From Utricularia gibba (lineage: Eukaryota > Streptophyta > Magnoliopsida > Lamiales > Lentibulariaceae), in the NCBI GenBank assembly GCA_002189035.1, contig NEEC01000017.1:434001-498000 (forward strand): a DNA stretch of 64,000 nt, written 5' to 3'. This document shows, in pieces, positions 1 to 64,000 of the stretch. The notes beneath the pieces were generated by a model. That model did not search any database, had not been told where the DNA came from, and saw only the letters and a program-made list of their open reading frames with translations. How positions within the stretch are numbered: position 1 is the first letter of the stretch; each line of letters starts with the position of its first letter. A program made the position numbers and the translations under genes.

Positions 1-615
1 AGTACGGCCGCAGCAGTATTAACCGAATACTCGATGCAGATGAATGTGTTAATATACTTATATTGTAAAAATAAGTCGGTGGTCGAAGGGGAAAACACAT
101 GGTAATAAAAATGAGTAGTTATTGTTGGTGAAGTCTATATTGATAAATTCATATGAAAATTATTTATAAACCTAATTTTATACCTACGTACCAAATGTAT
201 ATTCATCTTAAATCCAAATAATCTAAGTCATCAACCAAACAAGAATTATATCCTTTAAACCCATTAAATCGAGTTATTTAAATCTAAATAAACTAAATCT
301 AGGTTTAGGCCAGCAACGAAACGCACCTTTAGAAGATTGATAGAGCTTGAAAAACTCATTTTCAGTACTCATGGGGCTTGTTCTGTAATTTGAAGTTGTA
401 CTTTAGATTATATAGAATATAATCAGTTTTAAAATTATATAAATAAGGTCAATTTTGCATGGTCTTTACTCCATGCAAGCAAATTATTGCAGTTCAACGG
501 GTGATACAGGTGGTGCCGACAACAGCCCAGAATAGTGACAGAAAATGGGAGAGAGGATTGTTGTCTGAGCGCCACGAAACTAGCGAAAACTATTTGCGAA
601 CAAAGCCAAGCAAGA
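1..615. other. AT-rich flank downstream of the MATE gene
   Basis: No gene seen. The first 430 bases are AT-rich with no coding pattern. The part next to 616 is probably the 3' untranslated region of the minus-strand MATE gene. Short open frames here overlap one another and match nothing I recognise. Confidence 0.5.
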
Positions 616-2964
616 TCAATCGAAGGTGATTTTCTCCATCTTGGCATTCCACTTGTCCACACGATCCCGAGCGTTGTCCACCTACACATACAAAGCATGC
701 AACCAACCAGTTTGTAATATCTTGATTAGTATGCCTTAGTGCACATAACATTCCTGGAGTACCTCCTTGAACCAGTTGGTCTTCGCGGTGATCCATATCA
801 GGATCAGGGTCTGCATCAGAGTCCCTCCCAGCATTCCCGTCCAGATTCCCTTCATAAGATTAAGTGAAATATTATGGCACTTTCCTACTAAACCCTAAAG
901 CTTGTCCCAATTACCCTTGCGCCGAGATTGAATCGGAATCCGAGGACTGCGCCCACCGGAATTCCAACAACGTAGTAGCAGCCGACGTTAACGTAGGCCA
1001 CCAACGCTTGCCATCCGCATCCCACGGCCATGCCTGTCCCATCATCCACCAACCCATCGGTAATGCGAATTCCGACGCGCACAAAATAAATATAAGCTCT
1101 AAGGTTTACCGGTTAAGACGGGTTGGATCCCGTTGAGCAAAATCGAGACGGCAAGGAGCGGTACGAGCTCCGCGGTGGCGTCGGAAACCGCCTTTCCTGC
1201 GGTGAAGGCATAGCTCATCTGATTCTGGAAGACGATGACGAGTACAGCAAACACGATCGACACGAGGAAAGAAGCTCCTGTGGCCACCACCACGCTGAAG
1301 GCGGCGGATTTGGGGTGACCGGCGCCCAGCTCGTTGCTTACCCTCACACTGAATAATAATGAATAAATCATATCAGTGTAGTAGATGATGTATGAATCTG
1401 AAACCGGAGAAGGATACTTACCTCACGGCGGCATTGAATCCAACGGACACAAAGAACACCCAGCCAAGAATCGTGGTGCTGAAATCCGAATCGCCAACCC
1501 TGTTAGCATCTCTTCGTCGCTATTCTATATGCCATATTTTTCATGCATTCAACAGTGCAGAGCATGATTTTGAACTTTTTTTTGACACCAAACAACCAAC
1601 CAAGCTCCCCTGCTCATCATTACCAAATAGTGTGTGTGTCCGATGTGCGTGTGACATGTTGAAAAAGATGACTCCCAGGAACAATGAACACATGCAACAT
1701 GATTTCAGAGAGTGTGTGCCAACTTCAGTAAATAACATAATGGCTGTCACGTTGGAGATAGACTGGTCACTCCACAGTCCACGTGCAGGCATTTAAGGGA
1801 ATTTGCTGGGTCAATAGTTTCAAAATGGGAATTGCATTAAAATATTTTAGCTAAGATTGCAGATGCCAACCAGAAAGAGTCTTAGCGAATAATTATAGCG
1901 TAGGACGAGGGGGGGAGGTTTAAGAGGGGGAAAAAGGAAGTTACCAGATGGCGAGGGCGTCGAGTTGGATCTCGGGATCGGGAAGTAAGCCGGCGATGAG
2001 AACGAGAATTTGATAGTACCAGACCTCGAGGCAGAGCATGACGGCGGATGCGGCTGAGAGCTTGAAAAAATCCCACAAACCAGAAAACGCCGATGAACTG
2101 AACCCCGCCCACGTCATCTTACACCTATCTGAGGTCAGAATGTAAACGAACTGGGCAACGACAATTATCCACCACGAAAAGCTGAGCACCAGCGCCGCGC
2201 CGAGGAGGTGCCACTGGAACACATACAGCGCTAGCCATGTCAGCAGAATATGCAGCGCCAGGGCAGAGGCTGAGATGTACGCGCTGGGGTTGACGATGCT
2301 CTGCGCCTGGAGAAACTTCTGTATCGGGAAATTCGCTGCGTACGCAAAGATCTGGGGGATGAGTCCGTAAACGAAGATTGCGGACGCTGAAGCCACGCGC
2401 TGGGATTGTCCGAGAAGAACAAGTATCTGCTTTGAAAGCGCGTAGACTATCACGAGCGGTATCCCCGTGGCCATCAGCAGAATCGTGGATCTTTGCACAT
2501 AGATTCCGAGCATCTCGTACCGGTGGGCGCCGTACGCTTGCCCGCATAACGTCTCCACCGCACTCCCCATACCCAGCTGGAACAAAAGAAGAAAAGAAAC
2601 TTGTGAGCAGGCCCTGGTTTCAGATCTCGCTTCAACTGGATATATTTCATCCTACCATGAGTCCGTAGGTGAGAAGCTGGATGCCGTTGTTGGCGAGGGA
2701 AGAGGCAGCGAGCTCCAGGTTTCCCAGATGGCCGCAGAAAATTTGAGTGGACATAGAAATAACGTTGTTGAGGAGGTACGCTATGATGGCAGGGCCGGCG
2801 AGTTTGTAGAGAAGCCTCATCTCTATTCTGGAAGCTTTGAGATACCGAGACCATCGTGGCGAAGCTTCCTCAGACAGTGCTTCCTCCAGCTCAGAGCTGA
2901 TCTCCTCCGTCTCCTCCGGCGCGAGAAGGGGAACCTTCTCCGTCCCTTTCTCCGACAAGTCCAT
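616..2964 (-). CDS. MATE efflux transporter (DETOXIFICATION family, DTX40-like)
   Basis: Seven exons on the minus strand: 2656-2964, 1945-2576, 1422-1478, 1110-1348, 915-1033, 763-849 and 616-681. All have GT-AG borders and together they give an uninterrupted 502-aa protein, the usual length for plant MATE carriers. Twelve membrane spans are expected. Family-typical stretches are visible: an acidic N-terminus, [16 protein letters not shown] in the first half, [20 protein letters not shown] in the middle and [19 protein letters not shown] in the second half. The family exports organic cations, flavonoids or other metabolites by H+ or Na+ antiport across vacuolar or plasma membranes. The overall match is closest to Arabidopsis DTX40 as I remember it. 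The substrate cannot be read from sequence. The start is the first ATG and gives the acidic N-terminus typical of the family. Confidence 0.93.
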
Positions 2965-5078
2965 TTTTTTTAGCCTTTCCTACCCTCCAATGAATTCTCG
3001 TCTCCACGCAGGCCTACATATCATATCAAGATGTATTTAATATCGAAAATTTGTCGCACTAATAATATTTTTTTATCTTTTTTTTAAAAAAAGAATTTCG
3101 AAGCAGTAGTAGTTGAGCCCACGTGCTTAAACAAAAGCAACAAATATGATTAAATTGAAAAAATTACACGAATTGTTTTTTTAATAAAAGGAGTAAATGT
3201 AGCGCTCAAACACGCAGAATTAATTTAGGGGAGTTGCCTAGAAGGTTGCCCTAATAAATGTCATGTGCATGGCACGTGAGGATGTTGCTTAAATTATGAG
3301 TTATCCACACCAATTTTTATTTATTTATTTATTTTTTTCCGGCAGCGATTACACACACTTGCCGACCTAAGCGAACCGACGCCGGCAGGCAGCAAGTAGT
3401 TGGCCTCGTGTTTCCACAATAATTAAAAGGTTTCCCCAAAAAACCATCATTTCCGAAAACATTTATTTATTAATGAGATTCACTTCAATTTAAATTCATA
3501 ATATTGCATTCAATTCATTATTAAAGTTTCATCGCAAATTCATGAGTAAGTGAGATAATGAGTTTAACAGTTTTTTAAGCCTTACTGTGCATGAATGGAA
3601 AGGAGGAGACACTGTTAAGGTTCACACATGATGATGCTTCTAAAATGGTTGTGTGGGGAAATGATTCTTAAAATTGGCTAAAAGTTGATCGGCTACCGAA
3701 GAAAATTTGTGTGATATATTAATATTATATGGTGAACAGGACAAAGAAAAATTGTGGGAGTTGGATGTCAAAGGTGATGATGGGGACTGTAAGAGTACCA
3801 ACGATGGATGGCCTTCTTTCAATTATTTATTTATTTAAATATTTGCAATTTAATGATTAAAAAAACATTGCAATAATATGTGTGGACTGAATTGCTGTTA
3901 ATTACTCGGCCGGCTTGGTGGGGTTTCAAATTACTTGAAAGGTACCTGTCGCCGTTCAACTCATTTATTTATTTTTATTTTTTATTCATTTTATGAATAT
4001 ATATTTATAAATAACATTGTAATATCATGCATCATGTAAATATTATTAAAATATATGAAATATAAATTCAAAACTTTTGAAAAAATTAATATAAAAATAT
4101 TTCCATTTTATGAGTGGTATTTTTCACAATAAAATTATTTTGAAAACATAAAAGCTACATTTTCATATTTCAGTTTTTACAAATAAAATGAAGAATATCA
4201 TTTTAAAATAAATATTTTTCATCAATTTTCAATAATTACTAAATTTGGTTTTTTTTGCAAAGATCTACTCAACATTTTGAAAAAAAAGAGCATTTATAAA
4301 AAATATCATTATCTTTTACTTCAATAATTCTTTTTTTGTATTAAATTAATTTATGTTTGAAGTTTGTTTTTGGAAATATTTACTGTAGAATTAATTAAAA
4401 AATCATGTTTTATAACTATAAATTCAAAATTCATCATCTCGTTTACACTTATCTAAATCCGCCCCTTCAAAATCAAACCCTCTGAATATGTCTTTGGGAT
4501 AAATTTGAGAAATTTGATTTTAAGATAATTTCACAACTCTCAAAAATTCAAATTCTATAATGATACAAACTATTTCTATAATATCAATTTCAACATATTT
4601 TCCTTTGTCCCCTCATGTTTTTCATCCTTCATAATGTTCTCCCTTCACATAAACTATAATTTATATTATTTAAATATATATGCATTAAATTCTTAATTTA
4701 ATTGAACAATATTATAAAATATCAATATTTATTTAAGGAATAGTAATTATTGTAATTGTTTATAAAAAAAGTAATATAATAAATTCAAATATCAGAATTA
4801 ATTTTTGAAACATTATTAAAGACATGGAATTTTAATAGAATAATGATTCTTAATATTAAAAATGAATTTTATTATATTTTTTAAAAAATAGAACAATTTT
4901 ATTAAATGTGGATGGAATGGAATAGGCCGGCCCAAGTACATTTTGGGCTTAGATTATGTACTTAAAAATTCCAAAGGTCCAAAAGTGCAAATGCGGTGGC
5001 CCAGCCCAACACGAATTGTCAAAATGTGCTCTTCCTTTCAGCTCCTTATCCTATCCTATCGCGAACTCCGGTGAAGCA
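2965..5078. other. AT-rich intergenic region between MATE and bL12c genes
   Basis: About 2.1 kb between two divergent genes. From about 3,450 to 4,900 it is very AT-rich with long A and T runs. No coding signal or complete mobile element with clear ends was recognised. The last 150 bases hold the bL12c promoter elements listed separately. Confidence 0.5.
4929..5009 (+). promoter_or_regulatory. Site II-type (TGGGCC/T) elements upstream of bL12c
   Basis: GGCCCAA at 4929-4935, TTGGGCTT at 4943-4950 and TGGCCCAGCCCAA at 4997-5009 lie 70-150 bases before the start codon. Site II motifs (TGGGCC/T in either orientation) are well known in plant promoters of ribosomal proteins and organelle-targeted housekeeping genes. 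The motifs are seen directly; the regulatory role is inferred. Confidence 0.55.
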
Positions 5079-5645
5079 ATGGCTTCAGCCATCTCCTCCT
5101 TCGGCCTCCGATGCACATGCCTTCCTCCGCCATCCACGGCTACTCAGTCCACCGCGGCCTTCCCCATCCGCGCAATTGAATTCCCCTTCACAGCAACCGT
5201 AACCCGCCACGCCCGCCGCTCGACTTACCTCCGTCCCCTCGCGGCCGTTGAGGCGCCAGAGAAGGTCGTTGAGCTCGGAGACCAGATCTCGAACCTGACC
5301 CTAGCGGAAGCCCAGAAACTCGTCGAGTATCTCCAGGATAAGCTAGGCGTCTCCGCGGCGGCATTCGCTCCTGTGGCCGGTGTAGCCGCGGCTCCCTCCC
5401 AGGCGGAGGCCGCTCCGGTTGTGGAGGAGAAGACGGAGTTCGATGTGGTGATCGAAGAAGTGCCGAGCAATGCCAGAATCGCGACCATTAAAGTGGTAAG
5501 GGCGTTGACGAACTTGGCGCTGAAGGAAGCCAAGGATCTCATTGAAGGGTTGCCGAAGAAATTCAAGGAGGCTGTCTCCAAGGAGGAAGCTGAGGAGGCG
5601 AAGAAGCAACTGGAAGAAGCCGGCGCCAAGATTGCCATTGTTTGA
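5079..5645 (+). CDS. RPL12: Plastid 50S ribosomal protein bL12c precursor
   Basis: A single exon of 188 aa. Roughly residues 1-55 form a Ser/Ala/Pro-rich chloroplast transit peptide. Next come the L12 N-terminal dimerisation helices (VELGDQISNLTLAEAQKLVE), an Ala/Pro hinge and the C-terminal factor-binding domain (TEFDVVIEEV, then VVRALTNLALKEAKDLIE, ending GAKIAIV). bL12 forms the flexible ribosomal stalk that recruits and activates translation factors such as EF-Tu and EF-G, here in the plastid. The ATG at 5079 is chosen because it opens directly into the transit peptide (MASAISSFG). An earlier in-frame ATG at 4956 would add an unlikely leader. Site II promoter elements just upstream fit a ribosomal protein gene. 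Confidence 0.96.
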   Translation: MASAISSFGLRCTCLPPPSTATQSTAAFPIRAIEFPFTATVTRHARRSTYLRPLAAVEAPEKVVELGDQISNLTLAEAQKLVEYLQDKLGVSAAAFAPVAGVAAAPSQAEAAPVVEEKTEFDVVIEEVPSNARIATIKVVRALTNLALKEAKDLIEGLPKKFKEAVSKEEAEEAKKQLEEAGAKIAIV

Positions 5646-6134
5646 GCAGAATGCTTTGTTAGCTTGGTTTTGATTATGTTCTTGGAGTTCGATTTCACGT
5701 AGTGATACCAGGGACCTGACATCACCCCCATAACTGATATCATTTTGATCTGGGTGGAGTCTCGTTTTAATTATCGGCAATCTTCTTTGAGAATGTGTTC
5801 GATTCAGTTCTTGTTAATAAGCAAAAGATGGGGATCATTCAATTCAAGAATGGAGAAAAATCGAGTTTGCTTTCCGGCAGCCACGTGTAATGCGAACAGT
5901 GGCTTTCTATCGCCAGCGCCACTCTTTTTGTTATATATTAAGCTCACGCTTGTACCATCATCGCTGCCTTTCACACCTTCCGAGCCACGAACGCTTCAAG
6001 AAGGAATCTCGGAGGCAACGGTGCGCCATGTGTGATGTATTTATATGAAAGGCGGCATTTTTACGATAATGAGCTGTAATCGATCCGGTTGGAGGGTTTT
6101 GCTCTGATATCTGGATCCAGGATTGGTTCTTGAG
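5646..6134. other. bL12c 3' region and LSF1 leader
   Basis: A 0.49-kb spacer between two genes on the same strand. It should hold the bL12c 3' untranslated region followed by the LSF1 promoter and leader. A TATATTAA-like stretch occurs near 5,934. No other gene seen. Confidence 0.45.
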
Positions 6135-8956
6135 ATGTGTTCTCTGCATTTTCCGAATTGGGTTTGCTCCGAGCGTCCAATTTTCACCTCGGAGCGGGGG
6201 AGGAGCAGCAATGAGGGGATTCGTTCGTCGTTCTGGGTGTACATTTGGATTTTCGCGAAGGAGGAGGGAGGCGGCGGAGGGACGGTGCGAGGATTAACGT
6301 TGTCGCTATGTCATCAAATGAATTTAACATGAATTTGAATGAGTATATGGTGACGCTGGATAAACCACTCGGTATTCGTTTCGCGCTGTCTGTTGATGGA
6401 AGAGTGTCTGTACATGCGCTACAAAAAGGGGTACTGACTCTTCCTTAAATTCTTCTTCTTGTACCTTTTATCCTTGTTTGAAGTGTGCTGCTGCTTTTAG
6501 ATACGAGATCACGTAGAAGATAAGGAACATGCTCTGTTGCATTGAAGTGTAAAAGATTCTATGATATTCTCATAATCGACCTGTCTCAAGATCGTTTCAA
6601 TGAGAATTGAAGCTTAATTAATGTGAACGCAGGGCAATGCTGAGAAGTCGAGAATAGTTATGGTGGGTGACACATTGAAGAAAGCAAGCGAAACATCTGG
6701 TGGTAGGCTCATTGAGATCAAGGACTTCAATGATACCAAGTATGGATGAATTTTTATTTCAGTTATTGCTTCCATTCATAATTCAAGTGGAGTGAGTAGA
6801 TGAAGCTATTGTGTTCACTTCTTCTTTGCGTTTCACTTCAGGAATCTTACAAAAGAGAAATCTGGTTCTTTTAGCCTTGTACTTGAGAGGCCATACGCTC
6901 CATTTCCTGTCCATCTTGTGAATGACGCTGAATTTCGGTTCAACCGAGGCCGTGTTCCTGTGGCAACATGGAACAGTAACATACTGGCGTCATGTCAGCA
7001 AGAATCCAATGAGAGAAGCGGTGGCTCGGGTTTTGCAGTGTTTTGCCCGAAGTTCTTGAATTCTCAAGGGTGGAGAAATTTAGATGGCCACGAGAAGAAT
7101 GTCCCAACAAAGGTTCCAATTAGTCCCTTCATAGCAACTTTCACTGAGGAAATGCTTGAAGATGCTGAATGGGGGTATGGTAGTTTTCCACTAGATGAGT
7201 ATGCAAAGGCATGGGATCGTTCAAAGGAGGATCTTTACTACAATCATTCGCTTGGTATGCGCTACAACAAGGTGTGCCTTTTCAGATGGCTCGCATACTG
7301 AACTTTGTTTTCTCAATTTGCATACTCAACTCTTTGCTCATGTCTTTCATAAGCCCATATGTTCAGGTCTTGTAAATCTAAAACTGCGTTATTACTAAAT
7401 GATACTTCTCCATGATAGATTACGGAACAAATTTATGTGGGATCATGCATTCAAAGTGAAGAGGATGTAAAGAAATTGTCTACTGCGGTATGACATTCTG
7501 TGCTTTCAGTTGTCTTAACTTTTTGTTTGCTGCGCCTTCTAAGAACTAAAAAAAGAAAGAAAGATTCTTTCTCTGTGGTTCTCTTTTGTGTTCCTGATCC
7601 ATTTCCTGGTTGCTCTCATTTGATTATTTCAGTGACTTTGCCTCAGGGAATTACTGCTGTGCTCAATTTTCAGAGTGCAACTGAAGCTTCAAACTGGGGA
7701 ATTGATTTGAATTCCATCAATGAGTCATGCCAAAAGTGTAACGTTCTAATGATTAACTGCCCAATAAGGTGACCTTTTGGTGCTCCATAAAACAATCACG
7801 CAACTTGTTCTTCTCAACTTCCTGCTTTCGAACTTGATGCAACCCCTCTGGGCTCATATATTTGAGTTTCACTACCTTTTCTCCATACAGGGATGCAGAT
7901 TCTTTTGACTTGAGAAAGAAACTACCCTTCTGTGTTGGTCTTCTCCTCCGTTTACTTCGGAAAAATCATCGTGTTTATGTCACTTGCACCACCGGATTTG
8001 ATCGTTCACCTTCTTGTGTTATTGCTTACCTCCACTGGATGACAGATACCTCACTCCATGCAGCTTATAGTTTTGTCACTGGGTTGCACACTTGCAAGCC
8101 TTACAGGTTTTTTTCTTCTATTCCTGATGCTCCCCCTCCTGTTCCCACCCTTATCCTTCATATTTTTCCATATTCAGAGCTGCTATCGCATGGGGAACAT
8201 GGGATTTAATTGCAATGGTTGAGAATGGTACACATGAGGAGCCTACCCATGCAGTTGTCTTCGTGTGGAATGGCTTCGAGGTAATGCTTCTGCTGCATCA
8301 AAGTGATTGAGCTTCTTTGAAATCATGTTTCTGAACTTCAGGGTGAGGATGTGTGTCTTGTTGGAGACTTTACTGCTAATTGGAAAGAGCCCATCAAGGC
8401 TATACATAAGGGAGGAGCAAGATACGAAGCTGAGGTTCGACTTTCACATGGGAAGTAAGTCAACTTACTCAGGCTTGCTGGTTTTGTCACTCAAATTTCA
8501 CTGCATGATGGCAACAGTAACTCTGTAGGCTAACATACTGAGCCTTTTCTGGGCTTTCCATTTTGGTTTGAGATCCTTGGTTTTACAATACTGTATCCAT
8601 TACTTTTTCACAGATACTACTACAAGTATATTATCAATGGGAACTGGAGGCATTCAACCAGTTCACCAAGTGAAAGAGATGCGAGTGGGAATATTAACAA
8701 TGTAATAGTCGTCGGTGATGTGGCCAGTGTGAGACCTGTGTCTGCTGAACCAGTGATGAAGGTACTGTTTATTCTTATCATCTACTTAAGCTTTTCAAGG
8801 TGGCCCAATCTCACATGTTCTGCATTTTTTCAGGATGCAAACATTGTGAAGGTTATTGAACGACCGCTGACAGAAAATGAGCGGTTCATGTTGGCCAAAG
8901 CAGCTCGATGCATTGCGTTCTCGATTTGCCCCGTGAAGCTCCACCCCAAGTATTAG
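6135..8956 (+). CDS. LSF1: LIKE SEX4 1 (PDZ + dual-specificity phosphatase fold + CBM48), plastid; N-terminus frame-broken
   Basis: The secure part runs from the Met at 6308, with exons 6308-6430, 6633-6739, 6842-7271, 7419-7487, 7647-7768, 7891-8106, 8178-8280, 8342-8454, 8614-8761 and 8834-8956 (517 aa). In order: a PDZ-like region (MNLNEYMVTLDKPLGIRFAL), a dual-specificity phosphatase domain with the loop VTCTTGFDRS (Cys316, Arg322 from that Met) and a C-terminal CBM48 starch-binding module (VFVWNGFEGEDVCLVGDFT, KYYYKYIINGNW). LSF1 binds starch in chloroplasts and promotes night-time starch breakdown; in Arabidopsis it is thought to act as a scaffold for beta-amylases rather than as a phosphatase. 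The plastid transit peptide probably begins at the ATG at 6135 (MCSLHFPNW), but that frame runs off in the G-rich stretch at 6261-6280. One added G near 6266-6268 would join it to RRRRDGARINVVAMSS. Treat residues before 6308 as uncertain. Confidence 0.93.
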
Positions 8957-10181
8957 GAACCCGACTGGGACTGAGCACAAACAAGAGAACCAGTTAGGGT
9001 GCAGGAGCTCCATCTTTGCCTCGAGCGCGACTCTCGGATCAACTGGTTAGCCTGAGAGTAAGATGATGGCTGCTTGGTTTAGGGTTTTAGGGTTTTAGCA
9101 GGTGGATAAAAGTGAATGTTTCCTCTGTTCTGGTCGTGATCGATGGAAGATGAAATTGGAAATTGTGTTCATTTGTGCAAGTGGGGGAGCTGGATTTGAA
9201 ATCCCCACCAAATCATCGTGAAATAAAAACTGCTGGTCCCAAGGGAATCAATCCGCGCATGAAGCTAAGCTAGAGTTTGGTGTGGTTGGTGGATGACAGC
9301 GATGGGTTTGGGGCGGCGTTTCACAGAAAAGACGGAATTTTGAAGCGAGAAGGTTGAACTTTGCAAAGCGTCATGTCCAGTTTCAGTCCACACGAAAAGT
9401 GGTGGCTTTGGGAGCCGCGCCACTTGCATCACAAAATATTTCAATGGTGGCTGCTTTTCCAGCTCCACGCCAAACGATATTCAACTATATTCAGGGAGAT
9501 TTGGCTCGCGGACGACAGCAAAAGGCACCACCAAAGAAGGTTCCTTCGTTTGGTGGGACGCCATGGAACCAAAGGTGAACTTGGCTTCATCAATCTTCTC
9601 CACTCCTCATCAGCTATGGCGGCTTGCACACGTGGCTCGCCGGACCCACTTCGCCTTTTTGGGCTTTTTGTTTCCTGTGGCTGCTGTTAGCCATTTCCAT
9701 TTCCCGCTGTGTGCAGCTACGCGTAACGAGTAATTCCCTGATCGCTTGTCTCGGTTTTATCAACGCAGAAGGCAAGCGGGATCACAGCCTGCGTCATTCG
9801 TCTCTGTATCCTTTCTCGATTGTAGGGGAGAACAAGGTCGCCGGGAGTGATTGTGTTTCATGTATGTTGAAGCTTGCGCTTTTTCTTTCCTTTCAGGGAT
9901 TCTGCGCTTGATTTGCTTTTTATTTCTTTATGTCGATTCTAGTTCAAGTTTTTGATAGAGGTTGGAGGTTATGATGTTCTACTAGTTGCGATGAGATGCT
10001 GGTGTGTCTGTTCAAGGTTTTATTGTTGCAGATGAATGAATAGTTGCTTTAAGGATGCAAACTAGCTTCTGTATTGCATGATAGTCACTGGAACTGCTAT
10101 TTTTAACTGCTTGATTATTAGAATAGAGGTTCATGATGTTTTTCCTTCTAACTGTCTATTCTATTCACCAGAGTGCTCTAC
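8957..10181. other. Spacer between LSF1 and aspartate oxidase
   Basis: About 1.2 kb. It holds the LSF1 3' end and the upstream region of the next gene. Several short open frames near 9,260-9,700 overlap on both strands and match no family I know, so I do not call a gene. A 5' leader exon and intron for the downstream gene may lie around 9,600-10,170, but splice evidence is weak. Confidence 0.4.
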
Positions 10182-12726
10182 ATGGCAACAAGAGCAGCAG
10201 CACTGAGCAGCCAGGCGCATTTCAGGGACACCTTTAATCTTGGGCATGGATTCAGACATGGGTGCAGTCATAACCGTCAGCAGTGCTCGGCACATGATTA
10301 TAGGTCTCTCAAGGTAGCTCAACCAAAATGGATGAGAAGAGAGAACGTTGGGTATGAACCACACACTTGACGAGTCTCATGATCTTATAGATCAGCTTAA
10401 ATGATGAAGCCTCTGGTATATCCTGATCAGCTTTTGTTTATTTGCAATGCATTGCTCAGGTTCCATGGATCTAAAACCCTTAAGATTAGCAGGAGCTGTT
10501 CTTATAGTCAAACAAAGGATGGTATCCAAGGAAGGTTGTCTATAAAGTCATTATTGGGGGATAGCTGCAATAAGTTCTTTGATTTTGTTGTGATCGGAAG
10601 TGGAGTTGCTGGCCTTCGTTATGCTTTGGAGGTAGCAAAGTATGGAACAGTTGGTATAATAACAAAAGCTGAACCCCATGAGAGCAACACCAACTATGCA
10701 CAGGGTGGAGTAAGTGCAGTCTTGTGTCCATCTGATTCAGTCGAGAGTCACATGCAGGATACTATCGTTGCTGGAGCATATCTATGCGACGAGGAGACTG
10801 TTAGAGTATGTCAAAATAGTATACACTGGCTCATGTATTATCAAGGGTATCTCAGAATACAGTCATTATTTGAGATGTCACATGCTATCAGGTAGTGTGC
10901 ACTGAAGGGCCTGAGAGAATCAGAGAACTGATTGCCATGGGAGCTTCATTCGATTATGGGGAGGATGGGAATTTGCACCTGGCGAGGGAAGGTGGGCACT
11001 CTCATCGCAGAATTGTGCATGCTGCTGATATGACAGGCCGGGAAGTCGAGAGAGCATTGTTAGCAGCTGTCCAGAAGGATCACAATATTTCTGTCTTCCA
11101 GCACCATATTGCCATAGATTTGCTGACATCCCAGGTTGACATTGATGATCTTAGGATGCACTTTTCTTTCTTGGTTATTTTGCCTGGTAGTTCATATCAT
11201 AGCTAACAGTCTTTGTTACAGAGTGGTTCTGATACTGTTTGCCTTGGCGTGGATGCGATGAATACAGAAACACAAGAGGTGATGAAATTTTAAGGATATT
11301 CCTTTCATCATGCTTGAGCTGAATGTTGTTCTAACTGTGCTTCTGCATTTAGGTGGTGAGATTCATCTCAAAGGTAACCTTACTTGCATCAGGAGGAGCT
11401 GGGCATATCTATCCAAGTACAACAAATCCTCCGGTAATGCTCGGGTTTATACTGAATGCACATCTTTAGTAGAATCAAACCTTCAAACTTTCTACCTCAT
11501 TTTCTAAGCCTTTACTGCCACACCTCTATGTCAGGTTGCAACAGGAGATGGAATCGCAATGGCCCATCGAGCCGAAGCCGTGATCTCTAATATGGAGTAA
11601 GCTGATTTGATGGCGAATTCTCCTATCTGCTACCTTACTGAAACTGATTTGCTTCCTGTGAATTCTGGTATTGATGTAACATGCACTCTCTGCTAGGTTT
11701 GTGCAGTTTCACCCTACTGCGTTGGCTGATGAAGGACTTCCAAGGAAACCAGCAAAAGCTCGAGAAAACGCCTTTCTGATAACTGAAGCTGTCCGGGGAG
11801 ATGGAGGCATCCTCTACAACCTGGGGATGGAAAGGTTCATGCCATTGTATGATGAGAGGGCTGAGCTTGCTCCTAGAGATATAGTAGCCCGGAGCATAGA
11901 TGATCAGCTCAAGAAGCGCCACGAGAAGTATGTTCTTCTTGACATAAGTCATCAGCCAAGAGAACGAGTTCTCTCCCATTTCCCAAACATTGCTTCTGAA
12001 TGTCTCAAGCACGGCCTAGACATCACCCGCCAGCCGATACCGGTAGTTCCAGCAGCTCATTACATGTGTGGTGGGGTTCGAGCAGGGCTGCAGGGGGAGA
12101 CAAATATAAGAGGTCTCTTTGTAGCCGGGGAAGTTGCATGTACAGGTTTGCATGGAGCAAATAGGCTTGCTAGCAACTCATTACTCGAAGCTCTTGTATT
12201 TGCAAGGCGTGCCGTGCAGCCGTCTATAGAGCATATGCTCTGTTCACGGATCAATACAGAGGATTCAAACCAGTGGGCACGCCCCACGATGCCCAAATCA
12301 ATAGGAAATCAAGCACTGAGCAGGGTTGTCCAAAGGACAAGGGAAATCAGGAGAGAGCTGCAGTCAGTCATGTGGGAGTATGTGGGAATCGTTCGATCGA
12401 CACTGAGGCTGCAGACAGCTGAGCAGAGAATTCAAGAGCTTGAATCTGAATGGGAAACATACTTATTTGAGATGGGGTGGAAGCCGACAATGGTGGGATT
12501 AGAGACCTGTGAAATGAGAAACCTGTTTTGCTGTGCCAAACTGGTAGTCAGCAGTGCTCTTTCAAGGCAAGAAAGCCGTGGCCTTCATTACACTATTGAT
12601 TTCCCTCATGTTCAGGAGAGCATGAGATTGCCTACGGTTATTTTCCCCTGTTCACCAGTCAATAGCACCTGGAGTTCAAGGCAACTATACAAACAGCAGA
12701 CCGCAGGTTCATCAAAGTACACATAA
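10182..12726 (+). CDS. AO: L-aspartate oxidase, chloroplast precursor
   Basis: Exons 10182-10351, 10460-10805, 10892-11134, 11222-11278, 11353-11433, 11535-11596 and 11697-12726 give 662 aa with no frame break. A transit peptide of about 75-90 residues precedes the FAD-binding motif [10 protein letters not shown] (GSGVAG at 103-108). Further marks are [37 protein letters not shown] and [10 protein letters not shown], followed by the C-terminal helical domain ([14 protein letters not shown]). The enzyme oxidises L-aspartate to iminoaspartate, the first step of plastid NAD synthesis; quinolinate synthase uses the product. The length and organisation fit the plant enzyme. The 3' end faces the KLCR gene, with only 192 bases between stop codons, so the transcripts may overlap. 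Confidence 0.96.
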
Positions 12727-12918
12727 CAGAAGCTTAGATTTTGCATTGGGTCACTTCAGTTTTTCCCAAAATTATTGTCTTAATATCTCAACCATTGGAT
12801 TATGCTCTACAAGTGGTTTTAGGTGCAACAGAACCCTATTCATTGTTATAAATTTTATGCCAATGTTACATATAAATTTCACTATGTGATAGAAAGCCAT
12901 GAACAGTTGAAAGGAAAA

Positions 12919-15071
12919 TTATCGTGAAACCTGTATATTGTGTTGATCACAGCTGCGAGAATTCTTTGCGAACAATGCTTGCAATGATCTCGACTTTTTC
13001 TTCCTTGTAAATCCTGCTTCCTTCAATAGCTCCTCAAGCCTTCGCTTGATGTCTTCTGTGGTAGAATTCGCAGTCCCAAGCTTCTCCTCTCGCAACTCGA
13101 TGATGTACCCCAGGATTTCAATTGCATCAGATGTTCTGTACGTTGAAATCAACGGGTAAGTGCATAGATCTGTTTCTTCATAACGAAATGCAATACATGT
13201 GCACCATTATCTAACTCTGCATCTAAAATTTAGTTTTTACCTGCCCATGGCATCGTAGATTCCTGCAAGGTTACTATAAACTCCAAGTGTATCAGCATGA
13301 AAAGGTCCACATTCTTCCTCTAAAATGCCTCTAGATTCTTCAAACAAATCTGCAGCTTCATTAATGGCCAAAAGCTGCACACAAGCAAGTCCCATTTGGT
13401 TTAAAGCAATACCGAAAAGGGCAGATTTCTTTCCTCCAATCGAGCCAAATTTTGAAATCGCACTCTTGAGGTAGCTATAAGATTCATTGTAGTTTCCTAA
13501 AATAAAATGCAAGACTCCCATTTGAGCTTCAATGCCAGCACTGATGCTCAGGTGCCCCTCTACATGGTTATATTTTTCCAAGGCCTGTCTAAGTAAGTTG
13601 AGCGCCTTTTCTGGTTCATTTGAAGACTCGTAGAGAGCTGAGACAGCCACCAACCCACTGGCAATCTCCTCAACTGGGGCTCCCGGAATCGGCTTGTAGT
13701 AAATACGAAGAGCATTTTCACAGCAGGATTTGGATTCAGTGAGTTTTCCAATCTTGTTATACACATCAGCCAAACGGACAGAAACTGAAGCAACAGATGG
13801 ATGGTCCTCTCCAGTATGTGTTTTGAACATGTTTAGAGCTTTCTGATAGGCAAAAATGGCCTCATCATACCGAGCCATTGATAAATATGCGTCCCCAATG
13901 CAACAGTCTATGGATGCAACAGCCACATTCTGACCATTAGCAGCCACGGCCATGCTCGCAAGTACATAATGTTCCAGAGCACCTTTATAATCTCCTTTGG
14001 CATCGCAAATAAGCCCGAGCAATCTCCTGTCTTCGGCTCCCTGAGGAGAAGATGATAAGCCGTTCTCCTCAAGGATTGCAATAGACTTTCTACAAAGCTT
14101 CTCTGCCTCGTCAAATTGCAATGCTTGAACATGAGCTACAGCTACGTAGCTGCAAGCTTCGGCATATCGGGGGTCTTTTTCTCCAAGAACCTGGCGTTGA
14201 ATCTCTAACCCTACGCTGTAAAAAAATATGGATTTTTCAATTTGCTCAACCATTGCATAAGTATCACCCAGCTGCATGCAGCCAGAAAACTTGGCAAGGG
14301 CATAGCGGTGATCCAAATCTATCAATGGAATATCAATAGACCTCTCAAGAATTGGAATGGCCTCAGAATAGCGACCTATGCTACAGTATAACGCCGCCAA
14401 AACATGGAGACAATTAACATAGTCCAAGTTAGGCTTTTCATCTTCTGAATGTTCAAAAACCTTCTTTGCTCGAAGAGCTAATGCAAGAGCCTTTTGTGGG
14501 TTGTCCCCCAATGCCATTATGGACTTGGCCTGTTTGAGCAAATACGGCCCAAGATATCCCCTTTCACTGTGAGCATTGGTTCCAATGCTTTTCTCCTTCC
14601 TTGACTTGGAAACGTTTTTCATTCTCTCTTTCCCATTTTGGGTACCCTTCAAAGGTTTGCTACTCAAAGTAACGATTTTGTTTCCCTTGGAGCCAGCTTT
14701 CAAGGGGAGGATATTTCTTTGCCTGGTGAAGATGAGGGAATCTTCTTTTCACCAGCATTGTCCACTGCACCATAATGTCCACCGGCAAGAAATCTGAGCT
14801 CAGAATCTATTCTCGATTCTTCACCATATGATAGAAGACTCATCCTCGATGGAGAATGATCCGAGCTTTGCATCTCATATACATTATTATAGAGTTGCTC
14901 AAGGGAGGCTCCAGCCACAAAACCCATGGCTAAATCCAGAGACTCACTCCCAGAACCCCCACTAGTCGAAGGGCTTCTTGGAGATTTATCAGTGAGAACT
15001 TCCCTTCGCAAGACATCATTAAATCCTTGTTCACCTGCAAGTTGTGGATCACCTGCGGTAGTTTCAGTCAT
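12919..15071 (-). CDS. KLCR: Kinesin light chain-related TPR protein (KLCR/CMU family); one-base frame break
   Basis: Two coding exons on the minus strand, 13241-15071 and 12919-13135. The N-terminus has the conserved stretches SLEQLYNNVYEMQSSDHSPS and MSLLSYGEESRIDSELRFLA. The bulk is a long array of tetratricopeptide repeats, for example PILERSIDIPLIDLDHRYAL, AEKLCRKSIAILEENG and ALFGIALNQMGLACVQLLAI. Plant members (KLCR/CMU) sit on cortical microtubules and steady them against cellulose synthase movement. The frame is interrupted at about 14704-14707: the reading frame ends SSP-stop, while the family sequence continues LKAGSKGNK in the next frame. One extra C on the coding strand restores a 682-aa protein. 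A 56-nt GT-AG intron would also restore it, but that is very short for a plant. The start is the first ATG after the leader (MTETTAGDPQ). Confidence 0.93.
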
Positions 15072-16095
15072 TGGAGACAGATGCAATCTGCGATTTTGTC
15101 ACCAGTCACCACTGCCTATCCGCAAGAACAGACAATGATTTGTTAATAGTAGAAATCTTGGGGAAGGAATTCAAGGAAATCTTGCTGAGAATCATGAACT
15201 CAAGCCTATCCAATCCAAATTCAGCTTTTGGCTCAATCCTCCACAGTGTTCCATTGAAACAGAAATCCACAGCCGTAGTAAAATCTAAAATAACCACATA
15301 CCAGAAAAGACCAAATCCAAACAAGTTCTCCGCAGCAAGCATTCCATTTTTCAACTAAACATACATTTTCCCTATTCAACTAAACACATACACCATTAAA
15401 TATCACCAAGAAAGTAAAAAATTCAAAATTCTCTTGTGGGTAATAATTTCGGGTATTAATAGAGAAGCTGTAATTGTACACTTGCCAACATAAAAAGGCG
15501 TGGCCGAAACAACGCTACTAGCATAAGAAAAGATGATACCTGTATCTCCAGGCTCAGCCTTCCGGGTCAACTACGAGCGTTGTGTCTACATATGAATCCA
15601 GTTGTTTATATAATCCGATAGGCAGAGAGAAAATGCTGGTTAGGCTGAAAAACCGGATGATGAAAGAAAAACAATAACCACCGCTACAATGACTAGGAAT
15701 CAAACGCCTGCAAGTGCAAGCCCTGAAAACTGCAGGTAGGCCAATCGGCAGAACGAAGTTGTGAAAGGGAATCATGGCGATTTATTGTTAAAGCAAGAGT
15801 GAAAGCGAACAGGGACCAGAAAATAAAGGCTTGAAGCTGACTGAACACCTAGGTTTTTGAACCGCCTGCCGGAGCATCGGATCCCGGCCGCCGCTCCCGG
15901 TTCAAACCGCCCTTCCGTGATCTTTCATGTACGCGCCTTCTTTCATTTCACTTCAGATTTCAATTCTCCACTGTCGCCTTCTACACCATATAAAACCCCA
16001 ACTATAGCAGCACCAGTCCCCTTTCTCAACGTCAGAGGCGCAACCTTTTTATATAAAAATAATAATATTTTGTAATGATGAATTCGATTATTTAA

Positions 16096-16319
16096 AATAG
16101 TGTTTCGGAATATTTATTATGAATATTTATAATTTCCGAAAAATATAAAATATTAGTAGAAATAATTTATAAAAATAGAGATCTTATTACTTTTATTTTT
16201 TACTGTTTATAAAACTTGATTTTAAAAATATTTTTACTATAATTAAAAATAGAAATTGATTGTATTCCGTGCATAAATTATTTTTATTATTTCAAAAATA
16301 GAAATATTACGGAACACTG
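16096..16319. mobile_element. MITE-like element, copy 1 (224 bp, TTTAA flanks)
   Basis: An AT-rich stretch with imperfect terminal inverted repeats: the left end reads AATAGTGTTTCGGAATATTT and the right end, reversed and complemented, reads CAGTGTTCCGTAATATTT. TTTAA occurs directly on both sides (16091-16095 and 16320-16324), as expected for a 5-bp target duplication. There is no coding capacity. A related element of nearly equal length with the same flank lies at 32743-32975. The superfamily is not assigned. Confidence 0.6.
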
Positions 16320-16374
16320 TTTAAATTCAAATATTCGAACAATAAAATTATGTGCATGGTTAAATGCTATAAAT

Positions 16375-16639
16375 CAGTGTTTTAAAAACAGGTTAAATCA
16401 TTTAATTATGGTTTTTAAAGTGAGTTTAATCATATTTATCAAAATATTAAAATATAATTATAAGCTCCTGATTTAATACATCAGAATATTGAAAATGTAG
16501 AAAATTCAAAATATATCACTAAACATTTGATACAATTACATTAATAAGGTTCATTAAAATCATCATCATCGTATCATATCACATTGCATTTTTTCTATTA
16601 ATGTAAATGCATACATAATAATATAATTATTAAAATTTA

Positions 16640-16670
<31 letters not shown>

Positions 16671-16807
16671 CAAATATTTATAATAAAACTTCGATTTAAT
16701 ATTTACTAAAATAATATATATATTTAATACTAATATAATTAGATCCAACCTACTAAAATACCAGTTAGAATCTATAACCAATGGTGAAACATGGTTTTAA
16801 AACAGTG
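16375..16807. mobile_element. Non-autonomous hAT-type element with 8-bp target duplication
   Basis: A 433-bp AT-rich element. It starts CAGTGTTTTAAAAACAGG, and its right end reversed and complemented reads CACTGTTTTAAAACCATG (15 of 18 positions match). The 8-bp sequence CTATAAAT occurs directly outside both ends, at 16367-16374 and 16808-16815. An 8-bp target duplication and CA-TG-type inverted repeats are diagnostic of hAT transposons. No transposase frame is present, so it is a non-autonomous derivative. It includes an (AT)n run at 16645-16670. It sits about 140 bases before the polygalacturonase start codon. Confidence 0.8.
16645..16670. repeat. (AT)n microsatellite inside the hAT-type element
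   Basis: A 26-base alternating AT run, likely variable in length between individuals. Confidence 0.9.
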
Positions 16808-16900
16808 CTATAAATAGTAACCCATGGGAAATTGTTGGTGTGGCAGGAAATGAACAAAGACCAACAGTCACGAGAAACTAAAAATAGGCATCTCCTACAC

Positions 16901-16907
16901 TATAAAT
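16901..16907 (+). promoter_or_regulatory. TATA box of the polygalacturonase gene
   Basis: CACTATAAATACG gives a canonical TATAAAT 43-49 bases before the ATG at 16950, leaving room for a short leader. An ATG at 16916 lies too close to this box to be transcribed. The hAT target duplication at 16808 creates another TATAAAT-like copy about 90 bases upstream. Confidence 0.6.
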
Positions 16908-16949
16908 ACGTGGCCATGAAGGCCATTCTCATCATCAATCATTCCTCCA

Positions 16950-18368
16950 ATGGCTCTCAGTCTCATTGCCCTCGTCGTCTTCCTCCTTCCCGTCGCCTCT
17001 CATGCCCAGAAGGTCTTCAACATCAACGACTTCGGCGCCAAGCCCGACGCAGACATCAGCCAGGTACTCCTCGATTTTGTCTTTTTCAACGGATTCTACG
17101 GGTGAATTTCTGCGATTGATGTGTTGTCCGTTCTCAGGCGTTGTCGAGTGCGTGGGCTGAGGCGAGCAAATTGACGGAGGCTTCTAAAATTGTGGTTCCG
17201 GCGGGGACATGGCAGTTGAGCCAAGTGAAGCTGGCGGAGAACAAAGCTCCTTTGGAGCTTGAGGTTCAGGGTACAATTGTGGCGACTGATAATCTGCCTG
17301 ACAAGCAGGCGGAGTGGATCACCATCAACTACGTTGATCATTTTACTCTCTCCGGCGGCGGCGTCTTCGATGGGCGTGGGAGCAGGCGTGGAAGCAAAAT
17401 GACTGCGACAAGAATGCTAATTGCGCCAAGCAGCCCATCGTAATTTCCTAAAACGAAAATTAATACTTCCTCTCGTGATGCAGATTAACCAATTGATCGG
17501 AATTGCAGAACTTGAGCTTCAACTTCATCAAGAACTCGGTGATCAGGGACGTGACGACCAAGGACAGCAAGAACTTCCACGTGAACTGCATCTCCAGCAG
17601 CAATGTGACGTTCCAGCGGTTCACCGTCTCGGCTCCGGGGGATAGTGTCAACACCGACGGGCTCCATCTAGCGAGGGACACCGGGGTCTACGTCCTGGAC
17701 TCCACCATCAAAACCGGCGACGACTGCGTCTCCATCGGGGACGACAGCCACGAGATCCACATTCACAACGTGGTCTGTGGCCCGGGGCATGGCATCAGCA
17801 TTGGAAGCCTCGGCAAGTTCGCCACCGAGAAGGATGTCAACGGGATCTTCATCCAGAACTGCACCTTCATCGGAACCCAGAACGGCGTCCGTATCAAGAC
17901 GTGGCCGTCGACGCCGGCGACTCTCCGCATCTCCGATCTCCACTTCGAGGACCTGATCATGCAGGACGTCAATAACCCCATCATCATCGACCAGGAATAC
18001 TGCCCATACAACCTGTGCAAGCTCGACGTAACCTCCTTCCTCCACGCATCCAATGACTACGCCATACGTATCTGCAAGTTCATCGATTTTAATCTATCTT
18101 TCGATGGCTGCAGAAACCATCCTTGATCCAGATCAGCGACGTGACGATTAAGAACGTCAAGGGGACCTCCATGACGGAGGAGGCGGTGACGCTGTGGTGC
18201 AGCAGCACCAAGCCCTGCCAGGGAATCGATATCTCGAACGTGGACATCAGTGGCACCGCCGGGAAGAAGGTCATTTCCAAGTGCAAGAATGTCCAGCTCG
18301 CCTCCACAGACGGACCGGTCGCCGCCGAATGCGCCACTAGCGCCAATAACGCCACTAAGGCCGCCTGA
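16950..18368 (+). CDS. Polygalacturonase (GH28, pollen exo-PG type); one-base frame break
   Basis: Exons 16950-17063, 17138-17439, 17509-18027 and 18114-18368. A signal peptide (MALSLIALVVFLLPVASHAQ) leads into the right-handed beta-helix fold. The four GH28 signature regions are present: VNTDGLHL, TGDDCVSIGDD, GPGHGISIGSLG and GVRIKTW, which carry the catalytic Asp residues and the His and Arg. The enzyme hydrolyses galacturonan in the cell wall, and the wording (KTGDDCVSIG, IDQEYCPYNLC) is close to pollen exopolygalacturonases. Exon 2 is 302 nt although both neighbouring splice phases demand a multiple of three. After VFDG the frame drifts, while the next frame reads WEQAWKQNDCDKNANCAKQP as in the family. 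One added G at 17372-17374 restores a 396-aa protein. It could be a real null allele, but the pattern matches other breaks in this window. Confidence 0.92.
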
Positions 18369-19026
18369 ACACCAGATCGGCCGACCGTTGGATGGAGAAA
18401 TTCTTCCCCAAGTACTTAAAATTTTGGTAGTAAACGAGAATGAATAAGTGGTATTAGTAGAATAATAAATATTTTTATTTGTTTTTAATGTTGTTTGAAA
18501 AATTGAAAAATAATACGTTAACTAAAAAAATAGATATTTTAGAAAAATCCAACATAGGTCCTTTTCACAATGGAAACCATCTTTATCCCTACAACATTTA
18601 TAATTGTGCACGTGTCGAGGGATGTCCAAATGAAACCACGTTTCCACAAAAAAAATAATATGAATTCAAACTTTATTATTCAATTTGATAATTATGGGAA
18701 AAAGTATTTAGGTTATTATTATTATAAATATTTAATTTTACTCATAGAAATTATTATTATAAAATACAAATGATTTTTTGAGCTAAAAAAGAGCTTCGTT
18801 GATTTTTTTTATTTTTTATTTATGTGCAATTCTTGCCAAAAGGCGACGTCTATTCACTATTGTGGTCTTCGAACAGGAGTATCGGATTTTATTTGTTAAT
18901 AATTATGTTGCTCTAGCGTAGCCCACTTTGTCCAGTTTCCGCTAACCGTCTTTTCGTATAGCGTTGGCTACTGAAGCACCGTGTCACTTCTTTCTTCCTC
19001 TTGATCCTTGGCATTTCTCGTAACAG
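18369..19026. other. Spacer between polygalacturonase and formate dehydrogenase
   Basis: About 0.66 kb, AT-rich from 18,420 to 18,830. It holds the polygalacturonase 3' region and the formate dehydrogenase promoter. No gene or element with clear ends seen. Confidence 0.45.
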
Positions 19027-20973
19027 ATGGCGATGAAGCGTGCTGCAGCACTTGGACTTTCCGCCTCCTCGTCGATTCTCACTAGGCGTCTTCATGTAAT
19101 ATCGTCCTTCTCCGATTCTATCGCTTGCTGTTTTTGGTTTTCGGGGTTTCTTTGTTTTTTTGTTTCTTCTGATGGTTTTGGGTTAGCTTGAAGTTGGACT
19201 TCTTCTGTGGATTCAATGGGTTTCCTCGATTTTCACGGGTTGTTTCTGGGTTTTGGTGTTATAGATGATTACTTGTCGGAAAGAAGAAAGGGGGCAATTC
19301 TTCGATCACGTCAAGTGTATGAGTAGTTGACGACGAGTTGAGCAGTCTGAGGGAGGGGGATTTTGATTTCATGAACTGGACCCTTGGCTAAAATATTTCG
19401 TTTTCCCATAAGTTTTTGGCTATTCCTAGTTTCAAAGTTTTGAATAGAGCAATGTCATATTGCTTATCGGGTTACGTTTGATCGGTAGTTAATAGTTTCT
19501 ATCCGTGATGAGATTTCCGGGTTCTTCTCTGGAATCCTTATGTTTAATGAATGCAGGCTTCCCCTGGTCCCAAGAAAATTGTGGGCGTTCTTTACAAGGC
19601 AAATGAATACGCTTCCACGAATCCCAACTTCGTGGCTTGTGCTGAAAATGCTTTGGGCATACGCGATTGGTTGGAGTCGCAAGGCCACCAGTACATTGTC
19701 ACTGCGGACAAGGAAGGCCCTCACTGTGGTAACTATGCTACTCTTTTGTTAAACCTGAGTTCAGAAACAGGGGAAGAATTTGTTGACAGTATGTTGTGTG
19801 TGTGTAGCTGACGCTTTTTCCTCCTTGTGTTGCGCAGAGCTTGAGAAACATATACCTGATCTACATGTGCTGATTACCACCCCTTTCCATCCCGCTTATG
19901 TAACTGCTGAAAGGATCGAAAAAGCTAAAAACTTGCAGCTGGTGCTCACTGCCGGCATCGGTTCGGACCACGTTGATCTCAAGGCTGCAGCAGCAGCTGG
20001 ATTAACCGTTGCTGAGGTAACTGGGAGTAACACAGTCTCGGTTGCTGAAGATGAACTCATGAGGATTCTCATACTGGTCCGCAATTTTCTACCTGGATAT
20101 CATCAAGTTATAAACGGGGAGTGGAATGTTGCAGCTATTGCACACAGGGCTTACGACCTTGAAGGTAAAACTGTGGGAACTGTTGGAGCTGGACGCATAG
20201 GCCGTTTGCTGATGCAGAGACTAAAGCCTTTCAACTGCAATGTACTGTACCACGATCGCATTAAGATTGATCCGGAGCTCGAGAGTGAGATCGGGGCTAA
20301 GTATGAGGAGGACCTTGATGCAATGCTTCCCAAATGTGACATTGTTGTCATCAACACACCTCTGACTGAGAAAACCAAGTAACCTTTGTTTTACGCTTCT
20401 GTGGATGGATCCCAAAGCAAATATAGCTAATCAACAGTTTCTTGTCTGCCCCTTCTTCGTAGAGGAATGTTTGATAAAGAGAGGATAGCGAAGCTCAAAA
20501 AGGGAGTTCTCATTGTCAACAATGCAAGAGGTGCAATCATGGACACACAGGCAGTTGTTGATGCTTGCTCATCCGGGCATATTGCAGGTACCATTTCCAC
20601 TCCCGGATCCAGTTTCAGACCTTCATCTTCACGCTACTCGAGCTGCAACTCTTGAATTCAGGTTACAGTGGAGACGTTTGGTTCCCACAGCCAGCACCCA
20701 AGGATCATCCCTGGCGCTACATGCCAAACCAGGCCATGACTCCCCACATCTCTGGAACCACCATTGATGCACAGGTATAATCTGCTCTGCCAATGGTTAC
20801 AAATGTTTTTTTCTTAGCTCCAAGAGATCAGCAGTTTTTGCGTTTTGATGTTGGCATAGCTTCGGTATGCTGCTGGTGTGAAGGAGATGCTGGATAGGTA
20901 CTTCAAAGGCGAGGACTTCCCTCAACACTATTACATTGTCAAGGATGGAGAACTGGCTGCACAGTATCGTTAG
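19027..20973 (+). CDS. FDH: NAD-dependent formate dehydrogenase, mitochondrial
   Basis: Exons 19027-19095, 19557-19728, 19838-20378, 20463-20587, 20662-20774 and 20860-20973 give 377 aa, the usual plant FDH length. The short first exon is an Arg/Ser-rich mitochondrial targeting peptide ([20 protein letters not shown]). The mature enzyme starts near [15 protein letters not shown]. The Rossmann motif TVGAGRIG is at about residue 197. Catalytic landmarks of the D-2-hydroxyacid dehydrogenase family are visible: [10 protein letters not shown] with the substrate-binding Arg, [10 protein letters not shown] and TPHISGTT with the active-site His. It oxidises formate to CO2 with NAD+ and is often stress-induced. 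The start ATG is the only one giving the targeting peptide in frame with exon 2. Confidence 0.97.
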
Positions 20974-21572
20974 GTACAATGTGGTCTGGCAACTGCAAAT
21001 AAAGCAACTTCGCTCCACTCTGAAGAACGGATCAGCTGCTGCTGCTCTCTCTTCCAGACAATTTGCTCACTGTACTGAAGCGGCTCTGTGTCTACCGCGA
21101 GTTGTTTTGTTTTGAATAAATATTATCAACAATTAAACACGATTAAGCATACAATTAAAACTCTAAATGAGTATATGATAATGAATGATAGATTAAATAG
21201 AAAGTTTAATTTAAAATCAATTTTAATTAAATTTAAATTTACTAAACTTGCTTATTGAAAATAAAATACATGATATATTTTATACTAAACTTAATACACA
21301 TTTATTTAATATATTTAAGTGTATTTATTAAATATATTTTAAATTTAAAACTATAACTGCTATTTTATTTTACACTATATAACTATATTATTATTAATTA
21401 TTAAGTAATTATAGTCAATGACAAAGACAGCATTAATGAGGGGACCCACTCGCCCTAAGTTTTCTGTACTTATCCCTTGCGGTTCTCAAATTGAAGGGAT
21501 GTTAACGGTCGGCGCGGTCACCTACAAAACCTTCCTGGCTCCTGCGGGGCTGCGCCGGAGAAAGAGAGTGAG
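20974..21572. other. Spacer between FDH and VEN4 genes
   Basis: About 0.6 kb. The FDH 3' region is followed by an AT-rich stretch (21,110-21,410) and a short GC-richer leader before the next ATG. No gene seen. Confidence 0.45.
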
Positions 21573-24500
21573 ATGGGGGCTTCTTCCGTCGACGGCTTGG
21601 CACCGATGAACGGATTAACGCACGCGCAAGGTCTGCGATACTCTAAGAGCGTGTGCGATAATGTCCATGGAAGCATTTCCCTCGATCCGGTATTTCATTT
21701 TTTGTAACGGCATTTCTTTTGGTTATTATACGCACGTACACGATGTTTGAAGTCCATGAAAACGCTATGTATAACGTGGATATGGAATGTAAAGTTTTTT
21801 TAAGTGTATGGTGTGGATTTTTTTGTGCGTGGCTTGGTATACTGATGAAGTGAGTGATTGCAGCTTGCTTTGAAATTTATTGACACAGAGCAATTTCAGA
21901 GGTAAATGAATGATAGTTTTATGATAGTGCCTCGTTGTATTCCGTTTTTTTACATGATATTTCGTCTGATGGCAGGTTGCGAGAACTTAAACAACTTGGT
22001 GAGTTTACCTACTTTTTTTCTTGCTGTTTCTCTCCTGTTATGCAATAGAAATGTGAGAGTGTACAAAAGTATGAATGAACAAAAGTATGCTAAACTGATA
22101 CTTTTAATTTCAGGGATGGTACACATGGTTTATCCTGGAGCTGTACACTCCAGATTTGAGCATTCATTAGGTGTTTATTGGCTTGCTGGTGAAGCGGTGA
22201 ATAAGTTGATCGCTAACCAAGTATGACAATCTGCTAGGCGTGTTCGTCTTATTGTATTTGAAATAGTGCATTTTTAGTTTGTAATACTCTTATCCTTCCA
22301 GGGATTGGAGCTTGGCATAGATCGCTTTGATGTCCAAGCCGTGAAGCTTGCAGGTTCTAACTAAAAAAATTTAAATATGCAGCACATTTAGACTGTATGT
22401 ATTTAATTGTTTTAGTTAATCATGATTTGCTGATATGGTCGATTGACAGGGCTTTTACATGACATAGGCCATGGACCTTTTAGTCATTTGTTTGAACGTG
22501 AGTTTCTGCCCATGGTTTTCAAGGGATCAGACTGGTACTACGTACCTCACTCTACTTTACTTCATGAAAGCATAGGCTATATTCTGGATATGCTTGTTTT
22601 GTGCCAGTTGAGTTGGAATAGATGTTGAATTCCGGATTTCTGTCATATGCTGTATCATAGCCCAAGCTTTTCACTCAATCTGTGACTAAGATTCTCTAAT
22701 ATTTGGATTATTTGTGACGTGTCTGGTGATTTTTGGCAACCAAAATCTTTGCCTTCCCTTTTATGTAAAGTTGTGCAAATTTGTTTATAGGTCTCATGAG
22801 CATATGTCTGTACAGATGGTAAATCATATTGTTGATGAGCATCATATTGATATAGATAACGGGACCTTGAAAAAAGTGCAGGTGAACAGTTTTGAAAGCA
22901 ATTCTTCTCATGCGATGCATTTAATTCCATGATTTTGATTTTTAGCTTTGCTTGTTAACTTTATTGCAGGAGATGATAGTTGCTAGTCTAAACCACTCAA
23001 CAACCAAAGTTAGTATTCTCTTAGTTTGATTATTGTATCCACTTGTTGCCTTATATCTTATGGTTCTCATATCATGTCGTCTTTGTGTTTTCTTGACAAC
23101 CAGAGTGCACAAGATAAGCATTTCCTCTATGATATTGTGGCCAATGGCCGAAATGGGATTGACGTTGACAAGTTAGTAAGCTGAAATTAGCACAGATTTC
23201 TCATTCATTGACGCCGTTCCTTGTGTTTGTGTGGGTGCGCCTACATATTTGTTGTATCATTTGCTACTATTGCTTCAGCTTGTGAACGGAACTGTGTGTT
23301 TATCAAATATGTGGCACAGGTTCGATTATATCACACGTGATAGCCGGGCATGTGGATTGGGCTGCGCGTTTCAGTTTCCAAGGTTGTTTGCTGACTAGTT
23401 TCATTTCTTTCTAGTTCTAATTAGAAAAAAGAGAGAAAAACAGTCTTATGAGTAATTTGCTGTCCAGGCTGATGGAGAGTATGCGAGTTATTGGAGACGA
23501 GATATGCTTCAGGGCCAAAGACTGTAGACATATTTATATCAACCTAACATTTACGTTCTAGAGCAAGTGCCTTCAGTGATTTGGATATATTTCTATTTCA
23601 GATCTAACTGTCCATAAGTTGTTCGCAGCAAGAGCTGATTTGCATCGAACTGTTTATAATCATGCAAAAGTGAAGGTACTATCAGCATGTCTCTTAGTTT
23701 TGTTTTTAGTTTCCCTTTTGGTCTCAAGAAAATTAAAAATATGTAAAAGCTATGACAGATCAACTTCTTTTCAGGCTATAGAACTGATGGTCTTAGATGC
23801 CCTCGTGAGAGCAAATGATTATCTGCAATTAGCATGCCACATACATGACCCGGCCCAATTTTGGAAAGTCGGTATCACTTTTAAACTGCTACCAGATTTT
23901 GAAGTATTAACAGCTTTACCTTTCTGGTATAGGTAGATGACACAATCATTAAGACAATTGAGACATCCGCGGATGCAGAACTGAAGGAATCCAGGGATTT
24001 GATTCTCCGTATTCGTAGGAGAGATTTATATCAGGTTCTTTGCTCATGTTCATCTGCATTAGTTATTGTATCCTTCGCCTGATGTAAGGTACTCTGGACG
24101 CCTCTGGTTTTGCAGTTTTGCAATGAGTATGCTGTTCCAAAGGATAAAGTGGAACATTTTAGGGACGTTACTGCACAAGACATTATATGCTCGCAGGTAC
24201 TAGAAACATTTCATGTGTTAATTCACTTGTTTTCCGTGCTTTCATGACATATTCAGTCTGCAATCGTGACTTTATAGAAAAAAAGTGCTGTGACACTTAC
24301 AGAAGAGGATGTTGTGGTTAGCAATGTGCGGATTGATTTAACTCGTGGGCGGCAAAATCCTCTGGAAAGGTGGTTATCATTTCAAGTCGAGCTGATTTTA
24401 TCATTATATGTTGTAAAACGTTATTAATCCATCGTTGCACTTGTTCATTCTTGCAGCGTCATGTTTTTCAAGGTATCTTATCTCACTTTCAAGTCCATTC

Positions 24501-24834
24501 CCTTTGTGAGCTTTATTCTATTAAGCTTATGGATGATCACTTGCCCAGGATTGCGAAAGTGAGGACAAGTTCCCGATTCCTGATGACCGGGTCAGCCACT
24601 TACTTCCAGCATCCAATCAAGACAACATCGTACGAGTGTACTCCAAGAAGCCTGAATTGGTTTGTTGGCTTAAACCATGAAGTTTGCATACAATCTAGCT
24701 TCGAAACGAAATTCACGTTGATGGCTCCTCAGGTTGGAATAATTTCGGAGGCCTTCGAGAACTTCCAGCTGAAGAAATATGGAATCAAGGCTCAAATACA
24801 CGAGACACCAGAGAAGAAGAAGCGGCGTTTGTGA
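21573..24834 (+). CDS. VEN4: SAMHD1-like HD-domain dNTP triphosphohydrolase (VENOSA4)
   Basis: Nineteen short exons: 21573-21689, 21864-21901, 21976-21998, 22114-22220, 22302-22353, 22450-22534, 22791-22881, 22970-23008, 23104-23171, 23320-23382, 23468-23523, 23602-23675, 23775-23871, 23937-24034, 24116-24196, 24278-24369, 24457-24472, 24549-24659 and 24733-24834. They join into an unbroken 469-aa protein. The HD metal site is visible as SRFEHSLGV (His76), LLHDIGHGPFSH (His116, Asp117) and KFDYITRD (Asp209). Animal SAMHD1 and plant VEN4 hydrolyse dNTPs to nucleosides and triphosphate and so hold down dNTP pools; plant mutants have chloroplast and DNA-damage phenotypes. No SAM domain precedes the HD domain, as in the plant form. 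The exon 13/14 border could shift by a few bases without changing the protein. Confidence 0.95.
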
Positions 24835-26324
24835 TTGCTTGCATCACCCCTTCTTTCTACCTGCTCCTTTCGTCCACGCAAGATAATGCGACGTAAATGG
24901 TCACTTGATCATCATCTAGAAACGCAAGAGTCCTCCATCCCATCCACTGATGATCATGGTAAGGTCTCATCCCTTAGAACTCCTGACTTGGGCTGTGACA
25001 TATCTATCTATCTATCTATCCACCATGTTGTCTTTGGGGGTTTAGTTTGCTTGTTGAAAATTGGGTAGGCTTCTTGAGCCTGCTCGTAGTCAAATGAATA
25101 TGGCCCGAAGTTGAATTTTGTTACAACTCTATGCTGTAGTTACCGTGCTAGAGCAGTGATGTTTTTGTCTTCCTCTTCGGTGTTAAATGCCACGGGGAAG
25201 CTAATTTGGTTCCTTCCCCTTTTCCTGTGTGACAGAGAGGCCTAGTGAGCACTTTTTTATACCCATTAGTCCGGTCCCAGACAGTCCCCCCGCCGTTAGA
25301 TTTGACTGTTCCATTTCATGTAGGTCAGCGTTAATTACTTTCCCCCAGAGAATTATCCAGGAAATATCCCGGGGCTGGCTCCTCAATCCTGGTCTCACGT
25401 CCCTTTTAGGTCAAATCCGCATTTATGTGTTCCTTCTCTCCTTTGAACCCTTCCGCCGCCCTCCCTCCCCTCCCCTCCCCTCACGTCTCCCTCTATCATC
25501 TGCTGTGTTTAATCTACATGAATTATAAATCTGATCATGTGTCAAATATTATGTGAAAAAATTGTATCATTCATATTATGAATTTTTTAACTTAATGTGT
25601 GAGAGAGAATGCATTGATGATTATTTTTCTAAATGATTTGTTCGATCCTCTCCATCTTACATGATTTGTACAAGATTTGGTTTGGTAATGGGTGAGAGAT
25701 ATTGACGTTAAATTTTAGGTCTTGCACATGTCACCTTTCTTGATTATGGTTTGTGCCCTTTTCTCCATGTGATTAGGGTAAGTGGCATTGTGAATTTTGA
25801 CTATTTTTTTGTTTTATTTTTTTGAATAACTTGGCAATAGGGCAAAATCACATGTGTTGGCTCTGATTGGCGGGTTGTCGGTCACATGCAAAGATTCGTT
25901 GAATCGGATGATTTTTGCGAAATAAAAAAAAAATGGGGATGATGATGACAATAATCGTTTTATATTTAATTTTTTTTCCAGCCACGGTTTGGAGGATGAG
26001 GCCGGTTTGCGAAATTCTGGAAGTTTGGGGACGTGGGGTTCAATTATCCTTGGTAGTAGAAAAAGGCATACGAGTTGGTAGAGGCATTTACTGGGTTCAC
26101 GTTAGGAGGGGGAGAAAGAGGAGATAAAAAGCAGGGGGGAGGTGGTGGGTAGTATATATGCAGTGAAGTGTGAGCGCAGTGCAGTGTTTTGTGTTTGTCG
26201 TTAATGGCGGATTGCTAGACGAATCCGAGTCACAACCGACACGGGCTAGCGATTCACCGCCAATTGTTTTTCTTCTTTCTCTTCTCCCTTCGATTCGATA
26301 TTTTCTGTTTTCCGGCGGTTAATC
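24835..26324. other. Spacer between VEN4 and the Raf-like kinase
   Basis: About 1.5 kb. The first part is the VEN4 3' region and includes a (TCTA)5 microsatellite at 25001-25020. A C/T-rich run built on TCCCC units lies near 25,455-25,485. The kinase promoter and leader occupy the last few hundred bases, with a TATATAT stretch near 26,153. No gene seen. Confidence 0.45.
25001..25020. repeat. (TCTA)n microsatellite
   Basis: Five tandem copies of a TATC/TCTA unit in the VEN4 3' region. Confidence 0.9.
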
Positions 26325-27849
26325 ATGGAGGAGGAGGGTTCGATCGGGGCGGGCGGAGGGGGGGCGTTTGTGAGGGCGGATCAGATAGATCTGAAAAGCC
26401 TGGACGACCAGCTGCAGAGGCATCTGAGCAGGGTGTTGAGTTCGGAAGGGGGAGGAATGGCTACCAGAGACGTTCGGGTGAAGAAGCGCCATGATTGGGA
26501 GATCGATCCTGCGAAACTTGTAATCAAATCTGTTATAGCGCGTGGGACTTTTGGAACCGTTCACCGTGGAACTTACGACGGTCAAGATGTTGCCGGTATG
26601 GTAGCCGTCGTGGTTTTGGGGGGTGAAATTGGGCGTTTTTTCAACTTTTTGTGGTTTTTTTGCAGTGAAGCTTCTGGATTGGGGTGAAGAAGGGCAAAGG
26701 TCACGGGCTGAAACTGCAGCAGTTAGAGCAGCATTTGCTCAGGAAGTGTCTGTGTGGCACAAGCTTGACCACCCCAACGTAACCAAGGTAAATAAACCAC
26801 CTTCAACTTGTGATGTACTGGGAATGCTTTGGGACACGAAAAAAAGTCCCTTCAGTTTTTTGTGTGCCACTTTTCGATGTCCCTGGTAAAATCTGCAGTT
26901 CATAGGGGCTTCGATGGACACATCGGATCTTAACTTACAGAGAGACAACAGTAACTTCGATATCTCCCAAAGGGTTTGTTGTGTTGTTGTTGAGTATTTG
27001 CCAGGGGGAGCCTTGAAAAACTTCCTCATTAAGAATTGTCGAAAGAAACTTCCTTTCAAGGTGGTCGTCCAATTGGCTCTGGATGTTTCCCGCGGGTAAG
27101 TAAATCCTTCACATGATAATCTTGATGGATACATGTGGTTATGCACAGGTCTGTCTGAATAGACGTTATTTTCCAGCTTGAGCTATCTCCACTCCAAGAA
27201 AATTGTCCACCGGGACGTGAAAACAGAGAACGTGCTGCTTGACAAGAATCGCACAGCCAAACTGGCTGATTTTGGGTTGCCCGTGTCGAGGCCTCGAATC
27301 CACATGACATGACAGGGGAGACCGGAACCCTTGGTTACATGGCTCCTGAGGTGCATCCATCATCCCCGCATTGCTTTTCTTCATGGTTCGAGAAGCTGAT
27401 AACTGTGGCTCTCTCTCTACCTGTTGTCTTTAGGTTCTGAATGGTAATCCATACAACCGAAAATGCGACGTGTACAGTTTTGGCATCTGCCTGTGGGAGA
27501 TATATTGCTGCGACATGCCGTATCCAGATCTCAGTTTCTCCGAACTCACCTCAGCCGTAGTTCGCCAGGTAAGGCAAAGTATCTGAGAGATGACAGCAGT
27601 CTGAATCCAAAACCTCCTGTCTGAACTAGATGAGTTGCTGCAGAATCTGAGGCCGGATATCCCCGGTGTTGCCCCTCCTCTCTGGCCAACGTGATGAGAA
27701 GATGTTGGGATGCAAACGCTGACAAGAGACCAGAGATGGAGGAAGTCGTCTCATTGTTGGAAGCCATCGACACCTCAAGAGGAGGTGGAATGATCCCCAA
27801 GGACCAAGCCCAGGGTTGTCTCTGCTTCCGCAAATACAGAGGCCCCTGA
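26325..27849 (+). CDS. Raf-like MAPKKK, C7 type (ATMRK1/CBC-like); two one-base frame breaks
   Basis: Exons 26325-26595, 26666-26787, 26899-27095, 27177-27350, 27434-27568 and 27644-27849. The N-terminus has the family stretch [20 protein letters not shown] and then [20 protein letters not shown] with the Gly-rich loop. Catalytic Lys92 follows ([10 protein letters not shown]), then HRDVKTEN (208-210) and the DFG motif (228-230). The C-terminus ends near [11 protein letters not shown]. Members in Arabidopsis (ATMRK1, CBC1/2) are cytosolic Ser/Thr kinases; CBC kinases act in guard-cell blue-light and CO2 responses. The frame breaks right after DFG (27274-27276, GGG where four G are needed) and again after RPDIP (27661-27664, CCCC where five C are needed). 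Adding one base at each place yields 368 aa matching the family throughout. As written, the protein would stop inside the activation loop. Confidence 0.93.
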
Positions 27850-28618
27850 GATGCTGCCGCATCCGCCAGGCCAGCCCAAGACCGACCACCGGAAGCTTTA
27901 TTATATAAATACCAAGCCATGGAAGCTTAGCTCAACAACACTGGTTGGATGTTGGTAGTCTGCAACCATCCTTCCCTTCCCTTCCCTTCCCCTGCTATCC
28001 ATCGCTATATGATTGATGGTAGCAGCAGGTTTCCTGCCGAATCAACTGATCACTCAGCCCATTCGGTTGGCTTGTCAGAATCGAATTGAAGGGGAGAGGA
28101 TTGTGCTTAGAGTGTAGGTCGAGACTCAGTCAATTCTTGGAGCTGAACAGACACTACTGCTATTAGTAATAATCACTAGGCTTCCGAGATCCTTATCCTC
28201 TTCTTCTTGAGATAAGCAAAGGGGTATTTGGCTGTTACTAGTACTACTGATTCAGCTTGGAACATTTTCCTTAATAGGAGGCACAAGTAACAAGAACGCA
28301 AAATATACCTACACCATTCGTGTCTCATCTCAATAATAGACGACTAGTTTATTGATTCAGCTATTTTCAAGTCACGATGAAACCTGCAGACGCCAAACTC
28401 GCAATGGAAAGGACGACCCCCTCTCCCTCCTCCTGTTGCTACACCTCCGTTCTTTCTCTGGGATGCAAAGCATGGTTCTCTTCCTCCTCTTCCCACGTTG
28501 AATTCGCCTGTCAAACCAGAGCACATTTGAGTGATTTGGGTGTATACTTGGAGTGAATGCTATTACGCCTAGCCAACAACTTACGGATCACATGGGGTGG
28601 GAAGGAAAAGTGCGACCT
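27850..28618. other. Convergent 3' region between kinase and TMN genes
   Basis: About 0.77 kb between the 3' ends of a plus-strand and a minus-strand gene, so it is mostly 3' untranslated sequence. It contains a CCTTC-type pyrimidine repeat near 27,969-27,990. No gene supported. Confidence 0.45.
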
Positions 28619-31600
28619 TCACTCGCATTTGATGGAGCGATAAATGTGGCGGACGAAGAACAGGGCAGCACGGAAACCAACAGCTCCAAGCATTAGGAAG
28701 AAACCATAGCACACGCTTGCCATGTAGCCGAAGAAAAATGACGTCTGCATGAACCCAGACATGTCCGAACGAGCATAGTAGTAATACACACAGTACCCAT
28801 ATATGAAAAAGCCTGTAGATCCACCACAGAGGAAGGACCTGCGGGGAGCAAAATTATAGTTAGTCTTTTTTAAACCAGTACTTGCAGCATATTTGACGAA
28901 CAAAATCATAGTACTGGTTAGAACGACAGAGCTGATTTGGAACTGGTCAAGCTGGGCAACATACCTCCACCACCATTCATGATCTTCAGCAGCAAGTTGG
29001 AAGTATGTCAGCGCGACGGTGATAAAAGCGGTGACAATGAGGAGGATTATGAAGACGATGAATAAAATACTGTAAATGGTGTAAATTCTGTGCCCCCAGA
29101 CACTGGCGAATATATAGTAGAGCTCAATGTAAATGGCACTGAATGGCAAAAACCCAGCCATAGCCATCTGAGGCAGAGTTCCCCGGTACCAAGGTAGGGG
29201 TGGGATCTCTCTAGGATATTTAGTGGTCCGACATGGGGCTTGAAACTCTGCCTTGCTGTTCTTTCCTGCAATTCCTCCTAAAACTAACAACGGGGATGTC
29301 ACGAGAGCCCATATCAGAAATATCACCATGATGGTACCAAATGGAAGAGCAGCGGTAGCATGGTAAGCAATGGCAACAGTGTTAAGGAAGCAGAATGTAA
29401 GGAAAAGTGGCCCACAGAAGAGGCTACCGGTCAACAGCAGATTTCGAACCTGAAAACAAAGGAAAACGCCTATTCATTGAAGGAATGAACTTCAGACTGA
29501 ATACATGTTAAAACCTATGATGAGGATAATTGCCATTCATAAAAATTACCCAGTTTGTTCCCTCTAACTGGTGGTAGAAAGAGGAAGCTGTATACCCCGC
29601 AATGCCAGATGTAAGAGCATACATGACCAGAAGTGCCGTGAAAAGTGCCCCACGGTTGTATGGATAAAATACACCAACAAGGGAGAGTAAGAAAATAAAT
29701 GTTGCCCTGTGAGGAACAATTGACCAATATCAGTGATAAAAAGAATTATTTGGTGTAAATGTAAATGTAAATGTAAATGTAAATGATGAAAGTCCAGAAC
29801 AGCTACTAACAGTGTAAAAAGTTGGGTCCCGCATCCAAGGGAAGCAGCAAATAGTGAATTGTGTTTTGGAAACCTAAAGACATCCCCATGAATGTACTTC
29901 CATCCAGTTTCTTCTTGATCATCTGCCGCTTCCTCATCATGAGCATACCTACAAGGAATAGATATGACGGTTATAGTGAGGCTTCAGTCAGTGGCACGCA
30001 TTCCACTAACTTTTAAACAAAAAACGAGTCCTTACTTCACAAAGTCATTCTTAAGAACCCGCATCAAAATCGTAGCAAGAAATCCAGTGAGGAGGAGGAC
30101 AGTCACACACGAATTAATAATTGAAAACCAATGGATCTCTAAATGGCGAGGAAGTGAAGAAGAATGGGAGTACTTGTCCATCCTTTTCTCAAACGGAATT
30201 GAGGTCTCCTTCCATTTTGATGAATACATAAAGTCCACATCTACTTCCTTATCCTCCGTTAGGTCTACAAGAGCACTTGGATCTGTTCTTGCTACAATCT
30301 CTATCACACGATCCTTATTGTATGATATTTCGAAGTGTAGATGCTTAAAAAGGTAATACTTGAATTCACTAGGATCTGTTTTCTCCTCCTTGTCAACCTT
30401 TCCAAGGAAACCCCATATAGGCAAGTCATCATAATACATCTGAAAATAGTAGTCCTTTGCAACAGCATTTCGAAACTCAGCAACTTCTTTCTTAGAAAGC
30501 TTTTTCCTGCAGATGACTTCAGACTCCTTATCGACAACAAAGTCAAGCTTGTAAGGTGCACTGACCAATCGATCACCATTCAGAACCTCACCCAACGCCT
30601 CAGTTTTATCCTTCACATCACCTGTTACCAAAAGATGTAAACAAGGCAAAGAAATGATGCAATCCAAAGGGAAAATTTGGAACAGATAAGTACCTGGAGA
30701 ACAGAAGGGGAGATCAAAATATCGGTATGTTTCACTGTAATCAAAATATCGGTACGTAAGCATAAAAAAAATCGAGAATAATGCAAAATCTTGGGAAAAA
30801 AATATCAATGGCATCAAGGTGGATCATCTTTCATCACACAGATAGGACTCCGAATATGATACAGAATACAGATGATCCCTATGTTCCCTTAATTAAAAGA
30901 TGAGAATACAAGTGCAACGAATGTAGGTCAGGGACTAAATTCTCGGATGAGCCCCAACTGCATGAGGAATCAATCAAGAAAACATCATTGTACCTACACG
31001 GGAAGGGTCATTTGAGCGTCCAATAAAGTTGGATACCCATACAACATTTAATGCAAAACCATAACATCCACAGAAGAATTTCCGTTTCAAACCCCTAGAA
31101 AAGGAAAGCTTCAAGTTTGGGTGAGATCAGTTCATGCTTTCTGAAATAGGAGAGAACAATCCACAGAATGGCCATGAACAAGAGTTATCTGAAAGTCCTG
31201 TATGCAAGACAGAGCACTCAGATAACTCCTTGCAGTGTAGACGCTCGAAGGAAGTATCGCCATTTTCTCAATATGGAAACTTGAACAAAAGGTTTCCAAC
31301 TTTCCACTTCCCTAAAACACACGTGAATCACGCAGAGCCAATAGAAAGCAATAATTTCAGGCGACGATCTGCTGACTTGAATCTTATGTCAGCCAAGGCA
31401 CATTCTAGGAAACAGAAAACCTAAAGGAGATTTGACCAGAAAGAGGAAATCAAAATCATCCTCACCTGGGGTTGTGAAAGGGTCCGACCTTATTCGCATA
31501 GAGCGGAACGGAATCTCCAGGACTGTACTTGTGATTAGAACCGTCGGATCGCACCACCGGAAAACCCGCAGTGGCCGCGATGAGTAAGACGACGGCGCAC

Positions 31601-31635
31601 CACCTCCTGCTCGCCATCGTCGCGAAAGGCGACAT
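28619..31635 (-). CDS. TMN: Transmembrane 9 superfamily member (TMN/EMP70), TMN8/9-like
   Basis: Exons on the minus strand: 31466-31635, 30694-30734, 30036-30621, 29811-29948, 29550-29706, 28965-29449 and 28619-28838. The join gives 598 aa, typical for the family. A signal peptide is followed by a lumenal domain (YANKVGPFHNP, EALGEVLNGDRLVSAPYKLD, MYYDDLPIWGFLGKVDKEE). Nine membrane spans follow, starting HLEIHWFSIINSCVTVLLLT. The cytosolic tail ends FVRHIYRSIKCE; the KxD/E-type tail is a known Golgi retention signal of plant TMNs. TM9 proteins reside in Golgi and endosomes and help sort membrane cargo. The first ATG is at 31635; a second at 31617 (MASRRWCAVV) would also give a signal peptide. 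Intron 1 is long, 731 bases. Confidence 0.95.
29755..29785. repeat. (GTAAAT)n microsatellite in a TMN intron
   Basis: About five tandem copies of GTAAAT in the 104-base intron between exons 4 and 5 of the TMN gene, on the plus strand. Confidence 0.9.
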
Positions 31636-33239
31636 GAATGATGCAGTCGGAAATCGGAAGAAGATTGGAGAAAACAAGGAAATGGGGGAGGGGTCTCAGA
31701 TCTGGATCTGATGTTAATGCCGAGTTGAGAACAGAATGAAGAGGAGGAAATGGTGCATTAACCCTAACTCACACGCGCCGCGTGCCGAGAGTGAAGCCAC
31801 GTCCGTTGACGAAAAGGATTTTAGAGATGACGTATATAAACAAACCAAGTACAGCAATTGCGTCCTAATAGCTTCGATTTACCAAATTACCCATCAAATA
31901 TAGTATCAAGTATTTTTTTAAATTCAAAATCGGATCGGGTCGAATCAACTAAGTTATTGAATTGTATACAATACTTTTTATAAAAAAAAATTAAATATCA
32001 ACATTTGAAAACAAAAATAATTAAAAATTATTTTTAAATATTAATAAAGAGTTTAATTAAAAATTAATGAATTCAATTCAAACTATTATAAAATTAATTA
32101 AATTCAAATATCTAAACCAAAAAATGGATTATATAATTTAAAAAAAAACACTAGTTGTGTGTTTAATTGTAATTGGGCAAAATTTCGAAATAACCCATCA
32201 ACCAAATTGAATTGAACCTACACCAAAAAATTTGGTTTGATTTTGGTTACTAAAATTTACCGAGCTAACCATTTTTTTAAATAATTAGACAAATTTTATG
32301 TATTTTTATTTTTATGTTGTTTTCATCTTCTTGTGTTTAAATTTAAAAGGAATTATTTCTCTTCTTTGTATGGTTTTCTTTCCTACACCTCCGTAAGGTT
32401 TCTCTTCTCTTAGTTGTAGAATTTCAGAATTCTGTATATAGTTTCTTATCTTTAGTTTATTCAAATAAGAAGAATGAAATTAATGTTAAAACAATTATTC
32501 TAAAAATCGATTTATTCGATTAACTTGAAATTAACCGATTTAATTCCATTCAATTTCGGTATCGGTTAATCTTAATAATCACAAACGTGTTTAATTGAAA
32601 AGATTATGAGGATTTAATACAATAATTATAAATTACATTATCTTTATTCCATGAGTTTAAACAAACCTTTGATTAAAATGTTTTTTTAATTATATGGATA
32701 CCAAGTTTATTGAAATCTTCATCTCTTCTTTATTTTATTTAAGTAGTGTTCTGGAAAATTTTTACAATCTATTTATACTTTTAATAAGTAAAAATGATTT
32801 TGTTCTAAAATAATTTTAATTATAAAATTAATTCTATCAACAATATTTTTAAAATTATATTACAAAGATTATTTTTGAATAAATAATAAGTTGATTACTT
32901 TTCATTTTTATTTATATTTTTCAAAAATAATTTTTAAAACTAAAAATATGTTTCAAAAATTTTACAAAACACTGCTTTAATCTCAAATTTTTACCTATTA
33001 ACTACACATTCTTTTTCATCAAATGTTATACATTTGATATACATTTAAAATACCCTAATATCCATATGGTCCCCTCTATGACATAATCTTAGAATTATTG
33101 TTATTATCACTGCTATGGTAATAAATATTATTAGTACTATGACGTCAAATACAGTCACCAAACCAGACCAAAGACGCGAAAGGGAAAAAAGGCACAGGTA
33201 CAACAGCAAGGGTCACCTTGAAGGTGAGGGAGGTGTAGC
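31636..33239. other. Intergenic region upstream of TMN
   Basis: About 1.6 kb. The TMN promoter and leader occupy the first 200 bases. The rest is strongly AT-rich and includes the second MITE-like copy at 32743-32975. No gene seen. Confidence 0.5.
32743..32975. mobile_element. MITE-like element, copy 2 (233 bp, TTTAA flanks)
   Basis: The left end reads GTAGTGTTCTGGAAAATTTT and the right end, reversed and complemented, reads GCAGTGTTTTGTAAAATTTT. TTTAA occurs directly on both sides (32738-32742 and 32976-32980). Length, terminal sequence and flank resemble the element at 16096-16319, so the two appear to be diverged members of one family. There is no coding capacity. Confidence 0.6.
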
Positions 33240-35196
33240 TCAAATCCAAATATCAGAAGTGCAGTCGCCGCCGGGATACCTCATCTCATGGGCCAGCGCA
33301 GCTCCCTCCGGCTCCGATCCGAAATCCACGAAGAAGTTCGGATTCACCGTCAGTCCTCCCTTCTCGGTGTCCACGTCCACCTGGAGCATGTGCGCTCCCT
33401 TCTCCACTAGCTCCGGGTAGAACTGCCGATCCCAAACACTGAACAGGGAGTTAGTGACGTAGAGTCTCTTTCCGTCCAAACTCAGCTGGATCATCTGCGG
33501 TCCTCCCGGAGTTCATGGCCTTGAACCTGTGGGACATCGAATTGGTAACTTGAGCCGTCTTCGCCTACGGCTGCAACTGAGCTTCCCTTTCGGAGTAAGC
33601 CTCCCAGGAAGAGCTGGCCGGTGAGCTGGGGGTTCGATGGATCCTCGATGTTGTATTGCCTGATGTCGCCGTGGAGCCAGTTGGAGAAGTAGATGAAACG
33701 GTCGTCGAGGGATATCAGGAAGTCGGTAATGAGTCCCGGCATCTCAGGGAGGATCCAGTTTTGGACTTTCAGTGGTTTCACGGTCACGGCTAACTGCGTA
33801 GAGGAGGGTATGTTAGGGAACATGGAACAGTGTAGAAATGACAGGTTGCTGGTTTGTTAAGAGACAAAAGGTAACTAACTTACCTCGTGATCCCATTTCT
33901 CATCTGGTTTCTTGAAAAATCTCACCATGGTACTGGACAGAGCACATCCTACGAACCCAATAGGCTTGTCGGGATTATGCAGAAATCGTATCTGTGGATG
34001 AACGGAGTCACAGGAAGTATCAGTAGACAGAAAAAAAAAAAAAAAAAAAAAAACCCAAAGTGTGGCATGAAAAGCCCGCAAAAGCTCTGACCTCTAGGGG
34101 GAGGAGACCAGACGTTCCAAGATCCAATGTCTGCTTCAGCTCACCTCCCTCCGGCCAGCTATAAACATGCAAGTGTCTCCCATAAAGACCGTCGGAAACA
34201 TGCTCAAGGTTGAACCCTGTTCTGAAAGCAGCAGGGGCACCCCAAGAACTGCTGATCATAGTCTTGTGCCGCGGTTGGTACCAGAAATCGTAGCCATAGC
34301 TTGGGCTGTGACCTGGTTTCTCCCACCTTTTCACGTATAATAGAAACCATATGTGAAGAGATGAGGCAGAATCACATCAAACTACTGCCACAACTGTCTG
34401 CTATTTACCTGCCCTTGACATTAAAATCGGAGTCGAGGACAAGAAAACCACTGCCTGCGGCGTTTCCATCTTTATCTCCAAGGCAGGAAACCATGATCTC
34501 GCCAGAAGCCAAACAGTGAGCAGTGTGGGGAAAAGCCAATCCTGTTTTCTCATTTATGTCCTCAGCTTCAACAACTTTGTGTATACTTGGGGCCCTTGGA
34601 TTCTTCAGAGTATCAATTGCATATATCCGACTTGACCTTAAGTCAAACATGAAATCCAAAAGCAGATTTAGAGGCGCTCTACCATTACAAAGCACTGAAA
34701 AATGATTCATCAATTGAAACATTTTTTACTTTTGTTCGCTAACTTTTCAAAACAAGCATCTTAGTCTGATAGATACGATACTTTAGACAGAGAACACGAA
34801 TCCATAATCAATATGCACTTACAGTAACGAAGGCAGGACGAGATACCGCCGTGAGGCCAACGGATTACCATAGCAAGAACTGCACGAATTCCACCCAGAA
34901 TGGTGAAGTTCGTCATTCAATCGAGGCATCGAGAGCCTATGAATTACTTGAGAATACGTAGGCGAATTCGGATCAACATCCACAGTTGCGAGATAATCCG
35001 GTTTCTCATTTCCACTCCCTAGAATGAAAGAAAACCCGTAGAAACTCAGTTTTCGCGACCTAACTGCAAAACTACTCAGCAAAAACTCACCATTGTAGAC
35101 GCAGGTAACGTAGATGAGAGCTTCCCTAGGACCGGAAATGGCGTCCAGCGGTGAAGCGTAGCCAGGCCCCTTCCCGCAGCAACTATCTCCGGCCAT
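33240..35196 (-). CDS. SBP1: Selenium-binding protein 1 / methanethiol oxidase; one-base frame break
   Basis: Exons on the minus strand: 35091-35196, 34823-35018, 34409-34636, 34092-34326, 33884-33991 and 33240-33793. Family landmarks run the whole length: [90 protein letters not shown] and the end [16 protein letters not shown]. The protein is a cytosolic beta-propeller; homologues bind selenium, oxidise methanethiol and are linked to cadmium and sulphur stress in plants. The last exon is 554 nt where 555 is required. After QVQGHELR the frame reads EDRR and stops, whereas the family reads [14 protein letters not shown]. One more base in the CCC at 33505-33507 (plus strand) restores 475 aa. 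Confidence 0.94.
34031..34053. repeat. Poly(A) run in an SBP1 intron (poly-T in the transcript)
   Basis: Twenty-three A on the plus strand within the 100-base intron 33992-34091. In the transcript it forms a long U tract about 40 bases upstream of the acceptor. Its length is likely unreliable in assembly and variable between individuals. Confidence 0.9.
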
Positions 35197-36488
35197 TGTA
35201 CCAAGCGACTAATCCAGTCCAGGTTCACTTCTATTTTATCTGTAAAGCTGTGTGGAAAAGTCGGCCGCACTATTGAAATGTCAATAAAGGAAATCCAATT
35301 TGGACAGTTAATTTCTAAATACGTAATTAATTAACGGTTTATATTCCAAAGCAGGGACCACATGAACCCCACGTGGTGGCTATCGCTCGAATGCTTGCGT
35401 CACCTGTACGGTCAAGAAAAACGTTAGTATGATTTTTTTTTCTCTTCGGTTTTATATAAAATCCACCCTATCTTTCTACACTATTGTACATTATATTATT
35501 CCATTGACCTATTACAAGATTAATATAATCTTTTCAACACAAACACATCCGCTATCTCATCCATAACCAACACGGAATATTGACATTAAGCCCCATGCCA
35601 AAAGGGTATGAAGAGTCATAAGGTTCCATTCATGGCACTAGATTAAATAAATTTTTACTGTCAAATAAAATTGATATAAATAATATATAATATTTAATAA
35701 AAATACTATTATTAGTTTTATTGACATATTTAATCTCCAAAATTTGTTGGATAATTTTAGTATCCAAATTTTTATGTAACTAGCATATTTTCTTTTACCT
35801 CAATCATTTTTATCTCTATTGTTTAAATACTAGTTCTTCAATGTTTAAAAATGATATATATTTGATTTTCATTATTTCATAATTTAGTAAACTTGATCTC
35901 CATTTTTTCCAACTATCGTCCTCCCACCAATGATGGATGACAATAATCATCAACAGTCAAACATGAATCTAAAATATTAAAATTATATTAGAGAAAAATT
36001 AGAATTTTAAATTTAAAATCAATTTTACAATGAATTTAAATAATAGTAATCAATCATAAATAATTTTAAATAATGAAAATTAAAATAATGTTTTTAAAAA
36101 TCAATTATATCATTTAAATAAACAATATCAACTTTCCCAATTGACAAGTTTTTTTTGGTTCAATTTTCGTAGCTACTTGCTGGAAAAAATAACCGTCCCT
36201 AAACAAAATCCCCCCTCCAAGAGCTCAGCTCCGGTCATCATCCCTAATGTTACAAGAACAGCTGCCCAAAACTGAAGTACTTCTCTTATAAATACAAGTG
36301 ATCAGTCGTGCAGTTGTGTCTACCACAAGAGGGATCCATAACAGTCATAAGATCTTATTTCCCTCTTCTTGTAATACTGCAAAACAATATAATGGATGGT
36401 ACAAATGAGATGTATAGGGATACTCACGAAGGACTGCTTGCATTAGCCAGCCATGGGATGAGGGATCTCCGTATAGACTTGAAATGGT
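35197..36488. other. Spacer between SBP1 and TypA genes
   Basis: About 1.3 kb. It contains the SBP1 promoter, an AT-rich stretch (35,640-36,150) and the 3' untranslated region of the minus-strand TypA gene. No gene seen. Confidence 0.45.
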
Positions 36489-39400
36489 TTACTCCTTTGG
36501 CTTTTTGCTCATTGCTTTCCTCTTGTTGACATCTAGATATCGCTTTCGCAGCCGGATTGCACTTGGGGTGACCTGCGTTTGGAGTAAACGCCATGTGATG
36601 CAAGAGGAAGAGATGGTGGGAAAAAGAGTTAATGGACTCTCAAGAGAAGATAAAATTTACCTCGATGAGTTCATCCGATGCGACGTACCCAATTGCTTCT
36701 TCAAGTGTCATCTACAAAAAAAGCAACTCAGTCTGATGGCAGCTCAAGCCAACATATGAAAAGAAAGCATGTATTTTACAGCGGCATAAAAGGAGAGTCA
36801 TGTGTGGATGATGCTGTGCATACCAGGCGTGGAGGGGTCAGCTTTACATTTTCATCTTTACTGGCAGCACGAATGTTTGTCAACTCCTTGGCTCGAACTG
36901 GGTTCACCTGTAGAACACTTGCATACATTACCCTGAAAGAAAATCATTCTGAAACTAAAACCACAGATTTTTCTCACATCAAGATCTGAGTCACGGGAGT
37001 GCTCGCCGATGATCATGCCATCGTAAGTCTGTCACCAACATATGAGAGGAATCAAAATGGATATACAAGTAGTTGACACTGTCCAACATCAAAGAAGGTA
37101 GCTGTTGCAACCTCCATTCCTGGTTTGACAAAAAGTATTCCTCGAGCTTCTAAACTCATCAGTGCATGAGCTGTGATTGTTCCATTTCCCATTGATACCT
37201 ATTCAAACAAGGTCAGTTATGTCCCAAGAAAGATCGAAACTAGAGAAGCTATGCATAATAAGTCACATGGAATTAGGGTATTGAGAAGCAACATGCAATC
37301 AATAGGCTGGAAGGAAAGCTATTCCTAATAAAACAACGCCATGGTTCATGACATGAAAATTTTTTGGATCATATAAAAAGTTCAGGCAATAACACGTCGC
37401 AGGGAAAATTTTTAGATGAGTGTCAGGAAAGACGATAAAACTGTTTCTAAACACATCACTACTCAATTGTCAACAGTTTCATTGTCACGAGGTTATCAGA
37501 AGATGCAAAAAGCAAGTAATAATGTGCTTTGCAAGAAAAGTAATAAAGTGTAGAGCATTACTAGCACTCCCTTTCTGACATTTCCGAGGGGACCACGATG
37601 CTTTTCATAAGCTGCATGAAAACATAAATCAAATAAAGTCTTCCAATAAAAGAAAAGGAAAAAAAAAGGAGTCTGTAATTGGGCATATAGGATGCTGCAA
37701 AAAAAAAAAAAAATCCTAGCATGAGAGACAACAGTAGATAGCATGACTGGAGACGCTTTGTTCTTTAAAATGCATTAATGCACAGTGCACTATCACAATC
37801 AAAATCTAGCACAAAGGAAAATCGTACTCAGGAATGCACGGTGCATAAACCCGGTGCCTCTTGTGTCACTGCTGAATACGCTTCTATACCCAACCAAACC
37901 CCTGTGATAGCACGAAACTATCGGTATCAGTGTTAAAGAGGAATAGATTCATAATTAGAACATTATCGCCATGTTCCATTATAAGGGAAGAGGTGCTTGA
38001 GACAAAGGAGATTGCGGAGGGGGATGATACATGCCTGGAAGGGCAGGTGAGACAAATTCTAGTTCTGCCAATGCTACGAGGGACTTCACCCATATCAGTA
38101 ATAATACCTCTTCGATGAGAGAGAGCTTCCATGACTAATCCCACATGCTCCTCATTTACCTGATATAAAAGAGAGGCAAGCCATGTATTGATACTGAAGA
38201 GGTGTTCAAAGTCAGGTCAAGGGTAGTAGCAGAGTTAAAACCTCGATGGTAACTTCTTCTATCGGCTCTAGCTTTTGTCCATTTACATTTTTATACCTGG
38301 CCCAAATATAGAAACATGCTTAATCATGGAGAAAATGATTTCAAGAAATGGATGGAAATTTATCATGTGCCTATTTCAAGCATCCATGCTTTTTTTTTGG
38401 AGAAATGAATGCATCATACAATACATATATCAATGGAGCATACAATCCCATCTCTCACCCTCCAAAAGTTAAAATGGAGAAAATCAAAATAGGGTCAATG
38501 AAGTCAAGAAAATAAAAAAGAGCAGAATAATGTAGGTATTATCACAAGGGAAAATACACACATGACTTTAGGAGGCGAAACAGAGAGCTCAAACTTTTCT
38601 CGTCTCATGTTTTCAATAAGGATACCTGTTACAATAACAAACAAAAACATGTGAGCTTTAGAACAACAATTACATGTCCATAACCACTGACTGTCAATAG
38701 CAGATTGGTTTTTCAGAAAGAAATTTGTTTCAGAGACAACGGGAAGTCGCTCACCCAGTTGAAGCTCCCCCTCCCTTGAACCTCGTAAGAGTCTGACAAC
38801 CCAGGAAGCACATTAATTGCAAGATTCCGCTCAGCTTCAGCCAGCAGCCGATCACCAATTTGCCTTCCAGTTAACTGTAGTTGATCAGATAAATCGGAGA
38901 TGAGCATAAAATGGCATCATCGTAAAATGAGCGACTTTTAAGGTATACAGGTTACAAAAATAGTATAAGGTAATAAGCAGCATTTTTAACAAAAAAAAAA
39001 TGAACAAACGGGGCACGTGGCCCAAAAAAGAAAAACTAACATATGAAAAAATCGCAACAGCGTCTAAGAGCAGAGCAGCAAAATTGTGAGTTCGCATACA
39101 AAAGCAACGTGAACACCAGTTGTAGCTCTGAATGGAAAAAATAAGAAAGGTTGATACAAATGAAGAAATCATACATAAGTACCATCTCGACCGGCCAGTG
39201 GAGAATCGTTTACACCAAAAGTCATAGATATGGTTGGAGGGTCAAGTTCAACCGTGGGTAGAGCTGTCATGACCTGTCAAAATCAAGGTTTTTGTAGAAT
39301 AAAACGCACAATCGAATTCAAATAAAAACTAATCGAAGAACTAATTTTTCTCCCAACATTATTCCTATGAAACCTCCAGGTTTGAACAGTTAGTACACAG

Positions 39401-41931
39401 CACGCCATCACCAGTATCTGGTTACCCACTGTTTCTTTTAAATGAAATGCACAAGAAAGCTAGCGAGTACACAGAAAAATTAAAAAAAATTGAAGACAAC
39501 AGACATCTGGAAGTACAGCAAAACATGTTTTAAGGTCACCAGCAACTTGGTATAAGTTGTTTGATTTAGATAACAAAAAGAAGCATCAATCAAGAATTTT
39601 ACCTCAACACTGCTGATAGTGTGCCCTATTGCTGGACTGGTTAAACCCGCCAAAGATATTATGTCACCAGCACCAGCACTATCTACTGAAACAGTATCTG
39701 TTCCAATCTTTTTCATCAACTTCACAACCTATAAAAATGCATGAAACACGGCTTTTTACCACAAGCATTCAAAAGCTATCATGTCCAATTTCCAAACTAC
39801 AAAGAAGTTCCAATGTGGGGATTGGTGGACAGGGGAGGGGATGGATATTCATAGAAATGCAATTATGAACCTTCCCCTCTTCAACTTTCATGACCCCAGA
39901 GTCCGTGGCACGAAGACCTTGAACTCTATCACCTACTTGGATAATTCCAGAATAGATCCGTCCGGTTAATATTCGTCCAACAAAGTTGTCTCTTTCCATC
40001 ATAGACACCTGAAAGGAACTGTCAACTAAATCTCTCAAGGTTCTCCTAGGCATAACCATGCACAGCTTGTAACTATCATGCCATAATTTCAAAAAACGTA
40101 AATACTTCAGGACTAACCAGCATCTGAAAAGGTTCATCAATGCTAACATTTGGCGGAGGAACATGCCTGATGATAGCATCAAGCAAGTCGGACATATTCC
40201 TTGTTTCATCAGGAGGATTTTTTGTATAAGTTGATGATGCCCATCCTTCCTTTGCGGAAGCATAAAGAACAGGGAATTCCAGTTGCTCCTCTAAGAGAAG
40301 TTATGAAGTAAAGAAATACAGTTAACACGAACTTTACACACTGAGTAGGTGAAATTAAATTGAGCGACAAATATTATCAAGTACCTGTAGCACCGAGATT
40401 AGCAAAAAGATCAAACACCAGGCTCTCGACTTCACTGCACCTTTCTTCAGTGACTACACAAATGATGCCCACGAAAAGTTTGAAGTCACGTGGAGTATTT
40501 CCAGAGAATGTTAAATAAAAGGATGAACATGGTAATGACAGCATGTTAACAATATTACCTGATGGGCGGTCAACTTTATTTAAAAGAAGAAGAGGACGCA
40601 GTCCATATTTTAGTGCCTTGGCTAGTACAAATTTTGTCTGAGCTAGAGGACCTTCACCAGCATCGACAACTAAAATTGCCCCCTCAACCATGCCCACCAC
40701 TCGTTCAACCTATGCAATAGGTTAGAAAATAAACCTCATTGTGTTAAGAAATATGAAAGATGCAATCCCCGAAAACGGATTCCATCAAAATATTAAAATC
40801 AATCCTTATATCCTGATATTTTCTAAAAAAACATAAAAAATGCCTTCATCCGAGATTTAAAACGAGCAGCATACTTCACCACCAAAATCTGCATGTCCTG
40901 GAGTATCAACCATGTTTAGCTCACTTCCTTTCCAAGATATAGATGTGACCTGCGGGTTGTAAAAACACATAAAGATATGAAAAAGCAGGAAATTTTTACT
41001 TTGTTGGAAAGTGCATAATACACAAGAATATGTTAGAGCAATTCAATATCCTTAAACTGAGTGGCTCATTTCATCCATAAAGAAGTAACTTTCACAGATG
41101 CCTATGAGTTTACCGAAATTTTCAGAATATCCTGAAGGAAGTTAAGTATCAAACATATATATTAGCTGCAAACGCCGAACTCTAAGGATACAACACGTGA
41201 GGAACACTAGATGCAGAAACAACACTGATGCACTGACTCAGACGAAGATACCTCATCCAAGCTTACATCAACCTACTACCCACCGAATAGGAGCAGCCGT
41301 AAGTCCGGCCTTTTTGTCATCATAGCCAGTAGACTTGTTTTAAGAACATTTACCGCCCAAAAAGAGCATTGATCAAACAAATTTTGTGAAAAACAGCGTA
41401 GATTGATTGATTTTAACAACCAACTAAACCAAGGGAAAGATGGTACACAAGCAGAGAAAGAAGAATCTGGAATTTTGCAATAATCTCAAGCCTATATTCT
41501 CCATATCTGAATCATCTGAAAACATTTCAACGGACTTCAACCAAATAGTTTGTCTCAAAGAAGAAAATTAAAAAATTGAAACTTCAGACACGTATGGAGG
41601 AAACCACCTTCGAGGCGATGGTGATGCCACGCTCCCTCTCCAGGCTGATAGAATCCAGCGCCCGCTCATGAGGAATATCTGCGCCACACTGGCGAAGGAG
41701 ACGATCCATCAACGTGGTCTTCCCGTGATCAACATGGGCTATCACCGCCACATTCCTGAGCCTATGAGGATCAAAGGCAGAAGGCGAGGCATCCGGAGTC
41801 GAAATAGACGAGGCGGAAGAGGAGAACCCCTGCACCAACCATGGCGCGCGTGGAAAAGAGAGGCGCTTTAAATAATTAGCCGACAATGATTTTCCGGCGG
41901 AGCGCAACGAGCGAAGGATCGGTGCCACCAT
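36489..41931 (-). CDS. TypA/BipA translational GTPase, organellar (EMB2785-like); one-base frame break
   Basis: Nineteen exons on the minus strand: 41608-41931, 40875-40949, 40559-40709, 40385-40453, 40118-40290, 39871-40008, 39603-39728, 39175-39273, 38755-38874, 38562-38625, 38242-38296, 38035-38159, 37828-37901, 37562-37611, 37112-37198, 36978-37028, 36824-36907, 36661-36711 and 36489-36572. A Ser/Arg-rich targeting peptide precedes the G1 motif AHVDHGKTT (65-73). [16 protein letters not shown] and [10 protein letters not shown] mark G3 and G4. EF-G-like domains and the BipA C-terminal domain follow ([51 protein letters not shown]). BipA binds ribosomes and assists assembly or stress translation. 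Exon 9 has VQGRG then SFNW; one extra C at 38767-38771 (plus strand) gives the expected VQGRGELQLG and 666 aa. The intron after exon 12 appears to start with GC. Confidence 0.94.
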
Positions 41932-42700
41932 TTGTAGCACCGGAGTTCACTCCCGCTTCACTTTTTCCGGCAAACCCCGTCGTTAGGGTTTTAGGTAACC
42001 GTTAAGCTGATGCCAAAATATACCGGGCCATGATGGTGGCCCAACTATTCAGGGCTTCCTTCAAAGCTGGTGCCCGGCCTGGCCTATCCATTCAGGCTGC
42101 CCTGGCCGACCACTGTAAATTAAGAAAATAGGCTTGCCTCGATTTTTTATTTTTTTTTGGGATGAGGTTTAGGGTATCAAAGAATTTAATCTCTAAATTT
42201 TAAAATTACAATTATAGTTTGTTCAATTTATATTTTTTGTAAATAATTTGCTTTGTAACTTATAAAATTATATATTTAATTCTTCATATTACTAAAATTA
42301 ATAAATGTTAATCTCTAATATTATTTTAATGATACATCATTATAAATTGTATTTATAACTATCATTCTTCATTCTCTAATGGTCTTATTTTTATCGAACT
42401 TTAAAAATCACGATATATAAACATGATATGACTCCAACAAATGATTTTGATTTATTGAATTCCATATACAAATGTGATAATTTTTATTTACAATTTGAGA
42501 TATTTTTTAATAATTATAAAACTTTAGAATTAAACTATTTATACGAATTTAAACTTTAATTCGTTGTTTTTGTAATTTTCACATTTTTTTATACGCCGGA
42601 ACCTGTCGTCACTCCAACGCTTGAACGACATGGTAGGCTTGTGTATTTTTAACCAGAATGCAGAAAATCCCAAATTCGGGCTTTGAGTTTCAACTTAATA
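41932..42700. other. Divergent promoter region between TypA and PPR genes
   Basis: About 0.77 kb shared upstream region of two divergent genes for organelle-type proteins. A Site II-like TGGCCCAA lies at 42037-42044, about 110 bases before the TypA start. The middle (42,140-42,590) is AT-rich. Confidence 0.5.
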
Positions 42701-43750
42701 ATGCAAGCAATTGCTTTAGAAACCGGTACATTGGCGTCGACGGCGGCAAGGCTCCGTCGACTTCTCCGGCCCATCAGAGTGAGTTTCCATCAGATTTCAT
42801 CTTGTGCAGATCCTGTTGCGGAGTCAATACAAGCGGCGGTTGAATCCAAGAATTACGATCAAATTCCTGGTCTCCTTGATTGCGCTGGCGCTTCTTGCCC
42901 GAGCAAAAATCCGTTCTTGTTTCTCTCTAATCTCTCTGAATCTCGTCAGATTCAAGTCATTGATGACATTTTACAGTCATTCATCCCCATCCGCCCTCGA
43001 TATCGGCTCCGTTTTGCCCACTCTTTTCTTCTGCAATATGCCCTTGAAAGCCCAAATCTAGTTCCACTCTCCCTTGCCGTCGTGCAACGCACTCTCCGTT
43101 GTGGCTGTATTCCTACCCCACAAACTCATTCCCTTCTCTCGAAATCATGGACTGAACGCCGTCGCCGACCGCAGCCGGTTTCATGTATTATGTCTGAAAT
43201 GAGATCTTTGGGGTACACGCCAGATTGTGGGACGTGTAACTATCTGATCCTTTCACTCTGTAAAGATGGCCATCTTGAAGAAGCTCTCTCAGTCTTGCGG
43301 GAAATGCAGAAAGCAGGCTCCGTTCCCATTTCTGACAGCTACGGTATCATTCTGGATCACATGAGTACTCTCAAAAGAAGTAGCAATAAAGTTCTAAAAT
43401 TGTTCCAGGAGATGGTATCTGTGCATTGTTTGAATCCTGGAAAAGATACAATCGTGAAAGCCATTGCTGGTATGCGGGCCAATGGAGATACCCGGAGAAT
43501 TGTCGATTTGATTGAGTTTTTGGAAAATGAGAATGTAGATGTAGGATTTGTGGAATATGAATCAGCATTGGAGGGCTGCGTGGAGGCTTACCGGTGGGTT
43601 TTGGCCGGAAAAGTCGCCGTCAAAATGACCGGGAATGGGTTCATTCCATACATAGGAATGAGGCAAAGCGTAATAGAGGGGCTTGTCAGCGTTGGTGAAC
43701 AAGAATTTGCTTCAGTTGTGAGACAGCAGTTTGCAAGATTGAAATCTTAG
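42701..43750 (+). CDS. Pentatricopeptide repeat (PPR) protein
   Basis: A single-exon gene of 349 aa, as is usual for plant PPR genes. The N-terminus is basic and hydroxylated (LASTAARLRRLLRPIRVSFH) and looks like an organelle targeting sequence. PPR-like helices are clearest in the middle: GYTPDCGTCNYLILSLCKDG then HLEEALSVLREMQKAGSVPI, followed by SDSYGIILDHMS. PPR proteins bind organellar RNA in a sequence-specific way to guide editing, splicing or stability. There are only about five to seven recognisable motifs and no E or DYW tail, so it is a short P-class member. The length and wording recall the Arabidopsis At1g06270 group. Its stop codon lies only 119 bases from the stop codon of the convergent SWI2 gene. 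Confidence 0.88.
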   Translation: MQAIALETGTLASTAARLRRLLRPIRVSFHQISSCADPVAESIQAAVESKNYDQIPGLLDCAGASCPSKNPFLFLSNLSESRQIQVIDDILQSFIPIRPRYRLRFAHSFLLQYALESPNLVPLSLAVVQRTLRCGCIPTPQTHSLLSKSWTERRRRPQPVSCIMSEMRSLGYTPDCGTCNYLILSLCKDGHLEEALSVLREMQKAGSVPISDSYGIILDHMSTLKRSSNKVLKLFQEMVSVHCLNPGKDTIVKAIAGMRANGDTRRIVDLIEFLENENVDVGFVEYESALEGCVEAYRWVLAGKVAVKMTGNGFIPYIGMRQSVIEGLVSVGEQEFASVVRQQFARLKS

Positions 43751-43869
43751 ACACAAGTGTCTCAAACCGATGCATCTACAAGCATTGTGCAGGGTGATCA
43801 TTTTTGCCTTGTCCGAACAATCTATCTGTAAGATTAAACTATGTATAAGTACAGCACATCTTGGAGGAA

Positions 43870-46800
43870 TCAACTAAGGCTAAGGGGAGGTTCAGAGAGC
43901 AGCATCCTGTTCAGTTCATCCTCACCAATGCCCATCAGTGCGGAAAGAATGCCAAAATGCTCGGGTTCTATTTTCTTTGGTGGCTCTAAATTCATTTTCT
44001 CCACCTCACCAACTGCGTTGCCTTGTGATTCTGTTATTTTCTCAGCCAATGATTGTGGCTCTTCAACTGCGCCGCACTGTCGTTGTACTCTTTCCTCACC
44101 CAGGGACTGTAGCTCTCCAACTGCACTGTCATGTAGTTCCATTCTTTCCTCAGCCAGTGATTTTGGTGGCTGTTCTGCCTCTTTCATCAGCAAGTGATTG
44201 TGCCTGGCCCGTGTACCATGATCAATCTGGGATCTGAAGTTAACAACATCTTCATTGCGGTGCACGTAAACAACGCCTGAAACAGCACACAAGGATGCAG
44301 GTATAAGTGTCACATAATGTTAATGATTACACAATTTCAATCCTTGAACTGAAACTATCAGTACAGGGACTGCAGAATACGAAGATTAGGATGAGCTCAC
44401 CAAGATCTTGTAGGTGGGGCTCGATTCTTGTTCTCTTTTCTGCAGGGAGAGTGCTTAGAGAAGTTGATGAGTGCTTATGTACTGTTCCACTCTGCGAACT
44501 CACACCGGCTTCAGTGTAACCACGTTGTTGGATATGATCATGAGTGGAGCTTTTATCTCGGTTACCATGGGATTCAATGATCTCACTAGTGAAAAGCTTG
44601 TCCGAAAGATCACGGAACAAGTTGCAGATGCCAAAAAGCTCACCCTTGAACTCCTTGCAATCCTTCACAAATGGATCACTTCAGGTGATTTGGGACAGTT
44701 CTTGGTAACATGCGAAATACTGTCATACGGACTTCTCCCTACCTGTACTCCCTCAAAGTACCGCTTCTCCATTTTCCCAGAAACAGCAATATTTGATAGC
44801 TGCTGTTTGTAGATCTGTCGAGTATAGACAAGCTCCTCGAGAGAACCAGCTGCGAGGAGACGGAAAACAGTTACATGGCGTTTCTGGCCAAACCGAAAGG
44901 ACCGGTCTTGCGCCTGCAAATCGTGAGATGGATTCCAGTTTGGGTCAAAGACCACTACCCGGTTCGCAGCTGAGAGGTTTATGCCAAGACCACCAGCTCG
45001 GGTGGAAATCAGGAACACCTGAACCCAGAAATACAGATTCTTATGGTTTGAGAAAGCAAAGGTGTGTAGCATGTGGATATAAGGGATCCCACTTGTTTGC
45101 TGGGGCTTGAGGTGAATTCCTCGACAAGTGAGAGGCGAATGCCCGTAGGAGTTGAACCATCCAGTCTCAAAAAGTTGTACCCTTTTCGAATGACGAACTT
45201 CTCAAGTATGTCTAACATTCTGTAGACGAATTGCAGACATTTCGAGGAAATCGCAGGTTTGTAAGGATCCCAGTGGATGTTCTAAGATGAGAAATTATAT
45301 TACCTTACTGAATAGCTGAAAAGAAGAATCTTGTCACCTTCAGAAATCCAGGATCGCATTAACCTCTCCAAAGTTCTCATTTTTCCGCAGTGTTGCACGT
45401 CGCTCAGGCCCATGAAACTGTCATTCTGAGCACTGCCACCCACAGAACCATCTTCATCAAACACTGAAGCAACAAATTCTGCATCTCTTCGCTGCTTATC
45501 TGGATCATCCTTCGGGTTTGGCTTGACAAGCTCAAGGTGATTGCTTATCTGCAGGTTACAAAACTCCAGTCAGATTATCTGTAAAAACCGATGAGTACTT
45601 CAACAAGAAAGTAAACTAGTGGTTATGAGGCTACCTGCTGGAGCTTAACCAGGCAAGGAAGAACGATACAAAAGGGGCAAGAGTCACAGCCCTCTGGATT
45701 CTCATTGTGAAGATGAGGCCAAATGACACCATCCGGGACCGTACGTTTGCAGCATTCGAACTGTTTGAGAGGGCTCCCACAACTGCATGGCAGGTCCTTG
45801 TTGACGAGGCATTGGATGTCCGGGAGCTGCAGCGTTCTCCGGTAGACCTCTTTTTGCATCTGACTCATAGAACAGAAAACGATGTTGTCTTCCTTCCCCT
45901 TCATAAGATGCGCAATTGTTTCATCCTTGGTTCTTCTAAGCATGTATTTCTGTAAAACAGAAGCTAAGTGACGTTTTCTCTCCTCTGCAACTTCAACAAA
46001 CTTTGTGGGTGCACTCAATCTCTGCCCAAGCTTCAGGGGTTCGTCATAAAATTCCCGAAAATGTTCCCTGCTTCCTAATCTTCCAGGTACCACCCAATCA
46101 AAGAGATTGAACAGCTCCATGATCTTGTTCTGCATCACTGTCCCAGTGAGACCATAACGCTTCAGTGTCTTGATCTTCATACACTCGACATAAAGCTTGG
46201 ACTTTTCATTCTTCAGCCTGTGCACCTCATCAACAATTACAACTTCCCACAGAACACTGGACAGTGCACTCTGTTGCATTCTGTAGGTGTCAAAACTGGT
46301 TATAATAACCTCCACAGCCCCGCTTGCTAGCTTTTCTAGAATCAAATCCCGGTTTGGTCCATGGTAAATGGAAACCCTGAATGTGGACCATCTGGAAAAT
46401 TCCTCCTCCCAGTTAAGAATGACCGAGCTCGGACCAATGATGAGGACAGGGCCTTTCTGATGCTGTTTCCCTGAGCCCGCCTCTGAACCTTTGCCATAAA
46501 CAGCCGCCAGCATTGCAATTGTTTGGATAGTCTTCCCCAACCCCCTGAAATTCAGTAGAAAAAACAACGGGGAAAGTTCAAATTCAACGAACAAGGCGAT
46601 CTTTGCCAATGATAAGTCACAGGAAGAACATTCCATGACAGAAGCAGAGATCTAAAAGAGCAACTCAGATTATAGAAAAGTGTTTTGATTTCTCCAAGGG
46701 CAAGTTGCTAATCACCATAAAAGTCAAATTATGGAGCAAAACCAAGAAATGAAAACTGATGCTCACATATCATCTCCAAGAATCCCTCCATGATTGTTCC

Positions 46801-47387
46801 TGTACAAATTATAAAGAAACTGAACTCCTTCTCTTTGGTGCTCCAAGAGTCTACTGTTTATAGATGCAGGAACCTGCAGGCGTTGAAATGTTTATAAACT
46901 TTTCTCAACTTCACAAAAAAAAAACCTAAAAATGCTCTGCTTGATGCAACACAGACAGTAAGCAAATCGAGAAATAGTGGACTAGCTTCCAAGATATGAC
47001 ACCACAAAAGGGGGCTTGGGGAGTCACCTCTACAACGGGAATTTCGCCCCGAGGAGAAAGAAGAAGAGGCTCGTACGGTCCGGTGATATCAAACTGGCGA
47101 AGAGTCGAGTCCAATTTTGAATCTTCTACGCATTGCTCCTCTTCCTTTTTCTCATCACCCTTCTCTGTTTCTGATTTCAAATCTGTATTCCTTTGGGGGT
47201 TCCTAAATTGGATTTGCGGCTGAGAATCGGGATATTCACCGAGACGCAGGAGCTGCTTAGACAACGACGATTTGGGGGGTTTTCTCGTTGAAATAGTGGA
47301 ATCGATTTGGGATTGATTAGAAACCAAAGAAGCCGAGAAACTGCTTTTACAGGGCTTCAACGCCTCCTTGAAAGCGTTAAGAGACAT
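43870..47387 (-). CDS. CHR9: SNF2-family remodeller SWITCH 2 / CHR9 (ERCC6L2-like)
   Basis: Eight exons on the minus strand: 47028-47387, 46767-46873, 45635-46544, 45304-45548, 45093-45219, 44743-45018, 44401-44662 and 43870-44276. They form an unbroken 897-aa protein. Helicase motifs in order: LLEHQREGVQFLYNLY, GILGDDMGLGKTIQTIA (Walker A), DEVH (261-264, where relatives have DEAH), RYGLTGTVMQNKI, LRLDGST and QAQDRSFRFGQKR. A cysteine-rich insert (CSCGSPLKQFECC) is typical of this subfamily. The C-terminus carries imperfect Glu-rich repeats (SLAEERMEL, SLGEERVQR, SLAEKITES). Relatives work in DNA repair in the nucleus. The start at 47387 (MSLNAFKEAL) fits the family; an in-frame ATG at 47447 would add 20 residues. 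Confidence 0.95.
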
Positions 47388-47741
47388 GGGAAATTGTGCC
47401 CAAATTGTGAGCAAAGTTCGGTCATTCGTGGCTTCTTCTTCTCCCACGGATTCGGTTGAACTTCGAATTCTTCTTTATATGAAGCCTGCTTTGAAATTAA
47501 AAAGAGAAGCTTCGCTTTGGCAGCTGCACCGCCATTTTCTGTGAACAGGGTTCTAAAATGGAAGTTTTTCCAATCCTTCTTCACAGACAAAAGATCTTCG
47601 AAGATTGGATGCATTCAAAACCTAGTTTACAACTTACAAGATGATCATCGATCATCTGCTACCACATGTCAAATTGGGCACTAGCAGGCTAAGTTACAGA
47701 CGACTCCGGAAAAGAAAAAAGATCTAATCTTGGTGAAGATC
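47388..47741. other. Spacer between SWI2 leader and the 164-aa membrane protein
   Basis: About 0.35 kb containing the SWI2 promoter and leader and the 3' region of the next minus-strand gene. No further feature seen. Confidence 0.45.
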
Positions 47742-48236
47742 TCAATCAAAATTTGCAGCACGTTCCTTGCTCCTCCCAGCTAAGACAAAGTACCCAAGAA
47801 GAGCGCAAATCGCCGCCACAGCGTTACCTTCCTTGATCAAAATCCTAGCCACGAACCCAGTTATCTCAGCTGTCAATTTCTTCCCCTCAACGACCAGAGT
47901 CTTCCTAGGTTTCCCACAGAAAGTTAACAGTACAAGCACCGTTATCCACGTCACCAATGTAGCCGGCACCGCCACCGCCAGCGCTGATACTATCGACAAA
48001 ACCCCAAAAGCGGCTCCCAACAGAACCGAGGGGTACAACGCAGACCACCCAGATGAAGAATCAGCAGAGGATTTGATTTCGTACCATGAGAGAACGGATT
48101 TGAGGAGATTCCACGAAAGGGAAAGGAGAGTTGTGTAGACGAATACGAACAGGCAAACCCAAGTTCTTCTTCTGCTCATGAGTTTAAGGAGAAGCATGGA
48201 ACCAACGGGAGGATCTCCCGAGTTATCTTCCTCCAT
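47742..48236 (-). CDS. Predicted membrane protein of unknown function (164 aa)
   Basis: A single-exon minus-strand gene starting at the ATG at 48236. An acidic N-terminus (MEEDNSGDPPVGS) is followed by a basic patch (SRRRTWV). There are about four hydrophobic spans: CLFVFVYTTLLSLSWNLL, SVLLGAAFGVLSIVSALAVA, ATLVTWITVLVLLTFCG and a C-terminal span AVAAICALLGYFVLAG. The open frame is long for its GC content, the hydrophobic pattern is regular and the spacing to its neighbours is normal, so I take it as a real gene. I do not recognise the family and assign no function. Confidence 0.75.
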   Translation of the reverse strand: MEEDNSGDPPVGSMLLLKLMSRRRTWVCLFVFVYTTLLSLSWNLLKSVLSWYEIKSSADSSSGWSALYPSVLLGAAFGVLSIVSALAVAVPATLVTWITVLVLLTFCGKPRKTLVVEGKKLTAEITGFVARILIKEGNAVAAICALLGYFVLAGRSKERAANFD

Positions 48237-48831
48237 TCCTATAAAGTCTTCAGCTGAGACTCCCGAGTAGAGTTGTTGGTTTAAGATTCTGATGGCTTGA
48301 CTTTTGATTATTGGCAGATGGGGTTTCCCTGTTTCGCCATTTTCTGTTCAATGGTCCATAGGACGACTCTTTTTGGATCAATGGGTCGCATGTGGGCTAA
48401 AGGTAACTGTACTCCGGCATCTTCACAACTTCAGATTGAAGCGGAGGCTTGTCTTTTAGGCTTTTCTGGTGCCGGAGTTTGCTTTCCTAGCTTTCAGTAT
48501 TCTTCCTCATGATGAAACCAGTCAATTATTCAACAACAAGCCAAGCCAAGGAATCAAATGGGGTGTCGTGTCAACTACCTTCTGGTCTTCTACCCCTTTA
48601 CCACTTTTACTTTGCACATTCTTTAATGTTAGAAGATTCAGGTCACTACAATCTTTTCGTGTGCCGTGCCATTCACGGCGGGGTTGGTGGGAACTCTATC
48701 CAAAACATCAGATGCTGAACTCACCGGCGATAAAAAATGGAAAAAAGAAAAGCGTGTGTTGGGCTTCAGACATTTCATCCCTTGTTAGTTGTTTCTTTGT
48801 ACTTTCAACTTGGATATTCTCATACTGCCGA
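48237..48831. other. Spacer upstream of the 164-aa protein gene
   Basis: About 0.6 kb with overlapping short open frames on both strands, none convincing. It should hold the promoter of the 164-aa protein gene and the 3' region of the LORELEI-like gene. Confidence 0.4.
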
Positions 48832-49544
48832 TCACCACACAATGGCGAAAACAAGCAATGAGAGCCCAATGTATACAATGCTCAAAAGATGGAGCAATGG
48901 GGCACCTGCTGCGCTTTGTGGCGAGGCCGGCGGCAGCGCCTCCACGTTGCTGCAATCGAGGCCTTTCTCGGTCTCCTTGCATAGGGAGGCGAAGAGCCCG
49001 GGTGGGTATTTTCCATACAGATTGACATAGCTGAAGAAAGTCTCAGCACAGTTGCTTTGAAGATCGTTAACTTGATCCTTCACGGGGCAAAGAAGCTGCT
49101 TGAGTGGTGTGCAGCACCTGTCTACGGAATAGTTGGGTCCCTTGCATTGGCTTGTCATCACTGTGTAGTTCATGTGCTCGAAATCCACACTACAAGCTGC
49201 ATTTGTTGAACACATACAAAAAGGAATGATCATGTTGGAAATGCCTAAAGCTTTATGAGAGCTTGAAAGAGCTGATGAATTCAGATGTTAAAGGTCATGG
49301 CTTACTGGTCTTCTGCTGCAAAAGGGACCGGCCTATTGATTCATGTGGCGTGAGAATATTACCTGTTAATCAATTCAAGAGATAAAACATGACAAATACA
49401 GGACGAAAGATCAAACATTTCTCCATGTCCATGGAAGACTGTGTCTTGATACACACCTGAAATGTAGGACGATGAAACCACTCTGACGACGAGGAGGGCA
49501 AGAAACAAATGCAGCAAGGACGTCATTGGTGCCTTACCTCCCAT
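48832..49544 (-). CDS. LLG: LORELEI-like GPI-anchored protein (LLG)
   Basis: Two exons on the minus strand, 49457-49544 and 48832-49196, giving 150 aa. A signal peptide (LLHLFLALLVVRVVSSS) is followed by the LRE/LLG domain: CSVDFEHMNYTVMTSQCKGP, VDRCC, LLCPVKDQVNDLQSNCAETF and SYVNLYGKYPPGLFASLC. All eight cysteines of the family can be counted. The C-terminal hydrophobic tail (LLHLLSIVYIGLSLLVFAIV), preceded by small residues, is a GPI-attachment signal. LLG proteins chaperone and co-receive RALF peptides with FERONIA-type kinases at the plasma membrane. The domain is clear; which paralogue it is cannot be told. Confidence 0.94.
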
Positions 49545-50015
49545 TCTTAGGCCAATTCTCTATGCTTACAAGGAATGTCTTCCCTTTTTGCCTCCCTCTT
49601 CAAGTTTCTATTTTTGGTTGTAAGAGGTGGTGGTTGTTCTGCAACTACTTGTTGGTGTATATCATATTGAGGCCAGACAACTGATCAAATACAAAAGAGG
49701 GAACAACGGTGGGTATCCATTGCTATTTATATCAGAGTACCACAATTCCCCAACACATCTGTATAGTAAAAATTTCGAAGCTAGTAACTGGTGGATACGT
49801 GGCAGCGAGGTCAAATTTATCATCATCAAAAAAATCAATATTTTTCACATACGACAATCTACAGTCTTTTGTGCCGAATCCTAAGGATCTCATCATAATC
49901 AGTAAACATGGACATCATAAGAATTTGAAGCATTTGCAGTACATGCCAAGAACAGTTACCTGTCTCTTTACTTCTTCCTATACTCTATGAAAATGAGATA
50001 TAAGCTGCAGTGTTG
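49545..50015. other. Spacer between LLG and DTW genes
   Basis: About 0.47 kb with the LLG promoter and the DTW gene 3' region. No other feature seen. Confidence 0.4.
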
Positions 50016-52034
50016 TTAGCAAATATCCTGGTTGTGCCTTATTTTGCGTGAGACTGACCGGCCCATTCGACACCTACGAGACATGAGAGCTTCAAGAAGA
50101 ACTTCCAGTGCAAATTCGAGTGCATTGGCCTGCTCTTCCAATCCTGCAGAACTAAGCTCGGGAATGTGGTGGAGTTCATGAAGGAGACCGATCGCTGCAG
50201 CAGCTGTACAAGTGCGGTCCCAAGATGGTTGTGGTCTGAAAGTTTAAGACAAGGTTGAGGAACTTTCAAACAGGTCCCCTTCATGAGAAGAGGCTATAAA
50301 ATTGGATGCTCAGCAGCTGATTAAAACTAAAACACATGATGCCCGAAACGTCAGTACCTTAGTTTATGCATCACTGATGCGCCTGTGTTCAATGACATGC
50401 AAGAAAGTTCTTGACCCCATAAAATATTTGCTCTATCCTGCAAGGAAATCCAGCTGAGAGAAAATGTTTGAAATTCATGATTTCATTTTTCCAGAAAAAG
50501 CCTCTATCTGTGAATATACACGAGCTTCAATATGCCAAAAAGCAAATCGTTTGCCATCACACCTGCAAACGGTGCAACATTGCAGATGAATTGCTCCATG
50601 TGCCATCAATCAAGATAAAGTGGATCACGTGACTCTCTTTTGCCTGCATACCATTGTGACACAAATTTGGAAGTAAAAATGGAGCAAAGAAAAGGTGAAA
50701 ACAAGAAAAAGCTGAGACCACAAAAGGTAGAGCAGACTATAGGAAGCTTAAATATGGAAAATTGAGAAGAATGAACTGCTACCTCTGGATTCTCACTTAT
50801 TTCATTCAAGAAGCTTACTGCATCAGATACTGTCGCAGCGTTAGTATTTGGATACAGACACCAGACATTGTCTCTCCCTGAAAAGATGCAATTTAAACAT
50901 ACACAGCACTCCAGAGAAAAAAAAAACTTGAGTGACACATGGTGCAGACATATACAATTGTAAGCGCATAACAATTTCAGAATGCTAAGGAAATTCTAGT
51001 GAATCAAGAAAGCCAGAAATGCGCTGTGGGCCGCATACCAGCATGAATGAAGGAATTCCACATCATGTCCTCATGCTCAGCAATGCCATAGAGGCATAGG
51101 CTTGCAGCATCAATGTCAAAAACTTGCCATAACAACTTCCCAGTATTGTTCTGCCTCAAAAAATCCTGAAATAAAAAGAAAGATCAGATACCCTTTTGAT
51201 CTTCAAACGGAATCACCCTAGATCAACTTCTCGGAGCAATGGAGTATGCTCCCGTAAAACTAGTGACATCAACCAAAAAGGCACACCTTTGGATGCATAT
51301 ATAACCAAATGTGCAGTTTTGGCCAGAGAGAACACATATTAATTCTTGAGCACATGCAATCACTCTGAGCAAGCCAGCACTGTGAAAAGGTCGGAGAAGA
51401 GAATACAGGAAATGCTTATGGGAATTAGAATGCGATTCCACGTAAAAATAACATAAAATCCAGAACTACGCCATGTCAGCTTACCCTCTGACATAAATAT
51501 CCTCTACTTCCAAGCAAACGGCAGGCGATTTGTCGAGCTGAGAAGAACTGTAGTTTCTCCTCCGAGCTACTTAAAGAAGCATATTTCTGCCTGTGTTTCT
51601 TGTCTTCTTGGATCTTGAAGACTCCCTGGAATCACCAAGAACGAGAGTTGGGGAAAAAGAACTAAGCAAAGCATACCAATAACAAGAAACAATCTTTCAT
51701 GCATAATATATCACCCATCGCCAAATATCGACATTCAAGTGGCAATCCAACCAAAACTACAGAGGGTAAAAGGCATCGCATTACTGGGGTCCACTCAGAC
51801 CCAATACCAATCTACTAATATCAACAATGAAGACCGAGTTTGGGATTATCACCGTCAGCGTCCCGTGGTTCCCATCAAACGTCATGGGGCATTCATTTGC
51901 TTCTCCAAAAGCTTCAAATCGCGAACGACTTGATCCACCGCGGATGGAACGGGTGAGACGGAGCCCCAAGCTTGCCATTCTTGCAAGCTAATGGGCGCAC
52001 CGGCTTCAGCTTCTGATTCTCTGCCACTCGACAT
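50016..52034 (-). CDS. DTW-domain protein (tRNA-uridine aminocarboxypropyltransferase type); one-base frame break
   Basis: Eight exons on the minus strand: 51853-52034, 51485-51625, 51287-51379, 51039-51165, 50783-50877, 50563-50643, 50358-50437 and 50016-50235. The N-terminal part has SLQEWQAWGSVSPVPSAVDQ. A small cysteine cluster (GYLCQRCWLAQSDCMCSR) and the DTW signature in LIDGTWSNSSAMLHRLQ follow, then LRPQPSWDRTCTAAAAIGLL. DTW proteins such as bacterial TapT and human DTWD1/2 use S-adenosylmethionine to make acp3U in tRNA. In exon 1 the frame runs MNAP-stop, while the next frame reads MTFDGNHGTLT and leads into the splice site. One base added to the GGGG at 51886-51889 (plus strand) repairs it to 339 aa. 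An in-frame ATG at 52166 would add 44 residues rich in Arg/Lys that could target mitochondria. Confidence 0.9.
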
Positions 52035-53030
52035 TTTCGAGAAGAAATACCGTGTCCCACGCTTAAATTGAGGGCATTTGCAAGATTTTCGCCGGCGGAA
52101 AACTCGCTGGGGTTTAGGGTTTAACCACGCACCAGAACCCAATGCATTCATCCAACTCATATTCATCTACCGACAGCTTTGTCCAAAAAAAAAAATATAT
52201 ATATATATATATTTATTTATTTACATATTTATTTATAATATATGAATATTTTTTTCATTACGATTTATTTTTTAAAAGGAGATAAATATTCTGATGATGA
52301 ATGAGAGCCATAGAGGCCTTCCTTTCCCGTCAGAGTTCCGTATCCTATTAAAAGACTATTTTCCGTACGATAAATAGAAAAAATCAACGTGCGTCATTAC
52401 GCCACGTGTACCATCGGATTCCCTGGTCACCATCCTCTAGCTGGATTTAAAAATTAGAATTAATTGAGCATCTAGAACCCACTTTTTCCACTGAACCAAA
52501 TAATAATAATAATATAACCAGTGTTTTGAAGCAAGATTTCAGAGGAATGTGTAAAAATCAACCCATTCCAGAGTTTTATTTGAAATTTGGCCATTCTTTA
52601 TTACTATATGAGAAAAATGGACACCGTAGTGTAAAATTTTAATTTAATATAAGTGTACGGATAAGTATTTTCCTAAATAATCTTTTAATTGTTTTTTAAA
52701 TAATATCTAACCAAATTGATATTTGATTCATAGAATCTATACATATGATTTTGTGTTATTTGTGTGATAAACGTGTTTTTCAATACATATATGATTTATA
52801 AAATATTCGTATAATTTATAATTAGTTTATGTAATTTTTTTCTCAATATGTGAGATTGATTTTTTAATATATATATATATATCAATTTTAATTATATAAC
52901 ATATTTTTTAAAATGTGAATAATTTAAATATATTATTAATTAAACTATTATGAAATGTGACTTATTAATATTAATTAATTGATTTAGGGAGTATTTGATA
53001 TTTGAATATATAAGGTTTATATCAAAGTTT

Positions 53031-53052
53031 ATATATATATATATATATATAT
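53031..53052. repeat. (AT)n microsatellite
   Basis: An alternating AT run of about 22 bases in the AT-rich spacer. Confidence 0.9.
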
Positions 53053-54842
53053 TAATCTTATATGACTATAACAATCACATACTCATATTTTGAGTATATA
53101 TGTGGTGTATAAAAATAGATAGAAAGAAGTTAATTATATTTATACTATTCAAATACTTAAATTTCTATTTTTAAATATCAAATATTATACATTATTAAGT
53201 ATATACACTATACTTATAGAGTCTCATATACTTATAGTGTCTCATATGGATTATAATGTTTCATAAGATTGTTTATGATGAAATCTTTCAAGAAAAGATC
53301 ATGTTTGATTTTCTTCTTAAAAAAATTAAACCGTTTTAGAAAAAGGTAGAGAAATTGTGGCATTTCAAGAAGAAAACACGCATTCCTTGGTTCTGAATTT
53401 TCTTTTAACATCAAGTAGGTGTCTCTTTGTGTAAAAAATCACTTCTAAAATATGAGAAGAAACAAACATATGGAATAAATTTAGTTAGGTTTGATTTTGA
53501 AATAATTCTTAAAAGTAATTTTTTTGCAAAAAGGATAAAGATATAAAACCATTCACTATTTTTAATAAAGTATAGAATCTTAATTATTTTATTAAAAAAT
53601 TATTGTGTTATAAATACCTCTATTTGTTTTGTGTTGAAGAGTTTGTTCTTGAATTTATGAATTTGTATATATAATCCTTTGTTTTATCAAAACTAATCTA
53701 TTTTGATCTTAATATTATTATAATGATGAATCATATAAAATACAAATGCAAATATGATATAATATTAATAAAGATATTATTTGATTTATCGAACTTCAGA
53801 TATGAATATGAAAAATTTTAGCATGAAATTTTATTAGTTTTGAAATTAAAAATGATTTATAGTATTGCAAATTAGTTCATTTTTTTAAAAAAATTGAAAA
53901 CTGTTTGAATTTTATTTGCATAATTTTAATAACTTTGAGATATTTTTATTGTAATTTTCTTATTTTATATTAAAAGATTCACTTAAAATCTCAAATCACT
54001 TACATCTGGGACTTGTTAATTTTAAAATTACAAGCGATATGATTGGCGTCTAGGGTTCCGTCCCAATCTCGTGAATCAACCAACTTCTAGAAAGATGGAA
54101 TCTTTTGAATAAAATAATAAAAGTTAGGATTTTGATGGTTTATCCAGAAGGGGGTGCTTGTAAGACTTTTATGTGATCGTCTAGAAGTCGAAGCGTCGAC
54201 AACGATTGTCTACAGTGAATGGCAAGCGAAAAATCGGCTGCCCCACTCTGCATCGGGGCTCTCTTTCTTTGCGGTATATAATGCCCATGGTGGCTGGTTC
54301 TTGGATGTCACCCAAAGCATTTTGCTCCCATTTCTTAAAGCTTGCACCTTTCTCTTTTCCCCCAACTGTTTGCTTGGTTTTTGGAATTGGCTTTCCCTTG
54401 ACGCTGAAGGGTTTTGCTCCCCTGAATATTTTTGGTGGATTGAGCCGGCGGGTTATCGGGATCGTGCGAATCAATACACTTGGTATGCGCCTTCGTCTTC
54501 TGGCATAACGAGTTTTTCATGTTGGTTTATGGTTTTTGGCGTAAGTTGCTTTTTTGCTTGAATATACACGGGGTCTTGAGAAATGGGGTTCAACATCGTG
54601 GTCGTTCTGAATCAGAAATCTCTCTGATTTTCCTCCAGAACTGAGTTTTTGTGGTTTATCTGGGCTCATCGGAGGGTGCATGTTCTTTTGAAGATTCTTC
54701 TTATTCCCCCTTCATTGGCATACGCTATCTCTCATTTGTGGTCCGCCAGAGACTGGAATTGATTCTTCTTAGTTTCCCCACATCGCATTCTGCAATTTTC
54801 GCTTCCAAATAACTTGCTCTGTTCTCGGTGCTTGGATTGGTA

Positions 54843-54945
54843 GTTAGTTGGGCGGTAGTTCAGGTCAATAACTTCGAGTGCTCCTTCCTTTTCCTTGGTT
54901 AATCAATAGGTTGGTGGTTAGGTGGGCGGTAGTTCAGATCAATAA
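54843..54945. repeat. Pair of near-identical 29-bp direct repeats
   Basis: A 29-base stretch around GGGCGGTAGTTCAG at 54843-54871 recurs at 54917-54945 with two differences, 74 bases apart. Both copies lie in the probable leader intron of the RMA gene. Confidence 0.7.
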
Positions 54946-55164
54946 TGACTAACAGTTAGCTGATGTAAGCGCCTTTGTATCATCATATGATGCTTCTTGA
55001 CCGTACCTTGAAATCATCCTGTATTCTAAAGTTGGTGCACCTATCTTCAAGAACGTTGTATGATGCTTTGATTCTGTATTTGTGTTGGTGCATTTTGCTC
55101 TGTTTGTGGTAACCAAATCGCTGACGAGACAATCTGCTTTTTTAACAGGCTTGCTTGTGTTGAG

Positions 55165-55860
55165 ATGGAGCAGTATTTCCAAGCAGGAGAAGCCATGGAA
55201 GCTAGATTTGGCGATGAAGTGAGCTGCTGCAAATCCTTCTCCTCGAAGCTCCAAGAGCCTGAAACCAATCCAACCGAAGGCTTCGAATGCAACATCTGTC
55301 TGGAGCTTGTACAGGATCCTGTGGTTACTTTCTGCGGTCACCTCTATTGCTGGTCATGCATCTACAAATGGATCATCAGGTCCCATGAAAGTCCAGAAAA
55401 TGCAGACGAGCTGAAGCCTCTTTGCCCCGTTTGCAAGGCCCGAGTTTCAGAAAAGACACTAATCCCACTCTACGGCCGTGGTGATGGGATGAGCCCCTCC
55501 AAAACAGACGTTCCAGACATACCCAAACGGCCCTCAAGTCCGTTATCCGTCTCCGGTAATGCCTCCTCCCCGTTCGATCATTTTCACGATCGGAGCTACA
55601 TGAGATCAGAGCAGCCACGACTGAACCCTGCGGCTGCTCCGGCGTTTGATCCTATGATCGGGAACGTGTTCGGTGAGATGGTCTACGCCCGGATGTTCGG
55701 GAATGGCGAGGCGACATTGTACACGTATCCCAACTCGTACCATTACTCGAACGCCGTGACTCCGAGGCAACAACGGCAGATGAACCAGGTGAACAGATCA
55801 CTGAGCAGGCTGTGTTTCTTTCTTTGCTGCTGTACAATCTTCTGTCTTCTTGCGTTCTGA
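55165..55860 (+). CDS. RMA: RING membrane-anchor E3 ubiquitin ligase (RMA type)
   Basis: A single coding exon of 231 aa. A C3HC4 RING finger is near the N-terminus: FECNICLELVQDPVVTFCGH, then YCWSCIYKW and LCPVCK, with metal ligands Cys42, Cys45, Cys57, His59, Cys62, Cys65, Cys87 and Cys90. A low-complexity middle follows. The end is a hydrophobic tail anchor (LCFFLCCCTIFCLLAF). This layout is that of plant RMA proteins, which are ER-anchored E3 ligases in ER-associated degradation and aquaporin turnover under drought. An upstream AG at 55148-55149 suggests the coding exon follows a leader intron. The first ATG (MEQYFQAGE) is taken as the start. Confidence 0.94.
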   Translation: MEQYFQAGEAMEARFGDEVSCCKSFSSKLQEPETNPTEGFECNICLELVQDPVVTFCGHLYCWSCIYKWIIRSHESPENADELKPLCPVCKARVSEKTLIPLYGRGDGMSPSKTDVPDIPKRPSSPLSVSGNASSPFDHFHDRSYMRSEQPRLNPAAAPAFDPMIGNVFGEMVYARMFGNGEATLYTYPNSYHYSNAVTPRQQRQMNQVNRSLSRLCFFLCCCTIFCLLAF

Positions 55861-57072
55861 TGCATTCATGTTTAATGATTACGTGAATCATCTTATGAGA
55901 ACTCGCCATTTTTGAAAGACTACAGAACCAGTGCACAGATACACCAAACAAATCCCTGAATGCTCCTCTGCAAGCTTCTCTTAGAACCCACACATCAAAA
56001 GACTGTTGAACGTTTTGCATGTGGAAATGTAGCACTCAGCGTTTCTTGGGAAACCGTCCAAATTCCTTTAAAAAAAAGTCCATTCCTTGTCTGTACTTCA
56101 CAATTGATGGGAACATTCAAAGTGGAGTGCAAAGGAGTTCTAGAAGGCCACGTAATAATAATACAAACCTTATGTTTTCTAACATCGTTTCTAGAACTGG
56201 GCCATGGCAGTCTCCGGGTGGCTCCAAGCTCTATATTTGGAGCTTACAAACCTTATGTTTTCTAACAACGTTTCTAGAACTGGGCCATGGCAGTTTCCGG
56301 GTGGCTCCAAGCTCTATATTTGTGTTGCAGCCTTTGTCTTAATAGAATAAAAAATACACACTAGAGGCGTGACATGTTCCAAACAAATCGGTTTCTGTTT
56401 GGAATGGGATCGAATGGTTTTTTTGAACGGTTGGTTCATAAACTATTGTTCACTATTAATTTTGGTGTCGATTTCGAACCCAAAGTGAATTTTTAAAACT
56501 TGAACCGAATTGAAAATATTGAATTGAAGCAGAATCAGAATAAAATAGTTTTTTTAATAATGATGTTTAATTTTCAAAATGATGTTTAATAAAATTGTCA
56601 TTTTTTTAAAGAATTTTCTAAACTCTCATAATAATGGTTAAGAATATTTAGAAAATTTTCTGAAAATAAATAATATTTTCAAGTATCTATATGAACTATT
56701 AGAAGTATCTAAAAAATATATAGTTATTTTAAATATATTTCCAAACTTACATAATGTATATATTAAGGATGACTAAGATCATTTAAAAATGAAACCAACT
56801 ATTCATTGATTTTGAGTTGGTATGAACCATGATTTTTCTATTCCAAATATCTTGAATCAACTTAAGATTATATGATTCCAATTCGAACACTCACATTCCT
56901 GAATCGAATCGAAACCAGTTCCGGTTCTGATTCGAACATATTACAATTTTAATTCACACACTGAAATGTCTAAGTTTTCCAACAATCTCATGAACTACGA
57001 CAGAGATCAGAATGTAATGAAGTAAGTGGGCATGATGAGTTACTACCTTGAAATTCAAGGTTCGTGGGCATG
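55861..57072. other. Convergent region between RMA and CPBP genes
   Basis: About 1.2 kb between two 3' ends. It holds an 83-bp tandem duplication at 56163-56320 and then a diverged AT-rich stretch (56,370-56,960) with TCGAA/TTCGAA-rich ends that may be an old transposon remnant. I could not define its ends. No gene seen. Confidence 0.45.
56163..56320. repeat. Tandem duplication, 83-bp period, about 1.9 copies
   Basis: The unit starts ACAAACCTTATGTTTTCTAA at 56163 and again at 56246. The second copy runs to about 56320. Two substitutions were seen between the copies, so the duplication is fairly recent. It lies about 300 bases past the RMA stop codon, possibly in its 3' untranslated region. 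Confidence 0.88.
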
Positions 57073-58384
57073 TCATTGTTTACTGGTCAGAGAAAGGAAG
57101 GTGAGAAGTAAGACGACAGCATTGTAGGAAGAATGTATGGCAATGGAAGAGCCCAGCTTTCCAGTCCAACAATAGGCGCATCCGAGAACAAGCCCCACCA
57201 CGAAGAGCTGCAATGATTTCTCACTGGAGAAATGGGCTGCGCTGAAGACGATGGAGCTCAAAACAACCGCCTGAGGCCACCGGAGTTCTGAGATGAGGGA
57301 CTTCAGAAGGAAGCCTCTGTACACCACTTCTTCGAGCAATGGAATGACAATGCAGTAACTGAGCACACAAGCCGTCGCAGAGATTGGGCCGCTTGATAGA
57401 ATCTCACCTAAAGCCTCATTGCTCGGGACCTGTGATTCAGGTTTCATGCCTTGAGGATAAAGGGGTAACGGATTACAGAAAGGAGAAAGTGATGATGATA
57501 CCTTGGCTCCGATAAATCTGCTGCTGAAGAATGATGTAACCAGAACAAGGGATAAAAGAAAGCCAGAGCCCACAACTGACGCAAGCAGTGAGCTTCTTTC
57601 TTCTGAAGACTTGACTGAACATAAGAGATCTCTGAGGTCACAGTGATGCTTCTCTTCGAATTTTAAAAGAAGCAGGAAGATGCTCAGCTCTAAAGTCTGT
57701 GTCCCAAGAATCAAGAACGACTGTGCTGGAAAAAAAGCAACCAGGTAGCCATCAACAATGAGCTTGTGACTGAACTAGTCAATGAATGAAAGCACAGAAG
57801 CGACTGACTATTTCGTACCGTTTGCAGCGGATCGAGTGCCGGTTGATGCAAGATTTTGGATGCAACCGAAAGACTACCAAAACTCAAAGGGACATGGATG
57901 GTGAACACATAAAATCCCAGTGTGCTCCAGACACTTCCAATATCACACTCACCATTTGCTTCCAAAACTGAGAAACTCTGTGAACATCAACAACAAACAG
58001 AAAACATCTTCTCAAAGGCAACATACCCATCATCATCAACTCTACTTCCTTCCTGATTACTTTTTTTTTTGTTTTTTTCAATTTTCTTATTCTATCATAG
58101 CATTCGACAAAATACCCCATACGGTACTACCATTCCCTTCACAAAAACCCTGCACCTTGCACGTAAAAACTCATTAATTTAGAAGCAAGCAACAGTACAC
58201 AAAAAGGAAGATCGATTAAATTCACCTTGCGCGTTTCCGATTTCTCGTCATTTTTGCTGCAAAGGCACTTCATCGAGGAATCCCCGTCGCGAATGAGAAG
58301 ACTTTTCCACTTGTTACCATTTCCGGCGAAGGCGTACGGCACAAGGGAGGAGGGCAATCCGCTGAACGTCAGAGTATTGCTCAT
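57073..58384 (-). CDS. CPBP-family intramembrane metalloprotease, probably plastid
   Basis: Four exons on the minus strand, 58226-58384, 57819-57977, 57502-57720 and 57073-57429, give an unbroken 297-aa protein. The N-terminus (MSNTLTFSGLPSSLVPYAFA) is Ser-rich like a plastid transit peptide. Several hydrophobic spans follow. The CPBP (CAAX protease and bacteriocin-processing, Abi) motifs are all visible: EEVVYRG (Glu212, Glu213, Arg217), FSAAHF (His245) and HSSYNA (His278, Asn282). These are the metal-binding and catalytic residues of the Rce1-type fold. Plant plastid members affect chlorophyll or thylakoid proteins, but the substrate of this one is unknown to me. An in-frame ATG further upstream is less likely as start. 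Confidence 0.92.
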
Positions 58385-58806
58385 CACCCTTCCAGATGGG
58401 CCCGAATTCCCGTAAACCAGATCGCCTAGGGCTTTATGAACGCCTAAATATTTAATATTTAATCTAAATGCCACGTAATAAATTTCACTTATTTAATTTA
58501 TATACTTCAATTAAATATTCTGTAATTATTCAAATTTCAGACTGGATACTAAATCAAATATCATTTTATTATCAATATCCAATACCAATTAATAAACATA
58601 ATTTCAATATTTAGACAAAATATTCTTATAAGGTCATTATGAAAAGCGATATATTATATGTTAATAGTAGACATCTTACAAACAATTATTCTTTAATTTA
58701 AATACAATATGATTATATATTAAATATCTTATTCTACTATTCGATTCTTATATATAGCGTTTGATGCAAGGGTCGAATTCCATCTCGTTAAGTAATAATC
58801 TTACAA
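58385..58806. other. Divergent promoter region, CPBP and F-box genes
   Basis: A 422-bp AT-rich shared upstream region of two divergent genes. No further motif stands out. Confidence 0.4.
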
Positions 58807-60849
58807 ATGCATGCAATGAAACGACGAAGAAATAGCAATGGCCATCTTGCCGGCTTGCCTGATGACGTCATCGAAAACATCCTCTCCTTCTTGCCCATAA
58901 CCAAGGCATACGTCATCTCAAGAAGCTCCCATAGATTCCGACACGTTTGGAAACTCTGTCGCGACGTCTGCTTCGACAAAGTGTTCTACAGAAAAGTTGG
59001 GAATAATGAGGCGATGAGAGGTTTAATCGACAAAATCATCTTTGGGCATTCTGGGAGTTGTCTTCTTCGACGCTTTCATCTCTACTTTGACTTCACAGAA
59101 CACGAAGAAACTGTGAAAAGGTGGATTGAAAGAGTTTTCGCTCTTGGGTTTCAAGAAATCTGTCTGGACTTTTCACCATCTTCAGATCTCTTCCTTCTCG
59201 AGAATGGGGCATTCCCATTTTCGACTACATTGAGGTCTCTGAAGCTAACCAAATGCGTTCCTGTACTGGCGCCTGGTTCGCTCCCAAACCTGCTTCATCT
59301 GACACTGGAACGGATTTTCATCATAGAGGAGGTGATCCAATCGGCTCTTCTGGGCTGCGAATCGCTACAGACTCTTAGATTTGTGAGATGCAAGAGCGAT
59401 GGTAATGCTCATATGCACGCAGAATGGCTGGAGGAGCTGAAGGAAATTGTATTTGAGAAATGCAACTCTCTTGGGTATGGTATCAGCATAGACATTCCTT
59501 CTCTGAAATGGATTCGATTCTTGGGAAACTCCATACATGCCCATGTTCGTCTCTTTGAAATAATGGGTGATAGGGATGCTGTTCGTGAGTGTGCAGCTCA
59601 TCGTGAACGTGTTATTGGCATGCCTATTGCTTCTCATGTTGGGCGTGCTACCAAGCATCTCTTCAAGTTTAATCTTATATCTACTGAGGTAAGCGTCTGT
59701 GACTGCATCTACTCCATTCCACATAAGGTTACGTTTGGAAAACCTAAGAATCATAATGATTTTGGATATAATTGATTCTATATTTTAAACGTATATTAAA
59801 TTATATTTTATGAGAATTATTTCAATTTTATAAAAAGCATGAGATAATAGGTTATCAATGAGAATTGATTTTAAAATTAAAATTACAATTCTACCTTTTT
59901 AATAAATAATGTAATTATTCTAGTTTTTAAATTATAATTTTAATATGTATATAATTAAATTAAAGTAATAACGTAAATTATAATTTAAAAATCATATAAT
60001 ATTTATATAATACAAATGTTATATAAAAATATTTTTAAATTATAAATTTGTAAAATAGTAGTATTAATAAATATGTGATTTATTTATCAAAATCAATTTT
60101 CATTTATGATACTTCAAACATGAATTCATTTTATTCAAACATATATTAATTTTCATTCTATCAGAATTTTCAATTTCACTAAAATTAATTTTTAATGGAT
60201 TTTTCCAAACATACCATAAATCATTCATTTTCACTTATACATTATCTACAGATGCATATTGATGATGCATTCAAGGACATTGGGAATGTTTATGGCAATA
60301 TTGAAGAGTTTCATATCAATACTTTTCCTATTCTCAACATTCGTCATCTACAAGTTCCTATACTTCTCTTACGGTGTCCAATGGTGAAAAGAGTGCACCT
60401 CAATGTACGTACACATTTTGTTTTACAAAATTTCATCATCATAGGAGCGTTTCTCACCTTACAAACATGGCTCTTATCTTGTTATTTGATATCAGCTTGA
60501 ATTGGATTCCAAGAAAAACAATGAAGCTCAGTTACTGCGCTTGAAATGGACATTGAGAATGGTGATGTGTTCAGAGATCAAGTTCTTACGCTTGAACCAA
60601 GTGAAGATATCTGGAGTGGAATCAAATGAAGAACACATGTTGTTGGTTGAGTTCTTTATCTTGATGTCAACCAAGGCATTAGAGAGTTTCATTGTGATCA
60701 AGAAGGGCAGGGGCCATGATGACTCTTTGGAGACCCAACTCAAATGGGCCCGCTTGATGACATTGTCTCCCATTGAGATCCAATTCATTGCTTGTGAGGA
60801 AAGTGCAAAGAGTGGAAAAAGCAAGTTTATGCAACCATCATCACCATAG
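58807..60849 (+). CDS. F-box protein with LRR-like region
   Basis: Three exons, 58807-59688, 60252-60404 and 60496-60849, give 462 aa. The N-terminus has an F-box (GLPDDVIENILSFLPITKAY, then SRSSHRFRHVWK). It is followed by degenerate leucine-rich repeats (LRSLKLTKCVPVLAPGSLPN, LLHLTLERIFIIEEV, LGCESLQTLRFVRC). The C-terminus resembles the FBD-type end of plant F-box/LRR proteins (EIKFLRLNQVKISG). Such proteins are substrate adaptors of SCF ubiquitin ligases; the target is unknown. This is a large, fast-evolving family in plants. Intron 1 (59689-60251) is almost wholly an inverted-repeat element. Met codons at 58807 and 58816 are both possible starts. Confidence 0.85.
59727..60215. mobile_element. 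MITE-like inverted-repeat element within F-box intron 1
   Basis: The left end reads GGTTACGTTTGGAAAACCTA. The right end, reversed and complemented, reads GGTATGTTTGGAAAAATCCA. ATAA lies directly outside both ends (59723-59726 and 60216-60219). The 489-bp interior is AT-rich and non-coding. The GTTTGG-type inverted repeat and a flank containing TAA recall Tourist-like (PIF/Harbinger) elements, but the family assignment is tentative. Confidence 0.6.
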
Positions 60850-62271
60850 CTAAATTAATAACATTAAAGTATAATCAGATAATTGACACATGTGAGTGAA
60901 AGAAACAAGTTATGTAAATTTGAATGCTTTGATGGTTTATGTATTCTCTCAATTGTGTTTTCTTCTTGTAAAAAGTGTTGGAAAAAGGGATTGATTGACA
61001 ATGGAACAAAAAATAAAGATTGCATAATAATGTTATTTCACTCAAGAATTCAAAACTTATGCAAAAGCTAAAACACATCTCAACTAGGTATGGTATAATC
61101 AATGAATTTAGGATATGTTATGTATAAATTTTTATATTACATTTTTATTTTACAGAATAAGATTATAATAAATAATCAGAATAAAGATAGTGTTTTATTT
61201 AAATTCTTATTTTTAAAAAATACATTACTTTATACAATACATAAATAAATTCATTCTCATTCATAATAAATTGAGAATGTCAAATAAATAAAGTGTGCAG
61301 AACATGTTCTTAGTACTTGATATTTTACACTCTAATGATACATGGAAATTTGTAACTTTGTTATCAAGCAAGAAACCTATGAAAACAAATAGGTTTTCAT
61401 CAACAAGCTAAATGCAGATGATTCCACCACCAAATATGAGACATATTGGTTGTAAAGGAATACAGTCAAATTGAAGATGTAAAATATGTAGAACATTTTT
61501 CTCCTGTGCAAAAAAGTATAACAATATGACTTTTGTTAGCTCTTTCCATTGTACCAAAATGGAATGTTACAAAGCTTTTAGAATTAAGGACCTTGGCATA
61601 ATCAAATAATATCTTGTATTGAACTTAATTATTCTAAAAAATGGATTTGTTATAGTCTATAAAAACAAATAAAAAATATTATTAAAAATGTCAACCTATA
61701 AGATAGCAAACCAGCTGCAACTCTTTTTGCTACTAAATATCAACAATCCCTGAGGCATATGACAATCACATTTCCATTCACATTGCTCTCAATCCTATCA
61801 TTCATAAACACACTATTGAAAGACAGTTTCAATATTGAATATATCAAACAAAGAGCTGACTTTGACTTATTGGATATATCATATCCAATAGTTTCATAGT
61901 TATCATACTGTGCATAATAAAATTACCAACAGTTTCATTGAGTTTCATCATATTGGGCATACCAAACAGCAAGCTGACTGATAAATGAGTTGGGATTATC
62001 AATTCCATTCATTTCACAATGTGAGGGAGGCATGTTGGAGAAAAAGATTGACTCATGGAACAAAATCCAAAGATTAGATCATGTGCTGTGGAAATAAAGA
62101 GTAGAATTGATTTTGATAATATCTTTCTAGAATGGTAGATTTATCTTCTTTGCTTATGGAAACAGAACAAGCAAAGAGTGTGAAGTTTTGACAATATCTT
62201 ACCATATGATTTTGACAGAAGGTGGATCCATCCAATGCTCCTGTACGATTGAGGAGAATGGTAACACTCCA
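60850..62271. other. Convergent spacer between F-box and epoxide hydrolase genes
   Basis: About 1.4 kb, AT-rich. The first part is F-box 3' sequence. The middle is a decayed copia-type fragment listed separately. The last 200 bases should hold the epoxide hydrolase 3' region. No intact gene seen. Confidence 0.5.
61381..61835 (+). mobile_element. Decayed Ty1/copia retrotransposon fragment (RT and RNase H remnants)
   Basis: Broken translations match the copia reverse transcriptase and RNase H order. About 61393-61440 reads VFINKLNADDSTTKYE. About 61447-61560 reads ILVVKEYSQIEDVKYVEHFS then LLLALSIVPKW after a stop. About 61573-61620 reads AFRIKDLGIIK-stop-YLVL. About 61761-61835 reads DNHISIHIALNPIIHKHTIE. 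Typical copia elements have KARLVAKGYSQ, SPV, IKDLG and CDN-HIA-NP-H-RTKHIE at these places. Frameshifts, stops and a large internal deletion show it is long dead. No long terminal repeats were identified. Confidence 0.75.
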
Positions 62272-63484
62272 TTACGCACAGGGGACATGCTTGTTGAAGA
62301 AGGTGAGGAGAAGGTTGTTGACTTGCAGAGGGAGTTGTTCTTGAGCGAAATGTGTTCCATGGGGAAGGAACTCGATTTCAAGATCAGGAACATATCTCTT
62401 CACATCCCCATTTCTTATATACTCTTCAAGCCCTGCAAATTTCATGGCGTAGTCCTTCTCCCCAACTATCAGTAAACAGGGAACCTTCACCTTCACCTCA
62501 TCAACACCATAATCCTCAAGCCATGCCCTGCAAAGATCGAAAACTGTTTTCACAGGGTCATCCTTGTTTTGGTTAACTTTGGTGGTCGTGTTCACCTGTA
62601 GGGAACCTGTAGTGCTGTTTCGAAACCAGATTTTGTGTAGAGAGAAGCGTAGATATCGAGATCATGGTGTGTGAACCAGTGAGGGAGGGGGTTGCAGGAT
62701 CCACTAAGTCCATAATTTCTTGATCCGCCGCCGCAACCGGAAGCTCGCTGCCGGAGAAGAGAATGTAGATGTTCCTTATCACTGTTTTCACATCAAAGCG
62801 TGCGAAGTCCTTCTCAGCTCTCAATGGCTCCTGCAAGAAAGCAGCATTTAAATGGATGAATTTTCTGGTAGCGTGTTGTGATTATTGCGGAGATGGTTTT
62901 TGAGGGGACTTGCTTGCCATCTCAACATGTAGAACCCACTGGGGAGATCATCTTTAGGGAACGCCGCTGGTCCGGCGAGCATGAACGGCACACCGATGGT
63001 GGCGACGGCCGCCAGTCGATTTGGATGGTGTAAAGCAAAATGATAAACAACTCTGGCTCCAAAGTCTTTACCAACCAGTAGAATCTGCATGATCCCCAAT
63101 TAGAAAACGCTATTTTGATTCTCGATTCAAACGACACCCAAAACCCTACCTTTTTGAGGTCGAGATTGTCGATTAAACACAGAAGATCGTCGACGAGATC
63201 CTGGAAGCTGGCTTTATGGGGCTCCGGCGGCTTCTCTGATAGGCCGTAGCCGCGTGCATCCGGTGTAATTGCACGGAACCCCGCGGCGGCGGCGGCCAGC
63301 ATCTGGTGCCGCCATGAGTACCATATCTCCGGGAAGCCATGAATGAAGAGCACCGGCGGGCCTGAAGATAACAATTAGAAATCTCGAAGGGATTTAACCG
63401 AAAAGTTTACAGACCTGATCCAATCTCTGCTACATGAATTTTCAGGCCTCTGACATCAATGAAACTATGCCGAATTTCGTCCAT
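62272..63484 (-). CDS. Soluble epoxide hydrolase (alpha/beta fold); one-base frame break
   Basis: Exons on the minus strand: 63415-63484, 63150-63361, 62914-63084, 62596-62830 and 62272-62527. The start MDEIRHSFIDVRGLKIHVAE is typical. The oxyanion motif HGFPEIWYSWRHQ (31-34) is followed by RGYGLSEKP, the nucleophile region LVGKDFGARV (Asp101), the acid in VGEKDYAMKF and the catalytic His in PHGTHFAQEQ. The enzyme hydrolyses epoxides, for example of fatty acids or cutin precursors, to diols. In exon 4 the frame reads PATPSLTG, but the next frame gives the lid sequence LPHWFTHHDLDIYASLYTKS and joins exon 5 correctly. One more base in the GGGGG at 62687-62691 (plus strand) gives 314 aa. The intron after exon 3 begins GCAAGT, a GC donor. 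Confidence 0.92.
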
Positions 63485-63701
63485 TTTTGAAGAACAGGGT
63501 TGTATTGCATCAGAACCAGATATTTTAAAGGCCACAAAACATCTCGAAATCGATGATTAACAGTAAGTTCCACTGTAGTTAGTTAAATTCTCCGATCTGT
63601 CAGTACAAGAGTTTCGGTTTACAGAGACAATGGAAAGCAAGACAAAGAATCATGGCTGCTGTCTGAACGTTTTTTTGTTTGTATGATGAGCAGGGTGGAT
63701 G

Positions 63702-64000
63702 CTATTCTTTGAGTACAAAATGCTCAGCGTCCCCAAGCTCCAGTCCACTATCAGGCGACTGGTATCCACCCTGAAACAGCGACTCTATCTGCTCCAAAGA
63801 TTTCCCCTTTGTTTCGGGTACGAATTTGTAAGCAAACGCCACAGAGATTGCGGACAGAACAGAGAACACGAAGAATGTTCCACCAAAAGTGATGCTACGA
63901 GCAACCGAAAGGAACGACATTGCAATCAAGCCGCTGCAGATTCTATTGGCTACCGCTCCAAGAGCAGTTGCCTGTGCCCGGAGACGAAGAGGGAAGATTT
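63702..64000 (-). CDS. Polyol/monosaccharide transporter (PLT4-like), 3' end only
   Basis: The last exon of a major-facilitator sugar transporter; the gene continues past the right edge. The frame from the edge reads IFPLRLRAQATALGAVANRI, then SGLIAMSFLSVARSITFGGT, two membrane spans and the sugar-transporter signature VPETKGKSLEQIESLFQGG. It ends GDAEHFVLKE. PETKG is the conserved motif after the last helix. The tail wording resembles Arabidopsis probable polyol transporter 4 as I remember it. Such carriers are H+ symporters of polyols or hexoses at the plasma membrane. Confidence 0.9.
   Translation of the reverse strand, partial: IFPLRLRAQATALGAVANRICSGLIAMSFLSVARSITFGGTFFVFSVLSAISVAFAYKFVPETKGKSLEQIESLFQGGYQSPDSGLELGDAEHFVLKE

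Follow-up and report, generated by a model that had tools for sequence, protein, structure and literature searches.

Errors of the kind described here are already known from long-read assemblies. An HGAP/Quiver/P6-C4 assembly retained 205 indels after polishing, nearly all of them in homopolymers of G or C (PMC4832174). The genome of Utricularia gibba is available as a PacBio-only HGAP assembly at 88x with a contig N50 of 3.4 Mb (PMC5793159). We analysed a stretch of 64,000 nucleotides from this plant (the window), which is part of contig C328 in an assembly of 100.09 Mb and 516 contigs. An earlier, sequence-only reading had claimed that eight conserved genes in the window are broken by a total of nine one-base losses, each at a run of G or C. 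Our analysis supports eight of the nine losses and seven of the eight broken genes, and does not bear out the site at 6266-6268. With a probability of roughly 95% in our estimate, the breaks stem from errors in the consensus of a long-read-only assembly and not from biology. Run lengths disagree between contigs of one locus, the errors are biased towards G and C, losses outnumber gains, and the pattern is spread over the whole genome.

All reading frames around each of the nine claimed sites were inspected. At the eight supported sites, the upstream and downstream coding frames are offset by one base with no space for an intron, and all eight sites adjoin runs of G or C and none a run of A or T, as had been claimed. 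In five genes, homologs of solved structure flank the break on both sides, in the kinase gene at both of its sites. This Raf-like MAP3K gene on the plus strand is broken at its DFG motif (27274-27276), where the kinase profile changes frame and MAP3K/CTR1 homologs span the site, and a second time at 27661-27664, with MAP3K/CTR1 kinase homologs on both sides and an alignment to 5HES that locates the shift at 27665-27669, beside the C run. The selenium-binding protein gene on the minus strand (33505-33507) is matched on both sides by 2ECE (E 1.6e-30); the alignment localises the shift to 33507-33508, and a codon-usage scan blindly flagged 33500. Similarly, a plant epoxide hydrolase gene on the minus strand matches 4UFP and 2CJP before as well as after its break at 62687-62691, and a codon-usage frame switch lies close by. 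The break in the TypA/BipA GTPase gene (38767-38771, minus strand), in the GRGEL motif close to the end of an exon, was identified by frame reading together with 4ZCK, whose match reaches the motif and resumes in the next exon; this alignment is weak because the exon stops just past the break. Placing the shift by a single distant PDB sequence failed or was imprecise for BipA, the epoxide hydrolase and the kinase site at 27274.

The polygalacturonase (GH28) gene is broken within 17372-17390 on the plus strand, and the ADPG2 polygalacturonase 7B8B matches both sides. The 7B8B alignment puts the frame shift at 17378-17388, and an 84%-identical ohnolog on contig C255 has one extra base at or beside the GGG run at 17378-17380. 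From these alignments, the most likely place of the loss is in or next to this run. The position given earlier (17372-17374) is therefore about six bases too far upstream, though the better place is a G run as well. Independently of the breaks, positions 5018-31800 of the window correspond to an ohnologous block on the same contig (C255, 3041259-3059166) that is 71-83% identical across several genes, which is consistent with whole-genome duplication.

Two further breaks were assessed by other means. In the TPR gene on the minus strand (kinesin-light-chain-related, KLC-like), the run at 14704-14707 is one base short and the gene is divided between the open reading frames 15098-14700 and 14748-13237; a TPR match is found in the downstream frame, and paralogs on C505 and C1 are uninterrupted across the site, each as one frame of about 650-660 codons. 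A small plant protein gene on the minus strand, which we take to be of the EWQ type, is single-copy with no paralog in the assembly; the break near the end of its exon 1 (51886-51889) follows from its own gene structure, as the next exon is in phase with the downstream frame only. The unsupported site lies at the 5' end of a PDZ gene on the plus strand that is presumably ZKT-like and is also single-copy. The conserved part of this gene lies entirely downstream of 6266-6268, with nothing conserved across that position, and no single upstream frame stands out as the real one. A Pfam search gave no match for either the ZKT-like or the EWQ-type gene.

How unusual it is that all eight breaks fall at G or C can be estimated by using run counts from GRAS genes as base composition. 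About 6.3% of the bases in GRAS coding sequence lie in G/C runs of at least 3 and about 8.8% in A/T runs of at least 3, and on this basis the chance of eight out of eight is about 1e-3 if every break is forced into a homopolymer of some kind, and about 1e-10 if breaks fall at random. By a rough estimate, the window has eight breaks per about 25 kb of coding sequence. The statement that fourteen other genes are unbroken is covered in part: the codon-usage scan, which recovered 14 of 21 GRAS events, revealed no further frame switch outside introns among the junctions inspected. Two codon-usage switches, at 2651 and 18109, have the sequence of short introns, and those at 1112, 19797, 44668, 62875 and 63016 were judged to be introns from the reading of the open frames.

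The seven genes might be recent pseudogenes with true one-base deletions. Small compacted plant genomes do lose duplicates, and paralogs exist in several of the families concerned. However, the sequence is conserved on both sides of each break, and the breaks without exception take the form of a single base missing from a G/C run; pseudogenes should show relaxed constraint and further disabling changes, and the flanks still appear conserved. We therefore consider real gene decay very unlikely, and the systematic under-calling of G/C runs, which had earlier been preferred over decay, is demonstrated directly by two further lines of evidence, redundant contigs and a survey of the GRAS family.

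Several small contigs repeat stretches of large contigs nearly without substitutions, namely L023 (C422), L014 (C316), L045 (C377) and L047 (C251), so that one locus is assembled twice. Over 53.7 kb of aligned redundant pairs, we counted 17 substitutions versus 67 one-base indels, the reverse of the pattern expected from mutation, and one 10-kb stretch has no substitution and five homopolymer indels. Contigs of one locus that have almost no substitutions between them differ by this very signature, which also speaks against gene decay. Among runs of length 4-6, the main contigs lack one base in 11 of roughly 242 G/C runs and in 2 of roughly 823 A/T runs (Fisher p=4.9e-6), and for G/C runs the proportion short by true length is about 3/200 at length 4, 7/46 at length 5 and 1/7 at length 6. 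Runs of A or T also fail once they reach at least 9 bases (4 of about 21 short on the main contigs), and exons are without such runs; the lack of A/T breaks in exons is thus partly due to the shortness of exonic A/T runs. A GRAS gene that is open on the redundant contig C422 is broken on the main contig C414, and the two copies show no substitution over 1,279 bases; the broken copy lies less than 3 kb from the end of its contig, a region of possibly low coverage.

The existence of these small contigs could in principle reflect haplotypes or recent duplicates, and run-length alleles of a heterozygous plant might have been collapsed into one consensus. Alleles should differ mostly by substitutions, though, and an excess of indels of about 4:1 does not fit; moreover, the breaks in coding sequence are nearly all losses. 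Mixed haplotypes are accordingly an exceedingly improbable source of the breaks. A search of the window for redundant contigs (three 20-kb stretches outside 40400-44100) found none that is near-identical among the matches listed, which comprised diverged copies and dispersed repeats. Separately, a dispersed repeat of about 245 bases at 32737-32983 occurs 80-86% identical in at least 40 places with both strands matched, and is probably a palindromic MITE-like element; two more short dispersed repeats, at 16092-16309 and 73-335, are found on many contigs. A plastid genome, sought as a high-coverage control, was not found in the assembly, where only short Photo_RC fragments turned up.

A survey of G/C runs in other conserved exons had been proposed in the sequence-only reading as a check, and GRAS loci throughout the genome indeed show the same type of break. 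We chose this family for its mostly intronless genes, took 40 loci genome-wide and scanned them blindly by frameshift-aware alignment to a profile built from intact members, with two intron or intron-like loci set aside before breaks were counted. Eighteen breaks outside introns were found, affecting 14 of the 40 loci on many contigs. Twelve of them lie at G/C runs of at least 4, versus 1.49 expected from matched intervals drawn in intact loci (0 of 5000 draws reach 12), and none at A/T runs of at least 4, versus 2.0 expected; about one third are at G/C runs of at most 3 or are unplaceable. At about one break per 2.7 kb of coding sequence, the GRAS loci come near the density of the window. Almost all of their breaks are losses, typed as -1 (or +2/-2), and the +1 calls sit at introns or at the intron-like loci L033 and L040. 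One GRAS locus, L042 (C3:261080-262360), has three apparent breaks and a lower score, and the few loci with multiple breaks may be real pseudogenes. UDP-glycosyltransferases were tried as a second survey family and left out of the counts because introns and divergence hamper the placement of breaks.

Within the GRAS family, one Gly-Gly-Pro-Pro motif is broken in five paralogs, only where its codons form a long G/C run. With L033 omitted because of an intron there, the break is present in all 3 loci whose observed run is 5-6 long, in 2 of the 11 whose run is 4 long, and in none of the 25 whose run is at most 3. Where paralogs encode these residues by different codons, the frame is intact; the break therefore tracks the DNA run rather than the position in the protein. 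This dependence bears on the idea that the short runs, or some of them, are true and that programmed frameshifting, polymerase slippage or insertional editing rescues the genes when they are expressed. Such a rescue could account for conserved genes being broken at homopolymers and for one motif being affected in five paralogs. However, a conserved frameshift would track the protein position, and paralogs that avoid the run are intact at this very motif; nor can rescue explain why redundant contigs of one locus disagree in run length. Hence, we give only a minute chance to true short runs rescued in this way, and an equally slight one to such a rescue for some of them.

Consensus error of the long-read assembly would operate as follows. 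Single-pass reads would tend to drop a base within G or C runs, and the consensus would then be fixed with one base too few. Longer runs are more often short of a base, as the counts above show, and the genes that look broken would be intact in the plant. From the assembly statistics and the literature, we infer PacBio CLR reads and HGAP/Quiver as the probable source.

These errors matter for any use of the assembly. About one third of the GRAS loci (14/40) look broken, and most of them probably are not. If used unpolished, the assembly will yield overcounted pseudogenes, truncated proteins and tiny introns, and the duplicate small contigs inflate gene counts, while they can serve to estimate consensus accuracy. 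The error recurs at conserved motifs whose codons form G/C runs, such as Gly-Gly-Pro-Pro in GRAS proteins, and therefore paralogs can share a false break that mimics an inherited frameshift. Before gene loss is claimed in this plant, short reads or transcripts should be consulted.

In Plasmodium falciparum, a PacBio assembly likewise contained long-read consensus indels that led to false frameshifts (PMC5964635). Nearly all of those indels were in homopolymers of more than 14 bases, whereas short G/C runs dominate in the genes studied here. A close parallel is Streptomyces albus SM254, sequenced with PacBio CLR reads and polished with Quiver, where one-base errors at G/C runs likewise produced false frameshifts in intact genes (PMC4832174). 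In contrast to that bacterium, the plant genome is AT-rich and the runs concerned have only 4-6 bases, and short-read polishing is absent here as far as can be told from the assembled letters. The density of errors, about one per 3-5 kb, exceeds the 205 per 7.2 Mb reported for Streptomyces albus SM254 (PMC4832174).
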